64,000 nucleotides of DNA, taken from Cupriavidus sp. P-10. Lineage in GTDB: Bacteria > Pseudomonadota > Gammaproteobacteria > Burkholderiales > Burkholderiaceae. The notes below the pieces were generated by a model. That model had not been told where the DNA came from and did no database searches. It saw only the letters and a program-made list of their open reading frames with translations. The position numbers were made by a program, and so were the translations under genes. The stretch lies in the NCBI RefSeq assembly GCF_003402535.2, contig NZ_AP025173.1, forward strand, positions 1 through 64,000. The letters run 5' to 3'. Positions within the stretch are counted from its first letter, which is position 1. The number at the start of each line of letters is the position of its first letter. This document shows, in pieces, positions 1 through 64,000 of this stretch.

Positions 1-1518
1 ATGGCAAGCAGCGTAGCAAAGCGGGTGACACCACTACAGTACGCGCTCGACTTATTCGTCGAGATGGCGCCCGCACAGACAGCCATACATGAGGTCGCCA
101 CCGACAAGGATATTGGCTACCACAAAAACAAGGTCTTCGCTCGCATTGTCGGACTGGGGATGTCCGCTCGCCGGTTTGTCGACGCTGCGTACTTTATCGT
201 GGCGCAGGAACCCGAGGTCAAGGAAGGCTACGAAGTCTCGCTAAGCTTTTTCAAATGGCTGATGCGCTATGACAGCAAGAACAGGAAACACTTTTCGAGC
301 GTTATTCGCAGCGTGAAGTCGTCGATGCTCGAAGTGACCAGCGCACCCGTTGTGTCGGTGGACGCGAGCGGCCGTCTCCTTGAAAGCCCCGGTGCGGCAC
401 ATGACGGCGACGAGACTGACAGCGATGCCCGCAATCCTGATGTCGATACCGTGCGGGTCTCAGACGAAGAGGGCGACTGGCTCGAATTGATCGGTCGGGT
501 CAGTGTGAGGGACGGACGGATTCGATTCCGTGTCCCTGTAGAGCTTCAACGGCTCATCAAAGACCCGGAGAATTCGTATTGGACGAGCCTTCTGGTCACG
601 TCGAAGTTCACGCTCATCTACGCTCGCGCCATCTATGACCACATCCTGCCCAACGTATCGGACGAGCGGACGGACTGGTTGCCCCTCGATGTTGTGCGGA
701 ATCTACCGGGCAAGTCATGGGCCAATAACGCGGAGTTCAAGTACTTCAAGCGTGACTACCTTGACAAAGCAGTAAGCCAAATCAACGAGCTTTCCGACAT
801 TGAACTGTCCTATGAGACCCGTGCGGGGACACCCCGGTCTAGGAAGAAAGACCAGATTCGTTTCCAGATGAAGCGAAAGGATGCCGCCCTGGCGTCCAAA
901 GCGGCCATGCTTAATTCGGTGGCGCTCTTCCAGGCATTGGAGAAGGAGTTTGCACTGACTGACTCTCAGTTCGAGCGAATCGCGGATAACCGCAGCGTCT
1001 GGACGGATGAGAGGATTCAGCAGGCTATCGAATACGTTCGATGGCGTATCCGTTCCGGTGACAAGGTCAAGCGAGCATCAGGCTATTTGTTGGATGCAAT
1101 CGCAAACGACTATCGCGTTTCCGAAGCAGACAAGGAAGTTGAGAGAGTTCAAGCCAAGCTCGCAGACAAGGCTAAGGAGGAAGTCGAATCGAAGTCTGCT
1201 GCGCAGACCGCGGTCGCGGCGAGCGTTGCAGCGGCAGACGCCGCCGCAGAGCGTCGCAGGCTGGAGGAAGTCCGCGCGGCTCGAGACTATTTTGAGAGCG
1301 CCGAGATGACGACCCGTGAAGACCTAGTCCGTAAGTTCGTCACGACGAAGACGATTGGGACGCGAACGATCGAGCGTCAAGGTCTCAAACCTGCGGACAT
1401 AAACGCAAAGAACATTATGGAGCGACCAAATATTGCCACTTCATTCTGTTCATTTGTGGCCGGTGAGCTGAGGAAGGCTGCCCGCAGCCGTGCGAATAGT
1501 CAGGACAACGTTCTTTAG
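1..1518 (+). CDS. rep: Plasmid replication initiator, Rep_3 family
   Basis: A 505-residue initiator expected to bind iterons and open the plasmid origin. Residues about 5-330 fit the paired winged-helix layout of Rep_3 (RepB-type) proteins; the stretch at about 190-300, with FTLIYARAIYDHI and LPGKSW, matches the second winged helix. Residues about 370-450 are Ala/Glu/Lys-rich and probably form a coiled coil. The ATG is the first base of the window, which suggests the record was opened at this gene, so the origin and iterons would lie upstream and out of view. A longer upstream start cannot be excluded. The family call rests on pattern recognition, not a profile search. Confidence 0.85.
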   Translation: MASSVAKRVTPLQYALDLFVEMAPAQTAIHEVATDKDIGYHKNKVFARIVGLGMSARRFVDAAYFIVAQEPEVKEGYEVSLSFFKWLMRYDSKNRKHFSSVIRSVKSSMLEVTSAPVVSVDASGRLLESPGAAHDGDETDSDARNPDVDTVRVSDEEGDWLELIGRVSVRDGRIRFRVPVELQRLIKDPENSYWTSLLVTSKFTLIYARAIYDHILPNVSDERTDWLPLDVVRNLPGKSWANNAEFKYFKRDYLDKAVSQINELSDIELSYETRAGTPRSRKKDQIRFQMKRKDAALASKAAMLNSVALFQALEKEFALTDSQFERIADNRSVWTDERIQQAIEYVRWRIRSGDKVKRASGYLLDAIANDYRVSEADKEVERVQAKLADKAKEEVESKSAAQTAVAASVAAADAAAERRRLEEVRAARDYFESAEMTTREDLVRKFVTTKTIGTRTIERQGLKPADINAKNIMERPNIATSFCSFVAGELRKAARSRANSQDNVL

Positions 1519-1691
1519 TGACGGAAAGCCGGCCTAACGCCGCGCAGCGTGGACCGCGCTCACCGGCATCAAGCGGTATCGCGTGACAAATTAGGCCACG
1601 GCGGCGTCCGCTCTATTGCGGGCCGGCCCCCACCAACCTCGGCTGCACGCATACAATCGCCGCACCTGGAAGTGCAGGTGCGCAATACTCA

Positions 1692-1779
1692 GGGCCGGAC
1701 GCCGTGCTGGTTGCAGGCAGCGGACTCATAATCCGCCTCCGAGAGGACACCGTGGGTTCAAATCCCACCCGGCCCACCA
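1692..1779 (+). tRNA. tRNA-like gene, anticodon CAT, long variable arm
   Basis: An 88-nt cloverleaf with encoded CCA. The acceptor GGGCCGG (1692-1698) pairs with CCGGCCC (1769-1775), followed by A73 and CCA. The anticodon stem GCGGA/TCCGC (1720-1724/1732-1736) encloses loop CTCATAA, giving anticodon CAT at 1727-1729. The T stem GTGGG/CCCAC encloses TTCAAAT. The D stem is GCC/GGC. The variable region (1737-1751, 15 nt) folds into a small stem TCC/GGA with loop GAGA, a class II arm seen in Leu, Ser and Tyr tRNAs but not in normal Met or Ile tRNAs. Position 8 is A rather than the near-universal U, so it may be divergent or non-functional. A -10-like TACAAT lies near 1649. It sits alone, 170 bp downstream of rep. 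Confidence 0.7.
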
Positions 1780-1802
1780 AATGCGCAACGCCGATGCCCT
1801 CA

Positions 1803-2999
1803 TTAAGCAGGCCGACTGAACATGTTGGAAGGAGGTCTGCCACCGAGGATGCCGCGAACTTGCTCAATAGCGGCCTGTGCCATGGCCGACGATGACCGTT
1901 TCGCTGACGACGGCTGGGCTAGGGCACGCGAGAGCCCAGTCGCAGCTCTGTCCATCTCGATCAGCCAGGCACGCGCTTGCTCATGCCCTAATGAATTACG
2001 GCGACCGTTGGCCTCGGTGATCACAATCGACGCCGAGTCGACCTCATAGATCCGACCGTCGGGTGCAGACACCCGTCGCCCACGGTATCGCTCAATGAGT
2101 TGGGCAACCTCCAGCCGGTCTTGTGCCGCCTGCGCGGCGGTTGCGCGCCTCTCGTCTTCTTGGGCCTTCCGAGTTTGGACGACATGCCTATAGTCTATGG
2201 GCCTTCCGAGGAGAGACTTGAGGTAGGCGAACAGCTCTCGTCCCCGGAGTGGACCAAGAAAGTGACCCGCTGCCGAAACAACGTCCGACAGTCGGTGGCC
2301 GGCCTCCCTCGCGAGCCGCATCAAAAGGAAGAGGGCGGACGTCGTCAGCTCTTGGTCACGCACGAGAGGCGCTAGATCAATGGGCACGGCCCGATCATCA
2401 ATTTGCACAAACTCTCTCGGCCCCGAATGTTTCTTCGTAGAAGACTGGTTGGGGTTGTTTACGCCACTCACCGGTGCGAGACATGCGGAGCTGGACCGCG
2501 ACTCATCGGAGCCCGTTCGAGGTTCTGGGTGCCCAAGCTCCCGGCTAGCGATCCCGATGCACTGTAGCAACTTTGCGGTGAACCCGATGCGCCCGACAAC
2601 CTCGAGTTGCGTCCTCGTGCGTTGCTGCCTTTCACGCTCAATAAGCCCGGCGTCTTCAAGTGCGCCAAGCGCCCGATAGACAGTGGCCTCGCTAATCGCG
2701 AGGTGCTGCGCAATCGTTGCCTTCTTTATGAAGGCGAGCGAGGTGGGATCCTTCTGGTTCAGGGCGAAGCGGATGAGCGTTGCCAAGACTTGGCGATTGG
2801 TGATGTGCAAAGCGCGGAGCCCATCGGACTCGTAGACCAACGCGATCGCTCTGAGAATCCGCTCCGGCAGCCGGCCGGCATCGCACCTGGCTGGCTTGGC
2901 TTGCGAACCGTGGCTTTCGACAGGGGCCGGAGAGTGCGGCGCACCGCCACACGTTGTTGTTCTTCGGGCAATAGGAAGCCCGTCGAAGCGATATCTCAT
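1803..2999 (-). CDS. Winged-helix DNA-binding protein, replication-associated type
   Basis: A 398-residue protein with a helix-turn-helix of the HTH_36 kind (common in plasmid and phage replication proteins) at about residues 80-130: IKKATIAQHLAISEATVYRA followed by LEDAGLIERE, a recognition helix and wing. The first ~50 residues are low-complexity and basic, so the true start may be further in; the ATG at 2999 lacks a well-spaced Shine-Dalgarno. The C-terminal half (about 200-398) is helical and not recognised. It faces rep from the opposite strand, separated from it by the tRNA-like gene. It could be a second replication protein or a copy-control regulator; the sequence does not decide. Confidence 0.6.
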   Translation of the reverse strand: MRYRFDGLPIARRTTTCGGAPHSPAPVESHGSQAKPARCDAGRLPERILRAIALVYESDGLRALHITNRQVLATLIRFALNQKDPTSLAFIKKATIAQHLAISEATVYRALGALEDAGLIERERQQRTRTQLEVVGRIGFTAKLLQCIGIASRELGHPEPRTGSDESRSSSACLAPVSGVNNPNQSSTKKHSGPREFVQIDDRAVPIDLAPLVRDQELTTSALFLLMRLAREAGHRLSDVVSAAGHFLGPLRGRELFAYLKSLLGRPIDYRHVVQTRKAQEDERRATAAQAAQDRLEVAQLIERYRGRRVSAPDGRIYEVDSASIVITEANGRRNSLGHEQARAWLIEMDRAATGLSRALAQPSSAKRSSSAMAQAAIEQVRGILGGRPPSNMFSRPA

Positions 3000-3129
3000 C
3001 TTCTTCGATCAATGCGCAAACTTGTGGGGAGCATTGACAACGAAGGGTGGGCTTCATAAACTCAGACTGTCTTGTTGTTGGACGAGTCAAGAGGGTTTTG
3101 AAGCCCGCTACGCCTTTTGTCAATGCCGA

Positions 3130-3168
3130 TTAAAAGCCTGGAGCATGCGGACTCCAGGCTTTTTTCGC
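3130..3168 (-). terminator. Rho-independent terminator downstream of the helicase gene
   Basis: An 11-bp stem, AAAGCCTGGAG pairing with CTCCAGGCTTT, closes an 8-nt loop and has A/T runs on both sides. It lies about 155 bp past the stop of the minus-strand helicase gene and could act in both directions. I see nothing else of note in the 319-bp gap 3000-3318. Confidence 0.65.
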
Positions 3169-3318
3169 TTATGAGGATGCCTACGGGCTCAACAACCCCT
3201 CCTTGAAATCCGAGTGCCACCGCTACGCACAAAAATGAAGTGCCGGACGGCTATGGCACGCGCGATGGCAGGGAGCTCGCAACCATCAGACGCCACGAAC
3301 GATCGGTTGCTTAATAAA

Positions 3319-5046
3319 TCAAGTTAGCCCGGCTTCAACAACGAACCGGGACGTGGGGTTCTTCTTTGCCGTAGAAATCTGCAGCCAGTCGCGGGCGCGC
3401 GTGAGGGCAACGTAGAAAAGTCGCCGCTCCTCACTCTCCGGACTGGCTTCGTCCGGAACGATGGTTTCCTCGGCCCGGATCACAACAACAGCCGACCATT
3501 CGCGCCCCTTGGAGGCATGCATGGTCGTCAGCACCAAGGCGTCGTCGGCCGGCTCGTTATTCTTTTGGCGCAGAAACAGCACGCGTTCCGAGAATGGACC
3601 GTTCAGCCGCGTCAGGACGTCATATGCGGTATTGATAGCGCGCTTGCCCGGCTCGTCCGCCACAAACTTGAGCATCCATTCGCGCACGCCATCGAGAACG
3701 AGGGAAAGGAACTCGCGTTCACAGAGCGCTTGCCATTCCGCCAGCTTCTTCAGGAAATCGCGATACTTGTCGACTGTTGGTTCTGCGATCCCGGCCTGCA
3801 CCAGGTCCTTTTTTCGCGGAATCGATCCCTCCGGCTTCGCCGTAGTCTGCGTGTGTAGCAGCTGCAGCTCATGCGAGCTGATTCCGGCGAAACCTAGCAG
3901 GGCATCGATGCCAGAGCTCTTGGACTTCTGAATCAGTTCCAGCAGGTCCCCCATCAACGCTGCCTCCGGGCGATCGAGGATAGAGCGGCCGGTTGCCCGG
4001 TAGTACTTGATACCGTGCGAGCGGCAGACGGCCTCCAATGGATCGAGAATGCGGTTCGTCCGCGCCAGCACGGCCGCCGTTTTGCCAGCCCGCAAAACCG
4101 GTGTCAGCGCCTCAACGGCTGAAACGGCTTCCTTGTACTCGTCCTCAAATCGCTTGAACTCGATAGCGCCGCCAGGCCCGCGATGGGCTACCAGCTCCTT
4201 CAGGATACGGTCCTTGTTGTTTCGAATGACACGATCCGCGATGTCCAGGATCTCAGTGTGTGAGCGGTAGTTCTTCCCGAGGATGACGGACCGTGCGTCG
4301 AACTCTTTGATGAATACCTCCATGCCCCGAAATCCGAGCGCACTTCGAAATCCGTAGATCGATTGATCATCGTCCCCGACCACCGTCACTATCGAACCGG
4401 CCTCCGCGTGCAGCGCCGTCCAGCGTGATTGCAAGCTGTCGCAATCCTGGTACTCATCGACCAGCAGGTACGTCATACGGTAGGGCGCAATGGTTCCGCT
4501 TTGCATCCCAGCTACAGCCAACCGCAGCATGTCCTGAAAGTCGATCTTGCCGTTCCGGGCCAGGGCGCTCTGATAGGCCTCATACAATTGAGCCTCCACA
4601 GTTCCTGAAGGCGGGTCGGCCAGTTGCATCTTGGCGCGCTCAATCGCAGCGATCGCATCCTCGACCTTCCCATCAAATCCCCCTTCCTGCAGGATCTGCC
4701 CGACGATAGCGAATCGAACGCCGTCGTGGACGATATCGGTGAGCTTGCCGGTTCCCTTCCCGAGTTGCTTATAGGCCAGCGAATGGAAGGTGCCCGCGAG
4801 CAGTCGCTTCTTGGCATCGGCCCCGGCTAGCGCCAGGATACGGTCACGCAATTCGACCGCAGCGTCCTTGCTGAACGTTACCGCGCCCACCGTCACGTCT
4901 GGGTTGGCGAGCAGCACGGCTGCCTTCGCCGCAATCGTCGCCGTCTTTCCGGCGCCTGGCACGGCCACGGCGACGCAGTGCTGACGCAGGTCGACCACCT
5001 CGCGCTGGGCGGGGTTCAGTCCTTCCAATACCTTTTCGAGCGACAT
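3319..5046 (-). CDS. UvrD/Rep-family DNA helicase
   Basis: A 575-residue superfamily 1A helicase. Visible motifs: Walker A (VPGAGKTATI, about residue 30), motif II (LLVDEYQDCDS), motif III (GDDDQSIYGFR), motif V (TTMHASKGREWS) and motif VI (LFYVALTRARDW). It is shorter than chromosomal UvrD or Rep (about 670-720 residues), so the inserted subdomains are trimmed. I chose the ATG at 5046 (MSLEKVLEGLNPAQREVV) because UvrD-type proteins start just before this motif; an upstream in-frame ATG at 5163 would add 39 unrelated residues running into a repeat-rich regulatory region. It may serve plasmid replication or processing of transferred DNA. Confidence 0.85.
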   Translation of the reverse strand: MSLEKVLEGLNPAQREVVDLRQHCVAVAVPGAGKTATIAAKAAVLLANPDVTVGAVTFSKDAAVELRDRILALAGADAKKRLLAGTFHSLAYKQLGKGTGKLTDIVHDGVRFAIVGQILQEGGFDGKVEDAIAAIERAKMQLADPPSGTVEAQLYEAYQSALARNGKIDFQDMLRLAVAGMQSGTIAPYRMTYLLVDEYQDCDSLQSRWTALHAEAGSIVTVVGDDDQSIYGFRSALGFRGMEVFIKEFDARSVILGKNYRSHTEILDIADRVIRNNKDRILKELVAHRGPGGAIEFKRFEDEYKEAVSAVEALTPVLRAGKTAAVLARTNRILDPLEAVCRSHGIKYYRATGRSILDRPEAALMGDLLELIQKSKSSGIDALLGFAGISSHELQLLHTQTTAKPEGSIPRKKDLVQAGIAEPTVDKYRDFLKKLAEWQALCEREFLSLVLDGVREWMLKFVADEPGKRAINTAYDVLTRLNGPFSERVLFLRQKNNEPADDALVLTTMHASKGREWSAVVVIRAEETIVPDEASPESEERRLFYVALTRARDWLQISTAKKNPTSRFVVEAGLT

Positions 5047-5068
5047 GGCGATCGCAGTGTGGCAGTAA

Positions 5069-5271
5069 GTGGCACTTGGTGCCGGTTCAAAACAGCAAGT
5101 ACCCCGAAGTGGTACCTCGGGGCAGATGTCGACGTCTGTTGATACGTTCGAAAGTGAGATCATGTCTCACGTGGTCCCACTAGCCATCACCAAGTGGCAC
5201 TGCGTCCCACAGAGTGCCAATCCTCTTACTTCTAAACGGAGGGTAGAAACTAGGGCTTGGTGGGACTTGGT
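5069..5271. repeat. Cluster of GTGGSACTTGGT motifs in an intergenic region
   Basis: The 255-bp gap between the helicase start and the next gene's stop holds several copies of a 12-bp motif: GTGGCACTTGGT (5069-5080), GTGCCACTTGGT on the minus strand (5188-5199) and GTGGGACTTGGT (5260-5271). Partial inverted copies read GTGGGAC at about 5173-5179 and 5203-5209. The same motif recurs upstream of parM (49.91-49.98 kb). The arrangement suggests binding sites for a plasmid-encoded DNA-binding protein controlling the helicase promoter. Confidence 0.55.
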
Positions 5272-5301
5272 GTGACTGAGCGGGACCGTGCAGGCGGACA
5301 G

Positions 5302-6147
5302 TCAGACGCCGCGAACGGTGGTCATCAGCTTCAGGTGTGTCGTATAGCAGCGGAGGCCGAGCGGCTGGAACTTTCGCAGGAACCTCGTGACCTCGTCATT
5401 GACGTCCGTCATGTCGCGGATCCCGTTCCAGACCATGAAATCGAACTGGTCCATGGTTTGGTCGAACTTGATGAGGACCTGAAGCGCTCGGACGGCAAAG
5501 CGAGAGTAGGCCTGGACCTCCAGCTCGACGGACGGCCGCGTAATCGTCGGTTCGAAAACGATGTCGTCCTTGGCCCGCATCTCCTGCTCGCGTTGCTGGC
5601 GGTAGGCGGTTGCGACGCGCAGCTGCTCGTCGACATAGTCCTCGAGCTTTGCCAACTCACGCTCCAGGAACGTTTCGATGGTCGATAATTCGCTGCGCGA
5701 GAAGGTCGACTGACCGAAGCGCTGCAGGTTGAGCGACATGCGGTTCATGTACGGCCACCATTGCTCGAACAGCGGCCGCAGTCGGGTGTGATTCAACTTC
5801 AGTCCGACGGCCACGACAGCCGCGCCAGCGAGCTCGCGCTCGAGAATTTGACGACCCAGTTCGCGACGCCGGCGAACGATGGCTTGGCGGTCTGCCGGCG
5901 AGAGTTCGCGGAACAGCTTGCGGGTGCGCTCGACCTCTGCCTTCTTCTTCTCCAGGTCAGCCGTTGAAATGATGCCTTCCTTCCGCAGGGCGTCGGCAGA
6001 CGCCTCCATCTCAAGCAGCTCCGACTCGACGTCATCGGGCCGATCCGCGGTGCCGGCAACGTCGACCGCAACAGCGGCCAGTGGCTGATCAAGCAGTTCG
6101 CTGACCGTAGCGGGCAGCTCGGCAGGGATTAGATCGGTAGTGGTCAT
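5302..6147 (-). CDS. Conserved conjugative-element protein, possibly DUF1845/AcaB-like
   Basis: A 281-residue soluble, helix-rich protein. The start at 6147 (MTTTDLIPAEL) follows a clear Shine-Dalgarno, AAGGAG, five bases upstream; an upstream ATG at 6186 has none. A charged helical segment (about 50-110) precedes a C-terminal region with AYSRFAVRALQVLIKFDQ and DVNDEVTRFLRKFQPLG, which reminds me of DUF1845 (AcaB-type) proteins of integrative and conjugative elements. The resemblance is weak and the function unknown. It is the last gene of the minus-strand transfer operon, 57 bp after the DUF4400 gene. Confidence 0.55.
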   Translation of the reverse strand: MTTTDLIPAELPATVSELLDQPLAAVAVDVAGTADRPDDVESELLEMEASADALRKEGIISTADLEKKKAEVERTRKLFRELSPADRQAIVRRRRELGRQILERELAGAAVVAVGLKLNHTRLRPLFEQWWPYMNRMSLNLQRFGQSTFSRSELSTIETFLERELAKLEDYVDEQLRVATAYRQQREQEMRAKDDIVFEPTITRPSVELEVQAYSRFAVRALQVLIKFDQTMDQFDFMVWNGIRDMTDVNDEVTRFLRKFQPLGLRCYTTHLKLMTTVRGV

Positions 6148-6204
6148 AATTTCTCCTTGGATGGCCAGCCACTTGGCCTTTGGCATTCAGAAAGATGGTG
6201 TCGA

Positions 6205-6822
6205 CTACTTGCCGACATGAAATGACGCCGCAAGGCGCCAGCTGAGCAAGCCGACCAGGCAGACGCCTAAGGTCCACCAGTAGGCCAGCAGGGAAATCGG
6301 AAGCAGCAGGGCGGATGCACCGAAGCCGAAGCACAGCAGCAAGCCATGTGCGGCGACATGGAACGTCACCGGGTTCGCGAACCCAGCGCCGGCGGCTCGG
6401 ATCCTTCTCGACACGGCGCCGTCGTTGAGCAGCGCAGCAAGCAGCACCATGCCGCCAAACAGCCAGTAATGCGCAACCGCCGACCGATAGACCGCTCGAT
6501 AGATGGTCAACCAGAAGTGCCGCATCCAACCACGCCCAAATTCGGATGCGCCGGCATCGGGTAGCGCCGTGTTCGCATCCGAGCCGGAGAACGATGCGCG
6601 CAACGCACCAGACCGGACAAACCATCGATCAAAGCGGTCGTTAGCCAACATCGTTGCCTTGTCCGCCTTGGGCTGTCCGAGCACATGTTCAACCGAACCC
6701 TGTTCCGCTTCACTCACTTCGAATACGGCATCGTCCTGTATGAACGGAGCGATGGCACATATCATCAGCGGCGCGGCTAGCATCCACATCCGAACATGGG
6801 AGACGAATCGACTGTTGGCCAT
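6205..6822 (-). CDS. DUF4400-type conjugative-element membrane protein
   Basis: A 205-residue integral membrane protein with an N-terminal hydrophobic segment (about 12-26) and further segments at about 115-135, 150-172 and 172-195. The central soluble part contains ANDRFDRWFVRSGALRAS, and the overall pattern matches DUF4400 proteins found beside traD in ICEs and related plasmids. It starts three bases from the upstream small membrane gene, so it is co-transcribed with traD. It probably assists the coupling protein or mating channel in the inner membrane; the exact role is not established. Confidence 0.7.
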   Translation of the reverse strand: MANSRFVSHVRMWMLAAPLMICAIAPFIQDDAVFEVSEAEQGSVEHVLGQPKADKATMLANDRFDRWFVRSGALRASFSGSDANTALPDAGASEFGRGWMRHFWLTIYRAVYRSAVAHYWLFGGMVLLAALLNDGAVSRRIRAAGAGFANPVTFHVAAHGLLLCFGFGASALLLPISLLAYWWTLGVCLVGLLSWRLAASFHVGK

Positions 6823-6825
6823 GGC

Positions 6826-7119
6826 TCAGATCCAGTGCAGAGCGAGCAGAACAGGCAGCGCAGGGATCGCAGCGAGCGCGCCCCAGAACAATGCCGGCTT
6901 ACGCGCCGCAATGCCAATCAGCGCGAAGCACGGGGCCGCGTTGCCGAGCAGGAATGCGCTTGGTATCGGGGTATCCGCATTCCCTGCGGAAATCCACGCC
7001 TGCATTTCGAACGCGAGTGCCTCGTCGACGCGAAAGAGCCGTGCGGCGATCCGCGGCTGGGTCTTGCGCAGCGAAGCGAGCGATTGCCTCGCCTTAGTAT
7101 GCAAAGTCTCGAGCGACAT
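6826..7119 (-). CDS. Small inner-membrane protein of the transfer operon
   Basis: A 97-residue protein with a basic amphipathic N-terminus (about 1-40) and two hydrophobic segments (about 55-72 and 78-95), probably with both ends cytoplasmic. It overlaps the upstream gene by 26 bp and ends three bases before the DUF4400 gene. I do not recognise the family; position points to an accessory role in transfer. Confidence 0.6.
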   Translation of the reverse strand: MSLETLHTKARQSLASLRKTQPRIAARLFRVDEALAFEMQAWISAGNADTPIPSAFLLGNAAPCFALIGIAARKPALFWGALAAIPALPVLLALHWI

Positions 7120-7600
7120 CGTAGTTCTCGAAGTAGCGGGTAAAGCTGTACCCGGTCAGCACGCGTGCGGCCAACTGGAATGCTGCGCATCGCTGCGTCA
7201 CATTCCCGGGAACTGGTTCGTCTACCACCTGGCAGACGTAGCCGATGGGCTGGCGTTGCTCGAAAGAGGGGATCGACTCGTGATAGGGATACCAAACGTT
7301 GTACTTCTCGCCCTTGAATGCGGCGTAGCGCTTGGCGTAGAGATCGTGGGCACGGCCGAACAGACCTTTCATGAAGGCCGCGTTGGCGTCACCATGCTTT
7401 CGAGCGGCGCGCCAGGCGGCGATAGCGTCTGTTAGCATCTCCTTGACCAACGGGTCTTCACGCACGCGGAAGTTCACGCCGATGTATTCGACTACCCGCG
7501 TGCATACGTCGTCCAGGTCTGGCGAGACGATGAAAACGGGCGAGAGCTTCGCGGAGAGTTTGTATTCCTTGGCGATTTGTCGGAACAGGCTGGTGCGCAT
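7094..7600 (-). CDS. Conserved hypothetical protein following traD
   Basis: A 168-residue soluble protein. The start at 7600 (MRTSLFRQIAKEYKLSAKL) follows AAAAGG and lies seven bases past the traD stop; the in-frame ATG further upstream would fall inside traD. The segment FKGEKYNVWYPYHESIPSFE and a central helical region show no motif I can name. In SXT/TOL-type systems a small gene (traJ-like) also follows traD, but similarity to it is not visible. Probably a transfer accessory protein. Confidence 0.6.
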   Translation of the reverse strand: MRTSLFRQIAKEYKLSAKLSPVFIVSPDLDDVCTRVVEYIGVNFRVREDPLVKEMLTDAIAAWRAARKHGDANAAFMKGLFGRAHDLYAKRYAAFKGEKYNVWYPYHESIPSFEQRQPIGYVCQVVDEPVPGNVTQRCAAFQLAARVLTGYSFTRYFENYDVARDFAY

Positions 7601-7607
7601 TGACCTT

Positions 7608-9467
7608 TTAACCTTGGATAATTGGAATTCGACCCTGGTAGACGGAGCCACCGGAGATACGCAGGAAGTACTGCAGGTTGGGCAACTGCATGATCAACTC
7701 ATGCGGAATCAATGGCGCTTTCTCAAGCTGGGTCGAACGTGACACGGAACCGCTGAACTCCCCGACATGCGCCTCGGTGCCAGTGCTTGTGCTGCTCGAC
7801 ACCACGACATTCCGGATGGCCGTGGTGCCAGCCTTCTCGCAGAACCACTCGGCCGTGTCGATATCTTCCAATCGTAAGACGAGCTGGTTGTTCAGATTGC
7901 CTAAAACCTGCTGCATCTTCGCCACGTTTCCCAGTTTGGCGGTGAAGTCCGAGCGTGTCTGGTAGGCGACGAATGCCTTGAAGCCTGCGCCACGGCCCTT
8001 GTTCAGGATCTGCAGCATCTGCTCGTTGATCGCCTCGGCTGCCTCGTCGACGATCAGGACGATCTCTGGAGGCTTCTTGTAGAAGTTGTAAATGGAACCG
8101 GCGACGGAAGCGATGTCGGCTAGCAGCATCGACATGACAGCCTGGGCCACCATAGAGTTGGAGAGCGAATCCGCACCGACATAGAGCACCGCCTTCTGCT
8201 TGATGACCTTATCGATGTCCCAGATCTCACGGTCATCGTCGAAGTCGTCTGCCTTTGGCGCCAGCATGAGGCCCGTCTCGCCGGTGGCCAGCATCTGGAG
8301 CAACGGCAGGGCAGAGGCGATGATGCGGCCGTAGTGGTCCCGATCGTGCTGGAACGTGGCGATGAGGCCATCGATAGCCTCGTGGCCATTCCCCTTGTCG
8401 GAGAAGCGCTCGATGTAGAGCCGGGCCATCCCGTCCAAGCGCGTGCCGCCTGGGCGCTGGCCGGCCTGTTGCATGTAGCCCATCACCTCCTCTTCCCAAT
8501 CCGGCTTGCCGGCTTCAGGGAAGAAGCGCTGCAGGGCCCGATCCAGAAGATTGTTAATGCCGTTCTGGGCGTATTGAAGGATTGACCGCAGGTTCGGCTT
8601 GTCGCCGACGTAGAGTTCGCCCTTTACCGCGCGGTCGATGAACAAGAATGCGAACTGGCGGAAGGGTCCTTCCTCCATCAGCTGGGCGATGCGAGTTGGG
8701 ATTTCCGAGGGTTGAGACCAATTTTCTAACGGGTTCAGGCGGATGGACTGCGAGGGAGCGGCCTGCTTCCAGTAGAGAAATTTGCGCCCAGTGCGCTCAC
8801 ACTCGCGCTTGACACGTGCGACCCACTCGCCGTCATTTTTCGGGTCGATGACGATTAAAACGTCGTTGGGATTGTGGATGACCTGGGTCGAAATGACCTC
8901 GTAGGTCCGGGTCTTGCCTGAGCCGGTCGTCCCGCTTACCGATGTATGGCCGGGCATCGCCTTGTAGTGAAAGGGCACCTGGATCTTCTTCGGCTCCATG
9001 CCGTGTATCCATGATTTGCCCTGGGGCGAATGGTCGGCAATGCTGCCCGCAGGCGCGAGCAGTTTCTCGACGCGCTCCACTATAGGCTGCGGCAGCCACC
9101 GCGGCAAGCCGGGAATATCGCTTGACGGCATGCGAAGGATGTCGTGCGCGATCTGGCAATGCTTCTGTGTCCACTCAAAGCCAGTGCCAAGATACATGGC
9201 ATCGTCGGTCTTTCGTATGCGAGCGCTCAGCGCGAGGAGCGCCTCGATCGGAAGGACCGCAAGCCACTTGGTGGAGATGGCCAGCCGAAACTTCAGCGCG
9301 CGCCAAACCTGTGTAGACCGGAACAGCAGCATGCCAACGCAGAACAGGGAAAAATACCCGGCGCTCGGCATATCGCTTAGCAACATCAAAGCTGCGGCAA
9401 GAAGCCACCCGATCGCGGCCCGGAATTCATAAATGGGCCGAAAGTGATTGATGTAGTGGTGCATCAC
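7608..9467 (-). CDS. traD: TraD/VirD4-type coupling protein
   Basis: A 619-residue hexameric ATPase that brings the relaxase-DNA complex to the secretion channel. Two N-terminal transmembrane segments lie within residues 17-50. Walker A GTTGSGKT is at 179-186; IVLIVDEAAEAI is the Walker B of the second half, and AYQTRSDF is a sensor-like motif. The layout fits the TraD subfamily of SXT/TOL-type systems. GTG at 9467 overlaps the upstream stop; an ATG one codon in (9464) is an equally good start. Confidence 0.9.
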   Translation of the reverse strand: MMHHYINHFRPIYEFRAAIGWLLAAALMLLSDMPSAGYFSLFCVGMLLFRSTQVWRALKFRLAISTKWLAVLPIEALLALSARIRKTDDAMYLGTGFEWTQKHCQIAHDILRMPSSDIPGLPRWLPQPIVERVEKLLAPAGSIADHSPQGKSWIHGMEPKKIQVPFHYKAMPGHTSVSGTTGSGKTRTYEVISTQVIHNPNDVLIVIDPKNDGEWVARVKRECERTGRKFLYWKQAAPSQSIRLNPLENWSQPSEIPTRIAQLMEEGPFRQFAFLFIDRAVKGELYVGDKPNLRSILQYAQNGINNLLDRALQRFFPEAGKPDWEEEVMGYMQQAGQRPGGTRLDGMARLYIERFSDKGNGHEAIDGLIATFQHDRDHYGRIIASALPLLQMLATGETGLMLAPKADDFDDDREIWDIDKVIKQKAVLYVGADSLSNSMVAQAVMSMLLADIASVAGSIYNFYKKPPEIVLIVDEAAEAINEQMLQILNKGRGAGFKAFVAYQTRSDFTAKLGNVAKMQQVLGNLNNQLVLRLEDIDTAEWFCEKAGTTAIRNVVVSSSTSTGTEAHVGEFSGSVSRSTQLEKAPLIPHELIMQLPNLQYFLRISGGSVYQGRIPIIQG

Positions 9468-10726
9468 TCGCTGCTCTCTGGGGATTGCGGAGGGGACGCA
9501 ATGAGGTTCGCCACCTTGTCAACCAGAAGGATGTCTTGGCCGACGATCTTGTAGAGCAGCTGGAACTTGCGAAGGTTGTCGATGAGCGTCTCGGACGCGA
9601 TGCCGTAATTGCCGAGCATGCGCTTGCTAATTGCCAGCTTGTTATCGACCCACGATACTTTCACCTTTCCCGCTGACACGTCCTGTGCTAGCGCCCTGAA
9701 GAACTCGCGCATCAGGTTGGACGCACCCTCCAAGGCTTCCTTGAAGGGGTCGGCAGCCTGATCGGGGCGCAGCGACTTGGTGCCGTCGAGTTGTACGATG
9801 CTTCGCGCTACCTCGCGTTGCGTGCCTTCGGCTGTCTCGGCTTGAGACTGGGCTTCGCCAGTTCCAGGGCCTGCTTCCTTCTCCATCTGCGACACCACCA
9901 CGGTGCTCGCGTTCTCCGGGCCGGGTGTCGAATCGGCTTGCGCCGGTGCTGGTGGGGCGGGTGCCTTGATCTGGGTCGAATCTACCGCGGCGGCTAGCGC
10001 TTCGACACTCGGTGCAGGCGTCCTGTCGGGCGCAAAGGCGGCGCGGCGGGCTTTGATCTCGAACTGTGTCACTGTGTCGATGGCCTGCCGGACAACCTTT
10101 TGAAGCAAGGTCTCGAGTCCGGTCGGTCGAGGCTCGGGGTTGATGGCGCCAAAAAGATCAGCGAGGACCTGGCCGTCGAACTGTGCGAGCCGGTCCGCAC
10201 CAAGAATCTCGCGCGCCAGCAACGCGGTGCGCATGCGCTCCAGTGGGAGCACCGCATCGCGACGGGTGACGCGATACGTGTCATCGCTTAGCCACGGACC
10301 GAAAGCTCCATGCACGGCGGGGATCCACTCCGCCCCATCCCTATCCCGAAAGAATTTGAAGTGTCGGCATGACTCATCAAGGCGGGAGCAGCAGGCGGCG
10401 AGAAACAGCGCATACAGGTATTGCGGTTCCAACTGCCTGCGCCGTTCGGACGTCTGATTGGCCGCGAACTTTTGTGCGCCAGACAGGCGCATGGCGAAGT
10501 AGGCCGCCTCAACCGTTGCCCGGAACGCACCACCGGCCTCGGCGTGCTCGTTGTGGCGCAGCGGCATGCTGGAGAACCACGTCGCACAACGCTCCAGCAC
10601 ATCAAGCCACTTGCTGTTGAAGTCCGCGCCATCCGCTTCGTTGGCGTACTGTCGGATGAGCGCGACGCGGTCTGCCTGGGAGGAAAGGAGATCGGAAGCG
10701 GAAAGGTGAATGTGAGGGGTCATCAT
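9464..10726 (-). CDS. TraI_2-like protein lacking the HD residues
   Basis: A 420-residue protein. Position and pattern match the TraI_2 domain of MOBH relaxases: an N-terminal part with HAEAGGAFRATVEAAYFAMR corresponds to the H-H-x-GG-x-H-x-LE region, and the C-terminal ~80 residues (FFRALAQDVSAGK, LLYKIVGQDILLVDK) resemble TraI_2_C. The expected HH, H-LE and HD residues are mostly replaced (NEH, ATVE, CCSRLD), so catalysis is doubtful. A Pro/Ala-rich linker covers about 240-320. The ATG at 10726 overlaps the preceding TGA (ATGA), indicating translational coupling. No other relaxase is visible in the window. Confidence 0.6.
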   Translation of the reverse strand: MMTPHIHLSASDLLSSQADRVALIRQYANEADGADFNSKWLDVLERCATWFSSMPLRHNEHAEAGGAFRATVEAAYFAMRLSGAQKFAANQTSERRRQLEPQYLYALFLAACCSRLDESCRHFKFFRDRDGAEWIPAVHGAFGPWLSDDTYRVTRRDAVLPLERMRTALLAREILGADRLAQFDGQVLADLFGAINPEPRPTGLETLLQKVVRQAIDTVTQFEIKARRAAFAPDRTPAPSVEALAAAVDSTQIKAPAPPAPAQADSTPGPENASTVVVSQMEKEAGPGTGEAQSQAETAEGTQREVARSIVQLDGTKSLRPDQAADPFKEALEGASNLMREFFRALAQDVSAGKVKVSWVDNKLAISKRMLGNYGIASETLIDNLRKFQLLYKIVGQDILLVDKVANLIASPPQSPESSE

Positions 10727-11772
10727 TTCCCTGCCAACTTCCTGCCGAGGTTCCAGGCTCCGCGCCCAAACATCTTCATGCCACCGGTGCCACTCACCCC
10801 GCCACCAGTTCCGAAGAGAGATCCGGCGATCTTCGGAATCTCCAGCGCGACAAAGCCCAATAGGATGGCAATACTGAGTGCGTAGCTTGCAGCAAGAAGC
10901 GTGTCCGTGCCGATGTTGCCAACGTCTGAGACGATGCTGAGCAGTGTGGCGCTCACCAGCTGAGAGATGATGGCGGCGACCACCATATACATCGATCCTG
11001 TAACCATGTAGTCCAGCCACGCTGTGAAGTATTTTCGGGAGACGTCCGCCATGCCAAATGCGACGGCTAGTGGGCCCACCACGATGCCTACGGCTACCTG
11101 CAGGTGACCCACCAGAATGAACCACGAGTAGATCAAGGCCGCAATCAGCACCGCAATGAATGCCAAGCCGAACAGAATCGCTGAGACGACGGCATCAATC
11201 AGTTTGAGTGGGTTGGCGAACCCCGCGAGTAGTGTCCTCAGCACGGAGTCGTAGAAGCTACCTCCGGTCCTTGCCAACGAGATTGGGACGTTGTAGATGT
11301 CTACCCCCCCGTTGATAGCTTGGGCGAGATCGTTGAACCAAACAAACAGCCCGGGCGCAAAGCTGGTGTAGCTGGCGTAGAGAGACGCGAAGATGCCAAC
11401 TACCAGAAAGGTCTCAAAGAGATCCGTCCACGCGGATACTGCGTCGCTCGTTGCCGCGAATCGTAGGCCGGCGAAGACGAGGGTGATTACCCCGAGTCCG
11501 AATGCGATCTTGTTGGCGTCAGGTCGCGTCCGCTCGCTGAGCCAAACTGCAGCCTGGATGAGCCCGCTTCGCAGGCCGTTCATCTTGTCCAGCGCCTTCT
11601 TGATGCCTTGACCGACCTCACCAGGTGCGCCAGCACTTGCAGCCGTGGCGCTATCCCCACTGCTGATCGCTTCCTGCGCGACGGCAACGCAGGAAAAGAG
11701 GGTGAGGAAGCTGAAGACGAGCGCGGTGAGCATCGCACAGAGGCTGTGTCGGATCAGCGAGGCGTGGCTCAT
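10723..11772 (-). CDS. trbL: VirB6/TrbL-type inner-membrane channel protein
   Basis: A 349-residue polytopic membrane protein of the type IV secretion channel. A signal-like N-terminus (about 10-32) precedes a periplasmic segment and at least five hydrophobic helices between about 90 and 310. The tail is Gly-rich and basic. The central domain with WLDYMVTGSMYMVVAA is typical of TrbL/VirB6. It overlaps the upstream VirB5-like gene by four bases. Confidence 0.85.
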   Translation of the reverse strand: MSHASLIRHSLCAMLTALVFSFLTLFSCVAVAQEAISSGDSATAASAGAPGEVGQGIKKALDKMNGLRSGLIQAAVWLSERTRPDANKIAFGLGVITLVFAGLRFAATSDAVSAWTDLFETFLVVGIFASLYASYTSFAPGLFVWFNDLAQAINGGVDIYNVPISLARTGGSFYDSVLRTLLAGFANPLKLIDAVVSAILFGLAFIAVLIAALIYSWFILVGHLQVAVGIVVGPLAVAFGMADVSRKYFTAWLDYMVTGSMYMVVAAIISQLVSATLLSIVSDVGNIGTDTLLAASYALSIAILLGFVALEIPKIAGSLFGTGGGVSGTGGMKMFGRGAWNLGRKLAGK

Positions 11773-12506
11773 TTCAGGTTCAGGATGCGCTGACGTTGCT
11801 GTTCGCGTTCTGCCTGCAGCCGGCGCGCGACGTCTACCGACTCGGCCTCGACGGCCAGTGCCTTTTGATCCTTGTCGGCGTCTGACTGCGTCTTGGCGCT
11901 CATGATCTGCAGCAGATCGGAGTTCTGGTTTGCGAGGACATCCAGCATCTCATTCGTCGCTTCGGCAGCAGCTTGTGCCGTTCCAGTCAGCTTCATTTCC
12001 TTCTGGATCTTCTGGCGTCGCTTCGCCTGGGTCTGCACGTTCTTGACGACGCTGTTGCCCAGGTTGAACAGGTTCTTCGCGGTCTTGTCGCCGTTGGTGA
12101 GAAGCGTGCGCTGATCTTCAAGCCACTGACCGCTGGATTTGCCGGATGCGGCCACCATGCTCTGAACCTTGCTCAGGTAGTCGGCATTCTCGGAAACCGT
12201 GCCATAGAGATCCTTCAGCGTCACGCCGTAGACGTCGTATTTGCCGATGTCGTCCTTGATGGCGTCCAGCTGTTCAGCCAGGTGCACGGGGTCCATGCCG
12301 GTGGCCTGCAGCAGCTGGTTGGCCATCATCCGGTATTGATAGGCAATGTTTGTGTTCTCGTAGATCTCCGTTTTCAGCGATTGCAGGGCGGTCCGCGTCG
12401 TCTGGACCAGATTGGCCACATCGATAACGGGAAGCCCGCTGGCGTGGGCCACCGACGAAACAAGAAGGGATGCCGCGACCGCGGCCTTGATGAACCACTT
12501 GTTCAC
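11769..12506 (-). CDS. trbJ: VirB5/TrbJ-type minor pilus protein
   Basis: A 245-residue secreted protein with a signal peptide (about 1-22, cleavage near AHA-SG), the TrbJ-like motif LPVIDVANLVQTT and long charged helices to the C-terminus. VirB5 proteins sit at the tip of the conjugative pilus or in the periplasm. It lies 11 bp after the VirB4 gene and overlaps the VirB6 gene, in trb order. Confidence 0.82.
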   Translation of the reverse strand: MNKWFIKAAVAASLLVSSVAHASGLPVIDVANLVQTTRTALQSLKTEIYENTNIAYQYRMMANQLLQATGMDPVHLAEQLDAIKDDIGKYDVYGVTLKDLYGTVSENADYLSKVQSMVAASGKSSGQWLEDQRTLLTNGDKTAKNLFNLGNSVVKNVQTQAKRRQKIQKEMKLTGTAQAAAEATNEMLDVLANQNSDLLQIMSAKTQSDADKDQKALAVEAESVDVARRLQAEREQQRQRILNLK

Positions 12507-12517
12507 TGGAACTTTCC

Positions 12518-14971
12518 TTAGACGGATCGCGCGAGCATTTCGCGCACGTAGCTTTGCTGCCAGTCGGGTGCACCCGACGCGTAATGACGATCAAGAATCG
12601 ATTGCGCGACACCATCCGAGCGCAACATCGCCACCATCTCGTCGGAGAACGGGCTTTGCAGCATCCGGGTCTGGGAGCGCGTGATCCACAGATAGTCGCG
12701 ATTCGGTACTGCATCGTTGACCATCTGGATCTGGTCATCGGTCAGGCCGAACTTCTCCTTGTAAAGGTCCTTGCTGGTGTTCGCCTGGCTGTTCGGTAGG
12801 TAGATGAAGTTGCCGACGTTCTCTTTCAGGATCTCGAAGTCGGCAACCCGGGCCAGTTGTTTGAGCGATTGCGTCGCACCCCAGAGCGCCGCATTGAGCT
12901 TGCGGATGGTCACGATCCACATTTCGAACCGCTCGTAGAACCGTTTGTTGGTGAAGAAGAAGCCCAGCTCTTCCACCTCGATGATCGTGTATCGCGTGCC
13001 GAGGCTCTGGCTGATGCGATAAAACGCATAGTCCATGAACAGCGCGCCCGCCCGCGGATAGTTCAGGAACAGATCCCCCATCTCGATGGACAGGTTGTCG
13101 CTGATCTCGAACGCGTCTTCGGCATGGTCGAAGAAATGCCCGTACTGTCCGCCTTGCAGCCAGATTTGCAGACGTTCCCGCAAGCTGTCGTGCAGCAGCG
13201 TTGCGAGCCGGCCCAGGGTCCAGCTCTCTCGCCCATATCCGGCAAGGATTTTCACTGCCTCGAAGATATCCTGGCGTTGCTGGGGTGAAAGCGTGAAGGA
13301 GTCGTCCTCAATGGCCAGCGTCACCCACTCGGAGACGTAGGTGAAGTTCATAGGATCGGCCAACAACGACAGCGGATTGACCCGAGTCGCCGCTTCGAAC
13401 TTGCCGGTGATGTCGATGAACTTCCCGCCACTCAGGAGCGCCGTGATGCGAGTGGATCTGTCCTTGTCGAATCGGATGCGGCGAGCTTCGTGCCTGCCAG
13501 CCTGGGAAACCAGGAAGTTCAGGAACACGGACTTACCCGCACCGATTGGGCCAATGACGATCAGGTGGGCATTTCCACCGGGCTGGTGCAGGTCGACACG
13601 CTGCGCGGTGCGATGGCGGGTGGGCAGGCAGGTCAGCGGTGGCACTTCCTTGCCTGCCTTGTCCGAGAGCCAGTCGTTGCGCGAGGGGCCGGGCATGACC
13701 GATCGGACCGGGGCGAGGTCGGAAACCGCGGGCGTCTCGACGAACTGCAGTCGGCGCTGCTTGTCCCAGCGGCCGGGCAGGGTAGAGTTCCAGGCGGCCA
13801 TCAGATTGGCTTTCTCGCGGATTGCCCCGAAGCCAGCGTTGGTGAGCGCCCCAACCACCTCGCTGACCGAGTCCTCGACGGCCGCCTCGGAATCACCGTA
13901 GACGATGATGGAGATGTTGGCAAAGCCGTGCTGCGTGTTCTTGGCCGTTAGCCGCTGGAGCGCTTTGCCAGCTTCCTTGGCCAGTTCCTCGCGGCCCTCG
14001 TCGTTCTCGGCCTCTTCCTTGGCGAAGTACTGCTTCAGGATGGAGCGGATGTTGAGCGCTGCCATCTTGTAGAAGCGCCTCACCTTTTCGATGTAGGCCG
14101 CAGCGCGAGCCGTGTCGAGGAATCGATACATGATGCAGACATCGAGCTCGGCGTCGAGCTGCATCAGGCTGTCCAGTGCCGCTTCCTGAAAGCTCATCCA
14201 TTCCTTAACGGCGACGATTGCCGCGTACCGCTTGCCATGGGCGGACTCGAACAACAGGCGCTCGGCGCCGACGGTCACTTCGGATTCGGTCAGGTGGGTG
14301 TCGAGCAGCGTCACCGGGTAGCGAATGCGCCTCGGCGGAACGCTCGGATTGGCAGCCTGGTGCAGGGCGGCGTAGCTTTCCTGCATGACAAGGCGGCGCG
14401 TGCGCAGACGCGGCACGCCGCCGGTGAAGGCGTCGAGCATCGACTCGAAGCGACGCGCATCGGTCGAGATCTTCTCCAGATCAAAGGCAAAGGCGCTGCG
14501 CGCGAAGAGCGTGTCCTTCGTCGCCTCGAAGATCGCCGCGTAGATGGACTTGCCACCGACCGTCATGTGGAAACCGGCCTTGTCGAAGAACTTCGCGATG
14601 CCGCTCTCCGGCGTGTAAGCGAGTGCCAGCGAGTGGGCATTGTGGAAGTACTTGCCGGTCGTCATGTGCGCCCGGTTAAGGGCGTCCAGACGCTCGTCGG
14701 CCTGCGAGGCGAACTCTCCTTCAACGTAGTCGCGAGCGCGCCGATGGCTGATCTTCCACCACGCGGTAATCCGGTTGTCGAACGTACGGCATGCCTGGTC
14801 CAGCTGATTGCGCGCAGACGTGATGTCATTGCTGTCGGGGCTGTCGGCGTCCACACCCTGAAACGCGTAGGAAGCGAGTAGCGACCCATCCTTGTTGAGG
14901 ACGAGTTCCGGCGTAATCGATGTCAGCCACGGCACCAACTCATAGAGGGGACGGCGCTTTAACTTCAGCAT
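12518..14971 (-). CDS. trbE: VirB4/TrbE-type ATPase
   Basis: An 817-residue cytoplasmic ATPase powering pilus assembly and transfer. The N-terminal CagE/TrbE/VirB4 domain precedes Walker A GPIGAGKSVFL (about residue 475). The Walker B region reads YTIIEVEELGFFF, with Glu where Asp is usual, and GATQSLKQL is a typical downstream motif. Length is normal for TrbE. It starts inside the last codons of the VirB3 gene (7-bp overlap). Confidence 0.92.
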   Translation of the reverse strand: MLKLKRRPLYELVPWLTSITPELVLNKDGSLLASYAFQGVDADSPDSNDITSARNQLDQACRTFDNRITAWWKISHRRARDYVEGEFASQADERLDALNRAHMTTGKYFHNAHSLALAYTPESGIAKFFDKAGFHMTVGGKSIYAAIFEATKDTLFARSAFAFDLEKISTDARRFESMLDAFTGGVPRLRTRRLVMQESYAALHQAANPSVPPRRIRYPVTLLDTHLTESEVTVGAERLLFESAHGKRYAAIVAVKEWMSFQEAALDSLMQLDAELDVCIMYRFLDTARAAAYIEKVRRFYKMAALNIRSILKQYFAKEEAENDEGREELAKEAGKALQRLTAKNTQHGFANISIIVYGDSEAAVEDSVSEVVGALTNAGFGAIREKANLMAAWNSTLPGRWDKQRRLQFVETPAVSDLAPVRSVMPGPSRNDWLSDKAGKEVPPLTCLPTRHRTAQRVDLHQPGGNAHLIVIGPIGAGKSVFLNFLVSQAGRHEARRIRFDKDRSTRITALLSGGKFIDITGKFEAATRVNPLSLLADPMNFTYVSEWVTLAIEDDSFTLSPQQRQDIFEAVKILAGYGRESWTLGRLATLLHDSLRERLQIWLQGGQYGHFFDHAEDAFEISDNLSIEMGDLFLNYPRAGALFMDYAFYRISQSLGTRYTIIEVEELGFFFTNKRFYERFEMWIVTIRKLNAALWGATQSLKQLARVADFEILKENVGNFIYLPNSQANTSKDLYKEKFGLTDDQIQMVNDAVPNRDYLWITRSQTRMLQSPFSDEMVAMLRSDGVAQSILDRHYASGAPDWQQSYVREMLARSV

Positions 14972-15294
14972 GGCAGGTCGCTGTCAAAGCCGTAGGGACG
15001 GCGAAAGAGGGTATGCAGCTTGCCGTGCCACGGGGTGGACTCGTACAGATCGCCGTAATGGTTATAGACGTTCAGAATTTGGTTCCACCATGGATCCCGG
15101 GTCGTGAGCCAGCGCAAGAGCGCATGAAACGCCATGCCCATCAGCACCACCGCGACGGGGATCTTCCAGCCGCTGCGGAACGTCACGTACACCAGCAGAG
15201 CGACCACCGTGCCGTTGGCGATGGCCAGTCCGCGCACGGCCCCGCCGATTTGGCGAGGGCGGGATAGCCCAATGCTGACGTGGTGTTCGCGCAT
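14965..15294 (-). CDS. trbD: VirB3/TrbD-type membrane protein
   Basis: A 109-residue protein with hydrophobic segments at about 20-55 and a cytoplasmic C-terminal half, as in VirB3/TrbD, which links VirB4 to the membrane complex. The start at 15294 lies one base after the VirB2 stop (TGATATG). The gene overlaps the VirB4 start by seven bases, which suggests coupled translation. Confidence 0.85.
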   Translation of the reverse strand: MREHHVSIGLSRPRQIGGAVRGLAIANGTVVALLVYVTFRSGWKIPVAVVLMGMAFHALLRWLTTRDPWWNQILNVYNHYGDLYESTPWHGKLHTLFRRPYGFDSDLPC

Positions 15295-15295
15295 A

Positions 15296-15643
15296 TCAGA
15301 ATCCGGAGCACTGGGCAGCAACGCCGAGCGTCTTCATGATCGCCGGGGCTGCAGCGGCAAGACCGATACCGATACAGATCACCGAGACGAACTTCATGAT
15401 GGTCGACTCGGAGTTGGCGATACCGATAGCGCCCAGGACGATCAGGATCAGACCGGCGACAAAGAGGTACTTCGTGTTGATGAACGTGGCGATGCCGCAG
15501 ATGAATTCGCCGAGGTTGCCGAGGAACCCGTAGTCGGCCGCGACGGCGGATGTGGCCACGCTCAGCATGCCGACCAGGACCAGCATCGACGGGGCGTACT
15601 TGCGCGCCGTCTTGGCGGCACATTGAACAAACGGGGAAGACAT
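15296..15643 (-). CDS. trbC: VirB2/TrbC-type major conjugative pilin
   Basis: A 115-residue pilin precursor with a signal peptide (about 1-36, cleavage near AVA-ADYG) and two hydrophobic helices (about 60-80 and 85-105) joined by a short loop, the VirB2/TrbC layout. AAGGAG lies eight bases before the ATG. It is 17 bp after the VirB11 gene. Confidence 0.88.
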   Translation of the reverse strand: MSSPFVQCAAKTARKYAPSMLVLVGMLSVATSAVAADYGFLGNLGEFICGIATFINTKYLFVAGLILIVLGAIGIANSESTIMKFVSVICIGIGLAAAAPAIMKTLGVAAQCSGF

Positions 15644-15660
15644 TGGAGAGACTCCTTGGT

Positions 15661-16713
15661 TTAGAAAACGCGTTCGATGTCGTAGTCGTTGTTGCGGAAG
15701 CCCTTGATCTCGATGATTTCCGAGACGTGCCGCATTTCGCCGGTGCGGCGCATATGCACCACGTAGTTAAAGCACTCAGCGATGAGCTTGCGCATGTCAT
15801 CCAGTTCCCAACGAGAGCCTGGCGGGATGCCAAGCATCGCCAGGCTTTCCATGCGGGAGAGGGCCGAGCGGGCGTTGTTCGCGTGTAGCGACGCCATGCC
15901 GCCGTCGTGACCCGTGTTCAGCGCTTGCAGCAGGTCGAACGCCTCCCCGCCGCGGACTTCGCCAACGAGGATGCGGTCGGGGCGGAATCGCAGGGCGAGC
16001 GCGACCAGCTGTTGGGTGGTCACGTTCTTGTCGGTGTTGGAGAGCAGGCGGACCGTATTGGGTACCCGCGTTTTGAGTTCCATCGTGTCCTCGATGGTCA
16101 GGACACGCTCGCCGTCGGGAATGTTCTCGACCAGTGCGTTCAAGAATGTGGTCTTGCCGGAAGATGTGCCGCCGGCGACTAGGATGTTCTTCCGCTGCAG
16201 GACAAGCTCAATGAGGGCATCCTTGAGCGCTTCATCTTCGACAGAGCCCGTGAATATGGGCTGATCGGTGTGTTTGCTGCAGGCGTGCCGGGACGAGAAG
16301 GCCCCCGCCTTCACATAGTCGCTAAGAGAGAGATTGGTCTCGCGGTGCCGGCGGATGCTCAGCGCATGGCCGTCAATGGCTGTGGGCTGCATGACGGCGG
16401 CGATCCGAAGCCCTTTGTGGCCCGCATTGATGATGCCTTGTGCGGTGCCCCGCACCGCAGACTTCTGCACCGAGGAAGCCAGGGAGCGAACAGCACCTTC
16501 CAACTTTGCGGGCTCGATCCTCACGTCCAATCGCGTCATCTCGCCGCGCCGCTCCACCCAGATGCTGTCGTGCCTGTTGACCATGACCTCGGCCACATCG
16601 GACGCATCGATGTAGGCGCGTATTGGCGCGAGCGATTCAAAGAACATCGCGACCGCGCTTTCTTCGAGCTGGCTGAGTTGCAATATGGGGTGGTTGGAGA
16701 CTGAGGATTCCAT
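15661..16713 (-). CDS. trbB: VirB11/TrbB-type secretion ATPase
   Basis: A 350-residue hexameric ATPase of the type IV secretion system. Walker A GGTSSGKTTFLNAL, Asp box TIEDTMEL, Walker B PDRILVGEVRGGEA and His box GGMASLHANNA are all present. I chose ATG 16713 (MESSVSNHPILQL); an upstream in-frame ATG at 16857 would add 48 residues with non-coding character and would run through the conserved promoter block. It is the first gene of the minus-strand transfer operon, divergent from the VirB8 operon. Confidence 0.9.
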   Translation of the reverse strand: MESSVSNHPILQLSQLEESAVAMFFESLAPIRAYIDASDVAEVMVNRHDSIWVERRGEMTRLDVRIEPAKLEGAVRSLASSVQKSAVRGTAQGIINAGHKGLRIAAVMQPTAIDGHALSIRRHRETNLSLSDYVKAGAFSSRHACSKHTDQPIFTGSVEDEALKDALIELVLQRKNILVAGGTSSGKTTFLNALVENIPDGERVLTIEDTMELKTRVPNTVRLLSNTDKNVTTQQLVALALRFRPDRILVGEVRGGEAFDLLQALNTGHDGGMASLHANNARSALSRMESLAMLGIPPGSRWELDDMRKLIAECFNYVVHMRRTGEMRHVSEIIEIKGFRNNDYDIERVF

Positions 16714-16733
16714 GCCCGCTATTGTTGGCGGGC
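16714..16733 (-). promoter_or_regulatory. Hairpin abutting the virB11 start codon
   Basis: A 6-bp inverted repeat, GCCCGC and GCGGGC with an 8-base loop, ends exactly at the first base before the ATG on the minus strand. No clear Shine-Dalgarno is visible outside it. It may limit ribosome access to the first gene of the operon, but the stem is short. Confidence 0.35.
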
Positions 16734-16844
16734 GATGTATCGTGTGGCGCGTTGAAAGATATACGACTTTTGCCAGCTTTCTACGGTTCTTCGGCACGGC
16801 TCTGATCTGAGCCAACGCCTTGGTGTGGTGCGAAGAGGAAAGTC

Positions 16845-16931
16845 TGAGCATGCTCATGCTGTTTTCGCGGAAAGGGATACCAAAACCATCGGCTTTCCGG
16901 GTAATCCTCCTTCGGGGCAGTTGGATATAGG
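16845..16931 (+). promoter_or_regulatory. Composite activator-type promoter, site 1
   Basis: The perfect palindrome TGAGCATGCTCA (16845-16856) is followed, 12 bp on, by the inverted repeat CGGAAAG (16868-16874)/CTTTCCG (16893-16899), with GGCTTTCC starting at 16891. A -10-like TATAGG lies at 16926. There is no good -35 hexamer, as expected if an activator binds the repeat. It points towards the virB8-pil operon. The same geometry recurs at 17065, 37253 and 52194. Confidence 0.6.
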
Positions 16932-17064
16932 GTGCGACGGGAGAGGCAGCATCAAACGACGCCTCTAGCCGGCTCCCAAAGCCCGTCGCAGGATCCAGGC
17001 GTCGCTACAGCGTCCGGAGGTCTCTCAAGTGTCCTGCGTGATCTGGCGAGATCGCGGAGATTCT

Positions 17065-17127
17065 CGGAAAGCCGCGCAAAATCGCATGGCTTTCTGCGAC
17101 CTGAAGGGGTGACTTCACTGCTTAAAT
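17065..17127 (+). promoter_or_regulatory. Activator-type promoter of the virB8-pil operon, site 1b
   Basis: The inverted repeat CGGAAAGCC (17065-17073)/GGCTTTCTG (17088-17096) has half-site starts 23 bp apart, and a -10-like TTAAAT (17122) lies 34 bp past the second half. This would give a transcript starting about 20-25 bases before the virB8 ATG at 17156. The upstream 12-bp palindrome of site 1 is absent here. The rest of the 442-bp gap 16714-17155 shows no gene. Confidence 0.6.
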
Positions 17128-17155
17128 TGGCGGCATCCCAAAGGACTGCCGCAGC

Positions 17156-17863
17156 ATGCGCTTCTTCCGCAAAGATTCCGACAATGCCAAGCCCCTCGCC
17201 GTTGCGCCAGGGATGTATGGCAATGAAAGCCCCGAGCAGCTGATCTTCGATCGCACCACAAGAATCTCCGTGGAGCGCAACCATTGGAAGGTCGCAACCC
17301 TCGGCCTGGGCTGCATTGCGTTGGCGGCGATCATGACGCGTGAACCGCCGCCTTCGGTCGTGAAGGCTGTAGGCGTGTCGGCGGATGCGAGCGGCAAGCC
17401 GATCGTGCGAGAGCTTGAGGCGTTCCAGCCGGAAGGCATTCAGTTGCAATGGGCCCTCAAGGATCTCGTGACGCGCTGGTTCACCATCGAACCGATCCTG
17501 ACAACCCAGGTCGAGGACTCACGGATGGCGCGCAACCTGCGTTCTGTCCGCGAACAGATGATCGGATCCTCTCGCAAGCAGTTCGAGGATTGGGTGGCAG
17601 AGGATGAACCGTTTCGGCAAGTCGGTGCGTCGGCAACCCTTGTCCGCGAAGTCAAGGTAACCAATGTGGCCGTCCTGCCCGACAGTACCGTCGCGGTGGA
17701 ATTCATTACCACCACGACGGAGGACGGCTACAAGCCGCGCAAGATGCGGTACGCGATGACGTTCCGCTACCAGGTAAAACCGCCGACGAGCGACGCCGTG
17801 CTTGGCACGAATCCATTCGGTGTCCATCCCGTTTTCTTCAGCCTCCAGAAATCGCCGGCATGA
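17156..17863 (+). CDS. trbF: VirB8/TrbF-type inner-membrane protein
   Basis: A 235-residue protein with a cytoplasmic N-terminus, one transmembrane segment (about 44-60) and a periplasmic domain that ends in a run of beta strands (VRYAMTFRYQVKPP-like), as in VirB8/TrbF. It nucleates the channel's inner-membrane complex. AAAGGA lies about ten bases before the ATG. First gene of the plus-strand vir-pil operon. Confidence 0.85.
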   Translation: MRFFRKDSDNAKPLAVAPGMYGNESPEQLIFDRTTRISVERNHWKVATLGLGCIALAAIMTREPPPSVVKAVGVSADASGKPIVRELEAFQPEGIQLQWALKDLVTRWFTIEPILTTQVEDSRMARNLRSVREQMIGSSRKQFEDWVAEDEPFRQVGASATLVREVKVTNVAVLPDSTVAVEFITTTTEDGYKPRKMRYAMTFRYQVKPPTSDAVLGTNPFGVHPVFFSLQKSPA

Positions 17864-17879
17864 AGCCGGGTCTACGCTC

Positions 17880-18779
17880 ATGGATATCCGCAAGTCATCC
17901 CCGCTGAGTTCCCTGGTTGCCGCCGCTGTGATGGCGCTGACTCTTGCCATACCGGACGCGCACGCCGCCGATAAGCCGGTGCGCCGGGTCGGCGCCAGTG
18001 TCGCGGGCCTCGGCATCGGCGACATTAGCGACGCCATGAACCCGGCCAACCCCTTTAACGGCGGCGTAGAGCCGATCGCGCTGCCGGGTGACTCCCGCCT
18101 CGTCGTCTTTACCTACAACCGCGACCAGATCTTTCGTGTGCTGAGCGCGCCGCTGAAGATGACCACGATCGAGTTCCCCGAGGACGAGCAGATCGTTGGC
18201 GAGCCGGCGTGGGGTGAGAGCGTTCGTTGGGACTACGAAACCGATGGCCTGAACCATCTGTACGTGAAGCCCCAAGCGGCGGGTCTGGTGAATACCCTTT
18301 CAGTGAACACCAACAAGCGCAGCTACGAGTTCACGCTCGTATCGTCGCCGTTGGGCGGCATCTTCTACCAGAAAGTGCGCTTTCGTATCCCCACGACGTT
18401 TGCGGCCAAGGCCAAGGCGCGTAGTGATGCGAGAGGCGAGCGGGGCGAGGGGAGAGCTGATCTGGAGGGCGTTCGCAATCCGGATGCCCTTGCCGTAGGG
18501 CCTGAGCAGCTCAATTTCGAGTATTCCATCTCGGGCAGCGCCAGCTTCAAGCCGGAGGCAGCCTTTGATGATGGCAAGGCGGTGTGGCTGCGGATACCGA
18601 AGGGCGCGGACTGGCCGGTGCCGCTGGCCAAGGACGGCAGCGACTATGTGGTCGTGAACTTCATACGCCGTGGCGACTTTCTGGTCGTACAGCGGCTGGC
18701 GGAAGCCATCGCCCTGCGCTCCGGGAGCGAGGAGGTCAAGGTCGAGCGCGGTCGCCGGCGCATCCTGGGGCTGTTCTGA
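17880..18779 (+). CDS. trbG: VirB9/TrbG-type outer-membrane complex protein
   Basis: A 299-residue periplasmic/outer-membrane protein with a signal peptide (MDIRKSS... to about AHA-AD, residue 28) and a C-terminal TrbG/CagX beta domain (LNFEYSISG to PVPLAKDGSDYVVVNF). VirB9 forms the outer core with VirB10 and VirB7. I chose ATG 17880, 16 bp after virB8; an earlier in-frame start would lie inside virB8 and spoil the signal peptide. Confidence 0.86.
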   Translation: MDIRKSSPLSSLVAAAVMALTLAIPDAHAADKPVRRVGASVAGLGIGDISDAMNPANPFNGGVEPIALPGDSRLVVFTYNRDQIFRVLSAPLKMTTIEFPEDEQIVGEPAWGESVRWDYETDGLNHLYVKPQAAGLVNTLSVNTNKRSYEFTLVSSPLGGIFYQKVRFRIPTTFAAKAKARSDARGERGEGRADLEGVRNPDALAVGPEQLNFEYSISGSASFKPEAAFDDGKAVWLRIPKGADWPVPLAKDGSDYVVVNFIRRGDFLVVQRLAEAIALRSGSEEVKVERGRRRILGLF

Positions 18780-20008
18780 TGCGCGATCGCACATCGTCCA
18801 CCGGTGTCTCCGATGTGACGGATGCGCAGGAGCGCACCGTCAAGGGAAAGCTGCCGCGCAACATCGTCATGGCGCTGGGCGTGATCGCCGCCTTGCTGGT
18901 GGGCGGGCTCGGCTACTACTTCCAGTCGGTCAGCGAAGAGCAGTCCGATGCCAAGGCCGAGCAGGATCGGGCGGAGCAGCTGCGCCAACGGGCCAGCAGC
19001 GGCGACAACGGGCAGACGCTCGAGGCCACGATTCGTGATCAGGCGGCCAAGGCGCGTGCTGAAGCGGAGCGCCAACGCGCACTGGCAGTGAAGCCGGACA
19101 CAGGCAGCGCGCCAGTGATGACGGCGAAGGATCTTGCCGCCCCGGCCAAAGCTGCAGCATCCGATGCGAAGAAGAACGAAGAAGACGATATCTTCACGGC
19201 CTCGATCTTCAAGAAGGGCATGCGCAAGTCCCAACTCGGGCAGGCCAAGGTGCCGGCCGGGCTTGCTGATCTGACCGATCCCGCGCAGATGCGGGCGCTG
19301 CAGCAAGCCGCCGTGGCCCGTGCCAGCACTGCCAACGGGGCGCCGGAAGCGCCGGAACTGGCCGTCTCGCCGGACAAGCAGTTTCTCCGCGAAGCAGGTG
19401 CCATGACGACCTTGCGCACCGGCTTCGACGGCAAGCTCCCGAAGTGCACGCTGAGCCGAGGCTTCGTCATCCCGGCAACGTTCGCGGGCGGCCTCAATTC
19501 GGACAAGCCGGGCGAATTCCGCGCGACCGTCTCGCAGGACGTCTACGACACGGTGAATGGGCGGTGCAAGGTGATCCCAGCCGGCAGCACCCTGGTAGGT
19601 GCCTACAGCGCCGAGGTCACGATCGGCCAGGAGCGCATCCTCGCCGCGTTCGTCCGTATGCAGTTGCCCAATGGGAAGACGGTGCCCCTCATGGGTATGC
19701 AAGGGGCGGACCCAAACGGGCACTCCGGCATCAGTGGAGACGTCAACAACCATTTCTGGAAGATCTTCAGTGGCGCCCTGGTTATCGGTGTCCTTCAGCA
19801 ACGCTTTAATGACAGCAACACAGCCACAACCGTGGGACCGTCTGGCCTGACGACGTACGGCAATGCTGCCGGCCAGATTGCAGCGCAAACCGCATCCACC
19901 ATCCTGAACCGCAACCAGAGCATCCGTCCGACGATCACGACCGAGCCGGGCCAGAAGATGATGGTGCAAGTCAAGCACGACATGGTGCTGGAGGCATATC
20001 GTGACTAA
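18779..20008 (+). CDS. trbI: VirB10/TrbI-type channel scaffold protein
   Basis: A 409-residue protein with a cytoplasmic N-terminus, one transmembrane helix (about 26-48), an Ala/Lys/Glu-rich periplasmic linker and a C-terminal TrbI/VirB10 beta-barrel domain (CTLSRGFVIPATF, VIPAGSTLVGAYSAEV, LPNGKTVPL). It bridges inner and outer membranes. The ATG shares one base with the VirB9 stop (TGATG). Confidence 0.9.
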   Translation: MRDRTSSTGVSDVTDAQERTVKGKLPRNIVMALGVIAALLVGGLGYYFQSVSEEQSDAKAEQDRAEQLRQRASSGDNGQTLEATIRDQAAKARAEAERQRALAVKPDTGSAPVMTAKDLAAPAKAAASDAKKNEEDDIFTASIFKKGMRKSQLGQAKVPAGLADLTDPAQMRALQQAAVARASTANGAPEAPELAVSPDKQFLREAGAMTTLRTGFDGKLPKCTLSRGFVIPATFAGGLNSDKPGEFRATVSQDVYDTVNGRCKVIPAGSTLVGAYSAEVTIGQERILAAFVRMQLPNGKTVPLMGMQGADPNGHSGISGDVNNHFWKIFSGALVIGVLQQRFNDSNTATTVGPSGLTTYGNAAGQIAAQTASTILNRNQSIRPTITTEPGQKMMVQVKHDMVLEAYRD

Positions 20009-20795
20009 GACCATGCTCGCCCTGACCACGCTGGTACTCGCCGGCGCGGCACAGGCCGCAATGATTCAGGCTGTGATCAGCCCGAACGCCTTGGTAGTGC
20101 ATGCCGATGGAAAAGACCGGCTGCACACCATCGCCGGAAAACCGGTCCTGTATTGCGGCCTCGACGCGTTTCTAGGCTGGTCGGCCAGGCTGGTTGGCGC
20201 ATTGATCGAGCCCGGGGCCGAGGAAGGTCCAGTCGTCCAACTCGGCGGGAAGGCCGTGCCGATCGCTGTCCTCCTCGCACGCGAAGGCTGGCTGCGGCCG
20301 CCCATCCTCACCGAAGCAGCCCAAGAAGCGCTCGCGGAGCGCCGTGGCGGGTGGGGTTGCGCGCCGAAGACCGAGCCGTTTTCTCAGATGGGCCAACGAG
20401 TCGATCCCAAGATTACGGCTGGCATCGCGATGAATGAATCGGCATACCGCGGCCGCCCTTGGCCGTGGACCTTGAACGTCGCGGGGCGCGGCATGTTCTT
20501 CGCCACGCGCGAGGAAGCGTACGCGGCGGTCAACCGCCTGCTGGCCAGCCAGCGCTGCGATTTTGATGTCGGTCTTATGCAGGTGAACTGGTGCTATCAC
20601 GGCAAGCGCTTCTCGTCGCCTTGGGAAGCGCTCGCACCGGCGACCAATATCCGCGTAGCGGAGGACATCCTGGCCGAAAACCTGCGGCGCAGCGGCTCCC
20701 CGATGAAGGCCGTGGCCTGGTACCACAGCGCCAATCCGGAGCGCGGCGGGCCGTACTTCGCTCGTTTCATGAACCACGTCGCCCAATTCCGATGA
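20001..20795 (+). CDS. Lytic transglycosylase with an unusual N-terminal domain
   Basis: A 264-residue secreted protein. A signal peptide (about 1-19) is followed by ~110 residues of unknown fold with three cysteines in the mature protein, then an SLT-type transglycosylase domain (about 135-260): the catalytic Glu is in AMNESAYRG, with PWPWTLN and DVGLMQVNW following. It would locally open peptidoglycan for the channel or pilus. GTG 20001 is preceded by GGAGG six bases upstream; the gene overlaps virB10 by eight bases. A second, different transglycosylase follows at 22054. Confidence 0.8.
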   Translation: MTKTMLALTTLVLAGAAQAAMIQAVISPNALVVHADGKDRLHTIAGKPVLYCGLDAFLGWSARLVGALIEPGAEEGPVVQLGGKAVPIAVLLAREGWLRPPILTEAAQEALAERRGGWGCAPKTEPFSQMGQRVDPKITAGIAMNESAYRGRPWPWTLNVAGRGMFFATREEAYAAVNRLLASQRCDFDVGLMQVNWCYHGKRFSSPWEALAPATNIRVAEDILAENLRRSGSPMKAVAWYHSANPERGGPYFARFMNHVAQFR

Positions 20796-22057
20796 TCAGG
20801 TCGCTTCTTCTCTCCGCGCTGGTGTTGATGGCGAGCGCTCACGCAGCGACCGACACCGAGCCGCTGGACTTCGATTACCAGGTCGTTGCGCGGGCTGCGG
20901 ATCGGCCTGCCCTGATCTTCAATGACGGGCTCTCGACGTATATCCAACCGCGGCCGGGCCAAGTGGTGCAGGCTGACGGTGCCGCGCAGAACGGCCCGTA
21001 CTGGGTGGTCGATGGTGTTCCCGATGTGGTGCGCTATTCGGCCAACGGCCAGGCGGTCGTGGCGCGTTGGAAGCGAGCCAACGGCTTTACGTCCGAGCCG
21101 GCCAATCCGCTGGGCGATCTGCCGCGCGCGGCGATCTCGGGCAGGCTGGCTTTGATCGGCAGCTATACGGGCTTGCCACTGGTGCGCGCGGGACGGTCGT
21201 CCCTGCCATTGGCGCAAATGGTCAAGTCTATTGCGCCTGCCGGTTGGACCGGCACGGCGCAGAAGGACATTCCGCTGACGGATGACGTCTCGATTGAGCT
21301 GCAGGGTGGCGAGAACTGGCTCCAGGCGCTCGCGCGGGTCCTCGATCGCCGCGATCTTTACGCCGAAGTGGATTTCACTCGCCGCAACATCGCACTGCGC
21401 GTTGCGCCTCCGAAGAGCTTCTCGGTGATGGGTGAAGCGTCGGCCGCGGGGACGGGTGGGCTGGTGCAAGCTTCTGCGACAGCAGCCCATATGGAGCCGG
21501 GCGGCCCAACAGAAGCCGCAGCGTCGGTGCCGGTGGCCGGAACGCCTTTGCCGGAGGGCCCGACCCTGGCATCGGCCTTCGGTGCCGTCGCAATCCGCGA
21601 CAACAAGCAGGGTCGCATCGAGATTCGGCTCGAGCAGGAGCCCAGGGACCTGGTGTTGCGCGACGAGACCGATAGCAAGATCTGGACGAAGTGGGATGAG
21701 GCCCAGCGCGTGCTGTCCTTTGCCACCGTCGACCGGTTTACGGCGATAGCGGACGGAAAGTCCGTGAGTGTGCAGCGCGTGCCGGAGATTGACTACGTCT
21801 TCCCGCGAGAGAACGGCGCCGGGTTGGAAATGGCTTTCGAAAAGGACGGCACGACCTACCTGAGCTTCGCCAAATCGATGGTCAGCGTGTCGGTCTTCGG
21901 CGATGACCACCAGCGCAACGGTGAGCAAAAGGACCGCTACTACAAATTCAACGGCATTGCGGCGCGATTGACGGTGATCGCCGACGGAAACGTGGTCTAC
22001 GTGGATCGCGTGCCGCAAGTGCGGTTCAAAGAGCAACCCGGGAAGGTGGCGCTGTGA
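20792..22057 (+). CDS. Secreted chimeric protein: VirB9-like beta domains around a TcpQ-like domain
   Basis: A 421-residue protein with a signal peptide (about 1-18). Residues about 25-95 (ALIFNDGLSTYIQPRPGQ, ending with YWVVDGVPDVVRYS) look like a VirB9/TrbG C-terminal domain. The middle (SLPLAQMVKSIAP, GGENWLQALARVLDRRDL) resembles the TcpQ/PilL C-terminal domain. The last ~110 residues (DYVFPRENGAGLEMAFEKDG, VIADGNVVYVDRVP) again look VirB9-like. It may join the secretion outer core to the pilus secretin. The start overlaps the upstream stop (ATGA). These are pattern calls only. Confidence 0.6.
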   Translation: MIRSLLLSALVLMASAHAATDTEPLDFDYQVVARAADRPALIFNDGLSTYIQPRPGQVVQADGAAQNGPYWVVDGVPDVVRYSANGQAVVARWKRANGFTSEPANPLGDLPRAAISGRLALIGSYTGLPLVRAGRSSLPLAQMVKSIAPAGWTGTAQKDIPLTDDVSIELQGGENWLQALARVLDRRDLYAEVDFTRRNIALRVAPPKSFSVMGEASAAGTGGLVQASATAAHMEPGGPTEAAASVPVAGTPLPEGPTLASAFGAVAIRDNKQGRIEIRLEQEPRDLVLRDETDSKIWTKWDEAQRVLSFATVDRFTAIADGKSVSVQRVPEIDYVFPRENGAGLEMAFEKDGTTYLSFAKSMVSVSVFGDDHQRNGEQKDRYYKFNGIAARLTVIADGNVVYVDRVPQVRFKEQPGKVAL

Positions 22058-22491
22058 TGATTCGCAGGATCGGAGCGCTGATCGTCACCTCACTGCTGGC
22101 TGGGACTGCCTATGCCGACTGCCTGGACGATGCCGCCGTATTCCACGGTGTCAGCCCGCCGCTGCTGCGGAGCATCGCCATCCAAGAGTCCGGCATGAGG
22201 CCGTGGGTGACTAACCGAAATACGAACGGCTCAGAGGATATTGGGCTCTTGCAAATCAACTCGATTCACTTGCCGCGGCTGAGCAAGTACGGCATTACGC
22301 GGGCCCACCTCTTCGATGGCTGCGTGAATGCCTACGTCGGCGCCTGGATTCTGCGCGAGAACATCCAGCGCTTCGGCCCGACATGGAAGGCGGTTGGCGC
22401 ATACAACGCCGCGTCGCCCGACAAGCAGTTGCGGTACGCCAACCAGATCCATGCCCGGTGGCAGGCGCTGCAACGTGCCGCATTGCGGTAG
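22054..22491 (+). CDS. pilT: Lytic transglycosylase, VirB1/PilT type
   Basis: A 145-residue secreted lysozyme-like protein: signal peptide (about 1-22), catalytic Glu in SIAIQESGMRPW, then GLLQINSIHL and AVGAYNAAS, the standard SLT motifs. Matches PilT of R64-type thin-pilus operons and VirB1. GGAAGG lies seven bases before GTG 22054; an ATG follows immediately. Confidence 0.88.
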   Translation: MMIRRIGALIVTSLLAGTAYADCLDDAAVFHGVSPPLLRSIAIQESGMRPWVTNRNTNGSEDIGLLQINSIHLPRLSKYGITRAHLFDGCVNAYVGAWILRENIQRFGPTWKAVGAYNAASPDKQLRYANQIHARWQALQRAALR

Positions 22492-22519
22492 TCCATTCCG
22501 TTCATTCGAAAGCATAGCT

Positions 22520-23062
22520 ATGCGCCAATCCAACCGAACCATCCGCATCGCCGGGGCTATTGCCTCGCTGGTCACCAGTCTGTGCGTCACGCCGGCCGCC
22601 AACGCTTCCAAGGCACCCAGCGCGCATCCAGCACAACAACTGTCGAGCGATGGGTGGCAGTCGTTGCAGCCCGAGCGCACCAGCAAGGCCGCCGGCGGGG
22701 AGGCACTGCTGGCCGCTGTGTCGCCCATGAGGACCACTGTAACAGGCAGCGCCGTGTTGGGCTCCGGTGACACCTCGCCCGCTGCGGCGGCCGTCGCGCC
22801 GGTGGCTCATGAGTTCAGACTCCTCAAAGGGGAGCCCCTCCAACAACAGCTTCAAGGCTGGGCTACCCGGGCTGGCTGGACAGTGGCATGGAACGTCCCG
22901 GACGGTTGGATCGTCCCCGGCGACAAAGCTTACGGCAGTGACTTCGAAACGGCCGTCAAGCGTGTCGTCGAAGAGCTCGCGAGCAATGGTGCGGACGTGG
23001 TCGGCGATAGCTGGCGCGGCAACCGCACGGTGATCATCAGCCAAAACGGAATAGTGCAATGA
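22520..23062 (+). CDS. pilL: PilL/TcpQ-type pilus protein
   Basis: A 180-residue secreted protein: signal peptide (about 1-29), an Ala/Ser-rich linker, then a TcpQ C-terminal domain (FRLLKGEPLQQQLQGWATRA to NRTVIISQNGIVQ). TcpQ-type proteins stabilise and localise the type IVb pilus secretin. ATG 22520 follows pilT by 28 bp; the 3' end overlaps pilN by four bases. Confidence 0.75.
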   Translation: MRQSNRTIRIAGAIASLVTSLCVTPAANASKAPSAHPAQQLSSDGWQSLQPERTSKAAGGEALLAAVSPMRTTVTGSAVLGSGDTSPAAAAVAPVAHEFRLLKGEPLQQQLQGWATRAGWTVAWNVPDGWIVPGDKAYGSDFETAVKRVVEELASNGADVVGDSWRGNRTVIISQNGIVQ

Positions 23063-24720
23063 GTATGCGAAGGAAACGCTTTACGGCGGCTGCCGTGGCG
23101 GCCGCCACGTTGATGTCCGGCTGCGGCGTGATCGAAACACGCAATGTACAAACTGCGATCGGCAGTGAGGCCAACGCGCACTATGCCGATGCGCCGCGCA
23201 GCCGGCCGGTGTTCCGTGTGCATGAGGGCGCATGGCTGATGGGAGAGAAGGTTCGCGCAAGCAAGCCACAACCGGACATTTACAGCAAGCATGTGGTGTT
23301 CAAAGGCAGCATCGGCTCGCTGACCGAGGCCGCCAACTGGATCGCGCAAAGCGTCGGTGTGCGCGCCACCGTGGACGCGTCGGCGCTGCCAGTCATCCCG
23401 GCTCAAGTACAACCGGCATCCGGGCCACGACCAAGTGGGCCTATCCCGATGGGTGGGGCTCCGCGTGTGGTGGACCTGGGTGCTCCGCTGGCCGGCGGAG
23501 CCTCGGTATCGGCGAATGGCGCAAGCATGGCGCCGGCATTGCCGTTGACCCTGCGCTATGAAGGCAATTTCAAAGGATTTCTGGAGGTGCTTGAGGCGCA
23601 TTTTGTCGCGTGGTCTCGCTATAACGACGGCACCGTGACGTTCTTCAGGACCGAGACGCGTACCTACATGCTTCCGAGCCTTGCGGACTCCTCATCCATG
23701 GCCGGATCGATCACCACCTCGGACAGCAGTTCCGGCGGCATGTCCGGTGCCAGCAGCAATGGCAGCGGTGCTGGCGGGACCGGCGCGGGTAGGAGCGGTC
23801 AGTCGACGAACATGTCGGTCGAGATGAAGCCCTGGGAAACACTCCAGCACACGGCAAAGGCGGTTGCCGGCGCCAGTGCTGAGGTCGTTGTTGACAAGAA
23901 CTTGGGCACTTTGACGGTCACTGGCGACCCCGTACAGTGCGATCGCGTCGAGCAGTTCGTGAAGAGCCTGGCTGCCATGTATGGCAAGCAGGTTGCCATC
24001 GATGTGCAGGTCTATGAAGTCCGCGTAACGCGCGAGGACAACTACGGCCTGAACCTGTCGCTCGCTTACCAAAGCTCGAGCGGCCACACCGGCGTCTCCT
24101 TCAGCTCGCCCAGCACGCCGACTATCTCCGGCAGCGCCTCGCCCATGAACCTGGGCGCAACGATCATGAGCGGCCCCCTGGCAGGAAGCAAGGCCGTGGT
24201 CCAGGCGCTCTCCAGCCTCGGCAACGTGTCGCAGGTGGTGTCGCGCTCAGGCGTCACCCAGAACGGCAAGGTGCTCGCCCTGCAGACGGCAACCCTGCAG
24301 GACTACGTGCCGCAGTCGCAGACGACGTTGGCAGCGAATGTCGGCTCGACCAGTTCCATCCAGACAGGCACCGTGACCTATGGCTTTACCAGCGCGTTCC
24401 TGCCCAAGGTCGTCGATGGCCGGATCCTGATGAACTTCGATATGACGTTGTCGGACCTGCTTCCGCTGCAGCGGTTCAACGCAGGCGGCGACGCGAATCA
24501 GACCAGCGTGCAGCTGCGCACCATGCCGACCAATCGCTTCGCGCAGTCGGTAAGCCTCAAGCCGGGCGAATCCCTGGTGCTGACAGGCCTGCGCAATCAG
24601 AAGGCAGCGACGACCAACAACGGCGTCGGTGAGCCATGGATGGCTGCTCTTGGTGGCGGTGTCGGCGCCACCAGGGGAGACACGGTCATCGCAATCGTGA
24701 TCTCGGCTCGCCTCCTGTAA
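23059..24720 (+). CDS. pilN: PilN-type lipoprotein secretin
   Basis: A 553-residue outer-membrane secretin forming the pore for the thin pilus. Lipobox LMSGC gives a lipidated Cys22. An N-terminal N-domain region and a Gly/Ser-rich linker (about 215-255) precede the secretin core (about 270-553), with QVAIDVQVYEVRV and FLPKVVDGRILMNFDMTLSD, and SVSLKPGESLVLTGL near the end. It matches PilN of IncI1 plasmids. Confidence 0.9.
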   Translation: MSMRRKRFTAAAVAAATLMSGCGVIETRNVQTAIGSEANAHYADAPRSRPVFRVHEGAWLMGEKVRASKPQPDIYSKHVVFKGSIGSLTEAANWIAQSVGVRATVDASALPVIPAQVQPASGPRPSGPIPMGGAPRVVDLGAPLAGGASVSANGASMAPALPLTLRYEGNFKGFLEVLEAHFVAWSRYNDGTVTFFRTETRTYMLPSLADSSSMAGSITTSDSSSGGMSGASSNGSGAGGTGAGRSGQSTNMSVEMKPWETLQHTAKAVAGASAEVVVDKNLGTLTVTGDPVQCDRVEQFVKSLAAMYGKQVAIDVQVYEVRVTREDNYGLNLSLAYQSSSGHTGVSFSSPSTPTISGSASPMNLGATIMSGPLAGSKAVVQALSSLGNVSQVVSRSGVTQNGKVLALQTATLQDYVPQSQTTLAANVGSTSSIQTGTVTYGFTSAFLPKVVDGRILMNFDMTLSDLLPLQRFNAGGDANQTSVQLRTMPTNRFAQSVSLKPGESLVLTGLRNQKAATTNNGVGEPWMAALGGGVGATRGDTVIAIVISARLL

Positions 24721-24735
24721 CACAGAGACAACACT

Positions 24736-25404
24736 ATGCAGAAACGCGCATTGAATCTTCGTTGGGCTGCGGCTGCCTTGACCATCGCCGTTGCTTGTCT
24801 GTCGGCGACCGCCACGACCACTGCGGCTCTCGCGTCGCCCAATCCGGCTGCTGCCGCAGTTGCCTCAGTTGGGGCTGCCCACGTGACCTCGCCCCCGGCT
24901 TCCAGTCCGACGGCGAAATCGGTCACGGATCCTACCGCAGCGATCGCTGCAGCGAGTGCGACTGCAGGCACCACTGCAGGCGCTCCGGTCGAAGCCACCC
25001 AGCCGTCTCGGAACACGGATGCGCCGGAGCTGGCCACCCTGCAGTCGCAGCTCGCGCTGTGGAAGGCCCGTGCGGAGATCGCCAAGTACAAGGCGGAAGT
25101 GAAGCGCGCGGAGGACTCGATCACGGCCGCACCTGCGGGGGCGCCGCAGCCAGGCGGGGCACCTTCAATTTCGCTGACCGGTCCGATGCCGACGGGTGGG
25201 GCCAGCCCAAGGCTGTCAGATGGGACACGCCTCGTGTCGCTACGCGCCTTCGACGGCCACTACAACGCCATTCTCGATGTCGACGGGCGTACCGTGCCGG
25301 TTCAAGCCGGTGACACGCTGGATGGCGGCTGGAAGGTGGTGAGCATCGATGACGCCGGCGTGAGGCTTGCCAACGGCAAGCGCGTGCGCACGCTGAGGCC
25401 CTGA
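24736..25404 (+). CDS. pilP: PilP-type pilus biogenesis protein
   Basis: A 222-residue protein: signal peptide (about 1-33), Ala/Thr-rich linker, a coiled segment (LATLQSQLALWKARAEIAKY) and a small C-terminal beta domain (AILDVDGRTVPVQAGDTL, VRLANGKRV). This is the PilP layout; PilP links the inner-membrane platform to the secretin. It comes before pilO here, the reverse of R64 order. Confidence 0.8.
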   Translation: MQKRALNLRWAAAALTIAVACLSATATTTAALASPNPAAAAVASVGAAHVTSPPASSPTAKSVTDPTAAIAAASATAGTTAGAPVEATQPSRNTDAPELATLQSQLALWKARAEIAKYKAEVKRAEDSITAAPAGAPQPGGAPSISLTGPMPTGGASPRLSDGTRLVSLRAFDGHYNAILDVDGRTVPVQAGDTLDGGWKVVSIDDAGVRLANGKRVRTLRP

Positions 25405-25407
25405 GCC

Positions 25408-26670
25408 ATGGCCGAGATCCTGTCATTCCCCGGGCTGAAGGGCGGCTTTGCTATTGGGTTGTCCTGGCTGCACGAGGAGGCACAGCCTACCAATAGCGCC
25501 TTGCGTGCAAGCGCTCTGGAGCTTGGCCGCAATGTTCGTTGGGGCGTGGTCCATGAAAGCGCCGAAGGTGCGGTCCAAAGTGGCTTCTGCGAACCCATGG
25601 CCGGCGCGAAGCCTGCTGGGCTAAAGCCGCTCGCCGCCATCGTGGCGAGCCAGCATCGTCAGCCATGGATGGGCCTCTTTCACCTGCAAGGCAGCCGCTG
25701 CTGGTATGTGGCGGTCAGACAAGGCCATGCCGTCATTACCGGTGGAGATCAAGTCGGCACTCTGGAAGAGTTGACTGCAGTCCGCGCGCAGCATCGGGCG
25801 CTTGGCGAATGGACGGAGGTTGAGGGGACGCTGCGCGACCTGGCGGCGATGGCGCGTGCGTCGAAGGGCGTGTCGGCCATGCGGGACGTCCTGACGGGGC
25901 CATGGAAGTCGACCGCTTACGTCGCGGCGGCGATCGCGGGGACAGCCGCGCTCGCCGGGGGCGGGTGGTATTGGTATGACCAACAGCAAAAGGCGGAGCG
26001 CGAAGCCCAGCTGATGCGTCAACGCGCAATCGCCGCCGCGCAGCGTGCCAATGAGGCCGCGCAGCAACGGGTGTTGCCTTGGGTGGAAGAGGCCGCGCCG
26101 GCGGCCTTCCTTCAGGCATGCCGCCGTGCGTGGGACAACCAGGCGCTCGCTGAGGCTGGGTGGACGCTCGCCGGATGGCACTGCAAGCGAGCCACCTCGA
26201 CGACCATGACGATCGAAACGAACTGGAAGCGGGATGGCGGGATCGCCGCCAATGCGCCGGGTGTGCTCACGTCGGACGGCAATCAGGCGAATGCCTCGTC
26301 AAATGTCCCGGCTGCCTTTCTGCCTTCGGCGTCGGCTGTTCATTCCGTTGCGGATGCACAGCGGTCAATGTGGACCTACGCGCACGGCAGTGGCGTGGGC
26401 TTGCAGTTGACCATGCCGCCCGCGCTGCCTCCGTCAAATGGCAATCCACCGGTTGATCCCTGGCTTTCCATGACAGCAGATATCTCGTTCGGCGCACCGC
26501 CTTGGCTCGGCACGGGCGGAGGTCTTGATGCCGTGCCTGGCTTGCGGCTCACGGAAGTCAGCTACGACGCAGCCACTCAGGCATGGAAGGGAACCGGGAA
26601 GCTATACGCACTGCGGGACGGTGCATCGCCGCCGGTAGCGGCCAATCACAACGTCGGAAAACCACGATGA
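25408..26670 (+). CDS. pilO: PilO2-type inner-membrane pilus protein
   Basis: A 420-residue protein with a cytoplasmic N-terminal domain (about 1-160), one transmembrane helix (about 166-186) followed by a charged coiled segment, and a periplasmic C-terminal domain. This arrangement matches the type 4b PilO2 family. It starts three bases after pilP and overlaps pilQ by four bases. Confidence 0.8.
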   Translation: MAEILSFPGLKGGFAIGLSWLHEEAQPTNSALRASALELGRNVRWGVVHESAEGAVQSGFCEPMAGAKPAGLKPLAAIVASQHRQPWMGLFHLQGSRCWYVAVRQGHAVITGGDQVGTLEELTAVRAQHRALGEWTEVEGTLRDLAAMARASKGVSAMRDVLTGPWKSTAYVAAAIAGTAALAGGGWYWYDQQQKAEREAQLMRQRAIAAAQRANEAAQQRVLPWVEEAAPAAFLQACRRAWDNQALAEAGWTLAGWHCKRATSTTMTIETNWKRDGGIAANAPGVLTSDGNQANASSNVPAAFLPSASAVHSVADAQRSMWTYAHGSGVGLQLTMPPALPPSNGNPPVDPWLSMTADISFGAPPWLGTGGGLDAVPGLRLTEVSYDAATQAWKGTGKLYALRDGASPPVAANHNVGKPR

Positions 26671-28469
26671 TCGGGACCATTTCGCGCCTGTGGCGCAATC
26701 CGAGCCGAGATCCTGCCCGTTTCACGGCAATTGCCTTGCGGGCCGAGCCGTCGGTGAAATCCGACGTGCTGACCTTGCCGCCGCCACCGGATGTGTTGGC
26801 GCCCCATATCCTCTATCCGAAGACCATTCCGGCAACCTTCGACCGCGTTGCCTGCAACATGAACCGCCTGACGGCTGAGCAAGCGGCGGCTCTGCGTCAG
26901 CGCGCGTCCGAGAGCGGACTCTATGTCGAGAATCTCGTCGAGGAGTTCGGCCTCACCAATGATGAAGTGCAGCAGGTGCTGGCGGTGCACGGTTGCGAAA
27001 TCTACGTGGACGCGCGGCACTTTGGTACGCCTCGCTTCCTTACCTGGGAAGCGAAGCTGCGGCGCAGCGGTGCGGCGCCACAAGTGCGCAAGGTGTCCGC
27101 GCAGGAACTCTCGGTATTGCGGCAGCAGCGCGGTACAGGCCTGTTGCAGGATGCAGACCTGCATACGTTGAGCCTGGCGCGCCGGCTGATTGCCGATTGC
27201 GCCGTGCTGGTCGCCTCGGATATCCACATCCTGGTCCGTGAGCACCATACCGAGATCCAGGTGCGGGTCAAAGGGGACCTGCGCACGGTCGCCGCCCTGT
27301 CCATGCGCAGGGAAGAGGGGGAGCGACTGATCCGGGCAATGTACACGGGCTTGGCCACCGTGAAGGCCGCTACCTACAATCCGCTGGACGTCCAGGATGC
27401 GCAGATTGCCGGCGACGCGCTGCCCGGCACGGGCCTTTCCAGTGTGCGGATCGTCCGCGGGCCGGCCTATCCGGTGGAGAGCGGCGGTGGCTTTCTCGTG
27501 GCGCGCCTGCAATACCGGGAACATCACCAGGGAGCCAAGAAGTCCGAAGCGCTCGAGGCGGCGAAGCGATTGGACCTTCGGATGCCAGAGAGTCCGATGG
27601 GCGATTTCAAGCTCGGCGAGATGGGATACACGCCCTTACAGGTGGAACTGATCTCGCAGTTACTTCGTCGGCCCATGGGGGTGATCGTCGTGACGGGCCC
27701 AACCGGCAGCGGCAAGACGACGACGCTCTTCGAGTGCACCCGCCACCAGGCCCGTCTATTCCCCCAGAAGCGGCTGGTCACGATCGAGAACCCGACCGAG
27801 TACCCGATGGACTGGGCGATCCAGCTTGTCACGGAAAGCGAACGCTTTCCGGAGATGCTGCGCATGACACTGCGGATGGACCCGGATGCCGTACTGCTGG
27901 GCGAAATCCGTGGTGTTGAAGAGGCGATCGCAACGCTGCAGGCCGCGGCCACTGGTCACCTGGTACTGACCACCCTGCACGTGACCGATCCGTTCGAAAC
28001 CTTCTTGCGGCTCGTCATGCTCGACCACGTGCGTCTGGCGATGGACGTGATCTGCAATCACAACCAGGTCATCGGTCTGATTGCGCAACGGATCGTCCCG
28101 TTGCTTTGCTCGGAATGCTGCGTGCCAATTGAAAGCGCGGCAGAACCGCTGCCGGACTACATGATGCGTGCGATGCGCTCTTGGGGGGATCTGTTTGGCG
28201 TGCGCGTTCGCGGCGCAGGGTGCGAACACTGCCATGGCGAAGGCATTGTCGGTCAGCAGGCAGTGGCAGAGGTCGTAGTGACCAACGAGGCGCTGATGCA
28301 AGACTGCATCAACGACGGGGTGTTGGCGGCGAGGCGCAACCACAGGGCGCGGCCCGGCTCCGACAAGCCGATGATCGCTCACGCCATGGACCTGGTCCTG
28401 GCCGGCCGGCTCGATCCGGTTGACGCCGAGCGAAATGTCGATGCCATTCCGATGCGGGAGCAAGTGTGA
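26667..28469 (+). CDS. pilQ: PilQ-type pilus assembly ATPase (GspE family)
   Basis: A 600-residue cytoplasmic ATPase driving thin-pilus assembly. Walker A GPTGSGKTTTL (about residue 350), Asp box TIENPTEYP, Walker B VLLGEIRGVEEAI and His box LVLTTLHVTD are intact, as is a zinc-binding CSEC...CEHC pair. ATG 26667 overlaps the pilO stop (ATGA); an upstream in-frame start lies inside pilO. Confidence 0.9.
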   Translation: MIGTISRLWRNPSRDPARFTAIALRAEPSVKSDVLTLPPPPDVLAPHILYPKTIPATFDRVACNMNRLTAEQAAALRQRASESGLYVENLVEEFGLTNDEVQQVLAVHGCEIYVDARHFGTPRFLTWEAKLRRSGAAPQVRKVSAQELSVLRQQRGTGLLQDADLHTLSLARRLIADCAVLVASDIHILVREHHTEIQVRVKGDLRTVAALSMRREEGERLIRAMYTGLATVKAATYNPLDVQDAQIAGDALPGTGLSSVRIVRGPAYPVESGGGFLVARLQYREHHQGAKKSEALEAAKRLDLRMPESPMGDFKLGEMGYTPLQVELISQLLRRPMGVIVVTGPTGSGKTTTLFECTRHQARLFPQKRLVTIENPTEYPMDWAIQLVTESERFPEMLRMTLRMDPDAVLLGEIRGVEEAIATLQAAATGHLVLTTLHVTDPFETFLRLVMLDHVRLAMDVICNHNQVIGLIAQRIVPLLCSECCVPIESAAEPLPDYMMRAMRSWGDLFGVRVRGAGCEHCHGEGIVGQQAVAEVVVTNEALMQDCINDGVLAARRNHRARPGSDKPMIAHAMDLVLAGRLDPVDAERNVDAIPMREQV

Positions 28470-29506
28470 ACGGATTGTCCTGGGGAATGCGGCGGCGCCT
28501 GTATCAGCAGGCATCCAGCCAGTTGGAGAATGGGCTGACTCTCGCGCAGGTTCTGGAGGATTTCCGCGAACGGCAAGCTCGGCGCGGCAGAAAGCGCGCG
28601 GCCGAGGCGGCGAACGAGGTGGGTCGCCAGGTACGCGACGGCAAGACACTGATGGCGGCAATGGGCGCAAGCCTTAGCGATCTCGAGCGCAGCGTGCTGG
28701 ACGCGGGTGAGAGGGCGGGGCAATTGCCGGAAGCGATGCGGCTCGTGCTGGACGTTCGGGACCTGACGACACGCCTTCGTCAGAAGCTACAGGCGAGCTT
28801 CTTCGCGCCAACGGTGTATCTCGTGACGCTCTACGTGGTCTTGCTGCTGATCGGGGGATACATCGTCCCGCAGTTCCTCGATGTACTGCCGCTCCAAAGA
28901 TGGACGGACTGGGCCTATGCGATGTACTGGATGGGGCAGTTGGCGGTGGGGTGGCCAGCGCCAGTGATTTTCGGCGGGATCGGTGCATATGCCGGCTGGA
29001 GTTGGTGGGCGCTGTCTCGATGGACGGGGCCGGGCAGGCGAGTCTGTGACCGGCACGTGTTCCCGTTCACGGCGTACCGAGAGATTACTGGCTTCACCTG
29101 GCTGATGTCCTTCGTCGCACTGTTGCGGGCGAACGTACCTGACACCGTTGCGCTGGAGGGACAGATCAGCTCGGCGTCGCCCTGGCTGGCGTCACGGCTG
29201 CGGCCGATCCGTCTTGGGCTTGCTGATGGTCTGGACCTGGCGGAGGCCATGCGTCAGGCCGGCAATGGATTCCCGTCCTTGGATCTAATCGACGAAATCG
29301 GCGCATATGCGGGCTTCGATGACTTCACCGAAAAGATCACGGTGGCCGTGCGCCAAAACGCTGAGGTCATCGAGCGGCAGTTGCTCGCCAAAGGGATGGT
29401 CATGTCCGCGATCTTCACCGGGTTGATGTTCCTGGCCTTCGTGGTGCTGCAGCTCGGCTCCAACTCTCTCTCATCGATCCTCACGTCCTCGATGGGACAG
29501 TTCTAA
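28466..29506 (+). CDS. pilR: PilR-type inner-membrane platform protein (GspF family)
   Basis: A 346-residue polytopic protein with two GspF repeats: an N-terminal helical repeat (about 15-110), transmembrane segments at about 110-135 and 150-185, then a second repeat and a final transmembrane segment (about 310-332). It anchors the assembly ATPase. GTG start overlaps the pilQ stop by four bases. Confidence 0.88.
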   Translation: MNGLSWGMRRRLYQQASSQLENGLTLAQVLEDFRERQARRGRKRAAEAANEVGRQVRDGKTLMAAMGASLSDLERSVLDAGERAGQLPEAMRLVLDVRDLTTRLRQKLQASFFAPTVYLVTLYVVLLLIGGYIVPQFLDVLPLQRWTDWAYAMYWMGQLAVGWPAPVIFGGIGAYAGWSWWALSRWTGPGRRVCDRHVFPFTAYREITGFTWLMSFVALLRANVPDTVALEGQISSASPWLASRLRPIRLGLADGLDLAEAMRQAGNGFPSLDLIDEIGAYAGFDDFTEKITVAVRQNAEVIERQLLAKGMVMSAIFTGLMFLAFVVLQLGSNSLSSILTSSMGQF

Positions 29507-29542
29507 CAAACGGCTTATTTCAAACTCAAAAAGGGGTATCGA

Positions 29543-30043
29543 ATGGATGGAATTCTCGGGCGCATCGTCGCCATTGTCTTGGGCCTGCTCGCACTGGTTG
29601 GCATTGCCTACGCGGGTTACAACGGCTTTCAGACCCATAAAGCCGGTGTAGTCGCGACCAACCTCACGCAGCTGATTACGAACGCTCGTGCCGGATTCTC
29701 GCAAGGGAACAACGGGTATACCAACTTCACGACGGCGAACATCGCGGCCATGGTTACTGGCGGCATGTTTCCGACGGACATGGTGCGCGGTACGACGCTG
29801 GTCGATCCGTGGGGCAATGCAGTGACGCTTTCGTCCGCCAACAATGGCTCGCAGGGCGTGATCACCTTCGGCGGCGGCAACGCACAGACCGCAAAGCAAT
29901 GCGTAAGCGCAGCCGTGGGTCTCAAGGACTATGTGACGCTGACAGTCGGCTCGACGACGTTCAACCAGGCCAACCTTCCCGACCAGGCGACCGCCGGCGC
30001 GGCCTGTAGCGCCACGGCGACCTTCGCTCTGACATTCCAGTGA
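29543..30043 (+). CDS. pilS: PilS-type major thin-pilus pilin
   Basis: A 166-residue prepilin: hydrophobic N-terminal helix (about 5-26) and a globular domain with a Cys pair (about 130 and 154), as in type IVb pilins (PilS). The segment before the helix is only MDGILG, lacking the usual basic leader. PilV begins MEAILG, which suggests a shared processing site after Gly6. AGGGG lies six bases before the ATG. No prepilin peptidase is seen in the window. Confidence 0.85.
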   Translation: MDGILGRIVAIVLGLLALVGIAYAGYNGFQTHKAGVVATNLTQLITNARAGFSQGNNGYTNFTTANIAAMVTGGMFPTDMVRGTTLVDPWGNAVTLSSANNGSQGVITFGGGNAQTAKQCVSAAVGLKDYVTLTVGSTTFNQANLPDQATAGAACSATATFALTFQ

Positions 30044-30140
30044 GTAAGGCGAGCGTGCGGCTACAGCGACCGCTTCTGCATCGGTATCACATCCACGATG
30101 GAAGGCAACGTAATCGAGCATGGCACTTTAGGGGTATGAC

Positions 30141-30555
30141 GTGGATGGGATTCTTGGTCGGATCATCGCGATTGTTCTGGGCCAGTTGGCACTCATTGGT
30201 AGTTTCCTACGCGGGGTACAACCGCATCCAGAGCCACAAGGCCGGGGCAGTGGCAACCAACATTGCACAGCTGAGCACGATTGCCCGCGCAGGGTTCTCG
30301 CAGGGCTACGACGGCTCCACCGAACTTCACGACGGCGATCGTTCCGTCGATGATTACCGGCGGGTGTTCCCGACGGACATGGTTCGCAGCACCACGCTGC
30401 TCGATTCCTGGGGCATGCCATGACGCTGTCTTCTGCCAACGGTGGCTCGCAAGGGGTAATTCAGTTTGGTGAAGGCGGCGGTCGGACCGCAAAGCAGGGC
30501 GTGAGCGCGGCCCTGCTTCTCAAGGACTGCCGCCTTTACGCTCACCTTCCAGTGA
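30141..30555 (+). pseudogene. Decayed second copy of pilS
   Basis: A tandem duplicate starting MDGILGRIIAIVLGQLALIG, then breaking frame. A +1 insertion falls at the end of the first helix; the homology continues as YAGYNRIQSHKAGAVATN in another frame. Compensating +1 and -1 slips occur around the FPTDMVR motif, a further -1 gives a stop at GMP-TGA, and about 90 bp are missing before the terminal FTLTFQ. The spacer between the copies is about 100 bp. At least four frame-disrupting changes rule out a functional pilin. Confidence 0.85.
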
Positions 30556-30592
30556 GGTCGAGGGCCCGTGCTGGTTCCTCAGGAGAAATGTC

Positions 30593-31072
30593 ATGGGTTA
30601 CCTGATCATGCCCATCGCCACGGTCCTGTTTTGTCTTGGATTCGTGGCGCAGCTCGCGCAGTTGTCGCAAGCGGCGCCCGGTGCCGGTGTGCCCGGTCGC
30701 ATGGAATCGGTGGCAACCATCACCGCACAGCAGGCGCAGGCCTACGGCGCAGCCTGCGTAGCTACGGCCGGCGCGACGCCCGGCCTGGTCGGAGCAAGTG
30801 TCACGCCGGTGCTGCCGGCGGGCATGGTGACTCCTGCCGGCGCGGGCTGCATGGCCGTGGCCAACCCAGCTGGGGGGCGGGACGTGTACGGCTATGTGCG
30901 CGTGTCCTCAGGGGCGGGCGCGTCGCTGCTCGGCACCACCCAAGGCAGCCTGGCGTGGTTCCGCGTCCGAAGTCAGGGCACGGGCGTCAATCTTGCAACC
31001 GGCATGGCGTACAGCGTGCCGGCGAACATTCCCGTTGGGGCGCTGGTCCACTGGGTCCAGCTGAACACCTGA
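30593..31072 (+). CDS. pilM: PilM-type membrane protein
   Basis: A 159-residue protein with an N-terminal hydrophobic segment (about 3-26) and a Gly/Ala-rich periplasmic domain with two cysteines. Size, topology and position in the cluster fit PilM of R64-type operons; in R64 pilM lies upstream of pilN, here it sits between pilS and pilV. AGGAG lies seven bases before the ATG. Confidence 0.6.
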   Translation: MGYLIMPIATVLFCLGFVAQLAQLSQAAPGAGVPGRMESVATITAQQAQAYGAACVATAGATPGLVGASVTPVLPAGMVTPAGAGCMAVANPAGGRDVYGYVRVSSGAGASLLGTTQGSLAWFRVRSQGTGVNLATGMAYSVPANIPVGALVHWVQLNT

Positions 31073-31079
31073 GAAACGC

Positions 31080-32327
31080 ATGGAAGCGATACTCGGATAT
31101 CTCATCGCGCTGATGCTCTCGATGCTGAGCCTTGCCGGCTTCGCGACGTGGGCGAAAGCCGGCGTCACGAACGTGCAGACCGCAGCCGCGGCGAGCCAGA
31201 TGCTGGTTTTCGATAAGGCCGCCCTGCAGTTCGTGCAGGACGAAGCCGCAACGCTGGTCGCCCAGGCCACGGCGAGTGTGCCGGTGTCGGTCACGCCGGC
31301 GATGCTAGTCAATGGTGGCTATCTGCCCGCTGGTTTCTCAGTGACGAACGTGTTCGGGCAGACGTGGTTGCTCCAGGTCATGCAGCCAACGCCAAACAAC
31401 CTGCAGGCGCTTGTCACATCGCAGGGCGGCCGTGCCATCACAGACACGCGCCAGCTGGTGCAGATCGCTGCGCAAGCCGGTGCGCAGGGCGGCTTCGTAC
31501 CATACGCAGGGCAGAACGGAGACCCGACGATGGTGCCAACCAGGGCCTATGGGGCGTACGGCGCGTGGCAGGTGCCGCTGGCGAACTACACCAACCCGGG
31601 GAGTGGCCGGCTGGCTTCGTTGTTGGCCTTCACCGGAGCGCAGGCCAATAACGGGTATCTGTACCGGGTCCAGGTACCGGGGCATCCCGAGCTGAACCAG
31701 ATGCAGACATCGCTCGACCTGGGCGGCAATGACGTCAACAACGCAAGGCGGGTGTCGGCAAACACATCCCTCACAAGCAACGGTGAGACATACCTGACCA
31801 GCACCGGAAGCCCAGGCAGCGCATGCGGTGTCGACAAATCGATCCGGACGAGCACAACGGGAACGGGGCTCGTGATTTGCTTCGGCGGCATTTGGCAGCC
31901 GATCGGCACGGCCGTCACGAATGTGACCGACGGTACGTGGTGCGGAAACAATGGCCAGCTTGCCACGAGCGGTACAAACGTCGGCTACATCTGCAAAGGG
32001 AACCGGTATGTCGCGTTGACCAACGGGTTGGGGAACTTGTCGATCACGCGGAAATTCGAGAACGTATCGGATGGAATGACGTTCTCTAAGGACAACTGCC
32101 CTGGCGGCACCGCTTGGGCGATGTACACACCAAGGCAGGAAATGGTGAATATCACTGGAACCGTAATGCCGCCCATTCAAGGAACGTACTTCTCAGTGAA
32201 CGACTATGGCACCTACTGGTACGCGCAGGCAAGCGCCATGTCGCCAGCGGCTTGGTATAGCGGCAACGATACCGGGGCTCTTGGAGGGCAACTGCTGGGC
32301 ACCGTCACGACAGGCTGCATGTACTAG
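31080..32327 (+). CDS. pilV: PilV-type minor pilin/adhesin
   Basis: A 415-residue pilin-like adhesin. MEAILG is followed by a hydrophobic helix (about 7-27). A Cys-containing C-terminal region (SACGVDKSIRTSTTGTGLV, WCGNNGQLATSGTNVGYICK, final TTGCMY) matches PilV proteins, whose C-terminus recognises the recipient surface. R64 PilV varies by a shufflon; I see no array of alternative 3' segments or 19-bp repeats here, so this PilV appears fixed. Confidence 0.82.
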   Translation: MEAILGYLIALMLSMLSLAGFATWAKAGVTNVQTAAAASQMLVFDKAALQFVQDEAATLVAQATASVPVSVTPAMLVNGGYLPAGFSVTNVFGQTWLLQVMQPTPNNLQALVTSQGGRAITDTRQLVQIAAQAGAQGGFVPYAGQNGDPTMVPTRAYGAYGAWQVPLANYTNPGSGRLASLLAFTGAQANNGYLYRVQVPGHPELNQMQTSLDLGGNDVNNARRVSANTSLTSNGETYLTSTGSPGSACGVDKSIRTSTTGTGLVICFGGIWQPIGTAVTNVTDGTWCGNNGQLATSGTNVGYICKGNRYVALTNGLGNLSITRKFENVSDGMTFSKDNCPGGTAWAMYTPRQEMVNITGTVMPPIQGTYFSVNDYGTYWYAQASAMSPAAWYSGNDTGALGGQLLGTVTTGCMY

Positions 32328-32342
32328 AAGCAAGATCGATCT

Positions 32343-32954
32343 ATGAAGCGCATTCTTTTGGCGAGCGTTCTCGCTGCCGAATTCTCAACAGCGGCCGCAC
32401 AGTTGTACACGTTTCCGGCGTCACCAATGACAGTGGCAGACTGTCCTGCCGGGAAGATCTGGCTCGTCCAGAATGGTCTGGCCACTTGCGGCGCTCCGGC
32501 ACCGCCCCCGCCGCCACCACCTCCACCACCGCCTCCACCACCGCCAAACACGGTGACGTTTGTGCTTGTTGCTGGCGGCTTTGCGGCGGGTGGCGGCGTG
32601 CCGGTTCCAGCGGCTACCCCGTACGCATACTCGTACACATCCCGGCAAGGTTTCGGGGGCAGTAATGTAGAGTATGTGCTGTTCGGCAGTGTCCCCTACG
32701 ATCAGTTGAAAGCTTCTGGCGGATACGCAGCATTGACGTCTGCGCTGGTCACCGTGAGAAATCCGGGGGCGTCGACGGTCGTGAACGGGTGGGTCATCAC
32801 TCATGGCACACCGTCAATGCAGTTTCAAGCCGTTACTGGGCCTGGGTTCGACTCGGCCTTGACCGGCGGCGGCAGCAACGGCCCAGGGACGTGCTTCACT
32901 TGGACATACCTGGCGCCGGCCAGTGTTTGTAATAACGGCGCTACAGTGCAGTGA
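32343..32954 (+). CDS. Secreted protein with an uninterrupted polyproline tract
   Basis: A 203-residue protein with a signal peptide (about 1-19), a short Cys-containing N-domain (VADCPAGKIWLVQNGLATCG) reminiscent of pilV-type tails, a run of 15 prolines (about 53-69) and a C-terminal domain of ~130 residues with two cysteines. It follows pilV by 15 bp and closes the operon, so an extracellular role with the pilus tip is likely. Such a proline run would need elongation factor P. Family not recognised. Confidence 0.6.
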   Translation: MKRILLASVLAAEFSTAAAQLYTFPASPMTVADCPAGKIWLVQNGLATCGAPAPPPPPPPPPPPPPPPNTVTFVLVAGGFAAGGGVPVPAATPYAYSYTSRQGFGGSNVEYVLFGSVPYDQLKASGGYAALTSALVTVRNPGASTVVNGWVITHGTPSMQFQAVTGPGFDSALTGGGSNGPGTCFTWTYLAPASVCNNGATVQ

Positions 32955-32975
32955 GACTAGCCCGCGGAAGAAGAG

Positions 32976-33007
32976 AAAATGGCCCGCATCGATGCGGGCC
33001 ATTTCCA
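32976..33007. terminator. Bidirectional terminator between convergent genes
   Basis: A perfect palindrome with arms AAATGGCCCGCATC and GATGCGGGCCATTT, flanked by A- and T-rich ends, lies between the convergent pil operon and the CAP lipoprotein gene. It would stop transcription from both sides. Confidence 0.85.
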
Positions 33008-33028
33008 ATTTTGCAGCTTGGCGCTACG

Positions 33029-34042
33029 TCAGTATACCGTGAAGCTCCAAGACTTGCTGATGGCTACGCCGTTGCGAGCGCCCGCGAAAGTTGCGGTGTA
33101 AGTGCCAGCCGAGAGCGGTTGGGTAGGGAGAAGGAAGGCCACTCCACTGTAGACGTAGGGATCCGAGATAGCCGAAGCGACTGAGCTCGGCTTCGCGGCG
33201 CTGGCAACCAGAACTCTGGCGGGAACTGCGTTACCCGCTGGGCCCGTGAGGATAAAGTTTGAGACCGTCAGCACGTCACTTGCATTGGGAGCTGGAACCC
33301 TGAACATGACAGGGTGGCCTGCGCTCGGCAGATCTGGTGCCGGGCTTGGCGACTCGGCGGTGGCGGTGAATGTTCCTGGGACGCTTTCGGCGTCGATTGG
33401 AGAATAAGCAAAGGCGTTCGTCGCCATTTGCTGTCCACCCCACTGCGGGAGGCCATATCCGCTGCCGTTTGCACCGGTCTTTACGCCAAAATTCATAACG
33501 CAATAACCGTCACGAATGGAAAGGCCGATCGTCTCCTGGTTGCTGGTGATGCCCTGCAGGTGATACACCGAGTTCCTAAAGTCCGCCAGGCAGCCGATGG
33601 AACCATCTGCCGCTTGGCTGATCCACTGGTCCTTCGAGGCACCCGCGGCTACGCCCTGTTCGTAAGGAGTTGCACCGGTAAAGCCGGGCTTGCCGGCAGT
33701 TTCGTCGTGGCCAACCGCAGAATTTGCTTTCAGGTACGCGACGTGGTTGTCCGCGGCAACATCGAGGGCTGTATCTTGCTTCAGGGCACCGACGCCCATC
33801 TTGATCCGATAGTCGCTCAGGGCATTGAACGCTGCCAGACGCAGGTCGCCACTGGGGTACGAAGGGGCGGAGACCGTTGTCGCCGGCGGCACCGACGTCG
33901 GAGCCTGCGGAACCGTTGGCGTGGTTGGTGTACTCGGCTCCTGCTTGGAGCCACCGTCGTCGCCACCACCACCGCCACATGCGGCCAAAGTGAGCGCCGT
34001 GGCCGTGGCCAGGACCGAGAAAGCGAATTTGGAGTTTTGCAT
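33029..34042 (-). CDS. CAP-domain lipoprotein
   Basis: A 337-residue lipoprotein: signal peptide with lipobox LAAC, then Gly/Asp- and Pro/Thr-rich linkers. A CAP (SCP-like) domain follows (about 65-215: FNALSDYRIKMGVGAL, DNHVAYLKAN, VGHDETAGKPGFTG), and a C-terminal beta-rich domain (about 230-337) looks Ig-like. CAP proteins are extracytoplasmic with varied roles. It might modify the cell surface in donors; function unproven. It lies in its own minus-strand unit. Confidence 0.75.
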   Translation of the reverse strand: MQNSKFAFSVLATATALTLAACGGGGGDDGGSKQEPSTPTTPTVPQAPTSVPPATTVSAPSYPSGDLRLAAFNALSDYRIKMGVGALKQDTALDVAADNHVAYLKANSAVGHDETAGKPGFTGATPYEQGVAAGASKDQWISQAADGSIGCLADFRNSVYHLQGITSNQETIGLSIRDGYCVMNFGVKTGANGSGYGLPQWGGQQMATNAFAYSPIDAESVPGTFTATAESPSPAPDLPSAGHPVMFRVPAPNASDVLTVSNFILTGPAGNAVPARVLVASAAKPSSVASAISDPYVYSGVAFLLPTQPLSAGTYTATFAGARNGVAISKSWSFTVY

Positions 34043-34179
34043 TTTTCTTCTCTGATTTTGAATCGGCCGGGGATCGGTCCGTTATTTTTAGCTTAACGTC
34101 CGGGGCGCAAAGTCAAGTCCGCGCCCAGCCTTCGGCCGGCGTGAGCATACACGAAGGGGAACACCATCTAGACGACAAA

Positions 34180-34554
34180 CTAAAGCCAACTTTGACCCCC
34201 TGAAGGTGGGGCTTCAGCATCAGTGGTGTAAGGGGTCCGGCCGCAGTGGTTGCAAATATGGTGCTGCCGCATGGAGAGGAACCGTTGTTCGCGCCACAGG
34301 CGGATGCTGCGCGATCCGCAATAGCAGGCCATGCCAATATTCGTTGCGCATTCGGGATGCTTCTCGCAGTACTGCTGAAGCTTTGGGGTCTCCCTTGACG
34401 GCAGCAGATACAGCAGGAAGAGGCCGATGTAACGCGTGCAGAAGCAGATCAACGCCCACTTCCAGCCGCTTCATCCCCATTGCCGCGCGAGCATGTATGC
34501 CAGGACCGGGGGCACTACAAAGACGAGAACGAATAGAATAGCGGTACTCATCAT
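34180..34554 (-). pseudogene. Membrane/zinc-ribbon gene interrupted by an in-frame TGA
   Basis: A good Shine-Dalgarno (AGAGGA) precedes ATG-ATG at 34554, and the frame reads a hydrophobic N-terminus (STAILFVLVFVVPPVLAYML) to a TGA at 34471-34473. The same frame then continues as an open segment with another hydrophobic stretch (IGLFLLYLLP) and a zinc-ribbon-like tail (CYCGS...CNHCGRTPY) to a stop at 34180. The TGA could be a nonsense mutation of TGG or CGA, or a read-through site. Product unknown. The short gap 34043-34179 holds nothing I can support. Confidence 0.55.
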
Positions 34555-34572
34555 CCTTCAGTCCTCTTTGAT

Positions 34573-35748
34573 CTATTTGTGCCGGCGCGCCGCGCCATTT
34601 GGACCGCCAAGTAGCCCACTGCAGCCGGGGCAGGAGAATGCGTGGCTGAGTTCAATACGGGGCGCCGCGTTTGCAATGAGATAGGGGGTCCGACATACCC
34701 TGCAAGGTGCCAATTCCAATTGCGCATCGGTGGACATGGTTCGGCAAATGTGACATGCCCGATCGGCAGAGATCTTGGACGAAGTTCCGAAGAATTTTTC
34801 AAAAAGATCGTAGGCTGCGATGAATGCCTCCGGAACATTGGCGCCGAACGCCAATGCAATGCGATACAGCGTGACGATGGTCGTCGCCTGAAGGCGATGG
34901 GTAGGATGTTCGAAGTACCAGGCGGTCGACGTCGGTAGCTGACCGGAGGGAGAGGATTTTCCGTGGATCAGGTGGAACAGCTTGCGGGTACGTGTCGAGG
35001 TTATGCCCAGCAGCGATGTGATAGTCGAGGCGCGGCAGTAGCTTCGGACCATCATTTCGCTGTAGACCTTCTTCTGGAATGGCTCCAACCGGAGGTTCGT
35101 CCAGCTGTTCTTCGTCGCCAAGCGATCGGCGCGCAGCGGGGTGGAGGTCAGGAAGTGATGCCCTTTCGAATCGGTCCCCAGCCGACTGGAATCAAAGTCG
35201 ATCCAGAAAGTCTTGCTATGCAGGCGCCAACGGAAAATCGGGAAGTCCACCCGCGCAATGGCCGTGTCAAGGACGTGCTGCGGGAGCGAACGCAGATACT
35301 CTGCTAGCTCCTTGGTGATCCCGAGAAGCGGCGCGGCCAGAATGCTGACGTGGAGCAACTCGACCATCAGCCAAATGTAATGGCGATTGTTGTAGAACAA
35401 GCGAAGCTTGTCGTCGTTGGTCCAGCCAGGTAACTGAGAACGCAGTGTGTCGACGGCCAGTGTGGTCGTTGTGTTTTCACTCAAGCAACGCCAGTCCTGT
35501 ACCTCGGAGAGCGTCGGCACGACAACGAGGAACGGGGTGCCCATCAAATCGCGTTGCGTGGCCTCCGCCTTGCGGACCTTGTCGACGCCACCTTTGCCAA
35601 TATGCAGCATCTGCTCAAGCTCAGGGTGCGCGCCGAGCAGTTCCGCAAGGTGATCGGTGAGGTGATAGTTTGCCGACCGAATCCGATCGCATGTCATCCT
35701 GGTGAGTCGCAAACGCTCAAACTCGGCGGTGGGGGAGTGCTGTAGCAT
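34573..35748 (-). CDS. FlhD-FlhC-like fusion, probable master activator of transfer
   Basis: A 391-residue protein. Residues about 120-180 (IWLMVELLHVSILAAPLLGI, TKELAEYLRSLPQHVLDTAI, IFRWRL) follow the FlhD core pattern. Residues about 225-376 follow FlhC: VRSYCRASTITSLLGIT, HGKSSPSGQLP, WYFEHPTHRLQATTIVTLYR, then zinc-type cysteines at 332, 335, 349, 352, 373 and 376. FlhD and FlhC normally form a heterohexameric activator; mobile-element homologues SetCD and AcaCD switch on transfer genes. The N-terminal ~110 residues are not recognised. It is 12 bp downstream of the coiled-coil gene. Likely targets are the repeated promoter sites described here. Domain calls are by eye. Confidence 0.65.
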   Translation of the reverse strand: MLQHSPTAEFERLRLTRMTCDRIRSANYHLTDHLAELLGAHPELEQMLHIGKGGVDKVRKAEATQRDLMGTPFLVVVPTLSEVQDWRCLSENTTTTLAVDTLRSQLPGWTNDDKLRLFYNNRHYIWLMVELLHVSILAAPLLGITKELAEYLRSLPQHVLDTAIARVDFPIFRWRLHSKTFWIDFDSSRLGTDSKGHHFLTSTPLRADRLATKNSWTNLRLEPFQKKVYSEMMVRSYCRASTITSLLGITSTRTRKLFHLIHGKSSPSGQLPTSTAWYFEHPTHRLQATTIVTLYRIALAFGANVPEAFIAAYDLFEKFFGTSSKISADRACHICRTMSTDAQLELAPCRVCRTPYLIANAAPRIELSHAFSCPGCSGLLGGPNGAARRHK

Positions 35749-35760
35749 AGCTCTTTGCTC

Positions 35761-36969
35761 TCATCGGGCATTCAGGGCCGAGCGAATGTCGGCGTGGAGA
35801 CGTGAGACGATGCTGTCGAGCACCGTCAAGGCCGGGCGGAATTCGGAAACGTCTCCGGCCATCTGTACGGCGAGCTGCACCGACGCGAATGTCGAAACGA
35901 CTTGCTCGAATTCCGTCACCAGTTTGGCGAGTTCATCACGGGCGCGCGCACGCTTATCCAGGACGGACGAGCGTTCTGCGATTTCGTCCTCAATCTGCTG
36001 GCGCCGCGACTGGATATCGGCCAGCTCTGCCTTTGCCGCGGAGAGTTCGTCATTCTTGGCGGCCAGGGCGTCTTCCAGGGAGGCGTAGCCTAGCGGAACC
36101 ACTTGCACTTCAACGGTTTCCGGGCGGGTATTGGCCTTCGAGAACGCCATGCGGTCCTGCAGCTCTCGCTTCTCGCGCTCCAGATCATCGATCTGCATCC
36201 GGATAGCGCTGTAGCTCAAGTTTTGCCGGGTCATCTCCTCCCGTACGTGACTCAGCGCTTCCCGATCCGCGTCGCGTTCTGACGCCAATCGTCCGAGCTC
36301 AGTGTTGAGGCGCCTAATCTCAAAATCCTTGTCGGCATTCTCGGAAACCGTACTTGCAAGTTCCGCTGTCGCGATGTCCAACTTGGTTTGGACGTCGATA
36401 ACCTCCTCCTCCTGCTTACGAAGCCGCTCGACGAACTTGCGAATGTCCTTGCGATGGTAGGCCGGGTCGTTCTCCTTGAATTCGATGACCGCGTCAATTT
36501 CCTCCGCGGAGTAGTCACGCCGGCGTAGAACCATAAGTTCACCAATATTGAGCTTCGAAAGCGCGCCGTTGTGCTGAAGAAAGCGATGGTAGAGACTCAG
36601 GTATAGCTGTGCCTGGCTACGAGTGAGGTCGAGTGCGTCCTCAGCGATGGTGAAGAACATCTCCCGCGCGCGTGACCGTGCCGCTCGGGTGTCGCCATAC
36701 TCAGCAGCGACGATTTCCGTCGTTGATTCATGCATGAGCTGAAGGTCCGCCCCAAGGTCCTGGAGCAGACGAGAGATCTTGTCCTTCGTGCGCTGAATGT
36801 TTCGGACACATTGAAGAAGACGGCTGAATGCGTCCTCGTTGACTGGGACAGTCCCGAGCGCATTGCGTAAGGCTATCTCCGCTCGGGAGACCTCAGGTTG
36901 CACAGGGAAATTCACGATGTCTGCCCGCACGGCAGGAACGTCTTCAGTTTTGATTTTTTTCTGCGGCAT
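35761..36969 (-). CDS. Coiled-coil DNA-metabolism or partition-type protein
   Basis: A 402-residue protein. The N-terminal ~200 residues are helical (ALDLTRSQAQLYLSLYHRFL, LMVLRRRDYSAEEIDAVIEF), perhaps containing a helix-turn-helix. Residues about 190-360 form a long heptad-like coiled coil. The layout recalls KfrA-like plasmid proteins but no signature is visible. It starts next to a region with phased TTAGGGGT repeats, which might be its own operator, and is followed by the FlhDC-like gene. Confidence 0.6.
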   Translation of the reverse strand: MPQKKIKTEDVPAVRADIVNFPVQPEVSRAEIALRNALGTVPVNEDAFSRLLQCVRNIQRTKDKISRLLQDLGADLQLMHESTTEIVAAEYGDTRAARSRAREMFFTIAEDALDLTRSQAQLYLSLYHRFLQHNGALSKLNIGELMVLRRRDYSAEEIDAVIEFKENDPAYHRKDIRKFVERLRKQEEEVIDVQTKLDIATAELASTVSENADKDFEIRRLNTELGRLASERDADREALSHVREEMTRQNLSYSAIRMQIDDLEREKRELQDRMAFSKANTRPETVEVQVVPLGYASLEDALAAKNDELSAAKAELADIQSRRQQIEDEIAERSSVLDKRARARDELAKLVTEFEQVVSTFASVQLAVQMAGDVSEFRPALTVLDSIVSRLHADIRSALNAR

Positions 36970-37083
36970 TTTTCGCTCACTTGGAAGGAACCTGACAACC
37001 AGCGTTACGGCCCAGAAGCGTTGTCAAGTCCTCATGGAGAGTACGGAACGTGCGACGCCTTTTGGTCAGCAAAAGCTCTTCAT

Positions 37084-37188
37084 TTAGGGGTGTCATTTGC
37101 CGGGACAGGTGCAAAGCTGGTTGCTTATGCTTCGCTTATCGGTACCGTTTGCCCGGGAATTTAGGGGTTTACCCCTAACGTTAGGGGT
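37084..37188. repeat. Phased inverted TTAGGGGT repeats
   Basis: Copies lie at 37084-37091 (TTAGGGGT), 37161-37168 (TTAGGGGT), 37171-37178 (ACCCCTAA) and 37181-37188 (TTAGGGGT). The last three alternate in orientation with a 10-bp period and 2-bp gaps, so they face one side of the helix. They sit between the coiled-coil gene and the plus-strand operon and look like operators for a dimeric regulator. The rest of 36970-37252 shows no gene. Confidence 0.6.
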
Positions 37189-37252
37189 CGATATTAGACA
37201 TTCGAAAAACAGAAATAAACAAACCTTAATTTGCGGACGCGACCTCAAACCA

Positions 37253-37338
37253 TGAGCATGCTCATGCGTTTTTCCCGGAAAGCCACCGTGTTTTGGTTAG
37301 CTTTCTGCCTACCTTCCTTGATCCTCTGTCGTTAGGAT
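37253..37338 (+). promoter_or_regulatory. Composite activator-type promoter, site 2
   Basis: TGAGCATGCTCA (37253-37264) is followed 12 bp on by CGGAAAGCC (37276-37284) and its inverted partner AGCTTTCTG (starting 37299, 23 bp later). A -10-like TAGGAT at 37333 lies 34 bp beyond that. Geometry is identical to site 1 at 16.85 kb. It would drive the 37567-41388 operon including ssb. Confidence 0.6.
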
Positions 37339-37349
37339 CGTGACAAACC

Positions 37350-37566
37350 TGCGTTCAGACGCATCGACCTAGTGCGCGCCGAATGGCGGCAGCGCTCAAT
37401 CTCATAGTCCCCCGCCCACGCCAGCGTGCTTTCGCCATGCGCTACTGCATGCCGCAAGCGCGTTGAAGCGCAGCTGTTCCTCCAGAGATTCCTTGCTCCC
37501 TCGGAGCATCGAACCATCGCCTGGCATCTGCCAGGAAATCCCTTGCAACGTTTCTGGAGAGAAACT
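37350..37566 (+). promoter_or_regulatory. Structured 5' leader of the 37567 gene
   Basis: Near the inferred transcript start lies hairpin TGCGT/ACGCA (37350-37363) followed by TCGACC. Close to the gene are hairpin CCTGGC/GCCAGG (37520-37535) and a last hairpin GTTTCT/AGAAAC (37550-37565), whose four-base loop is GGAG, the Shine-Dalgarno, with ATG two bases after the stem. One of seven leaders in this window with the ribosome site held in a terminal hairpin. Confidence 0.5.
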
Positions 37567-37875
37567 ATGGAATCCTTTGTCACGAATCTCATCAAGCGTC
37601 CATTCAAATTCTTCATGCTCTGCATGGTGTTGTACATGGCGTCGCAGTCGTTCATCGTCGGTGCCTTTGTGACCGTCGTTGGACTGTCATTCCTGTATCA
37701 CCGGGCCATGGTCTGGAACAAGGCCGTGCCCGCAGCGCCGAAGGTTTCGATGCCGGATACCCAATCCAAATCGAAGCACGAATCGCATCAAGTGGGAGAT
37801 CCGCTCGAGCAACCGTATGAACGCTCGGCTGTGGTGACGCCGCTTCGTCGAGCGGGAACGCACGACCGTTCCTGA
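37567..37875 (+). CDS. Small membrane protein
   Basis: A 102-residue protein with two adjacent hydrophobic segments (about 12-27 and 30-48) and a charged, probably cytoplasmic C-terminal half. ATG 37567 (MESFVTNLIKRPFKFFMLC) is set by GGAG in the leader hairpin loop; an upstream in-frame start would translate the structured leader. First gene of an operon with ssb. Not recognised. Confidence 0.65.
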   Translation: MESFVTNLIKRPFKFFMLCMVLYMASQSFIVGAFVTVVGLSFLYHRAMVWNKAVPAAPKVSMPDTQSKSKHESHQVGDPLEQPYERSAVVTPLRRAGTHDRS

Positions 37876-37929
37876 TCCGTTGCCGCCTCTCTGAGGCGGC
37901 GCTTTCCACCTGTCGCGGGTACCCGTTAT

Positions 37930-37971
37930 CCGCCGGCTGGCGGGTCTCCGGGTGCCTGTCCGGAGACCATC
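37930..37971 (+). promoter_or_regulatory. Leader with Shine-Dalgarno in a hairpin, gene 37972
   Basis: Hairpin CCGCC/GGCGG (37930-37943) is followed directly by stem GTCTCC/GGAGAC (37944-37949/37962-37967). The 3' strand of the second stem is the Shine-Dalgarno, four bases before the ATG. A further strong hairpin GCCGCCTC/GAGGCGGC lies at 37882-37900, just after the previous stop, possibly a processing or weak termination site. Confidence 0.5.
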
Positions 37972-38400
37972 ATGGAAACGACAACAGCGGGATGGCAGCT
38001 CGACTTCTTCGGTGAGGCGGCCGCCATCGTAGTGCCCCCTCCCAAGCTCGACCCGTTGCCCGACCCTTCTCTCTGGAGCAAGGCGGTGCGCGAGAAAATG
38101 GTCGACGCTCTCATCAGCCTCGCCTGCGATAGCCGGCGCGGCGACAACATGCCGGAGTCCCTCATCGACTGTGCCGAGATGCTGCGTGCCCGCATGCGCA
38201 ATCGGCCTCTCGATCTGGAGGAATACTCGATGACGCTCGGCTGGATCTTTGGCTACTGGAATGGCGCGTTGCCATATAGCTACGTCTGCGCAGTATCCGG
38301 GGTCGACCCTGAGACCCTGCAAGACGTGATTCTCAATCATGCCAGGCTGCGTTGCGACCTCGATGTGGTCCGACGTTTGTGCTGTGGCTCCCTTCTTTAG
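37972..38400 (+). CDS. Conserved hypothetical protein
   Basis: A 142-residue soluble, mostly helical protein (WSKAVREKMVDALISLACDS, EEYSMTLGWIFGYWNGALPY) with several cysteines towards the C-terminus. I do not recognise the family. Codon use and a strong hairpin-borne Shine-Dalgarno support it as a gene. It precedes the next gene by three bases. Confidence 0.6.
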   Translation: METTTAGWQLDFFGEAAAIVVPPPKLDPLPDPSLWSKAVREKMVDALISLACDSRRGDNMPESLIDCAEMLRARMRNRPLDLEEYSMTLGWIFGYWNGALPYSYVCAVSGVDPETLQDVILNHARLRCDLDVVRRLCCGSLL

Positions 38401-38403
38401 ACC

Positions 38404-39204
38404 ATGACTTGGCTCAATCTCATCAAGCGTGTGGCCGGTGTTCTGAGCGCGGAACACAGAGGGTCATCCTCTCCCAGCACGATCCCGGTCGGCACGGGCG
38501 CCGCCAACGAGCGGCAGTTCTATGTTCACGGCGTCCCCCATCTGCTTCGGGACGAAGGTGATCGCGTGATCCACTTCGTTGGGGGCTTTCATCATCGGCT
38601 GCAAAGCACGCCGTATGGCGACAAGCTGCTGCCGGAGGTGATCCCTCGTTGGAAACAGGTCAGCGTGCATCCAGGCGAAGCGCTGGAGAAGGTCGCGGCT
38701 GACGTCATTTTTCAAGCCGAGCGCGAACTCACGCCGGACGTGCCGACAAGTAGTGACGCGCCAGCAGGAGGGCGCCGCTTTCAGCCAACGCGTAGCTTGG
38801 ATGGCGCCCAGCCATCGCGCAGCAAACGCGAAGACGGCGAGCGGGAAGGGGGCGGAAGCGCCTCCTCTGAAAAGGGTTCCTCTTCCGCCTACACCGTGGG
38901 CAAGCTCATCGAGTGGGGCGAAATGGAGTTCCCCAACCGTAAGTCTGGCGGGCCTCGTACCTACACTTCGTTTGCCGTCAAGCTGTACACGAGTGCCGGC
39001 GAGAAGACCCTGCAGGGCGAAGGTCTGAAGGACGCTCTCGCAGAAGCCGGTTGCAAGCTGGGTGACCGTGTTGCGGTCAAACGCCTGCGCAAGGAAAAGG
39101 TGCCAGCCTTCGATAAGAAGACTGGCGATCCCATTAAGGACCCAAGGACCGGAGAGCAGAAGCTCTGGGACAGGTGGGTCTGGAACATCAATCTCGTTCA
39201 TTGA
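38404..39204 (+). CDS. Protein with a polyvalent-protein-type C-terminal domain
   Basis: A 266-residue protein. The N-terminal ~100 residues are unrecognised; a charged Ser/Arg/Glu-rich linker covers about 105-160. The last ~100 residues (GKLIEWGEMEFP, SFAVKLYTSAGEKTLQGEGL, LAEAGCKLGDRVAVK) resemble the small beta domain often found at the end of plasmid relaxases, primases and large polyvalent proteins. A DNA-processing role beside ssb and the primase is likely; no catalytic motif is seen. Confidence 0.55.
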   Translation: MTWLNLIKRVAGVLSAEHRGSSSPSTIPVGTGAANERQFYVHGVPHLLRDEGDRVIHFVGGFHHRLQSTPYGDKLLPEVIPRWKQVSVHPGEALEKVAADVIFQAERELTPDVPTSSDAPAGGRRFQPTRSLDGAQPSRSKREDGEREGGGSASSEKGSSSAYTVGKLIEWGEMEFPNRKSGGPRTYTSFAVKLYTSAGEKTLQGEGLKDALAEAGCKLGDRVAVKRLRKEKVPAFDKKTGDPIKDPRTGEQKLWDRWVWNINLVH

Positions 39205-39216
39205 ATAGGAAGCACC

Positions 39217-39786
39217 ATGGCATCCGTCAACAAAGTCATCCTCCTGGGCAACCTCGGGGCAGATCCTGAAACTCGTTACATGCCCAGTGGCGACGCGGTG
39301 ACAAACATCCGTATTGCGACCACCGATCGCTACAAGGACAAGCAGTCCGGCGAAATGAAGGAAGCCACCGAATGGCATCGCATTTCGTTCTTCGGCAAGC
39401 TGGCAGAAATTGCTGGTCAGTACCTGCGCAAGGGTTCGCCGGTCTACATCGAAGGCCGCATTCGTACGCGCAAGTGGCAGGATCAGTCCGGCCAGGACAA
39501 GTACAGTACCGAGATCGTCGCCGATCAAATGCAGATGCTCAGTGGTCGCGCGGGTGTCAACGATGACGACGGCGATGCCGGCGCAGAGCGAGCGGATTCG
39601 CAGCAGCGTCGTGGGAGCGAGCAGCGCTCGGCTCCGCCAACGCAACGCTCGGGCGCGGCGCGTCAGCAGCCTGCGCAACCGCCGTCGGGTGGATTCGGCG
39701 GATTCGACGACAATGAGATTCCCTTCGCGCGACCTGCAGTGCTCGATGGCATTCCCTTCCGCAACGATGGCGCGCCGATGTACTGA
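39217..39786 (+). CDS. ssb: Single-stranded DNA-binding protein
   Basis: A 189-residue SSB. The OB fold (about 1-110: [54 protein letters not shown]) is typical, followed by a Gln/Arg/Pro-rich linker. The acidic tip, normally the last residues (DDDIPF), appears as [12 protein letters not shown] and is followed by ~19 more residues ending GAPMY. Plasmid SSBs coat transferred strands in recipients. GGAA lies shortly before the ATG. The extended tail is unusual. Confidence 0.92.
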
Positions 39787-39819
39787 CGCGCTCCTCCAAG
39801 AAGTGCCTCTTTGAACTAA

Positions 39820-39853
39820 CTGCTACCGGCTTGCCCGGTAGCAGCGGTGCCTT
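39820..39853 (+). terminator. Hairpin after ssb, possible terminator
   Basis: Stem CTGCTACCGG/CCGGTAGCAG (39820-39829/39835-39844) with a 5-base loop, then CGGTGCCTTTCT. The stem is strong but the T-run is weak, so termination may be partial. The remaining bases up to 39966 hold a second GC-rich imperfect hairpin and no gene. Confidence 0.45.
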
Positions 39854-39966
39854 TCTCGGCCGCTCGGCCAAATCCCCATATTCCCCTCAGCTAAACGCAA
39901 TGCTGAAAAGACCTTCTGGCCTCGGCCGGGATGTCTTTTGAGCAAGCGTTCCTTCGCCTGTCTCAG

Positions 39967-39998
39967 GCATCGACCAACCCTCCACCTGGAGCCATCCC
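39967..39998 (+). promoter_or_regulatory. Leader with Shine-Dalgarno in a hairpin, primase gene
   Basis: GCATCGACC, also seen in other leaders, is followed by CTCC-acct-GGAG (39980-39991). The 3' strand is the Shine-Dalgarno, seven bases before the ATG. This is the shortest member of the leader family; its stem is only four base pairs. Confidence 0.35.
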
Positions 39999-41075
39999 AT
40001 GAAAGAACTGAGTGATATCGTAAAAAGCTGGACGCCCGCTCAATGGGACGCTCTGGTGAGGCAGTACGTGCCAGCGGAAGTCCTGACGGACAACTTCTGG
40101 CGAGGACGCCCAGGTCCGTGCCCCCTCTGTGGTGGCCATGACCGCTTTACCTATGACAACAAACGCGGCCGCGGCGATTGGGTCTGCCGGAAGTGCAATG
40201 CAGGGAATCCGAAAGCCGGCGACGGCCTCGAGCTCGTGCGTTGCTACACCGGCATGACCTACTCGGAACTGTGGCGGGACTTGAATGGCGAGCGGGCTGT
40301 GCCGATCGACCCCCCCTTTACGAGGCCAAATTCAGCTCGCCGGGGGAAAGCAGTAGATCCCGCCACCAAGATGCGGCGTATTGCGAAGCAGTGGGAAGCT
40401 GCTGCCGGGCTGGTGCCTGGCGATCACGCCATGCGCTATCTTGCTGCCCGGGTTCCTGGCCTGCGCGCGCCGCGGCCAACGGCCTTGCGCCTGGCGGTGC
40501 AGGACTATTGGTATGAAGGCCAGCTTGTTGGCCGCTACCCGACCATCGTTGCGCAATTCACACGGCCAGATGGGCGCATGGCCACGGTGCATCGCACGTC
40601 GCTCGACCCGCGACAGCCCGCCAAGGCGACGATAATCACTGCGGATGGGGAGATCCTCCCGGCCAAGCGCAATGGTGTGTCTGCGTTGCCGCTGACCGGT
40701 GGTGCAGTGCGTCTGATGCAACCGCGCGATGGTGAAGTTGGTGTCGCGGAAGGGCTGGAGAGCGCCTATGCGGCGTACATGCTCTTCGGCGTGCCGGCAT
40801 GGAATTGCCTCAACCGGGTACTGCTGAGTCAGTTTGTGGTGCCGCCGGACCTGGGCATCCGCACGGTCCACATCTTCGCGGATTTTGACAGGATCGACCC
40901 GAAGACCCGAAAGTCCCCAGGCATGGCCGACGCGCTCGCGTTGGAAAAGCGGTTGCGCGCCGAAGGGCTGCACACCGTCATGCATCGACCAAAGGTTCGT
41001 GGAACCGACTTCTGCGATCAATGGCGCACCGAGTACCAGTTGCGCCTGATGTCTCAACAGGCTGTTACCGCCTGA
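39999..41075 (+). CDS. Primase-like protein with zinc finger and TOPRIM domain
   Basis: A 358-residue protein. The N-terminal zinc-binding domain (CPLCGGHDRF ... WVCRKCNAG, about 40-70) is that of phage/plasmid primases, and a C-terminal TOPRIM-type domain (VAEGLESAYAAYMLFGVP, TVHIFADFDRID, ALALEKRLRAEG; about 245-345) carries the acidic residues. It resembles P4-alpha-type primases without the helicase. It could prime synthesis on the transferred strand. It follows ssb in the operon. Confidence 0.8.
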   Translation: MKELSDIVKSWTPAQWDALVRQYVPAEVLTDNFWRGRPGPCPLCGGHDRFTYDNKRGRGDWVCRKCNAGNPKAGDGLELVRCYTGMTYSELWRDLNGERAVPIDPPFTRPNSARRGKAVDPATKMRRIAKQWEAAAGLVPGDHAMRYLAARVPGLRAPRPTALRLAVQDYWYEGQLVGRYPTIVAQFTRPDGRMATVHRTSLDPRQPAKATIITADGEILPAKRNGVSALPLTGGAVRLMQPRDGEVGVAEGLESAYAAYMLFGVPAWNCLNRVLLSQFVVPPDLGIRTVHIFADFDRIDPKTRKSPGMADALALEKRLRAEGLHTVMHRPKVRGTDFCDQWRTEYQLRLMSQQAVTA

Positions 41076-41115
41076 TCAGTTCGCCACCAGCCGGTGGCGC
41101 CTTACCTAACCTCTG

Positions 41116-41178
41116 CCCTGTGGGTCCTTCCCACAGGGAAGGAGTCCCCCCTTGGCAGGCTCTCCGAGGAGAAAAGCA
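41116..41178 (+). promoter_or_regulatory. Leader with Shine-Dalgarno in a hairpin, gene 41179
   Basis: Hairpin CCCTGTGGG/CCCACAGGG (41116-41138) is followed by TCTCC-ga-GGAGA (41161-41172). The 3' strand contains GGAG, seven bases before the ATG. Same two-hairpin order as the leaders of genes 37567, 37972, 57885, 58183 and 63886. Confidence 0.5.
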
Positions 41179-41388
41179 ATGCCGCAAAAGGGTTTCACAG
41201 CAATCATCAATAAACTGCATATCCAAGCTATGCGTGCGACCGCCGCTACGGAAGTTCAGGCCGGACAATCGGAAGCGCAATTCTTCGATGTGTACCGCCG
41301 AGAGCCGTCCGGTGGCTTCACGTTCCTAGACCGGAAGTTCTCGTTCGATTCCGCCCTCGACTACTGTTTGGCGCCGACTCTTCACTGA
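41179..41388 (+). CDS. Small hypothetical protein
   Basis: A 69-residue soluble protein (MPQKGFTAIINKLHIQAMRA ... FSFDSALDYCLAPTLH). Supported by its hairpin-borne Shine-Dalgarno and by the terminator just after it. Last gene of the ssb operon before the mobile-element block. Function unknown. Confidence 0.6.
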   Translation: MPQKGFTAIINKLHIQAMRATAATEVQAGQSEAQFFDVYRREPSGGFTFLDRKFSFDSALDYCLAPTLH

Positions 41389-41404
41389 GAGGCCATCCCA
41401 TTCA

Positions 41405-41438
41405 CAAAAAAGCCCAGCAAACTGCTGGGCTTTTTTTT
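41405..41438 (+). terminator. Rho-independent terminator, split by an IS insertion
   Basis: Stem AGCCCAGCA/TGCTGGGCT with a three-base loop runs into eight Ts (41431-41438). The T-tract is the target of the ISL3-family insertion: its duplicate appears at 42772-42781 on the other side of the IS, directly before the group II intron. Confidence 0.85.
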
Positions 41439-42771
41439 GGTTCTTCGCCGATCTGCGTGACCGTTTAGAAACAAAAAGGGCCAACACGCCCACCACTGTT
41501 ATCTTGGAGTTGCGACACAACAAGAATCAGGAAGGTGGAGGTTGGCCCCACGCGATTGTATGGCCCAGCTCGGCTGCTGGGAAGGCTATCGCATGCGCGA
41601 TAGTTGGGAAGAGACCCGCAATGGGCAGCGTATTTGCATCATCCGGCTGGAACCTAAGGGGCGCCGTAGGCGGTGCTGCGATGGCTGTGGTCGGGGCGTT
41701 AGCAGTATCCATGATCGGGTAGAGCGGCGCGTGCGGGATCTGCCTGTGTTCGAGATTCCGGTGGAGCTGATCGTGCCGCGACTTCGTCTGGCTTGCCGGC
41801 GATGTGGCCCGAAGCTGGAGCGCCTGGACTGGCTCGCGCCCTATGCGCGGGTTACGACGCGGCTTGCGGCCAGCGTAGCGCAACTGTGCAAGGTCATGTC
41901 GTTGCGCCATGTCGCGGCCTTCTACCGGTTGGCCTGGACCACGGTCAAGCGCATCGATCTGCGCCATCTTGAGCGGGAATTGGGACCGGTCGATCTGAGC
42001 GGGGTCACGGTGATCGCGATGGACGAGTTTGCGATCCAGAAGGGCCATCGCTATGCCACAGTCATCGTCGAGCCGTCGAGCAAGCGGGTACTCTGGGTCG
42101 GGCGCGGTCGCTCCCGAGAGGAAATCCGGCCCTTCTTCAAGCTGCTTGGCCCTGAAGGCTGTGCCCGGCTTCGCGCCGCGGTGATGGACATGAATACCGC
42201 CTACGACCTGGAAGTGCGGATGCACTGCCCGCAAGCGGAGGTTGTCTATGACCTGTTCCACGTGGTGGCCAAGTACGGTCGTGAGGTCATCGACCGCGTC
42301 AGGGTGGATGAGGCTAATCGGCTGCGCGGCGACAAGACCGCTCGTCAGGTGGTGAAGTCTTCTCGTTGGTTACTGCTGCGCAATCGGGAGAACGTCACGC
42401 GTGAGGCCGATCAGATCCGGCTTGATGAAATACTGGCTGCCAACCAAGCGCTGATGACCGTCTACGTGCTCAAGGACGATCTCAAGACGCTCTGGACATA
42501 TCGGCATCCCGGCTACGCCCGGCGCTTCTGGCAAGGGTGGTACGAGCGCGCAATGGCCAGCGGCATCGCACCTCTGTGCCTGTTCGCCAAACGCCTCAAG
42601 CCATATTTACCCGGCATCCTGGCTCACAGCCGCTGGCCGTTGGGAACCAATCTGGTGGAAGGCATCAATAACCGGATCAAGGTCATCAAACGGATGGCCT
42701 ATGGCTTCCGCGATGACCATTACTTCTTCCTGAAGATCCGGGCGGCCTTCCCCGGAAATCGGTGAAGAACC
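41439..42771 (+). mobile_element. ISL3-family insertion sequence
   Basis: A 1333-bp IS. The left end GGTTCTTCGCCGAT matches the inverse of the right end ATCGGTGAAGAACC (one mismatch over 14). It is flanked by runs of eight or more Ts, consistent with the 8-bp AT-rich target duplication typical of ISL3. It contains one intact transposase gene. The insertion lies in a terminator T-tract. Confidence 0.85.
41560..42765 (+). CDS. ISL3-family transposase
   Basis: A 401-residue DDE transposase. The N-terminal zinc-binding region (CCDGCGRG ... RLACRRCG) and helix-turn-helix precede the catalytic domain: [20 protein letters not shown] (first Asp), [13 protein letters not shown] with [15 protein letters not shown], and [20 protein letters not shown] (Glu). 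All key motifs are intact. ATG 41560 is used; a TTG at 41542 close to GGTGGAGG could extend it by six residues. Confidence 0.85.
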
Positions 42772-42782
42772 TTTTTTTTTTG

Positions 42783-42815
<33 letters not shown>

Positions 42816-43765
42816 CAAGTCCCTTACACACCCGGCAAGGGGAAGTGTTAGCCAGAGACAAGGGTTTCCCGGGCGACTGGGAGTCTGAAGGAAGTCCGAG
42901 GCAAAGCGCTGGCCTGACGAACAGGAAGCGGATGAGGCGTCGTATCGGGGTGAGGTAGCCAAAATTGCCAAAGCCCAGTACTTGCACGGAACGGTGCGGC
43001 GTATATCCGACAGGCATAAGCGTGAAGGTGGGTGCGTCATACCCGGGGAGATCTGCACCGCTGCCATGGTGCTACCGACGTCGAGAGGCGTCGGGATGGC
43101 GGTGTAGAAGTCAGCAGAGGCCATATTGTGCGCTGAGCAGCGCGTTGTTCGGGAGGGTTCAAGTCCCTCTGACGCTCAGATGAGGGGCGTCATATCCAAA
43201 AGCGGGGGTAATGCCTCGCTGGCCGGAGAGAGAAGGCAGGTATGGAGATGCCTAACCGGGCACGAAGGCGAAAGCCGGAGACAGCCAAGGCAGACCTGGA
43301 GCCACCTTCCCGTAGGTCTCCGGAGGGCAGGGTGTCCACCGCGAGGTGGAATCCGAAGGGCATGAGGAGAAGTACCGGGCCGTAGTCGATGGGGGCTGCC
43401 CCGATGACGAACCGGTCGGCCAAAGGTGGGGCAAGGTCGAGCCCGCAGTATGGGGGCGAAGGCGTTCTCATTCACCCACCGCACCAAGGTGTTTGCGGAC
43501 GGCACGGTACGGAAGAACAGCGTGTGACCTCAGGAGGACTGGCACAGTCTGCGGGTGGCACCGCGGGAAGTGAGCCTATAAGCGAGGAGCGAAGTGGCGA
43601 GCGGTGCTGTGCCAGTAGTCGGACGGCTGAGTAGTACCTGAAGCGTGGCCAAAACCACGTGACCGAGCGATCGGCGACAGAAGTGGGTCGGGGAAGGCAG
43701 CCGGCGAAGATGATTGGGAAGAGCCCGGACGACAGTGAGTAAGGACACGGAGGAGGATCAGTTCC

Positions 43766-44099
43766 ATGAGTGAAATACCCGTACATCCGCGCCCGAGGAG
43801 ACTGTCTGACTGGATCAACCCGATGGAAGCAAGGAAGGTCCACTCATTAATTGACAAGGTTTTTCAACGGAAGAATCTGGAAGTCGCCTGGGAGCGAGTC
43901 CGGGCCAACCGGGGCAGTGGCGGTGTCGATGGAATCAGCGTGGCAGACTTTGCCGAACAGGCGGACCAGCATCTGGACCGTCTGCAGGCAGAACTGCGTG
44001 CGCGGACCTATCAGCCGCAACCGGTCCGGCAGGTCTCGATCCCGAAAGTCGGCAAACCGGGGGAGTTCCGCAATCTCGGCATACCGACGGTGATCTCAT
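43766..44099 (+). pseudogene. Group II intron reverse transcriptase, 5' fragment
   Basis: About 110 residues of an LtrA-type reverse transcriptase/maturase, from the start (MSEIPVHPRPRRLSDWINPM; GGAGG nine bases upstream) through RGSGGVDGISV and IPKVGKPGEFRNLGIPTV, where homology stops at the insertion and the frame ends at TAA two codons later. Continues at about 47009. Confidence 0.85.
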
Positions 44100-44109
44100 A
44101 ATGCACCTC

Positions 44110-46182
44110 TCACAGTTGAGTGTGGGAATGTTGCCCCCGAAGATGCCCTGAAGTGCGCACCCAGTCCCGCAGTTGCTGTTCCTTGACGGGATCCAGCGTG
44201 ATCCACCATGGGCCCCGCCCGTCGAGCTTACGAGCGTGGACGACTTGGCGCTCAATCCAGTAATACACGACGTGTGGACTGATGCCCAGTCGGTGAGCGA
44301 GTTGCTGAACCGTGAGTTCGTCAGGCCGCATGAAGTTGGTCGCCGCAATCCCGTACCGGAAGCGGATCCATTTGACCATGGAGAGCGTGAACGATTTGCC
44401 AGTTGAACTGCGCAGGCCTTCCTGATTGAGGTGCGCAGCGATTTGCGGGTCGGACAAATGTTGCGACAGTTTGCGCACGTGCTCGACGGTTGCAGTGGGA
44501 TAGCGCATCGCGTCGGCGACCGGCTTGGGCAAAGTCACGGTGGTGTCGGTACAGGTGCCGCCCTGCCAACGCACGTGTAGGACCACCTGTCTGGTTGCGG
44601 GAAGTTTCTCGACCGTAATGTCCCGGATGAGCAGTCGCAGCATGCGCTTGCGATCCTTCGCCGGGGTCGCCGGAGCACGCCAGAGGCGCGGCAGATTGCG
44701 CGCCAGTGCGAGGATCTGGGCCTTCTGTTCGGGTGTGGCAACGCGCGCCTTCTGGCTCTGGAACTGGGCGGCTTCCGTCTTGATCGCTGCGAGGCGAAGC
44801 ATCGCGTCATTCCAGCGCCGCTCGAGGGTGCCCGTGACCAGACGGTTGGCGGGATCGCATTCCTGATAGCGACGCTCGGCAAGAGCGACTTCATACTCGG
44901 CGCGTTCGATGCGCATATGCCACTGACGCATGATGGCCTGATCCCGCTGCTCGAGTTCGTTCAGGGCGGTCACGGCGAGTTCGAGTTCGGCTGGCCGCAG
45001 GGCCGCGAGCATCGCTTCGCCGATCGCGTTGTCGAGCAGGTCGCTGCGCACGCTCATGCAATCTCTGGTCGCTAAACCCTGGCGGCGCTGCGCATTGCAC
45101 AAGTACATTGGGTAGATGCCACCGTTACCCTGGTAGCGCACGGTCAGCGCCCGACCACAGCAGCCACAGATCAGCATCCCCTGAAGCAGCGCCAATCCTT
45201 CACGCGCCGGACCGCTGAGCACGGTGCCTTCACCGTTGGTCCGGTTGCCCGCCAGGCGTGCCTGGTTCCGCTCAAACTCCTCCGGGCTGATGTATCCCTC
45301 GTGATGGTCGGGTAGATGGACGCGCCAGTCTGCCTTGGGTACCGGCTGCACGCGCTTATGCACCTCCCCCTGTGGCGTGATGCGCTGGCGGTACTGGTAC
45401 CGTCCAAAGACATAAATGCCCGCATACGAAGGATTCTTGATCAGGCCGATCACGCGCTCATGGCTCAGGCGCCCCCAGATGAGCCGGCCCGCCCAGGCGC
45501 CGCCATAGGCGCGCTTCGGAAAGCGCAGGCCATCTTCGGCAAAGCGCTTGACGACCGCGTATGCGCTGCCGGTCTCTCGAAAGAGACGAAACACCAACTG
45601 CACGGCGCCGCGCACCTCGTCATCGGGATCCAGGACGATGTGGCCTTCGTCGTCATAGCACAACCCAACCGGGAGCGGAAAGCGCAGCTCACCCTTCTGC
45701 GCCTTGTTGAGCTTGCCGCCTTGGAGGCGCCCGCGCAAAAAGTGCAGTTCCGCCTGTGCCATTGTGCCTTTGAGACCGAGCAGCAGGCCGTCGTTGAAGT
45801 CGCCTGGGTCGTAACAGCCATCGGCGTCGATTACCAGGGTATGGGTGAGGGCGCACAACTCGAGCAGGCGATGCCAGTCCAGATTCGAGCGCGCCAGGCG
45901 CGAGACCTCCAGCGCAAACACGGCGCCCACGTGCCCCATCGAGACATCTGCCACCAGCGTCTTGAAGTCCTCGCGGCCCGTCATCTGCGCGCCTGACTGA
46001 CCGAGGTCCCGATCCAGGATCCGGATCGACGTTTGTGGCCAGCCCAATGCCAGCGCTTTGTCGCGCAACGCATACTGGCGCTCCGTGCTCTCCTGATGGT
46101 GTCGCACCTGGGCCAGCGTCGATTGGCGGATATAGATGTACGCCGGCTTGCTCTGATGTTGGGGGGTGATCTTGGTGTTCAT
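44110..46182 (-). CDS. Large serine recombinase
   Basis: A 690-residue site-specific recombinase. The N-terminal resolvase domain (YIYIRQSTLAQVRHHQEST with catalytic Ser, EVSRLARSNLDW, LLLGLKGTMAQAELHF) is intact. A recombinase domain (about 190-300), a zinc ribbon (CGCCGRAL ... YLCNAQRRQG) and a coiled-coil segment follow, then C-terminal helix-turn-helix motifs (LTVQQLAHRLGISPHVVYYW). GAGGAGG lies five bases before the ATG. It presumably moved this element into the intron. Confidence 0.88.
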   Translation of the reverse strand: MNTKITPQHQSKPAYIYIRQSTLAQVRHHQESTERQYALRDKALALGWPQTSIRILDRDLGQSGAQMTGREDFKTLVADVSMGHVGAVFALEVSRLARSNLDWHRLLELCALTHTLVIDADGCYDPGDFNDGLLLGLKGTMAQAELHFLRGRLQGGKLNKAQKGELRFPLPVGLCYDDEGHIVLDPDDEVRGAVQLVFRLFRETGSAYAVVKRFAEDGLRFPKRAYGGAWAGRLIWGRLSHERVIGLIKNPSYAGIYVFGRYQYRQRITPQGEVHKRVQPVPKADWRVHLPDHHEGYISPEEFERNQARLAGNRTNGEGTVLSGPAREGLALLQGMLICGCCGRALTVRYQGNGGIYPMYLCNAQRRQGLATRDCMSVRSDLLDNAIGEAMLAALRPAELELAVTALNELEQRDQAIMRQWHMRIERAEYEVALAERRYQECDPANRLVTGTLERRWNDAMLRLAAIKTEAAQFQSQKARVATPEQKAQILALARNLPRLWRAPATPAKDRKRMLRLLIRDITVEKLPATRQVVLHVRWQGGTCTDTTVTLPKPVADAMRYPTATVEHVRKLSQHLSDPQIAAHLNQEGLRSSTGKSFTLSMVKWIRFRYGIAATNFMRPDELTVQQLAHRLGISPHVVYYWIERQVVHARKLDGRGPWWITLDPVKEQQLRDWVRTSGHLRGQHSHTQL

Positions 46183-46309
46183 CGACGGCCTCCTCGGTCA
46201 ACTCCAGCGCGGGCTCTGCGATGAGCCAGGCTTCGAGCATGTTGGCGATGAGTACGCCGGCCGATTGCAGGTCGATGGAGTTGGTGAGCGACAGCGGCGA
46301 CTGGCTCAC
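45689..46309 (-). CDS. Possible short ORF overlapping the recombinase
   Basis: GTG at 46309 follows AAGGGG by five bases, just after the DUF6788 stop. The first ~42 codons (SPLSLTNSIDLQSAGVLIAN, MLEAWLIAEPALELTEEA) look like real coding sequence up to the recombinase start. The frame then stays open to 45689 in an alternate frame with non-coding character. It may be a short leader cistron, perhaps linked to recombinase translation. Low confidence. Confidence 0.25.
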   Translation of the reverse strand: MSQSPLSLTNSIDLQSAGVLIANMLEAWLIAEPALELTEEAVDEHQDHPPTSEQAGVHLYPPIDAGPGATPSGEHGAPVCVARQSAGIGLATNVDPDPGSGPRSVRRADDGPRGLQDAGGRCLDGARGRRVCAGGLAPGALESGLASPARVVRPHPYPGNRRRWLLRPRRLQRRPAARSQRHNGTGGTALFARAPPRRQAQQGAEG

Positions 46310-46318
46310 CGACGCCCC

Positions 46319-46651
46319 TTATAGCGCCTCGCGGCGGCGTAATAGTTCGCGATTGATCTCGCAGATCTCCTCGATGATCTCGCGGACCCGGTGATAGTTC
46401 GCCAGGTGTTCGGTGACGTCGGCGTAATCGGCCTGTGGCACGTAGTCCATTTGTGGTCGGCGCCCGGGAAAACTCACCGACAAGTAGTACTTGGGGCCAT
46501 GACCTGGGCCATCGGCGCACTTGCAGCCGGGCTTGCCGCAGCGCTTGTAGCGTTCGATGAGCGAGCCCCGCAAGAGCGTGTCCAACGCCGGCATTTGCTT
46601 GAGCAATTGCGCGCGACGCCTGCGTAATGTTGACGACGGAATATCTTCCAT
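46319..46651 (-). CDS. DUF6788-type element-associated protein
   Basis: A 110-residue basic protein with RYKRCGKPGCKCADGPGHGP followed by YYLSVSFPGRRPQMDYVP, a pattern I know from DUF6788 proteins next to transposases and serine recombinases. It probably binds DNA or assists recombination. It lies directly upstream of the recombinase in the same orientation. Confidence 0.65.
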   Translation of the reverse strand: MEDIPSSTLRRRRAQLLKQMPALDTLLRGSLIERYKRCGKPGCKCADGPGHGPKYYLSVSFPGRRPQMDYVPQADYADVTEHLANYHRVREIIEEICEINRELLRRREAL

Positions 46652-46703
46652 TGGCGGACCACGTTAAAAACTGGTCTGATAGTAGGGCAATGAAATGCAT
46701 TGA

Positions 46704-46991
46704 TCAAGCTCCTTTGGTTGATGACTTCTTGGAGGACGAAGCGGCAAGCTGGTCGATCAACGCGATCAGCTCCAGCAGCATGCCCAGATCGAAGCGAGAC
46801 ACAGGGATCTCGCAATCGTCTTCGACGGCAGGCGCGCCCCAGTCGGTCCATTCGCGGGCAATGCTGAAGCTGCCGCGCTCGACATGACCCAGTAGCAATG
46901 TGTCGACGCCTGTCACCCGGCGCGTCTTCAGGACCGGAAAACGCTGGCCCCGGAGCGGATGAAACGGATGGCGGATCTCAGCCCATCCCAA
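46704..46991 (-). CDS. DUF5372-type element-associated protein
   Basis: A 95-residue protein with IRHPFHPLRGQRFPVLKTRR near its start, the hallmark of DUF5372 proteins that accompany DUF6788 and recombinase genes. TTG 46991 is used because the reading frame further upstream runs into intron sequence; the native start may have been different. Function unknown. Confidence 0.6.
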   Translation of the reverse strand: MGWAEIRHPFHPLRGQRFPVLKTRRVTGVDTLLLGHVERGSFSIAREWTDWGAPAVEDDCEIPVSRFDLGMLLELIALIDQLAASSSKKSSTKGA

Positions 46992-47008
46992 ATGCTCGTT
47001 GAGCGCTT

Positions 47009-48043
47009 GTGCAGTTCGCGCTGACCGTCCCCTCTGCGCTCGACAGGTTCGTCCAGCAGGCAGTGTTGCAGGTGCTGCAAAGGCAGTGGGACCCGACGTT
47101 CTCGGACTCCAGTTACGGCTTCCGTCCGGGACGCTCGGCGCATCAGGCCGTGGAGCGCGCACAGGGCTACATCCAGGCAGGGCATCGCTGGGTTGTAGAC
47201 CTCGACCTCGAGAAATTTTTCGATCGCGTGAACCACGATATCCTGATGAGCCGGGTGGCGAAGCGGGTCAGCGACAGGCGCGTCCTGAAGCTGATCCGCT
47301 CCTTCCTGACGGCAGGTGTGCTGGAGAACGGGCTGGTTGGTGCAACGGACGAGGGCACGCCCCAGGGCGGTCCGCTGTCACCGTTGTTATCCAATCTGTT
47401 GCTCGACGATCTAGACCGCGAGCTTGAGCGACGCGGACTGCGCTTCGTGAGGTACGCAGACGACTGTAACGTCTACGTGCGCAGCGAACGCGCGGGCCAA
47501 CGGGTGATGGGTGGGCTGAAAGCCTTCCTCACCAGCAAGCTGAAGTTGAAGGTCAACGAGGCGAAGAGCGCGGTCGCCCGGCCACACACTCGGAAGTTTC
47601 TGGGCTTCACCTTCTTGGGGCGGGAGCAGGTCAGAAGGCGCATCGCGCCCAAGGCCCTGGCTCGCTTCAAGGATCGGGTCCGGGAACTGACGCAACGCTC
47701 GCGCGGGATCAGCGTCGACCAGTTGATCGGCACGCTGAAACGATATCTGACGGGCTGGCGTGGCTACTTTGGTTTCTGTGAAACGCCCAGCGTGCTCAAG
47801 CAACTGGATGAATGGACCCGACGCCGCCTACGCTGCTTCTTCTGGACGCAGTGGAAGCGTGGCCGGACCCGATTCCGGGAGCTAGTTGCGCGAGGCGTGG
47901 ACCGCAACCTTGCCGCACAAACGGCGGGTTCGCCCCACGGTGTCTGGCGCCTAAGCCACAGCCCGGCACTGAACAAGGCGCTGTCGAATCGTTACTTCCG
48001 CTCGTTGGGCCTTCCGTCGCTGGGACCATCGCCGATCAACTGA
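47009..48043 (+). pseudogene. Group II intron reverse transcriptase, 3' fragment
   Basis: Residues from ALDRFVQQAVLQVLQRQW onwards include the catalytic RYADDCNVYV, the maturase X region and the terminal helical part (GPSPIN-stop). The apparent ATG near 47009 is created by the insertion. Without the N-terminal RT0-RT2 part (at 43766) this fragment cannot be a functional maturase unless the recombinase element excises. Confidence 0.85.
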
Positions 48044-48126
48044 TCCGAACCGCCGTGTACGGACCCGTATGCACGGTGGTGTGGGAGGAGGCAGGCCGCG
48101 AGGCCTGCCCCTATCCCGATCGAAGA

Positions 48127-48252
48127 TCAGCCGCGCTTTCGGTTTTTGACGCCGTTGTAGATGACCAGGACGGCCTCCAGAAGACACCACCCAATCAGGA
48201 CAGTGAAGACGAAGCGGTTAATGCCTTGAGTCGTGGACAGGTATTCAAACAT
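48127..48252 (-). CDS. Very small membrane protein
   Basis: A 41-residue peptide (MFEYLSTTQGINRFVFTVLI ... VYNG-type tail with KNRKRG) with one transmembrane helix (about 12-33) and a basic C-terminus. AGGAGG lies upstream of the ATG at 48252. The group II intron ends seven bases past its stop. Too short to judge the family. Confidence 0.5.
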   Translation of the reverse strand: MFEYLSTTQGINRFVFTVLIGWCLLEAVLVIYNGVKNRKRG

Positions 48253-48342
48253 GGCTCGGTATCCTCCTGTTTTCTCTGAATGCTATTAGGTTGCCACATG
48301 AAGAGGCGGAGTCAAGCGCCGCCGTGCGCCGCAGATTCTCGC

Positions 48343-48825
48343 TTAGCCGAATCGCGCCATTGCGTCATTGAGCGCACCGAGATCCAGTCCCGCAAGCGGA
48401 TCAGGACCGTCCGCGGCAGGCTCAGATGCGGGCGCCGGTGTAGCCCGTGGCCGCTCCTGTGCATGGGCTGAGGCAACCTGCGGTCGATCCGCAGCAAGCC
48501 GGCCTGCCGCAGCCGGCGACAATGGCAGGATCGCGGCTACTGTAGCGTATGGTGCGGCGGTCTCCCGCTCCCTCGCTCCTGAGGGTTCGGGGTGAGCCAG
48601 CAGCGGTGGAGGCGGTACCGGTGCTGCAACGGTCGGCGTCGTTGCAGCAGTGGGAGGACGCAGCAGCGTGTCGGGACCAGCGCTGAGCACAAGCTGCAGC
48701 CCCCGTTGCGCGAGCAGTTTAAGCATGAACGCCCGCTCCCGAGCTCCCGGGAACTGCCGCAGATACGCGAGCAGATCAGGAGCCGAGTCGGCGGACAGCG
48801 TCACGGTCATCTGGAGCTTGTCCAT
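48343..48825 (-). CDS. parR: ParR/StbB-type partition adaptor
   Basis: A 160-residue protein following the parM-like gene by 11 bp. The N-terminal ~50 residues (LQMTVTLSADSAPDLLAYLR, RERAFMLKLLAQRGL) fit a ribbon-helix-helix: one strand then two helices. The rest is Pro/Ala-rich and disordered, ending in a short helix (LDLGALNDAMARFG) that could contact ParM filaments. Assigned by position and pattern. Confidence 0.6.
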   Translation of the reverse strand: MDKLQMTVTLSADSAPDLLAYLRQFPGARERAFMLKLLAQRGLQLVLSAGPDTLLRPPTAATTPTVAAPVPPPPLLAHPEPSGARERETAAPYATVAAILPLSPAAAGRLAADRPQVASAHAQERPRATPAPASEPAADGPDPLAGLDLGALNDAMARFG

Positions 48826-48836
48826 GGCGGGCGTCC

Positions 48837-49838
48837 TCAGGCGGCCTTGGCGACTTGCCGTGCGGAACCGATGGTATAGAAGCCGCGAACGTTGGCGAAG
48901 CAGGGCGCGTCCATGATGTGGATCACGTTGTGCGGGAAGGCAGCACGAATTGTCGGGGCGTAGAGCTGGGCCCCGCCACCAGTCAGGATGATTGCCCGGA
49001 TATCGTCGGTGCGGCCGACGCGTGCCTGGATTTCCTTGACCGGCTGATGGGTGACGGCCATGGCCTCTGCCAGGTAGGGCGAAACGTCCAGATCCTGACC
49101 GAAAAACACCATTGGCTTGGCGTCGCGGATGGCCTTGTCGATGCGTTCGATGCTGTCGGTGGGATGCCCACGGTCAGCCGAGATGAGGCTTGCCACCTGT
49201 TGGTAGATGCGCGCGACGCCTCCAGGCACCCCGCCGCTTCGCGTGTCGTCCATGGTGTAGCCACGCGCCACCACCCAATCGGTTGTGAAGTAGCCGACAT
49301 CGATCACCAGGTATGCGTTCTCAGGGTCGTACTTCTTGCCGTTTTGCTGGATGTACGTAATCAGCGTGCCCAGCGGCTGCGGCAGCGGGAGCACGCTGTT
49401 GATGTGAACGTCGCCCCACCCAAAGTTATGGGTGCCGGTGAAACGGTCCTTGAGGTAGGCAGCGTACTTCAGCGTATTGTGCACCGGCAGGCCCAGGACG
49501 AGCCGATCAACTTCCATGGCATTGGCATAGTGCAGCGAGCCGGCGAGCAGGGCAGCGTAGTTGGGTGTCGTTACATAATCCTCAGACAGGGAGCGACCGG
49601 TATGGACATGAGCGGCGCTCAGCGAAACATCGGGTCCGACCTCGTATCGCGCACCATCGACCTCCACATTCACTACGTTTCGAGCCCGGAAGATGCCGCC
49701 GGTATGCGCGGTGAGAGAGGACGTTGCGGCAATGGGTGCCAGCGAGGGGAACATGTTGGTTGCGATGTCCGAGCCAAGCGGAAAGGCGGACTTGGTGTTG
49801 CCGTAGCCAACATCGATTGCGACGGTCGAGATTCTCAT
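48837..49838 (-). CDS. parM: ParM/StbA-type actin-like ATPase
   Basis: A 333-residue actin-fold filament protein for plasmid segregation. Phosphate 1 motif AIDVGYGNTKSAF, phosphate 2 VIDVGYFTTDWV and adenosine motif LTGGGAQLY are present in order. ATG 49838 has AAGGAG five to six bases upstream; the longer frame to 49934 would cover the upstream promoter. Forms an operon with the parR-like gene. Confidence 0.85.
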   Translation of the reverse strand: MRISTVAIDVGYGNTKSAFPLGSDIATNMFPSLAPIAATSSLTAHTGGIFRARNVVNVEVDGARYEVGPDVSLSAAHVHTGRSLSEDYVTTPNYAALLAGSLHYANAMEVDRLVLGLPVHNTLKYAAYLKDRFTGTHNFGWGDVHINSVLPLPQPLGTLITYIQQNGKKYDPENAYLVIDVGYFTTDWVVARGYTMDDTRSGGVPGGVARIYQQVASLISADRGHPTDSIERIDKAIRDAKPMVFFGQDLDVSPYLAEAMAVTHQPVKEIQARVGRTDDIRAIILTGGGAQLYAPTIRAAFPHNVIHIMDAPCFANVRGFYTIGSARQVAKAA

Positions 49839-49907
49839 TTGTGCTCCTTGGCGATTCATTGAAGTGGATGGCTCCGATGTGTCGAATGTCCTTCGTGTTC
49901 CGAGCAA

Positions 49908-49984
49908 GTGGGACTTTGTACCTCCGAGCCCCATTCACTCGCCTCAGGTCGGTGGGAGCATCTGGGACTTGGTCGGACTTTGTC
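49908..49984. repeat. Candidate partition site upstream of parM
   Basis: Three copies of a 12-bp motif lie in the parM upstream region: GTGGGACTTTGT (49908-49919), CTGGGACTTGGT (49963-49974) and GTCGGACTTTGT (49973-49984), the last two in tandem. ParMR systems place the centromere here, so these may be ParR sites. Nearly the same motif occurs at 5.07-5.27 kb. Confidence 0.55.
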
Positions 49985-50093
49985 GGTCTTGCTTTGAGAG
50001 CGTCGGATTAGATGGCACATCGACATAGCCCACTCTACCGTCGGAAAATCGAAGTCAAGTCGCCGAAAGCTCGCGATTTTGCAGTGGCAAACG

Positions 50094-50256
50094 TTGCCGT
50101 TTGGCCCATGCCTGGTATATGCTTCGAGCACTTACCGCGTCCCCGACGCATCGACCTCGCCGCCAGTTGCGCGGCAAATCCAGCACGCAAAACCCCGACA
50201 TTCGGGCCTTGCGATCGCCAGTTGTTCACGCCGGAAATTGAAACGGCATTTTTTTC
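50094..50256 (+). ncRNA. Candidate free-standing small RNA sharing the leader head
   Basis: A promoter TTGCCG (50094) - 16 bp - TATATG (50116) is followed by hairpin GCGTC/GACGC (50137-50149), ATCGACC, hairpin GCCGC/GCGGC (50159-50175) and hairpin CCCGA/TCGGG (50194-50206). A weak terminator, GCCG/CGGC with seven Ts (50230-50255), ends it. No gene with a ribosome site follows. The head is the same as in the leaders of genes 57885 and 63886. It may be a trans-acting RNA or the remnant of a leader whose gene was lost. Predicted length about 130 nt. Confidence 0.4.
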
Positions 50257-50417
50257 AATTAAATCAAATGGACCGTGTCGGATAGTGAGGACACCGGACA
50301 CCGCGATACCAAGCCGATTGGCGGTCTGTTCGTGAAAATAGACCGCAGTGTGGACAATTCCGAAGCCGGACACCGGACAGGTGCTCTGTGGAATTTCCAC
50401 GAATGCCCGACGCCCTT

Positions 50418-50738
50418 TCAGCCGCTTGGCTGGGCGCGGATCACGAAGCCCGACACACCGCAGCAGGGATGATCCGGCTTTGGGGCGGGGAGCTGTTTGC
50501 GTACCGAACGAGCGGTGGACGCAGGCTTCTGAGCAATATCGACCCGGGGGGCGCTACCGGTACCAGAACGGCGCAACAAGTAATCACTCATCACGGCATC
50601 GGCCGGCTGCACCAGGACGAAATCCCTGGCGCCGTCAGGCTGGCATCCATTGATGCACCGGATAGGGTGGCCGCGCAGCGGCGTGCAAGGCGAAGGCCTG
50701 CGCCCGCACTGCGGACAGTCACGACGCATTGCTTCCAT
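50418..50738 (-). CDS. Possible small zinc-binding protein
   Basis: A 106-residue frame with a CPQCGRRPSPCTPL zinc-ribbon-like start and further cysteines, ending RAQPSG. There is no convincing Shine-Dalgarno. An opposing plus-strand frame at 50388-50750 is about equally open, so which strand is coding, if any, is unclear. The surrounding 50.26-50.95 kb shows no other gene. Confidence 0.3.
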   Translation of the reverse strand: MEAMRRDCPQCGRRPSPCTPLRGHPIRCINGCQPDGARDFVLVQPADAVMSDYLLRRSGTGSAPRVDIAQKPASTARSVRKQLPAPKPDHPCCGVSGFVIRAQPSG

Positions 50739-50950
50739 GCTCAGGGCTGATCGGTTTGGCATCGCTAAAGGACAGGAAGGTAGTGGCAAGACCGGCTGGG
50801 TGGGCTGGAAAGCTGGGGGTGGTACCCCGGAGCACCGAGGGGACAAAGCCGGATCGGGGGTCGGCGCTGTCCAGCAGCGAGCTGCGAGGTCCCATGGCGG
50901 ACACTCGCCCGTGGCCGCACGCGCGAAGCGCAAAAGTTCGAGAACGCCGT

Positions 50951-52102
50951 ATGACTAAGACTATCAACCTGCGCCCCATCATTAACCAATACAACCTGCC
51001 GGAGAGATTCAAGGCTGAGTTCGCAGTACTGGCTGCGGAACACTTGCACCTGCCGCATAGCGGGACGCGAGTTAGCGGCAGATCGCTGTCGCAGATGTCA
51101 CAGCGACAGCGCGTGCAGGCACTTCTCGCCATGTTCGTGGAGCTGCGCAGCATTGGTGGCATGGCCGTAACCTCGCCCTACAGCATTCGGCAGAAGCACA
51201 TCCGCTGGCTGGTCCAGTATTGGGTGGAGGAGCGCAAGCTGAACGTGGGAACGGTGGAGCTACGCCTCACCCACCTGCGTGCGCTGATGTCATGGATGGG
51301 GAAGACCAACGTGGTCGGCCGAATCGAAGACTATGTGCAGCGACCGGCCGGATACGAGCGCAGCTATGTTGCGCGCGAAGACCGTTCGTGGGATGGCAAG
51401 GGCATTGATGCGGCGGCGAAGATCGCCGAGATCGCGGTCACGGACGCCCACGTCGCACTGCAGCTCAAGCTGGAAGCTGGCTTTGGCCTGCGAGCAAAGG
51501 AAAGCTGGCGATTGCGGCCTGCTTTGGACGTCCTGCCATCGGGAATGCTGCTCGTGCATGACGGCACAAAAGGCGGGCGCGCCCGCCGGGTCCCGATAGA
51601 GTTCGGCTGGCAGTACGAGTTGCTCGGGCAAGCGGCAACACTTGCATACGTCACGAATCCGGAGCGAGGCACGCTGATGCCTGCTTCCTTCTCCCAGACT
51701 CGGTGGCGCCGACGCTTCTATACCGTTCTGGAGAAGCACGGAATCACCAAAGACGGCGACGGTGTGACGGCGCACGGGCTGCGTCACCAATACCTGCAGC
51801 AGATGTATAAGCGGGAGAGCGGCCAGCCGGCGGCTGTGAAGGGGAGCGGGCCAGTTGTTGATGTGGAGGCACACCGCGAAGCGATGCGCAAGGTGGTGGA
51901 GGCCGCTGGCCACAGCCGGGCGACCAAAGCGAATGCCTATCTTTCTACCTATTCCACCCAGTTGAGCTTGGGTAAGAAGGAACCCACTCTGAATGAGGTC
52001 AAGGCCGCTATCTTGGCCGCCGATGGCAACAAAGCAGTGGCTGCGCGGCAGCTTGGGATTTCAAGGACCAAGCTTTATCGAATTCTCGCGAAGGAGGGCT
52101 GA
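50951..52102 (+). CDS. Tyrosine recombinase with a C-terminal Fis-like helix-turn-helix
   Basis: A 383-residue integrase. An N-terminal SAM-like core-binding domain (about 60-125) is followed by the catalytic domain with the first Arg in GFGLRAKESWRLRP, HxxR in AHGLRHQYLQ, and the last His/Tyr in AAGHSRATKANAYLSTY. After the catalytic Tyr, residues about 345-383 form a Fis/NtrC-type helix-turn-helix (AAILAADGNKAVAARQLGIS, RTKLYRILAKEG). It may resolve plasmid multimers or integrate DNA. ATG 50951 is chosen; upstream frame is non-coding in character. Confidence 0.8.
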   Translation: MTKTINLRPIINQYNLPERFKAEFAVLAAEHLHLPHSGTRVSGRSLSQMSQRQRVQALLAMFVELRSIGGMAVTSPYSIRQKHIRWLVQYWVEERKLNVGTVELRLTHLRALMSWMGKTNVVGRIEDYVQRPAGYERSYVAREDRSWDGKGIDAAAKIAEIAVTDAHVALQLKLEAGFGLRAKESWRLRPALDVLPSGMLLVHDGTKGGRARRVPIEFGWQYELLGQAATLAYVTNPERGTLMPASFSQTRWRRRFYTVLEKHGITKDGDGVTAHGLRHQYLQQMYKRESGQPAAVKGSGPVVDVEAHREAMRKVVEAAGHSRATKANAYLSTYSTQLSLGKKEPTLNEVKAAILAADGNKAVAARQLGISRTKLYRILAKEG

Positions 52103-52131
52103 GGCCGGGACTGCTCTTCGGAAGCGGGCTC

Positions 52132-52769
52132 TTATCCGACGCTGGTCGGCCGGCCTTCCGGCCAGTATCGGCAAACGCTCGATCGCGAAGGTATGAGCAT
52201 GCTCATACTGTTTTCCCAGAATGCTCGCAGGAGAAGGGTCGCTTTTACCGAAAAGCCGCGTCGCTCCATCGAGCAAAATCTAGCGAGGGCTCGATCCAGC
52301 GCTGCCGCGAGCGGCACGTTGCCATTTCTGTTGCGGCAACTGGGGGGTCTTTGAGCTAGCAAAGCTATCTGGACTGGGGCTGGCTGGTTCTTTCCATACT
52401 CGTACTCACGGCGGTCCTTGCGATCCCTTTTGCAGGAACTGGTAGCGCCATGGCCTGCACTTGGGTCGTTTCGTCCGGTATCGCTTTGCCTTATCGAACC
52501 GCGACAATCGACTGCGTGCAAAGCCAGCGTACGGCCGCAAGAGCTCATCCAACAACCGTGAAGGTCGGTGCGCTGTGGAACGCGAGTTGGGGACGATCGT
52601 GCGTAGGCTGCCGCCAGCGCGACCAAGGAGCCGGCCGCGCGGACAAGCTCCTGTACAGCGTCTGGAGCCGGCACCGCCTTTGCCGAGTCGGCGCTGGCCA
52701 GCCAGGCGAATGAAACGCGCCCGCGCTGGCCGCTCGCCCGGATGCCGGCATGGGCGGTGGCAAGTCCAT
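52132..52769 (-). pseudogene. Degenerate gene with a frame break
   Basis: A start at 52769 (MDLPPPMPASGRAASAGAF) loses coding character after ~20 codons. A second frame then reads ASADSAKAVPAPDAVQELVR and RVPQRTDLHGCWMSSCGRTL, which looks conserved, and fades after about 52330. I infer one ancestral minus-strand gene broken by a frameshift near 52705. Product unknown. Its 3' part overlaps the site 3 regulatory block. Confidence 0.35.
52194..52280 (+). promoter_or_regulatory. Composite activator-type promoter, site 3 (degenerate)
   Basis: TGAGCATGCTCA (52194-52205) is followed by TACTGTTTTCCCAGAATGC, closely matching site 2 over the same span. The second half-site CGCTTTTACC starts at 52240, 23 bp after the first, and CAAAAT lies 34 bp further on (52274). 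Spacing is conserved although the half-sites have diverged. No clear plus-strand gene follows, so it may be a relic. Confidence 0.45.
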
Positions 52770-53230
52770 CGGGGACATTCGCATCGACTTTGGCAGCGAT
52801 GGGAAGGGATCCACGCCGGCAAAGTGAACCAGTTCTGCGATGCTCACTACACTGTATGCAGGTGCCGCATCATTGCGCGCGATGTAGGCTGCGGCTGGTG
52901 CGCAAAAGTCGGCATTCATCCGCGACGCTGGCGCGCTGCGGGGGCGAATCCGCTTCCCTGATTTCGTCCGGAAGGCCTGCCAGCCTAAAGCTCTCGGCCT
53001 GCGACGCCTTGTCGCCAAAGTCGGCGCTGGATGCCAGGTGCCACGGTCGAGCCCAGCGCCACGTCCATAGTCGCGCAAGCTGCCTCGCTCACCGGCAGGC
53101 AACCGCTCTTCCTCGTAGAAGTCGCTGTCCCGCGGCAGCGCGCGAGCGGCATCAGCCGCCCCCCGAGTGAGGTGTTCGCAGACCAGAGCGCCGTTCGCGT
53201 CTGGGCGGAGTGCATGACCGCATATGCGCA
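52770..53230. other. Stretch without a supportable gene
   Basis: Frames are open on both strands because of high GC, but none has a convincing start, motif or consistent codon pattern. It lies between a decayed gene and small minus-strand genes and is probably gene debris. Confidence 0.4.
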
Positions 53231-53383
53231 TTAGCACAGAATTCGGGTGTGGCTGGCCTTGGTGATGACCGGCTGCTGGCCATGAGCGAATACGTAAGCA
53301 CAGGCTGGTGCCGGTAAGTCCTTGGCGCCGACCTTGGTCGGTGCGAGGAAGAAGAGGATCGAGAGGGCGGGCGGCCGCAGCAT
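53231..53383 (-). CDS. Possible small protein after the Lar-like gene
   Basis: A 50-residue frame (MLRPPALSILFFLAPTKVGA ... TRILC) with GGAAA upstream. The frame is open back to the Lar-like stop, so a longer form with a non-ATG start is possible. Not recognised. Confidence 0.3.
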   Translation of the reverse strand: MLRPPALSILFFLAPTKVGAKDLPAPACAYVFAHGQQPVITKASHTRILC

Positions 53384-53435
53384 TTGGATTTCCAGATCAA
53401 AGTAGCGCTTCCAGCTTGCCGCAGGCCGGGCGAAG

Positions 53436-54026
53436 TCAAGGTTCGGTGCTATCCGGAAGGCTGTCCACGGCTCGGGCGACGAACTCTTCTAGAATTGGGA
53501 ACGGCCATTCGTCGTTCTCCTTCGCCTCTTCAGCGATGATCGCAGTCAGGGCGGGTACGTGTTCGAACCGGACCATTGGGGCACCATCGATATAGATAAC
53601 CTTGGATCGCCGAACAACCTTACGATAGCGGCCGGCATCCTCGATGACGGTCTCCGGCGGCGAGACGTGCTTGAACTGAAAACCCGGCTGCGCCAACGCT
53701 GCGGCCATGGCTGCGAATTTCGGCCCGTTCGTTGCCCAATCGGTGGTAGTCGATGCGAGCAGGTTCAGGAAATAGGGGATGTCGGACGAGGTCAGCTCAC
53801 GCCGGGCGAGCATGGAAATCGTCTGCTGGTCTGCCGGCCGGTGTTCCACCCGGGAGTTCCAGATCGCGCGCAACTGCGCAGAAGCGGTGTCCGTGTCGGT
53901 GGATTCCAGGCGGACTGGCGACGTTGAGATACCGCATTCCTCACAGACGACGACAGCCTGCAGACGGCCGGCGATGAAGAGGGGGGCGCCATCGCAGTGG
54001 GCGCAGTTGAGCAGGCCGGTTGGCAT
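53436..54026 (-). CDS. Lar-like zinc-ribbon protein
   Basis: A 196-residue protein. Residues 1-60 (CAHCDGAPLFI, VVCEECGIST, AIWNSRVEH) match the small zinc-ribbon fold of Lar-type restriction-alleviation proteins: two CxxC pairs and the closing W-N-x-R. The ~130 residue C-terminal extension (ELTSSDIPYFLNLLAS, FEHVPALTAIIAEEA) is not recognised. Lar modulates type I restriction; whether this protein does so is unknown. Confidence 0.6.
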   Translation of the reverse strand: MPTGLLNCAHCDGAPLFIAGRLQAVVVCEECGISTSPVRLESTDTDTASAQLRAIWNSRVEHRPADQQTISMLARRELTSSDIPYFLNLLASTTTDWATNGPKFAAMAAALAQPGFQFKHVSPPETVIEDAGRYRKVVRRSKVIYIDGAPMVRFEHVPALTAIIAEEAKENDEWPFPILEEFVARAVDSLPDSTEP

Positions 54027-54080
54027 GGCAAGGTCCGGGTGGAGAAGCCGGAATTATGCCTTGCACCGGCCGGCTGCCCG

Positions 54081-54353
54081 TTAAGATCGCTCGTCGGGCT
54101 GTTCGAATACCGGCTCGTTGATGGCGAGGTATCGCGTCGAAGTGCTGAGCAGGCCGCGGCGCGCCGTGCCCTGGAAGCCCTGCAGCATTTCGCTGTGGTC
54201 GCGAAGCGTCCGGCCGATCTGCCAGAACTCGTTGAGCCAGTGACCCTCAGGCCCCATCGAACCGCCGTGGCGGCCGGTTGCGATCGCGCCGCGGATGGCT
54301 AGGACGGTCTCAGGCTTCGGGTATTCGGATTGGTCGTTTTCGAACTGCTGCAT
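54081..54353 (-). CDS. Small hypothetical protein
   Basis: A 90-residue soluble protein (MQQFENDQSEYPKPETVLAI ... FEQPDERS). ATG 54353 follows AAGG by about five bases and lies directly after the methylase remnant. Contains GPEGHWLNEFWQIGRTLRDH. No family recognised. Confidence 0.5.
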   Translation of the reverse strand: MQQFENDQSEYPKPETVLAIRGAIATGRHGGSMGPEGHWLNEFWQIGRTLRDHSEMLQGFQGTARRGLLSTSTRYLAINEPVFEQPDERS

Positions 54354-54355
54354 TG

Positions 54356-54857
54356 CTACCTTGGTTGATTGGCCCAGTGCAGGGCCGGGTGGAGGTGGAA
54401 CCCGGCGGCCTCTCGAAACAACTCGGCGGCACGGCGGATATATTGAAGAATCCATTCTGAGACGAGCCTGCGTCGGCCAATACGTCCAGCGCCGAGGCCA
54501 GTTCGAACCGTGCCGCGGAACGGTTCGATGACCCGGTCGCCTGGTTCGGTGAGAAAGCGGACAAAGAACTCAGGAATTGCCGTCGGCTGCATGGTGCCAT
54601 GAAGTGGCAACCCGAGCGCTACGGCTTCCTGCCGTACTGCACCGCTGGCCCCGCTCGAGCACATTTCGCGATAGTCGGCCCGGTGTGGGCTCGCCAAAGG
54701 ACCGGGGCCGGATTCGGTAGGCGCCATCACCATAGACGGTGGTTCTGCGCTCCCCGCCGGCGTCCATCAGGCGCTGGTGACATGCCGTGTGCGCCTCCAG
54801 CACACGCAGGTTGTTGGCGCGGACGCTGGCCGGGTCGTTCGTGAGCCAGAGTACTCG
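54356..54857 (-). pseudogene. DNA methyltransferase remnant, frameshifted
   Basis: Two frames together resemble the C-terminal half of an N4/N6 DNA methylase. LTNDPASVRANNLRVLEAHT and GDGAYRIRPRSFGEPTPGRL lie in one frame; LGLPLHGTMQPTAIPEFFVR, FLTEPGDRVIEPFRGTVRTG and RLVSEWILQYIRRAAELFRE lie in another after a break near 54680. The SAM-binding DPFGGS has become EPFRGT. The 5' half, including any catalytic DPPY, is missing. Confidence 0.6.
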
Positions 54858-54952
54858 GCATAGCAGTTGTCGCAGCCCGGGCCCACTTTCGGGCACCCCT
54901 GCCACGGTTTCCAGCTGTGGTCTGCCCACTCGATACGGGTGTTCTCACTCAT
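54858..54952 (-). pseudogene. DUF5131-type fragment fused to the methylase remnant
   Basis: About 30 codons (MSENTRIEWADHSWKPWQGC, VGPGCDNCYAE) match the start of phage Gp37/Gp68-type (DUF5131) proteins, with the WxGCxKVxPGCxxCYAE motif. Homology then stops abruptly and methylase-like sequence begins in another frame. A deletion has evidently joined two unrelated genes. Confidence 0.55.
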
Positions 54953-55249
54953 GCTGGCACATCCTCGAACATGTCGATGGTACGGCGTGTCGCGTTCGGG
55001 CTGGCCGTCCTCGGCGAGCAGTATTTGACCGATATAGGCCGATCCGAGACCACAGTAAGGGTAATCGGTCTCGGTCCAGCCATCTTCGAAGTCCGCAGGA
55101 GTCCGATAGGGGCCGACCAGCTCGTAGCGCGGCTCCGCGCAGTCGCCCTCGATGTCCCGGCGCTCACGTTTGGTGGCGACGAGCGCGGCCTCGGCGTCAT
55201 CGGCTTGAATGACGGCGCGGTAGACGATCTCAGTGTTGTAGAGCGGCAT
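54949..55249 (-). CDS. Hypothetical protein, possibly frameshifted at its end
   Basis: ATG 55249 has AAGGAGG eight bases upstream. About 90 residues (MPLYNTEIVYRAVIQADDAE, ELVGPYRTPADFEDGWTETD, YCGLGSAYIGQILLAEDGQP) read well. One extra base near 54985 then appears to shift the frame away from TIDMFEDVPA, which would stop by overlapping the next start. As it stands the frame runs on into the DUF5131 fragment. Function unknown. Confidence 0.5.
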
Positions 55250-55366
55250 TGGTGAATCCTCCTTGCCTACCAGGCTTTCGTGGATGGTGAATGCTTTAGT
55301 GGACCGCCTGAACTATCGTGAACCTAGCGTAGCGCGCGCGACCCGAAGTCACGCAAGGAGTGAACC

Positions 55367-55549
55367 ATGTGGACTTGCACGAAGTGCCGTCTCTCGGTGA
55401 TGTTTAACACGGCAGACCCACAGCTGGACGAACGCGGTTTCTTTTTCACCTGCCTTGGGTGTGAACATAGAAATCCGCTCGCCCGGGTTGGACCAACGCA
55501 CAGGGGCGACGATGATCCCCTGTATCTCGCTCAAGTCGTGGATGCCTAA
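55367..55549 (+). CDS. Small zinc-ribbon protein
   Basis: A 60-residue protein with two CxxC pairs (WTCTKCRL, FTCLGCEH), hence a zinc ribbon. AAGGAG lies six bases before the ATG, a strong start. It converges with the next minus-strand gene and overlaps it by four bases. May be a DNA- or RNA-binding accessory; unrecognised. Confidence 0.6.
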   Translation: MWTCTKCRLSVMFNTADPQLDERGFFFTCLGCEHRNPLARVGPTHRGDDDPLYLAQVVDA

Positions 55550-55989
55550 GGCTCACCAGAGTCCAGCGCCGCCCCGCTTGCCCTGAAGCATCGGACCGGG
55601 AACTCGAAGAGCGTCGCGCAGGCGCACTGGTCGCCGCAACGAGCCGAGACGGTTGTCTCTTCAGCCAGGCCATAGCGAATGGCAGAGGCCCGAAGGTGGG
55701 CCGCGTCGATGCAATCTTCGGTAAGCGCGGCCAACACCTCCTGCGCAAAGCCGTTCAGGCGCGCAAGTTCCGCGCCGATAGGGCCGTGGATGTAGAGGTA
55801 AAGGCCGTTCTGCATCTTGCGAACGGCCATCGTTTCGGCGGCCATGCGGGCCAACAGTGCTTCCGCAGCCTCCCAGCCAATGCGCAGATGGCGCTGGATT
55901 AGCGCCACCGACGCGGCGCGGTGTTGGTGGACCAGTTCCATTGCCCTATGGAACAATTCTCCATCCATCGCTGCGTGTTCAGCCTGCAT
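55546..55989 (-). CDS. Protein with FtsK gamma-like winged helix
   Basis: A 147-residue protein. Residues about 12-50 (FHRAMELVHQHRAASVALIQ, RHLRIGWEAAEALLARM) closely follow the FtsK gamma DNA-recognition winged helix, which reads chromosomal KOPS sequences in FtsK. There is no motor domain. A Cys cluster (ARCGDQCACATLF) lies near the C-terminus. It probably binds DNA; target unknown. It overlaps the upstream gene by 11 bp. Confidence 0.6.
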   Translation of the reverse strand: MQAEHAAMDGELFHRAMELVHQHRAASVALIQRHLRIGWEAAEALLARMAAETMAVRKMQNGLYLYIHGPIGAELARLNGFAQEVLAALTEDCIDAAHLRASAIRYGLAEETTVSARCGDQCACATLFEFPVRCFRASGAALDSGEP

Positions 55990-56596
55990 GGGTGGCCTCC
56001 GAGGCTGTCCCGACAGGGGACGGCAGCCGAACCGCGGAAAGCGGTTGCGCGGGAGCGTTCCATTCGACGAACGGCACGCTGGCGGCGCGGTAGTGCTGGC
56101 GCTTTGCCGCCATTCGGGTGACGTACTCCGGGTTGCCAGCCATTCCCAGCACTTCGATTACCACCTCCGGCGATGTGTCGGTCAGCACGAAATCGGGATG
56201 AACCGGCGCGTTGACGATGTGCCGGAGCGGTTTGCGGAAGGCGCGCCGCTGTGCCACCAGGTGGTCCGCCATCGCCACCTCGTGCGCCGAGTCGCAAGGC
56301 AGAAACTGCGCGTTGGTGAGCATCGCGGCCGCGTCCGCGATCGTCAGGTAGTTCGACTTGGATCGTTCGAACAGCAGGATCGCCACACAACGCTGATCAG
56401 GTTGACCCGCCCCCGCGAGCGCCGTGCCATGGGAGCGCCGCCAGCGGGCGAGCAGGAAAATATCTCGGTGGCGCCGTATCACTAGCGTCGGGCGGAGCGT
56501 GGAGGTCTTGCCCGCGCCGGCGTAAGCCTTGACCTTGAGGGCGTCGCCGCCCTTCACCGCGTCAACGACGGCGTCCCGCTCGTCGGTCGGGGCCAT
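55979..56596 (-). CDS. Chimeric protein: UvrD-like N-terminus and DUF1173-like C-terminus
   Basis: A 205-residue frame. It starts like a superfamily 1 helicase (ERDAVVDAVKGGDALKVKAY, AGAGKTSTL) but no further helicase motif follows. From about residue 85 it reads SKSNYLTIADAAAMLTNAQF and HPDFVLTDTSPEVVIEVLGM, NPEYVTRMAAKRQHYRA, resembling a nuclease-like C-terminal region of DUF1173-type plasmid proteins. Probably a deletion product joining two genes in frame. ATG 56596 overlaps the previous stop (TAATG). Confidence 0.5.
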   Translation of the reverse strand: MAPTDERDAVVDAVKGGDALKVKAYAGAGKTSTLRPTLVIRRHRDIFLLARWRRSHGTALAGAGQPDQRCVAILLFERSKSNYLTIADAAAMLTNAQFLPCDSAHEVAMADHLVAQRRAFRKPLRHIVNAPVHPDFVLTDTSPEVVIEVLGMAGNPEYVTRMAAKRQHYRAASVPFVEWNAPAQPLSAVRLPSPVGTASEATHAG

Positions 56597-57045
56597 TAGA
56601 CCACCTCCAGCGCGGCTTGGCGGTTCACGGATTCCCACGCGCGGCGTCGGATCTCGGCGTGGCCGGCGTCGGCCTCGGCCACCCGGCGTGCCCGGTCACC
56701 GCTCAGTTCGTCGACGATGTAGATGAAATTGGTTGCGGTAGTCGGGCCGGGCCAGGACAGCCACTTCGCGCGGATCTGCGCCTTGCCGGCTTCCGGCAAC
56801 GAAAAGAATCGGGTACGGGCCTTGCGCCACACGCGGGCCTCGAACGCACGCTGGCTCGCTTCGAACCTGTCCGCTTGCCGTTGCCGGCGATCAATCTCTT
56901 CGTCGGCTTGGTGCTGCTCCGCGGCGACGTGCTCGGGGAAGAGCGGGTATCGGTCGCGCTCGCGCTGCTGCTTGCGCGCGAAAGCGGCCTGCCGGCGGGC
57001 GTTGAACTCGATGGGGGTGTAGCGCCCGAAGCGGGTGAAGCGCAT
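56596..57045 (-). CDS. Arg/Gln-rich hypothetical protein
   Basis: A 149-residue basic, helix-rich protein (FNARRQAAFARKQQRERDRY, ADEEIDRRQRQADRFEASQR) ending with a more ordered part (IRAKWLSWPGPTTATNFIYI). Its stop overlaps the next start (TAATG), indicating coupling. A nucleic-acid-binding role is possible; family unknown. Confidence 0.5.
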   Translation of the reverse strand: MRFTRFGRYTPIEFNARRQAAFARKQQRERDRYPLFPEHVAAEQHQADEEIDRRQRQADRFEASQRAFEARVWRKARTRFFSLPEAGKAQIRAKWLSWPGPTTATNFIYIVDELSGDRARRVAEADAGHAEIRRRAWESVNRQAALEVV

Positions 57046-57203
57046 GGTAACGAGGTATCGAATGGTCTATGACCAAGATACCGGCGCCATCGCGAAGTCA
57101 AGGCCGCCGGCCGGCGAGATTCGCCAAACACATTCTCAAGGCGCCCGTGGCGGGAGTTGCGCCCGAAAGCTATAGAATTTGGGGTATCTTTTCGGGAAAT
57201 CCC

Positions 57204-57719
57204 ATGTCATCACCCCAGACCCCCGCCGTTCGCGAGGTTTCCCTCGGCGCGCGGCCCAAGAGCGAACGCGAGTTCATCCCGCCCGGCGACCCGCAATACG
57301 CGGAAATCGCGATGCTTGATGCCTTCACGTTCAAGCGCTATCTCGACCGGACGTTCTGGTACCCGAGGCGGGAAGTGCTGCGCTTCGAGGTTCGGGCGAT
57401 GCCGTCGCCGACCGGCAGCATCTACGACGTCGTGGCGCTGGTCGCGTCGGGGGAGGGCGAGGCGTGGTTTTCTGAGGCCGCAGTGCCCGCACGATGGGAC
57501 TATGTCGCCATCAGCGAAACCAGTCACGGCCTGTCGAAGATGCAGACCGCCAAGCTGAAGGCAGAGGGCAAGCTGCCCGCTGACTATGAGCCGTTCGGGG
57601 ACGATGGGCCGGTGCTGGATCACTCCAACCTGGAGAACCCGGAAGAGGTTGACCTGCGCCGGTGGGATGTGGTGAACCGCGTGCGCGAGGCAAGCCGGCA
57701 GCGACGCGCGACAGGTTGA
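57204..57719 (+). CDS. Hypothetical protein, paralogue of the 58183 gene
   Basis: A 171-residue protein. Residues about 25-105 (DPQYAEIAMLDAFTFKRYLD, YDVVALVASGEGEAWFSEAA, VPARWDYV) align in the same order with residues 25-100 of the product at 58183. I chose ATG 57204 (MSSPQTPAVREVSLG): a -10-like TATAGAAT lies about 30 bp upstream, whereas the in-frame start at 57069 would precede it. Function unknown. Confidence 0.6.
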   Translation: MSSPQTPAVREVSLGARPKSEREFIPPGDPQYAEIAMLDAFTFKRYLDRTFWYPRREVLRFEVRAMPSPTGSIYDVVALVASGEGEAWFSEAAVPARWDYVAISETSHGLSKMQTAKLKAEGKLPADYEPFGDDGPVLDHSNLENPEEVDLRRWDVVNRVREASRQRRATG

Positions 57720-57736
57720 GCCGCAGCTGGGGGGAC

Positions 57737-57884
57737 TTGTCCCCGAGCGACGATTCGCAGTAATATCCGCCCGATTCTTCGCGCTTTCAGCGCATCGACC
57801 CTGCCGGTGTACCGGCCATCTTTTTTTTCCACCCATTGGGGCTTTGCCCAATGGGGAAGGCTCCATTCTTTTTTGGAGCCTTGC
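57737..57884 (+). promoter_or_regulatory. Promoter and structured leader of the 57885 gene
   Basis: TTGTCC (57737) - 18 bp - TAATAT (57761). Then hairpin GCGC/GCGC (57781-57793), ATCGACC, hairpin GCCGGT/ACCGGC (57803-57816) followed by CATC and eight Ts, which looks like an attenuator. Next come hairpin CCCATTGGG/CCCAATGGG and a last stem AAGGCTCC/GGAGCCTT (57857-57882). The 3' strand of the last stem carries the Shine-Dalgarno, two bases before the ATG. Confidence 0.5.
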
Positions 57885-58094
57885 ATGGTTGTCTCCTCCC
57901 GTATCAGCGCTCTGGCTGTCTTTGCGACGGTCATCAACCTGTTCGCGGTCCTGTATTTTCTTATCTTCACCGCCGACGATCGCCTTGCGATGATGCAAGT
58001 GCACTTCGTTGCCGAAATCGAGTTTCTGGTCCTGATCAGTTGGCTTCTTGCGAAGCTGTCGATTGCGGAGCAGAAGCCTTCCATTGCAGGCTGA
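57885..58094 (+). CDS. Small membrane protein
   Basis: A 69-residue protein with two hydrophobic segments (about 8-28 and 44-58) separated by a charged loop (FTADDRLAMMQVH). The start is fixed by GGAG in the leader stem. Unrecognised; same leader class as the 37567 gene, which also encodes a small two-helix membrane protein. Confidence 0.6.
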   Translation: MVVSSRISALAVFATVINLFAVLYFLIFTADDRLAMMQVHFVAEIEFLVLISWLLAKLSIAEQKPSIAG

Positions 58095-58126
58095 CCCATC
58101 GCGGGCGCCTGCCAATCCATCCACTA

Positions 58127-58182
58127 CCCACCGGGGAAACGTCCCCGGTGGGGCGTTTCTCCAACTCGCTTGAGGAAACGCT
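58127..58182 (+). promoter_or_regulatory. Leader with Shine-Dalgarno in a hairpin, gene 58183
   Basis: Strong hairpin CCCACCGGGG/CCCCGGTGGG (58127-58152) is followed by stem GCGTTTC/GAAACGC (58153-58159/58175-58181), with GAGG at the loop/3'-strand boundary and ATG one base after the stem. There is no own promoter; it is an internal leader within the operon. Confidence 0.5.
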
Positions 58183-58665
58183 ATGTTCATCCACTCTCTT
58201 TCCATCGAAGTCGGGCCGGTGCCTGCCGATGAATCCTGCGCGCAGGTCGGGCACCCCGACTATGAGGCGAAATCTCGCCTGGAATGCGCGGTCTACATCC
58301 GTCAGCTGAAGCGGGTCTTTGGCAATCCGGATCCGCTCACGCTCACGTTTGAGCGCCGCGGATTTGCGCACGACCTCGGCCGTTACCATGAAGTGGTTGC
58401 CATCATGACGGCTGCGGGCGCGGATCTATTCGACGAAGCCAAGGTCCCGACGGGCTGGGATGCGATAGCGCGCGCGGAGCTCACATGGCTGCGCCTACAA
58501 GCACGGTGGCGCGAGCAGGTCGTTGCCGGAGCTGTCGACATGACGGAAGTGCCGGCCGTGTTCTGCAGCACCACGATTCCGGATTTCCCTGATCACCCGG
58601 TTTCGGCCTGGTGGGCGATGGGCTTCTCGCCCTTGCCCGCTGGTCCGGCGATCTCCCTGCACTAA
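58183..58665 (+). CDS. Hypothetical protein, paralogue of the 57204 gene
   Basis: A 160-residue protein. HPDYEAKSRLECAVYIRQLK, YHEVVAIMTAAGADLFDEAK and VPTGWDAI line up with the 57204 product; the C-terminal ~55 residues (VFCSTTIPDFPDHPVSAWWA) differ. Probably a duplicated, diverged pair. Function unknown. Confidence 0.6.
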   Translation: MFIHSLSIEVGPVPADESCAQVGHPDYEAKSRLECAVYIRQLKRVFGNPDPLTLTFERRGFAHDLGRYHEVVAIMTAAGADLFDEAKVPTGWDAIARAELTWLRLQARWREQVVAGAVDMTEVPAVFCSTTIPDFPDHPVSAWWAMGFSPLPAGPAISLH

Positions 58666-58677
58666 TTTGGAGGCCGC

Positions 58678-59463
58678 ATGTACAACGAAATCATTGAGCG
58701 CTTCGTCAGGGCCCAGGAGGCGGCATGTGCAGCCTATCGTTCGGCTGCGAGCTTCGAGCGCGAGTGCCTGGCAGGCATCCCCGGGAACAGCCACACTGTG
58801 GAGATTCGCTCCGAGTATGGAACGGCCAGGGAGCTTGAAAGCTTCTGCTCTTCGCTTGCCGGCAATGTGGTCAACCGCGCTCGCCGCGAGTTTGCTCCTG
58901 CGGGAACACGTCTGGACATCGACGATACCAAAGAGCATGAGCACGCGGGCCTGGACATCGGCAAGGCGCTCAAGGCTGGGAAGATCCCCGACATTGACGG
59001 GCTGTGGGCGTCGCTTCATGACCGCTATGGCGGGAGTGGCGGCAAGGAACTGGCCTACCAGCAAGCTGCGCAGCGGATCATCAAAGGCTTCTGGCTCAAC
59101 CGGCGCAATGAGGTTCAGCGCACCGCGTCAGCGGTGATTCTGCGCATGCGAGTGACTTCGGAAGGCTGCTACGGGCGATCGTGCAGGAAGGTGGGCTACT
59201 ACAGCTGCCAGACTGCCGCGGATTGCCTGCAGGGCCTCACCGCTTTTGCTGCCAAAGCGGGTCACTCGTCGCTGGCCAGTGGCCTCTCGCGTATCAATGT
59301 CCACAACATTGAGTACAACTACCGCGAGAAGCAAAGCCATCCTGGGCTTGACATCGTCTTCTTCAAAGACGGGTGGGAGTTCAAGTTTTCCCACCAGGTG
59401 GCCGAGGCGTTGATGCTGTTCATCGGCGAATTTGGCGCTGCGTTCATGGAAGAGACGGCCTGA
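58678..59463 (+). CDS. Hypothetical protein, possibly DUF4942-like
   Basis: A 261-residue protein preceded by GGAGG four bases before the ATG. The helical N-terminus (IIERFVRAQEAACAAYRSA) and a C-terminal part with GLDIVFFKDGWEFKFSHQVA recall DUF4942 proteins found with plasmid and phage methylases, which would suit the methylase-helicase downstream. The match is weak. A degenerate copy of its last ~35 residues may lie at about 59915-60017. Confidence 0.5.
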   Translation: MYNEIIERFVRAQEAACAAYRSAASFERECLAGIPGNSHTVEIRSEYGTARELESFCSSLAGNVVNRARREFAPAGTRLDIDDTKEHEHAGLDIGKALKAGKIPDIDGLWASLHDRYGGSGGKELAYQQAAQRIIKGFWLNRRNEVQRTASAVILRMRVTSEGCYGRSCRKVGYYSCQTAADCLQGLTAFAAKAGHSSLASGLSRINVHNIEYNYREKQSHPGLDIVFFKDGWEFKFSHQVAEALMLFIGEFGAAFMEETA

Positions 59464-60087
59464 CACGCGATGTAAGCTACCGATGGTGAGACGCGGATTC
59501 CCGTCACCGGCCATGCCAAATCTGAGAAGCCATTCGAGCCGGCGATGCACCCGATCTCGATGACTTCCGGGAAACGTCTGCGCCGCATCTATGGGGCCAA
59601 CGGACACGCCATGGCCGTTCAGTAAACGGCCCAGACACTCCCACGGGCCCTTGGGCTAGCCAGCAGTATGGCAGCCCGGCGCACAGCCACGGCGATGCGG
59701 ATGCGTTTGGTGGCGATATCGGAACAGGTCGACGGCGCCGAACATCCGATGCGGCAACTGCATTTCGGCTCGCTGGAGCGGTGATAGCCGCCTTCTTCGC
59801 GCTGGCAGTGTTTGCGCGCTGCATGAGCCACGCGCCGCTGGCAAGTTGCCTGGCAAGGTGCCACGCAAGCGATCCATTCCAGCCGCAGCAGCGTCAGACC
59901 CTCCCTGGCCTCAACAACATCCAGTTAAACGAGTACTGGGAGTTGCGCTTCGCACTTCCGATCGCGGGCACGTTGCTGGCCTTCGTCCAGCAGCAGGCTG
60001 GCACCTACCGAGTTTGAATGGCGGATTTCGCATTCGATCCACTACATGCCTCGTCTTTGATGGGGCGTTTTTCTTATGGGACCTATC
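59464..60087. other. Gene remnants between 58678 and the methylase-helicase
   Basis: No intact gene is visible. 59480-59623 (plus) reads ETRIPVTGHAKSEKPFEPAM to GHAMAVQ-stop without a start. 59668-59784 (plus) reads MAARRTATAMRMRLVAISEQ to FGSLER-stop, perhaps a truncated peptide. 59915-60017 (plus) reads LPGLNNIQLNEYWELRFALP, similar to the end of the 58678 product. 60030-60087 is the short upstream region of the next gene, with GATCCACTAC and a weak GCCTC/GGGGC hairpin. Confidence 0.35.
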
Positions 60088-63000
60088 ATGACCAATTGGT
60101 ACGAGCCCTTACGGGCTATTGTGAGCCTCGGCTCGCAAGCCGAAAAAGTCGCGCACATGGGCGAGTTGCACGCGGCGCGTAAGCGCCATCTTTCGCAGTT
60201 CTTCACCCCGGATGTGATCGCCCGCCTGATGTGGGGTGTGGTGGCCGACTGGTTGCCGGATCGGAAGGTGTCCATCCTGGACAATTCTGTCGGGTCCGGC
60301 CGTCTGCTGCAGTTTGCAGATCCGGTCAGGTACAGCCTCTTTGGTGTGGACGTGCACAAACCAACGATCGAGATAATTCAACAAGCAATCGAGGCAGCCG
60401 GCTTCGACGGCAGCTTTCGGCACGCTGGGATGGAGGATATTCATCCGCGCAGATTCGATATCGCGCTAATAAATCCCCCGTTCTCGATTCATCTGGAGTC
60501 GCCACACCTGCAGCCCTACGACTGCACGACATGGGGCCGGTTTGGCCCGCGTACCAGCGCGCTGAGCCATGAGTACGCACTTGCCCAGGCACTCGACGCC
60601 TCACAAGTCGTGGTCGCCTTGCTTCCGACCACGTTTGTCGACAAGTTTGCTGATGGGTCGATTCCGCATGGCGAGCCATATAGCGATGCCTCGCGTCGCG
60701 TGGTGGGTGCATTCGACCTACCCGCGAACGCGTTTCGTGAGGAAGGCGCCGAAGTGCGCACCTCCATCGCCGTGTTTGCTCGCTACCGCGTGCGGGGAGG
60801 CATTCTGCGCCAGCCGGTGCGGGATCTGTCGACACCGTTGCCGAAGCTCCAGCTGGAGTGGGACGAGCGGCGATATGGAGAGCCGAAGCTGGCACACCAG
60901 CTGCTGGACGATCACGGTCCCGCTATCACGCGGCCTGTAACCTCGCAGAAACGGGTACGCATCTCGCATGACGGCCGCCGGATCATCCTCGGCTTCGAGT
61001 GCGGATTCACCGAGGCGATGGTGCTCAACCATGTGTTGGAACGCCGAATCGTATCGCAGGAAGGTCAGCGGCTACCGAGCGGCTTTTGCTATGCGGGCAC
61101 GGGTCGGCTGGATCTGGAAACCTACCTCGTGCAGGCAGATCCGATCGCTGCGCTTCGCGAGCTCGTGAGGCTGGTGAAGCGCGCAGGCGGCGAGCCGGAG
61201 TTCGCGCCGGGCTTTCTGGAGCATTTGCACCAGCGGCTGCGCCGCAGTGCGCGGCAGGCGCTGCCTCTGCGCCATGCCGTTTGGACAACGGGCGTCGGCG
61301 CCGTGAACATGCTCGTTGCGGTCGCGACCAAGACGCATGTGGTCGACACCACCGTCTGGGGAAGCCCGATTATCAAAGCTGGCCAGGCAGTGCAGTTTGC
61401 CCGGCAGGCAGATGGTCGATATGAGTACGAGGTGCGCGGGAAGCGCTACGTCGTCTCGTTGGACGAAATCACCACCCGATACAGTGTCGAGAAATCGGCG
61501 CAGGCCTGGGAAATCGTCCATGAAGGGCTGCAACGCCGTTATCCGCAACAGGCCAACCAGCTGCGCAAGCGGCTGCTGGCGTTGGGAATCGACAAGTGGT
61601 TGGACTGGCAATTCCAGCAGGAAGACCTGGTCGAGCTGCTGATGAAGCCCAACGGCGCAGTAGCGGCATGGGAGCAGGGCTGTGGCAAGTCGCGGCTCGC
61701 TGCGGCACTGATCCTGCTGTCCGGGGTTCGGCATGGCCTGATCGTGGTGGAAGCCAGACTGGTCCCGGAGATGCGCGCGGAACTGGGGCAAATTCTGCCG
61801 GCGTCGGATGTTCACGTGATCGAGTCGCCGGAAGACCTGAGTACGCTGGGACGAATCAACCTGATCGCCTACGAACGGCTTCGCATGCCGGTATGCCGGA
61901 AGGCGTCGCGGCGTGTCACCTATGCCCATCGGCTGCGCCGGCGTATCAGTCTGCTGGTGGCAGACGAGGGCGAGCGGTTGTCGAACCCGACCAGTGACCA
62001 GAGCCGCGCGCTATGGCAGCTGTCGGCCAGACGCCGCTATATCCTGACAGGCAGCCCGATCGCCAACTATCCGCGTGACATCTTCGGACTGATCGCGTTC
62101 ACGGGTGGCGACGGCACTGCGGCCCAGCCGTACGGCTACCGGCGCGGCTACCTCGAGGCGAACTGGCTGGCCACGGCGCAGCATGCCGAACGAGGTATCG
62201 ACCGCTTCCGCAGTGATTTTGTGGTGCTGGAGTGGGTGACCTGGGAATTTGCGGAGAGCCTGCAGGACGGGGCGAAGCGCGAAGTGCCGAAGATTGGCAA
62301 TCTCCCGCGGTATCGCCAGATGCTGGCGCCGCACGTGAAGCGTCGCTTGGTCTGCGAGCCCGACGTGTCGCGGTACATCCAGATCGAGCCACCAGCTGTG
62401 GAGGTGGTCGAGACGGACTGGGATCCTGCTCACCTGTCGCTCTACCTGCGTACGGCGGACGAGTTTGCCGAATGGTACCGGGACGTCCGCAAGGATGGCC
62501 GGCCGAACAATCTGATTGCCATTCTTGCCAGGATCCGTGCGGTGCATTTCGCCGCCAACTACCCGCAGCACGGGGTAGACGGTGTCGGCGGGCTGGCGCA
62601 GCTCACCAGCAAGCAACGCGCCGTGGTTAAACGGCTGGTGGCAATTGCCGCCGAAGGGAAGCAGGCCATCCTGTTTGCCGAGAACCCGGGGGTTATCGAC
62701 CTCATCGCCAGTCAGCTGAAGGCGAAGGGGGTGGAGACCGTGCCGTTCCATGGTGGCATTCCGATTGCGAAGCGCGTGGCCGACAAGGACAAGCGGTTCG
62801 TCGGCGGCAACGCCACAGGGCTTCTTTGTACCAAGGCGTCCGGCCGGGCTGGCTACAACCTGCCCAATGCTGACTACGTCCTCTTCTATGATCGTTCGTG
62901 GACGTGGCGCATCGAGTATCAGGCGATGCGGCGCGCGCTGCGGTGGAACCGGAAAGGGCAGTTAAAGGTGGTGTATTTCCATCTGCCGGGAAGCGTCGAT

Positions 63001-63192
63001 TGCTATCAGGACCAGATGGTGGCGCACAAACGGGACGCCATGGAGGCTGGTCTGGACTGGGCGACGCCGGAACTCGAAGACGAGGCGTTCCTGCACATGG
63101 ACACGCTGTTAGACCATTTTGTTGAAGATCTCGCCAAGCTGCACGGCCGCAAGGTCCGGGATCAACGCGAGCTGCTTAAGGAGGCGGCATGA
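60088..63192 (+). CDS. Fused N6-adenine methyltransferase and SNF2-like helicase
   Basis: A 1034-residue two-domain protein. The N-terminal methylase (about 1-270) has the QFFTP motif, SAM motif DNSVGSGRLLQF (about 65) and catalytic NPPF (about 130). The helicase (about 500-1000) has WEQGCGKSRLA (about 530), LLVADEGERL (about 624), YILTGSPIANYPRDIF, then IEYQAMRRALRWNRKGQ as motif VI. No nuclease motif is seen. The layout recalls phage P1 DarB-type antirestriction proteins and plasmid methylase-helicase fusions. ATG 60088 is preferred over 60076 because GGGA precedes it. It may protect incoming plasmid DNA or act in defence. Confidence 0.75.
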   Translation: MTNWYEPLRAIVSLGSQAEKVAHMGELHAARKRHLSQFFTPDVIARLMWGVVADWLPDRKVSILDNSVGSGRLLQFADPVRYSLFGVDVHKPTIEIIQQAIEAAGFDGSFRHAGMEDIHPRRFDIALINPPFSIHLESPHLQPYDCTTWGRFGPRTSALSHEYALAQALDASQVVVALLPTTFVDKFADGSIPHGEPYSDASRRVVGAFDLPANAFREEGAEVRTSIAVFARYRVRGGILRQPVRDLSTPLPKLQLEWDERRYGEPKLAHQLLDDHGPAITRPVTSQKRVRISHDGRRIILGFECGFTEAMVLNHVLERRIVSQEGQRLPSGFCYAGTGRLDLETYLVQADPIAALRELVRLVKRAGGEPEFAPGFLEHLHQRLRRSARQALPLRHAVWTTGVGAVNMLVAVATKTHVVDTTVWGSPIIKAGQAVQFARQADGRYEYEVRGKRYVVSLDEITTRYSVEKSAQAWEIVHEGLQRRYPQQANQLRKRLLALGIDKWLDWQFQQEDLVELLMKPNGAVAAWEQGCGKSRLAAALILLSGVRHGLIVVEARLVPEMRAELGQILPASDVHVIESPEDLSTLGRINLIAYERLRMPVCRKASRRVTYAHRLRRRISLLVADEGERLSNPTSDQSRALWQLSARRRYILTGSPIANYPRDIFGLIAFTGGDGTAAQPYGYRRGYLEANWLATAQHAERGIDRFRSDFVVLEWVTWEFAESLQDGAKREVPKIGNLPRYRQMLAPHVKRRLVCEPDVSRYIQIEPPAVEVVETDWDPAHLSLYLRTADEFAEWYRDVRKDGRPNNLIAILARIRAVHFAANYPQHGVDGVGGLAQLTSKQRAVVKRLVAIAAEGKQAILFAENPGVIDLIASQLKAKGVETVPFHGGIPIAKRVADKDKRFVGGNATGLLCTKASGRAGYNLPNADYVLFYDRSWTWRIEYQAMRRALRWNRKGQLKVVYFHLPGSVDCYQDQMVAHKRDAMEAGLDWATPELEDEAFLHMDTLLDHFVEDLAKLHGRKVRDQRELLKEAA

Positions 63193-63434
63193 AGACTGAC
63201 GACTGCAGGATCGCCATTGGCGATGGCTTGGCGACGATCAAGTGCCGCGGCACCCGCGGTACCACCGTGGCAAGGATCCTGGGTACCGTCGAGGCAGACG
63301 GGATGGAGGTGATCTGCCTGGATCGGCTGGTGCATGGCATTTTTGAATCGGAGCTGGACGGCTGGCAAGTTGCCGGCGCGGTCACCACGCTGCTGTCGCG
63401 GCCCATCGGCCCGCGGCATGGCGTGCACCACTAA
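63189..63434 (+). CDS. Small protein coupled to the methylase-helicase
   Basis: An 81-residue protein whose ATG overlaps the upstream stop (ATGA), with GGAGG just before it, so it is translated with the large protein. The sequence is mostly beta-like (CRIAIGDGLATIKCRGTRGT, EADGMEVICLDRLVHGIF). Unrecognised; co-translation suggests a partner or regulator of the large protein. Confidence 0.6.
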   Translation: MKTDDCRIAIGDGLATIKCRGTRGTTVARILGTVEADGMEVICLDRLVHGIFESELDGWQVAGAVTTLLSRPIGPRHGVHH

Positions 63435-63606
63435 TCGAATCGCCTGGTCGCGCGCGGCCGGGCTTTCGCTCGTACCTGACTCGACCGAGTCAATATCAGG
63501 CGAAAGACGAAAGAAATTGGCGAGCGTTTGGGCGACAGCGAAAGCTGTTCGCCCCATGCTGGTTTCGGCAGCCCCCGCTACGGAAACCCTCTCGCACTTG
63601 CTCCCA

Positions 63607-63636
63607 GCCCTCCCTTCCAGAGGGCATTTTTTTTTG
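63607..63636 (+). terminator. Rho-independent terminator
   Basis: Stem GCCCTC/GAGGGC with a 7-base loop followed by nine Ts, ending the methylase-helicase unit. Between 63435 and this site is a longer imperfect hairpin (CTTTCGC about 63473, GCGAAAG about 63500) and no gene. Confidence 0.75.
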
Positions 63637-63698
63637 AACAACCGCAGGAGCCAATCCGTTGCTACGATCATCAGGTCGGGTGGGCTAGCGTGGGCCTA

Positions 63699-63885
63699 TT
63701 GATCCGGAGGGCTGACTTCGGATACTCTCTTACCACTTTCCGCGTCCCAGACGCATCGATCCGGCACCGCAAGGTGCCAGCTTCTGCAGTACGGTGGCCG
63801 CCGGGCCAGTCCATCCATTCCATCCCGCCGGGAACCACGTTCCCGGTGCGGCAACGGGTTCCCCATTCCTCTTCGGAGAACCCCA
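63699..63885 (+). promoter_or_regulatory. Promoter and structured leader of the 63886 gene
   Basis: TTGATC (63699) - 16 bp - GATACT (63721). Then hairpin GCGTC/GACGC (63742-63754), ATCGATC, hairpin GGCACC-gcaa-GGTGCC (63763-63778) and, nearer the gene, hairpin CCGCCGGGAAC/GTTCCCGGTGCGG (63825-63851). The last stem GGGTTC/GAACCC (63856-63883) has GGAG at its 3' edge, and the ATG follows two bases after the stem. The most complete member of the leader family. Confidence 0.55.
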
Positions 63886-64000
63886 ATGCTATACCCAACT
63901 GCTGTCGCCCTTCGCAAGATCCGTACGGCTCGCAGTCCGCGCACGTACTTTGTCCGGTTGAAATGGCTGAAATCACCGAGTCCATCCGGGCTTCCGGTGT
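63886..64000 (+). CDS. Partial gene running off the window
   Basis: ATG 63886 after the structured leader opens a frame that continues to the window end (LYPTAVALRKIRTARSPRTY, FVRLKWLKSPSPSGLPV). 38 codons are visible, too few to identify it. Confidence 0.55.
   Translation, partial: MLYPTAVALRKIRTARSPRTYFVRLKWLKSPSPSGLPV

Follow-up and report, generated by a model that had tools for sequence, protein, structure and literature searches.

Leaders with a predicted alternative pairing of the anti-Shine-Dalgarno strand precede backbone genes of PRTRC plasmids in Burkholderiaceae and may act as translational switches

The backbone genes of PRTRC plasmids in Burkholderiaceae probably form a post-transcriptional regulon, to judge from sequence, with leaders that would behave as bistable translational switches. 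The window, a stretch of 64,000 nucleotides, is part of a Cupriavidus PRTRC megaplasmid resembling pRK1-1, and the leaders that it contains are united by a common promoter, a 5' hairpin, the sequence AUCGAYC, and a hairpin that mimics the Shine-Dalgarno (SD) strand. The predicted pairing of the anti-SD strand with this mimic, in about half of the leader families, is a new element.

Results

Many transcripts share a layout in which a sigma70-like promoter is followed at fixed spacing by a 5-bp hairpin (hairpin A) and then by AUCGAYC. Hairpin A, mostly GCGTC-N3-GACGC with a variable 3-nt loop, is predicted to lie at +8, the predicted transcript start being an A situated 7 nt on its 5' side. When its 3' arm alone (GACGCATCGA[CT]) served as an anchor in plasmid stretches, GCGTC was found 3–4 nt upstream at 75 of 79 sites; the same anchor occurred once in 400 kb of chromosome, without a hairpin. 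Of 82 non-redundant sites, 53 have TANNNT exactly 13 nt before hairpin A and 56 have a −10 within 10–16 nt of it (38 of these with TTG at a spacing of 17–18), leaving 26 with no −10 at the expected place. Other Burkholderiaceae genera have a −10 at 13 or 14 nt in 29 of 40 further sites. An inverted repeat is present upstream in part of the hairpin-A sites that have no −10. Because the leaders do not align, no single covariance model was made of the seven whole leaders; model R1 is confined to the shared 28-nt 5' element and draws on 56 of 73 non-redundant sites. The only parts that recur in common are hairpin A and AUCGAYC.

The 5' hairpin clusters on Burkholderiaceae contigs and, among Cupriavidus genomes, tracks the PRTRC genes (28 of 31 versus 1 of 28). 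All 16 exact matches to the hairpin-A element in the window's own genome, and all 21 matches to the 5'-element model scoring at least 30 bits, are on its two plasmid contigs, on one strand each. The elements occur as well on the plasmid pMOL28 (NC_007972.2) of Cupriavidus metallidurans CH34, where transcripts are predicted to start on the minus strand at about 75119, 78883, 82676, 83384, 90669, 130858 and 137004, less firmly so where a −10 is missing. Genes behind the leaders include those for ParB, the SSB region, a primase-like protein, a nuclease and an integrase, and the leaders are kept in orthologs at more than 20 loci. The relatives compared were the Burkholderiales-named stretches among at least 117 listed from a scan of genome contigs, with 93 viral-contig stretches set apart.

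Within the window, where every feature is on the forward strand, the sequence and the spacing rule derived from the 82 sites place promoters at 50094..50123 (−35 TTGCCG, −10 TATGCT; the integrase-domain gene site), 57737..57766 (TTGTCC, TAATAT; gene 57885) and 63699..63728 (TTGATC, TACTCT; gene 63886). The corresponding hairpins A are at 50137..50156 (followed by ATCGACC; R1 score, 41.9 bits), some 800 nt before the annotated start of the integrase-domain gene; at 57781..57800 (GCGCT-TTC-AGCGC and ATCGACC; 33.6 bits), with GCGTC/GACGC in the divergent ortholog L113; and at 63742..63761 (GCGTC-CCA-GACGC and ATCGATC; 39.7 bits). Hairpin A of the primase-like gene 39999 (39956..39975; GCCTG-TCT-CAGGC and ATCGACC; 32.6 bits) is kept in most orthologs and lost in L110 and L111. 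Gene 37567 has a variant, GCTCC-CTC-GGAGC followed by ATCGAA (37495..37513), recognized from the sequence, and its relatives keep TGCTC..GAGCATCGAA.

Directly before the start codons of single cistrons, some of them within operons, a hairpin C is followed by a hairpin D that holds the SD. The preliminary description had drawn such a terminal hairpin before seven genes of the window, and folding bears this out most clearly for gene 57885, whose hairpin AAGGCTCC/GGAGCCTT (57857..57882; 57857–57864 with 57875–57882) pairs the SD with a probability (P) of 1.00 at an opening cost of 14.9 kcal/mol that none of 200 upstream shuffles equalled. Orthologs and folding agree on the hairpins of genes 58183 (GCGTTTC/GAAACGC, 58153..58181; P 0.98; 7.7 kcal/mol, 11 of 200 shuffles as high) and 63886 (GGGTTC/GAACCC, 63856..63883; P 0.77; 7.3 kcal/mol, 21 of 200). 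Sequence, orthologs and folding likewise place one before gene 39999 (CTCC/GGAG, 39980..39991; P 0.98), which has only 4 bp and whose opening energy in the pENH92 ortholog does not go beyond chance (68 of 200 shuffles as high). The same three sources identify a 9-bp hairpin before gene 37972 (GGTCTCCGG/CCGGAGACC, 37943..37968; P 0.89), but the minimum free energy structure of the single sequence in the window is another fold; 112 of 200 shuffles reach the SD opening cost of the pENH92 ortholog. For gene 37567, sequence, folding and ortholog alignment confirm the hairpin GTTTCT/AGAAAC (37550..37565) with GGAG in its loop, but not a convincing sequestration: since the SD is located in the loop, it is open (P paired, 0.00). 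The hairpin TCTCC/GGAGA proposed for gene 41179 would have a loop of 2 nt as drawn and cannot form; the SD is paired by RNAfold in a different way and only at P 0.68, and the opening cost in the pENH92 ortholog is 0.0.

In SD sequestration, the medians of the 15 plasmid leader families exceed the values of 220 leaders called by script on a large Cupriavidus contig that was treated as chromosomal (Mann-Whitney p = 6e-6). This comparison replaced an earlier one of SD pairing (p = 0.04) that was set aside for its poor start calls. Because only 3 of 16 individual leaders exceed their own upstream mononucleotide shuffles at the 5% level, what carries the case is the conservation of the leaders, along with the pair counts and the cognate test described below. 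Control by temperature, one of the options raised at the outset, is unlikely by a melting calculation, in which none of the 10 families treated had a median probability of an open SD above 0.019 at 45 °C.

A second upstream hairpin is indeed present in six of the seven leaders, being absent at 39999 and lying 14 nt from the terminal hairpin at 37567. In this latter hairpin B (CCTGGC/GCCAGG, 37520..37535), two pairs are doubly changed among 15 orthologs, in 5 cells, a cell count reached in 6 of 500 shuffles; by number of doubly changed pairs, the alignment of gene 37567 shows no excess over shuffles (264 of 500). Hairpin C of gene 41179 (CCCTGTGGG/CCCACAGGG, 41116..41138) has 94.6% of its ortholog cells paired and 8 doubly changed cells, neither value being reached in 500 shuffles. 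Folding and orthologs also delimit hairpin C of genes 57885 (57832..57855; 57832–57840 with 57847–57855), 58183 (58127..58152; its 5' arm lost in ortholog L031) and 63886 (63828..63846). The alignment of gene 57885 yields no useful covariation for either C and D or the alternative helix, the latter having 94.7% of cells paired and no double changes.

That the hairpins are due to chance is rejected by the hairpin-A anchor test together with the pair counts and the conservation. An RNA family that is conserved, covaries and has a layout in common is supported, the letters of the stems changing while the pairing is kept. That the seven leaders are of one simple type does not hold, since 41179 and 37567 are without convincing sequestration and 39999 is without the second hairpin, but a shared translational control is plausible. 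Adjacent C and D hairpins in front of SD-preceded starts were also sought with a generic scan, which was only weakly specific and was dropped as evidence: per 1000 candidates it gave 42 matches in the chromosome, 65 in the window's two leader regions, 86 in the plasmid's following 25 kb and 51 in 547 kb of relatives.

The anti-SD strand (X'), which forms the 5' arm of D, has a second potential partner in about half of the 15 leader families: the 5' arm and loop of C mimic the SD strand and are complementary to X' as well, so that sequence and calculation predict mutually exclusive anti-SD and anti-anti-SD pairings. Across 177 leaders of the 15 families, with C and D not overlapping, cognate pairing came to −7.33 kcal/mol versus −5.22 kcal/mol (sd 0.31) for reassigned partners, a value reached in none of 50,000 permutations; this redid a version that had tolerated overlaps of up to 4 nt (0 of 20,000). 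The cognate pairing ranks first in 6 of the 15 families, among them those of 57885 and ParB/63886, second for 58183, third or fourth for 37972, h25997 and the ATP-binding gene, and only 10th to 14th for 37567, 39999, 41179, h27696 and the gly-zipper gene, whose helices were misplaced by the script. The alternative hairpin of 57885 (57838..57864; 57838–57849 with 57853–57864, 3-nt loop) is its best SD-open fold; those of 58183 (58133..58162; 58133–58146 with 58150–58162) and 63886 (63830..63863; approximately 63830–63840 with 63854–63863, one bulge) are read from sequence and cognate rank, and the ParB leader again has this pairing as its best SD-open fold.

Covariation of the alternative helix is seen in one family, h24369 (13 sequences), where it pairs in 91.4% of cells, compared with 85.0% for C and D in the same alignment, and where 4 pairs and 9 cells are doubly changed, each value being reached in 0 or 1 of 500 shuffles. 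Between genera, the mimic, X' and the SD strand change together, as in the gly-zipper triples GGGCAACC/GGTTGCCC/GAGGCAACC of L168 and GGGCAATC/GATTGCCC/GAGGCAATC of L144. The cognate test gained modest support out of sample (841 and 754 of 50,000 permutations; p ~0.016), in a set whose start codons were called by script and are probably wrong in some cases (such as L452, L455 and L460) and in which two contigs match in length ones already sampled. The C and D state is predicted to be far stabler than the SD-open state (median difference, 4.9–11.2 kcal/mol in 11 of 15 families), and a switch would therefore need a factor or kinetics.

Discussion

If these leaders are switches, X' would be available to the SD as long as hairpin C is closed, and translation would be off; with C open, or on RNA still in synthesis, X' could instead join the mimic to form an alternative hairpin, in many cases with a loop of 3 nt, which would free the SD. 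The 5' hairpin and AUCGAYC are likely a recognition or stability element for a shared factor, either a protein or a small RNA, which would govern the state of many leaders in concert. We offer only tentatively the fuller version, in which one trans-acting factor reads this element and flips about a dozen bistable leaders, each with its private mimic, such that the backbone genes are translated in one phase only, for example after entry into a new cell.

A doubtful alternative is that the hairpins are static brakes, merely fixing a low, cost-saving translation of the backbone genes, with the mimic arising secondarily from repeats that are duplicated or GC-rich. Such brakes would suit the strong predicted preference for C and D, the lack of a known trigger and the missing alternative pairing in several families; however, a brake has no need of a mimic or of a common 5' hairpin, and it accounts neither for the cognate pairing of mimic and X' that no permutation equalled nor for the covariation of that helix in h24369. 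It is less probable that the leaders act on mRNA stability, with hairpin A shielding the transcript from RNase E or RppH and C and D protecting it or guiding its processing: a hairpin predicted at +8 with a variable loop would serve this purpose, but the conservation of AUCGAYC, the overlap with the SD and the mimic would be left unexplained.

Less probable again is that the palindromes work as DNA, as operators or maintenance sites bound by, for example, ParB or an FlhC-like regulator, with the RNA fold being incidental. Inverted repeats do recur at regular positions close to promoters, and by annotation the plasmid encodes both ParB and an FlhC-family regulator; against this, hairpin A is downstream of the predicted +1, C and D adjoin start codons even within operons, and the retention of pairing while stems change and loops vary freely suits RNA. 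The weakest reading, very improbable, is that of Frpo-like single-stranded DNA promoters starting expression of the entering plasmid in the recipient cell, which the presence of ssb and a primase-like gene, the placement of all elements on one strand of each of the two plasmid contigs and the inverted repeats upstream of part of the −10-less sites would favor, but which we reject as a general account because an ordinary −10 lies upstream at 56 of 82 sites with hairpin A after the predicted start, C and D are located at start codons, and transfer systems differ among the host plasmids (MOBP/MPF_F in pRK1-1, MOBH/MPF_T in pMOL28). Frpo promoters (PMC11541004) are folded elements before plasmid ssb-region genes, a likeness to our leaders, with −35 and −10 inside the folded structure rather than upstream of hairpin A as here.

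The preferred reading, translational switching, has relatives among known systems. Translational riboswitches have anti-SD and anti-anti-SD helices before the start codon that exclude each other, as is predicted for about half of our leader families; the leaders differ in that we noticed no large conserved aptamer and in that the mimic sequence is family-specific. In ermC-type attenuators, too, mutually exclusive hairpins sequester the SD, and a leader peptide is needed.

The preliminary description knew of no described family with this layout, and we found none: the window's leader regions contain no Rfam 15 match at the gathering score, the whole window has only one tRNA and two group II intron pieces at that score, relaxed searches of the two leader regions gave 8 and 2 weak, unrelated matches, and the literature searched, subscription papers and preprints excepted, contained no description. 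The sbcD RNA (RF01757), a candidate structured RNA of Burkholderiales tabulated in PMC2864571, shares the plasmid backbone with the leaders but is a 155-nt multi-stem RNA, and no leader of the window reaches its Infernal gathering score of 40 bits. Outside the window, on pRK1-1, the second plasmid of the same genome and pMOL28, one hairpin-A element is followed downstream by an sbcD RNA match, the two starts lying about 270 nt apart, and 29 of 59 Cupriavidus genomes have a match above the cut-off.

Start-site maps, made by Cappable-seq, have reportedly been published for C. metallidurans CH34, and with the element present on its pMOL28, the core predictions are readily testable. Large conjugative plasmids are a burden to the cells that carry them, and it is, to our knowledge, poorly understood by what means dozens of their backbone genes are silenced but kept available for use. 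The orphan sbcD RNA gains a genomic context from these leaders, and a fixed promoter and 5' hairpin combined with leader-specific mimics would be a modular way of bringing many genes under one translational control.

Results

The preliminary description proposed that seven leaders share a translational control in which a terminal hairpin (D) holds the Shine-Dalgarno sequence (SD), and the hairpins claimed before 37972, 39999, 57885, 58183 and 63886 (leaders are named by the window position of their start codons) are indeed present. The hairpin at 37567 also exists as drawn, but it does not sequester the SD, which is open because it sits in the loop; and the stem drawn at 41179 is impossible, since its loop would have only 2 nt, the covarying hairpin there being the one upstream of it (hairpin C, which precedes D). 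Taken together, the medians of 15 plasmid families showed greater SD occlusion than 220 script-called chromosomal leaders (median 2.1 kcal/mol; p = 6e-6). Against shuffles of their own upstream sequence, only 3 of 16 single leaders passed at the 5% level, namely 57885 (value reached by 0 of 200 shuffles), h28819 (4 of 200) and that of an ATP-binding gene (4 of 200), with 58183 near the line (11 of 200); names in h denote pRK1-1 genes by their end coordinate in L353, our pRK1-1 locus, or, for h342049, by record coordinate.

Sequence comparison revealed that this layout is kept in orthologous Cupriavidus leaders and, for some genes, in contigs of Paraburkholderia, Caballeronia, Burkholderia and Ralstonia. 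The accompanying pair counts were compared with shuffles that take no account of relatedness. For hairpin C of 41179 (20 distinct sequences), 94.6% of cells were paired and 8 cells doubly changed (each 0 of 500 shuffles), with 2 doubly changed pairs (215 of 500); for C and D of h24369 (13 sequences), 85.0% were paired (6 of 500), with 9 such cells (1 of 500) and 5 such pairs (31 of 500). The 15 sequences of 37567 contained 2 doubly changed pairs (264 of 500) and 5 such cells (6 of 500). The 8 sequences of 57885 are too conserved for their counts to be informative (C and D 91.9% paired, 87 of 500; alternative helix 94.7%, 500 of 500).

The 5' strand of D (X', the anti-SD) has a second possible partner in many leaders: the 5' arm and loop of hairpin C, just before it, are complementary to X' and thereby resemble the SD strand (the mimic). 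Across 177 of 180 leaders in 15 families, with C and D set without overlap and independently of this pairing, cognate mimic-X' pairing averaged -7.33 kcal/mol versus -5.22 (sd 0.31) when families were reassigned, a value reached in 0 of 50,000 permutations. The cognate partner ranked first of 15 in six families (ParB/63886, 57885, h24369, h27135, h28819 and h342049), second in 58183, third or fourth in 37972, h25997 and the ATP-binding gene, and 10th to 14th in h27696, 41179, 37567, 39999 and gly-zipper, whose helices were misplaced by the script. Replacing X' by the 14 nt directly 3' of C gave the same overall result for 180 leaders (z = -6.8; 0 of 50,000), with the ATP-binding gene now first, 41179 second and h27135 down to 13th. 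For h24369, covariation is also seen in the alternative helix, with 91.4% of cells paired and double changes in 4 pairs and 9 cells, each figure reached by 0 or 1 of 500 shuffles. With the SD forced open, the alternative hairpin was the best fold in the single leaders examined for ParB, h28819, h24369, h342049 and 57885.

Forty further sites from other Burkholderiaceae genera, picked for clustering on contigs among the matches listed, all have by construction the 5-bp hairpin A described below, and 29 also have a -10 motif at 13 or 14 nt. Of the 33 leaders analysable by script, 30 were grouped into 8 families, and among these cognate pairing again beat permuted pairing, with 841 and 754 of 50,000 permutations as good. 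This support is modest and not fully independent, because several script-called start codons are probably wrong and two contigs (G401:C8, G191:C49) equal in size the already sampled L162 and L174.

Many of these genes are preceded by hairpin A, which has a 3-nt loop and is followed by ATCGAYC; its stem is GCGTC/GACGC in most cases, with GCGCT/AGCGC, GCCTG/CAGGC, TGCTC/GAGCA and others also found. The search for stem variants demanded pairing; the anchor GACGCATCGA[CT] alone had a matching 5' arm at 75 of 79 distinct plasmid-stretch sites and at 0 of 1 site in 400 kb from a large, presumably chromosomal contig. TANNNT lies exactly 13 nt before hairpin A at 53 of 82 non-redundant sites, and 10–16 nt before it at 56, of which 38 have TTG at a spacing of 17–18 nt; an A occupies -7 at 54 of the 82. 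The -10 spacing and this A place the predicted RNA start 7 nt 5' of hairpin A. Among the other 26 sites, some carry a variant motif at the -10 position (CACAAT, for example), and others show an inverted repeat that terminates in a short run of T. A long, imperfectly matched inverted repeat together with TTT(T)ACCC often precedes the sites that lack a -10 (for instance TGTTCCGACAG..CTGTCGAAAC, upstream of L353:24192-24219 (-)); this arrangement could be a terminator, a processing site or an unusual promoter. At 50137-50950 of the window, hairpin A and a promoter stand about 800 nt upstream of an integrase-domain gene, so that either the leader is very long or the gap houses a small gene that is not annotated.

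The window corresponds to C32, a plasmid contig of its Cupriavidus genome, read on the reverse strand, and 37340-41400 (4,061 bases compared) is 100% identical to the conjugative PRTRC megaplasmid pRK1-1 of C. basilensis DSM 11853 (NZ_CP062805.1; by our arithmetic, record position = 428320 - window position). All 16 exact pattern matches in this genome fall on C32 and a second, related plasmid contig, C18, on one strand each; the reversed pattern had 0 matches there. These sites were part of the basis of a covariance model for the 28-nt element, which, applied to 150 of 9,276 first-look candidates, gave 21 matches of at least 30 bits (11 on C18, 10 on C32) and none elsewhere in the genome, the next (26.8 bits) being on another contig. 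Among Cupriavidus genomes the pattern occurs in 35 of 59, among Burkholderiaceae genomes in 124 of 397 (one reversed match seen), and in a draw of 300 genomes from the order in 13 (two reversed matches); 3 of these 13 are Burkholderiaceae and the other 10 lack two matches on one contig. By our tally, PRTRC_B is present in 28 of 31 Cupriavidus genomes with at least two sites versus 1 of 28 others.

The window also contains a plasmid-borne tRNA-Met-like gene (1692-1779; CAT anticodon, about 88 nt; ARAGORN and Rfam) and, beside the backbone cluster, group II intron domains (42867-43158; RF02001, RF01998) adjoining an ISL3-family transposase gene. An ORF of 70 aa that occupies 63886-64000 and continues beyond the end of the window resembles the N-terminal part of PRTRC ParB, whose gene lies next to it, and its leader is almost a copy of the ParB leader: leader and gene start seem to have been partially duplicated.

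Discussion

The comparison with Rfam called for in the preliminary description matched none of the window's leaders. In pRK1-1, C18 and pMOL28, the known sbcD RNA (RF01757; L353:17878-18031 (-), L375:5660-5811 (+), L425:4688-4842 (-)), which PMC2864571 lists among Burkholderiales candidates with uncertain cis-regulation, begins downstream of a hairpin A, about 270 nt from the point where that hairpin starts; in L353 and L425 it precedes a hypothetical gene, after which comes one for a DNA repair exonuclease. On pMOL28, which carries the hairpin-A leader family, the -10 consensus of the other replicons was not found, according to PMC7563307. Start-site tables are published in PMC9045368. An FlhC-family regulator gene and a neighbouring hypothetical gene beside the backbone cluster (34573-36969 (-)) are candidates for controlling plasmid transcription.

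Heat is unlikely to open the SD, which stays closed in the calculation. When the RNA is cut off 5' of the SD, 42 of 101 leaders (10 families; our sum) have the alternative helix in their best fold, which makes a nascent-chain window for this fold possible, though not general. Going beyond sequence and calculated folding, we infer an off state in which C would be closed and X' paired with the SD, and an on state in which the mimic would pair with X' and leave the SD free; the pyrimidine-rich stretch before C could act as a ribosome standby site.
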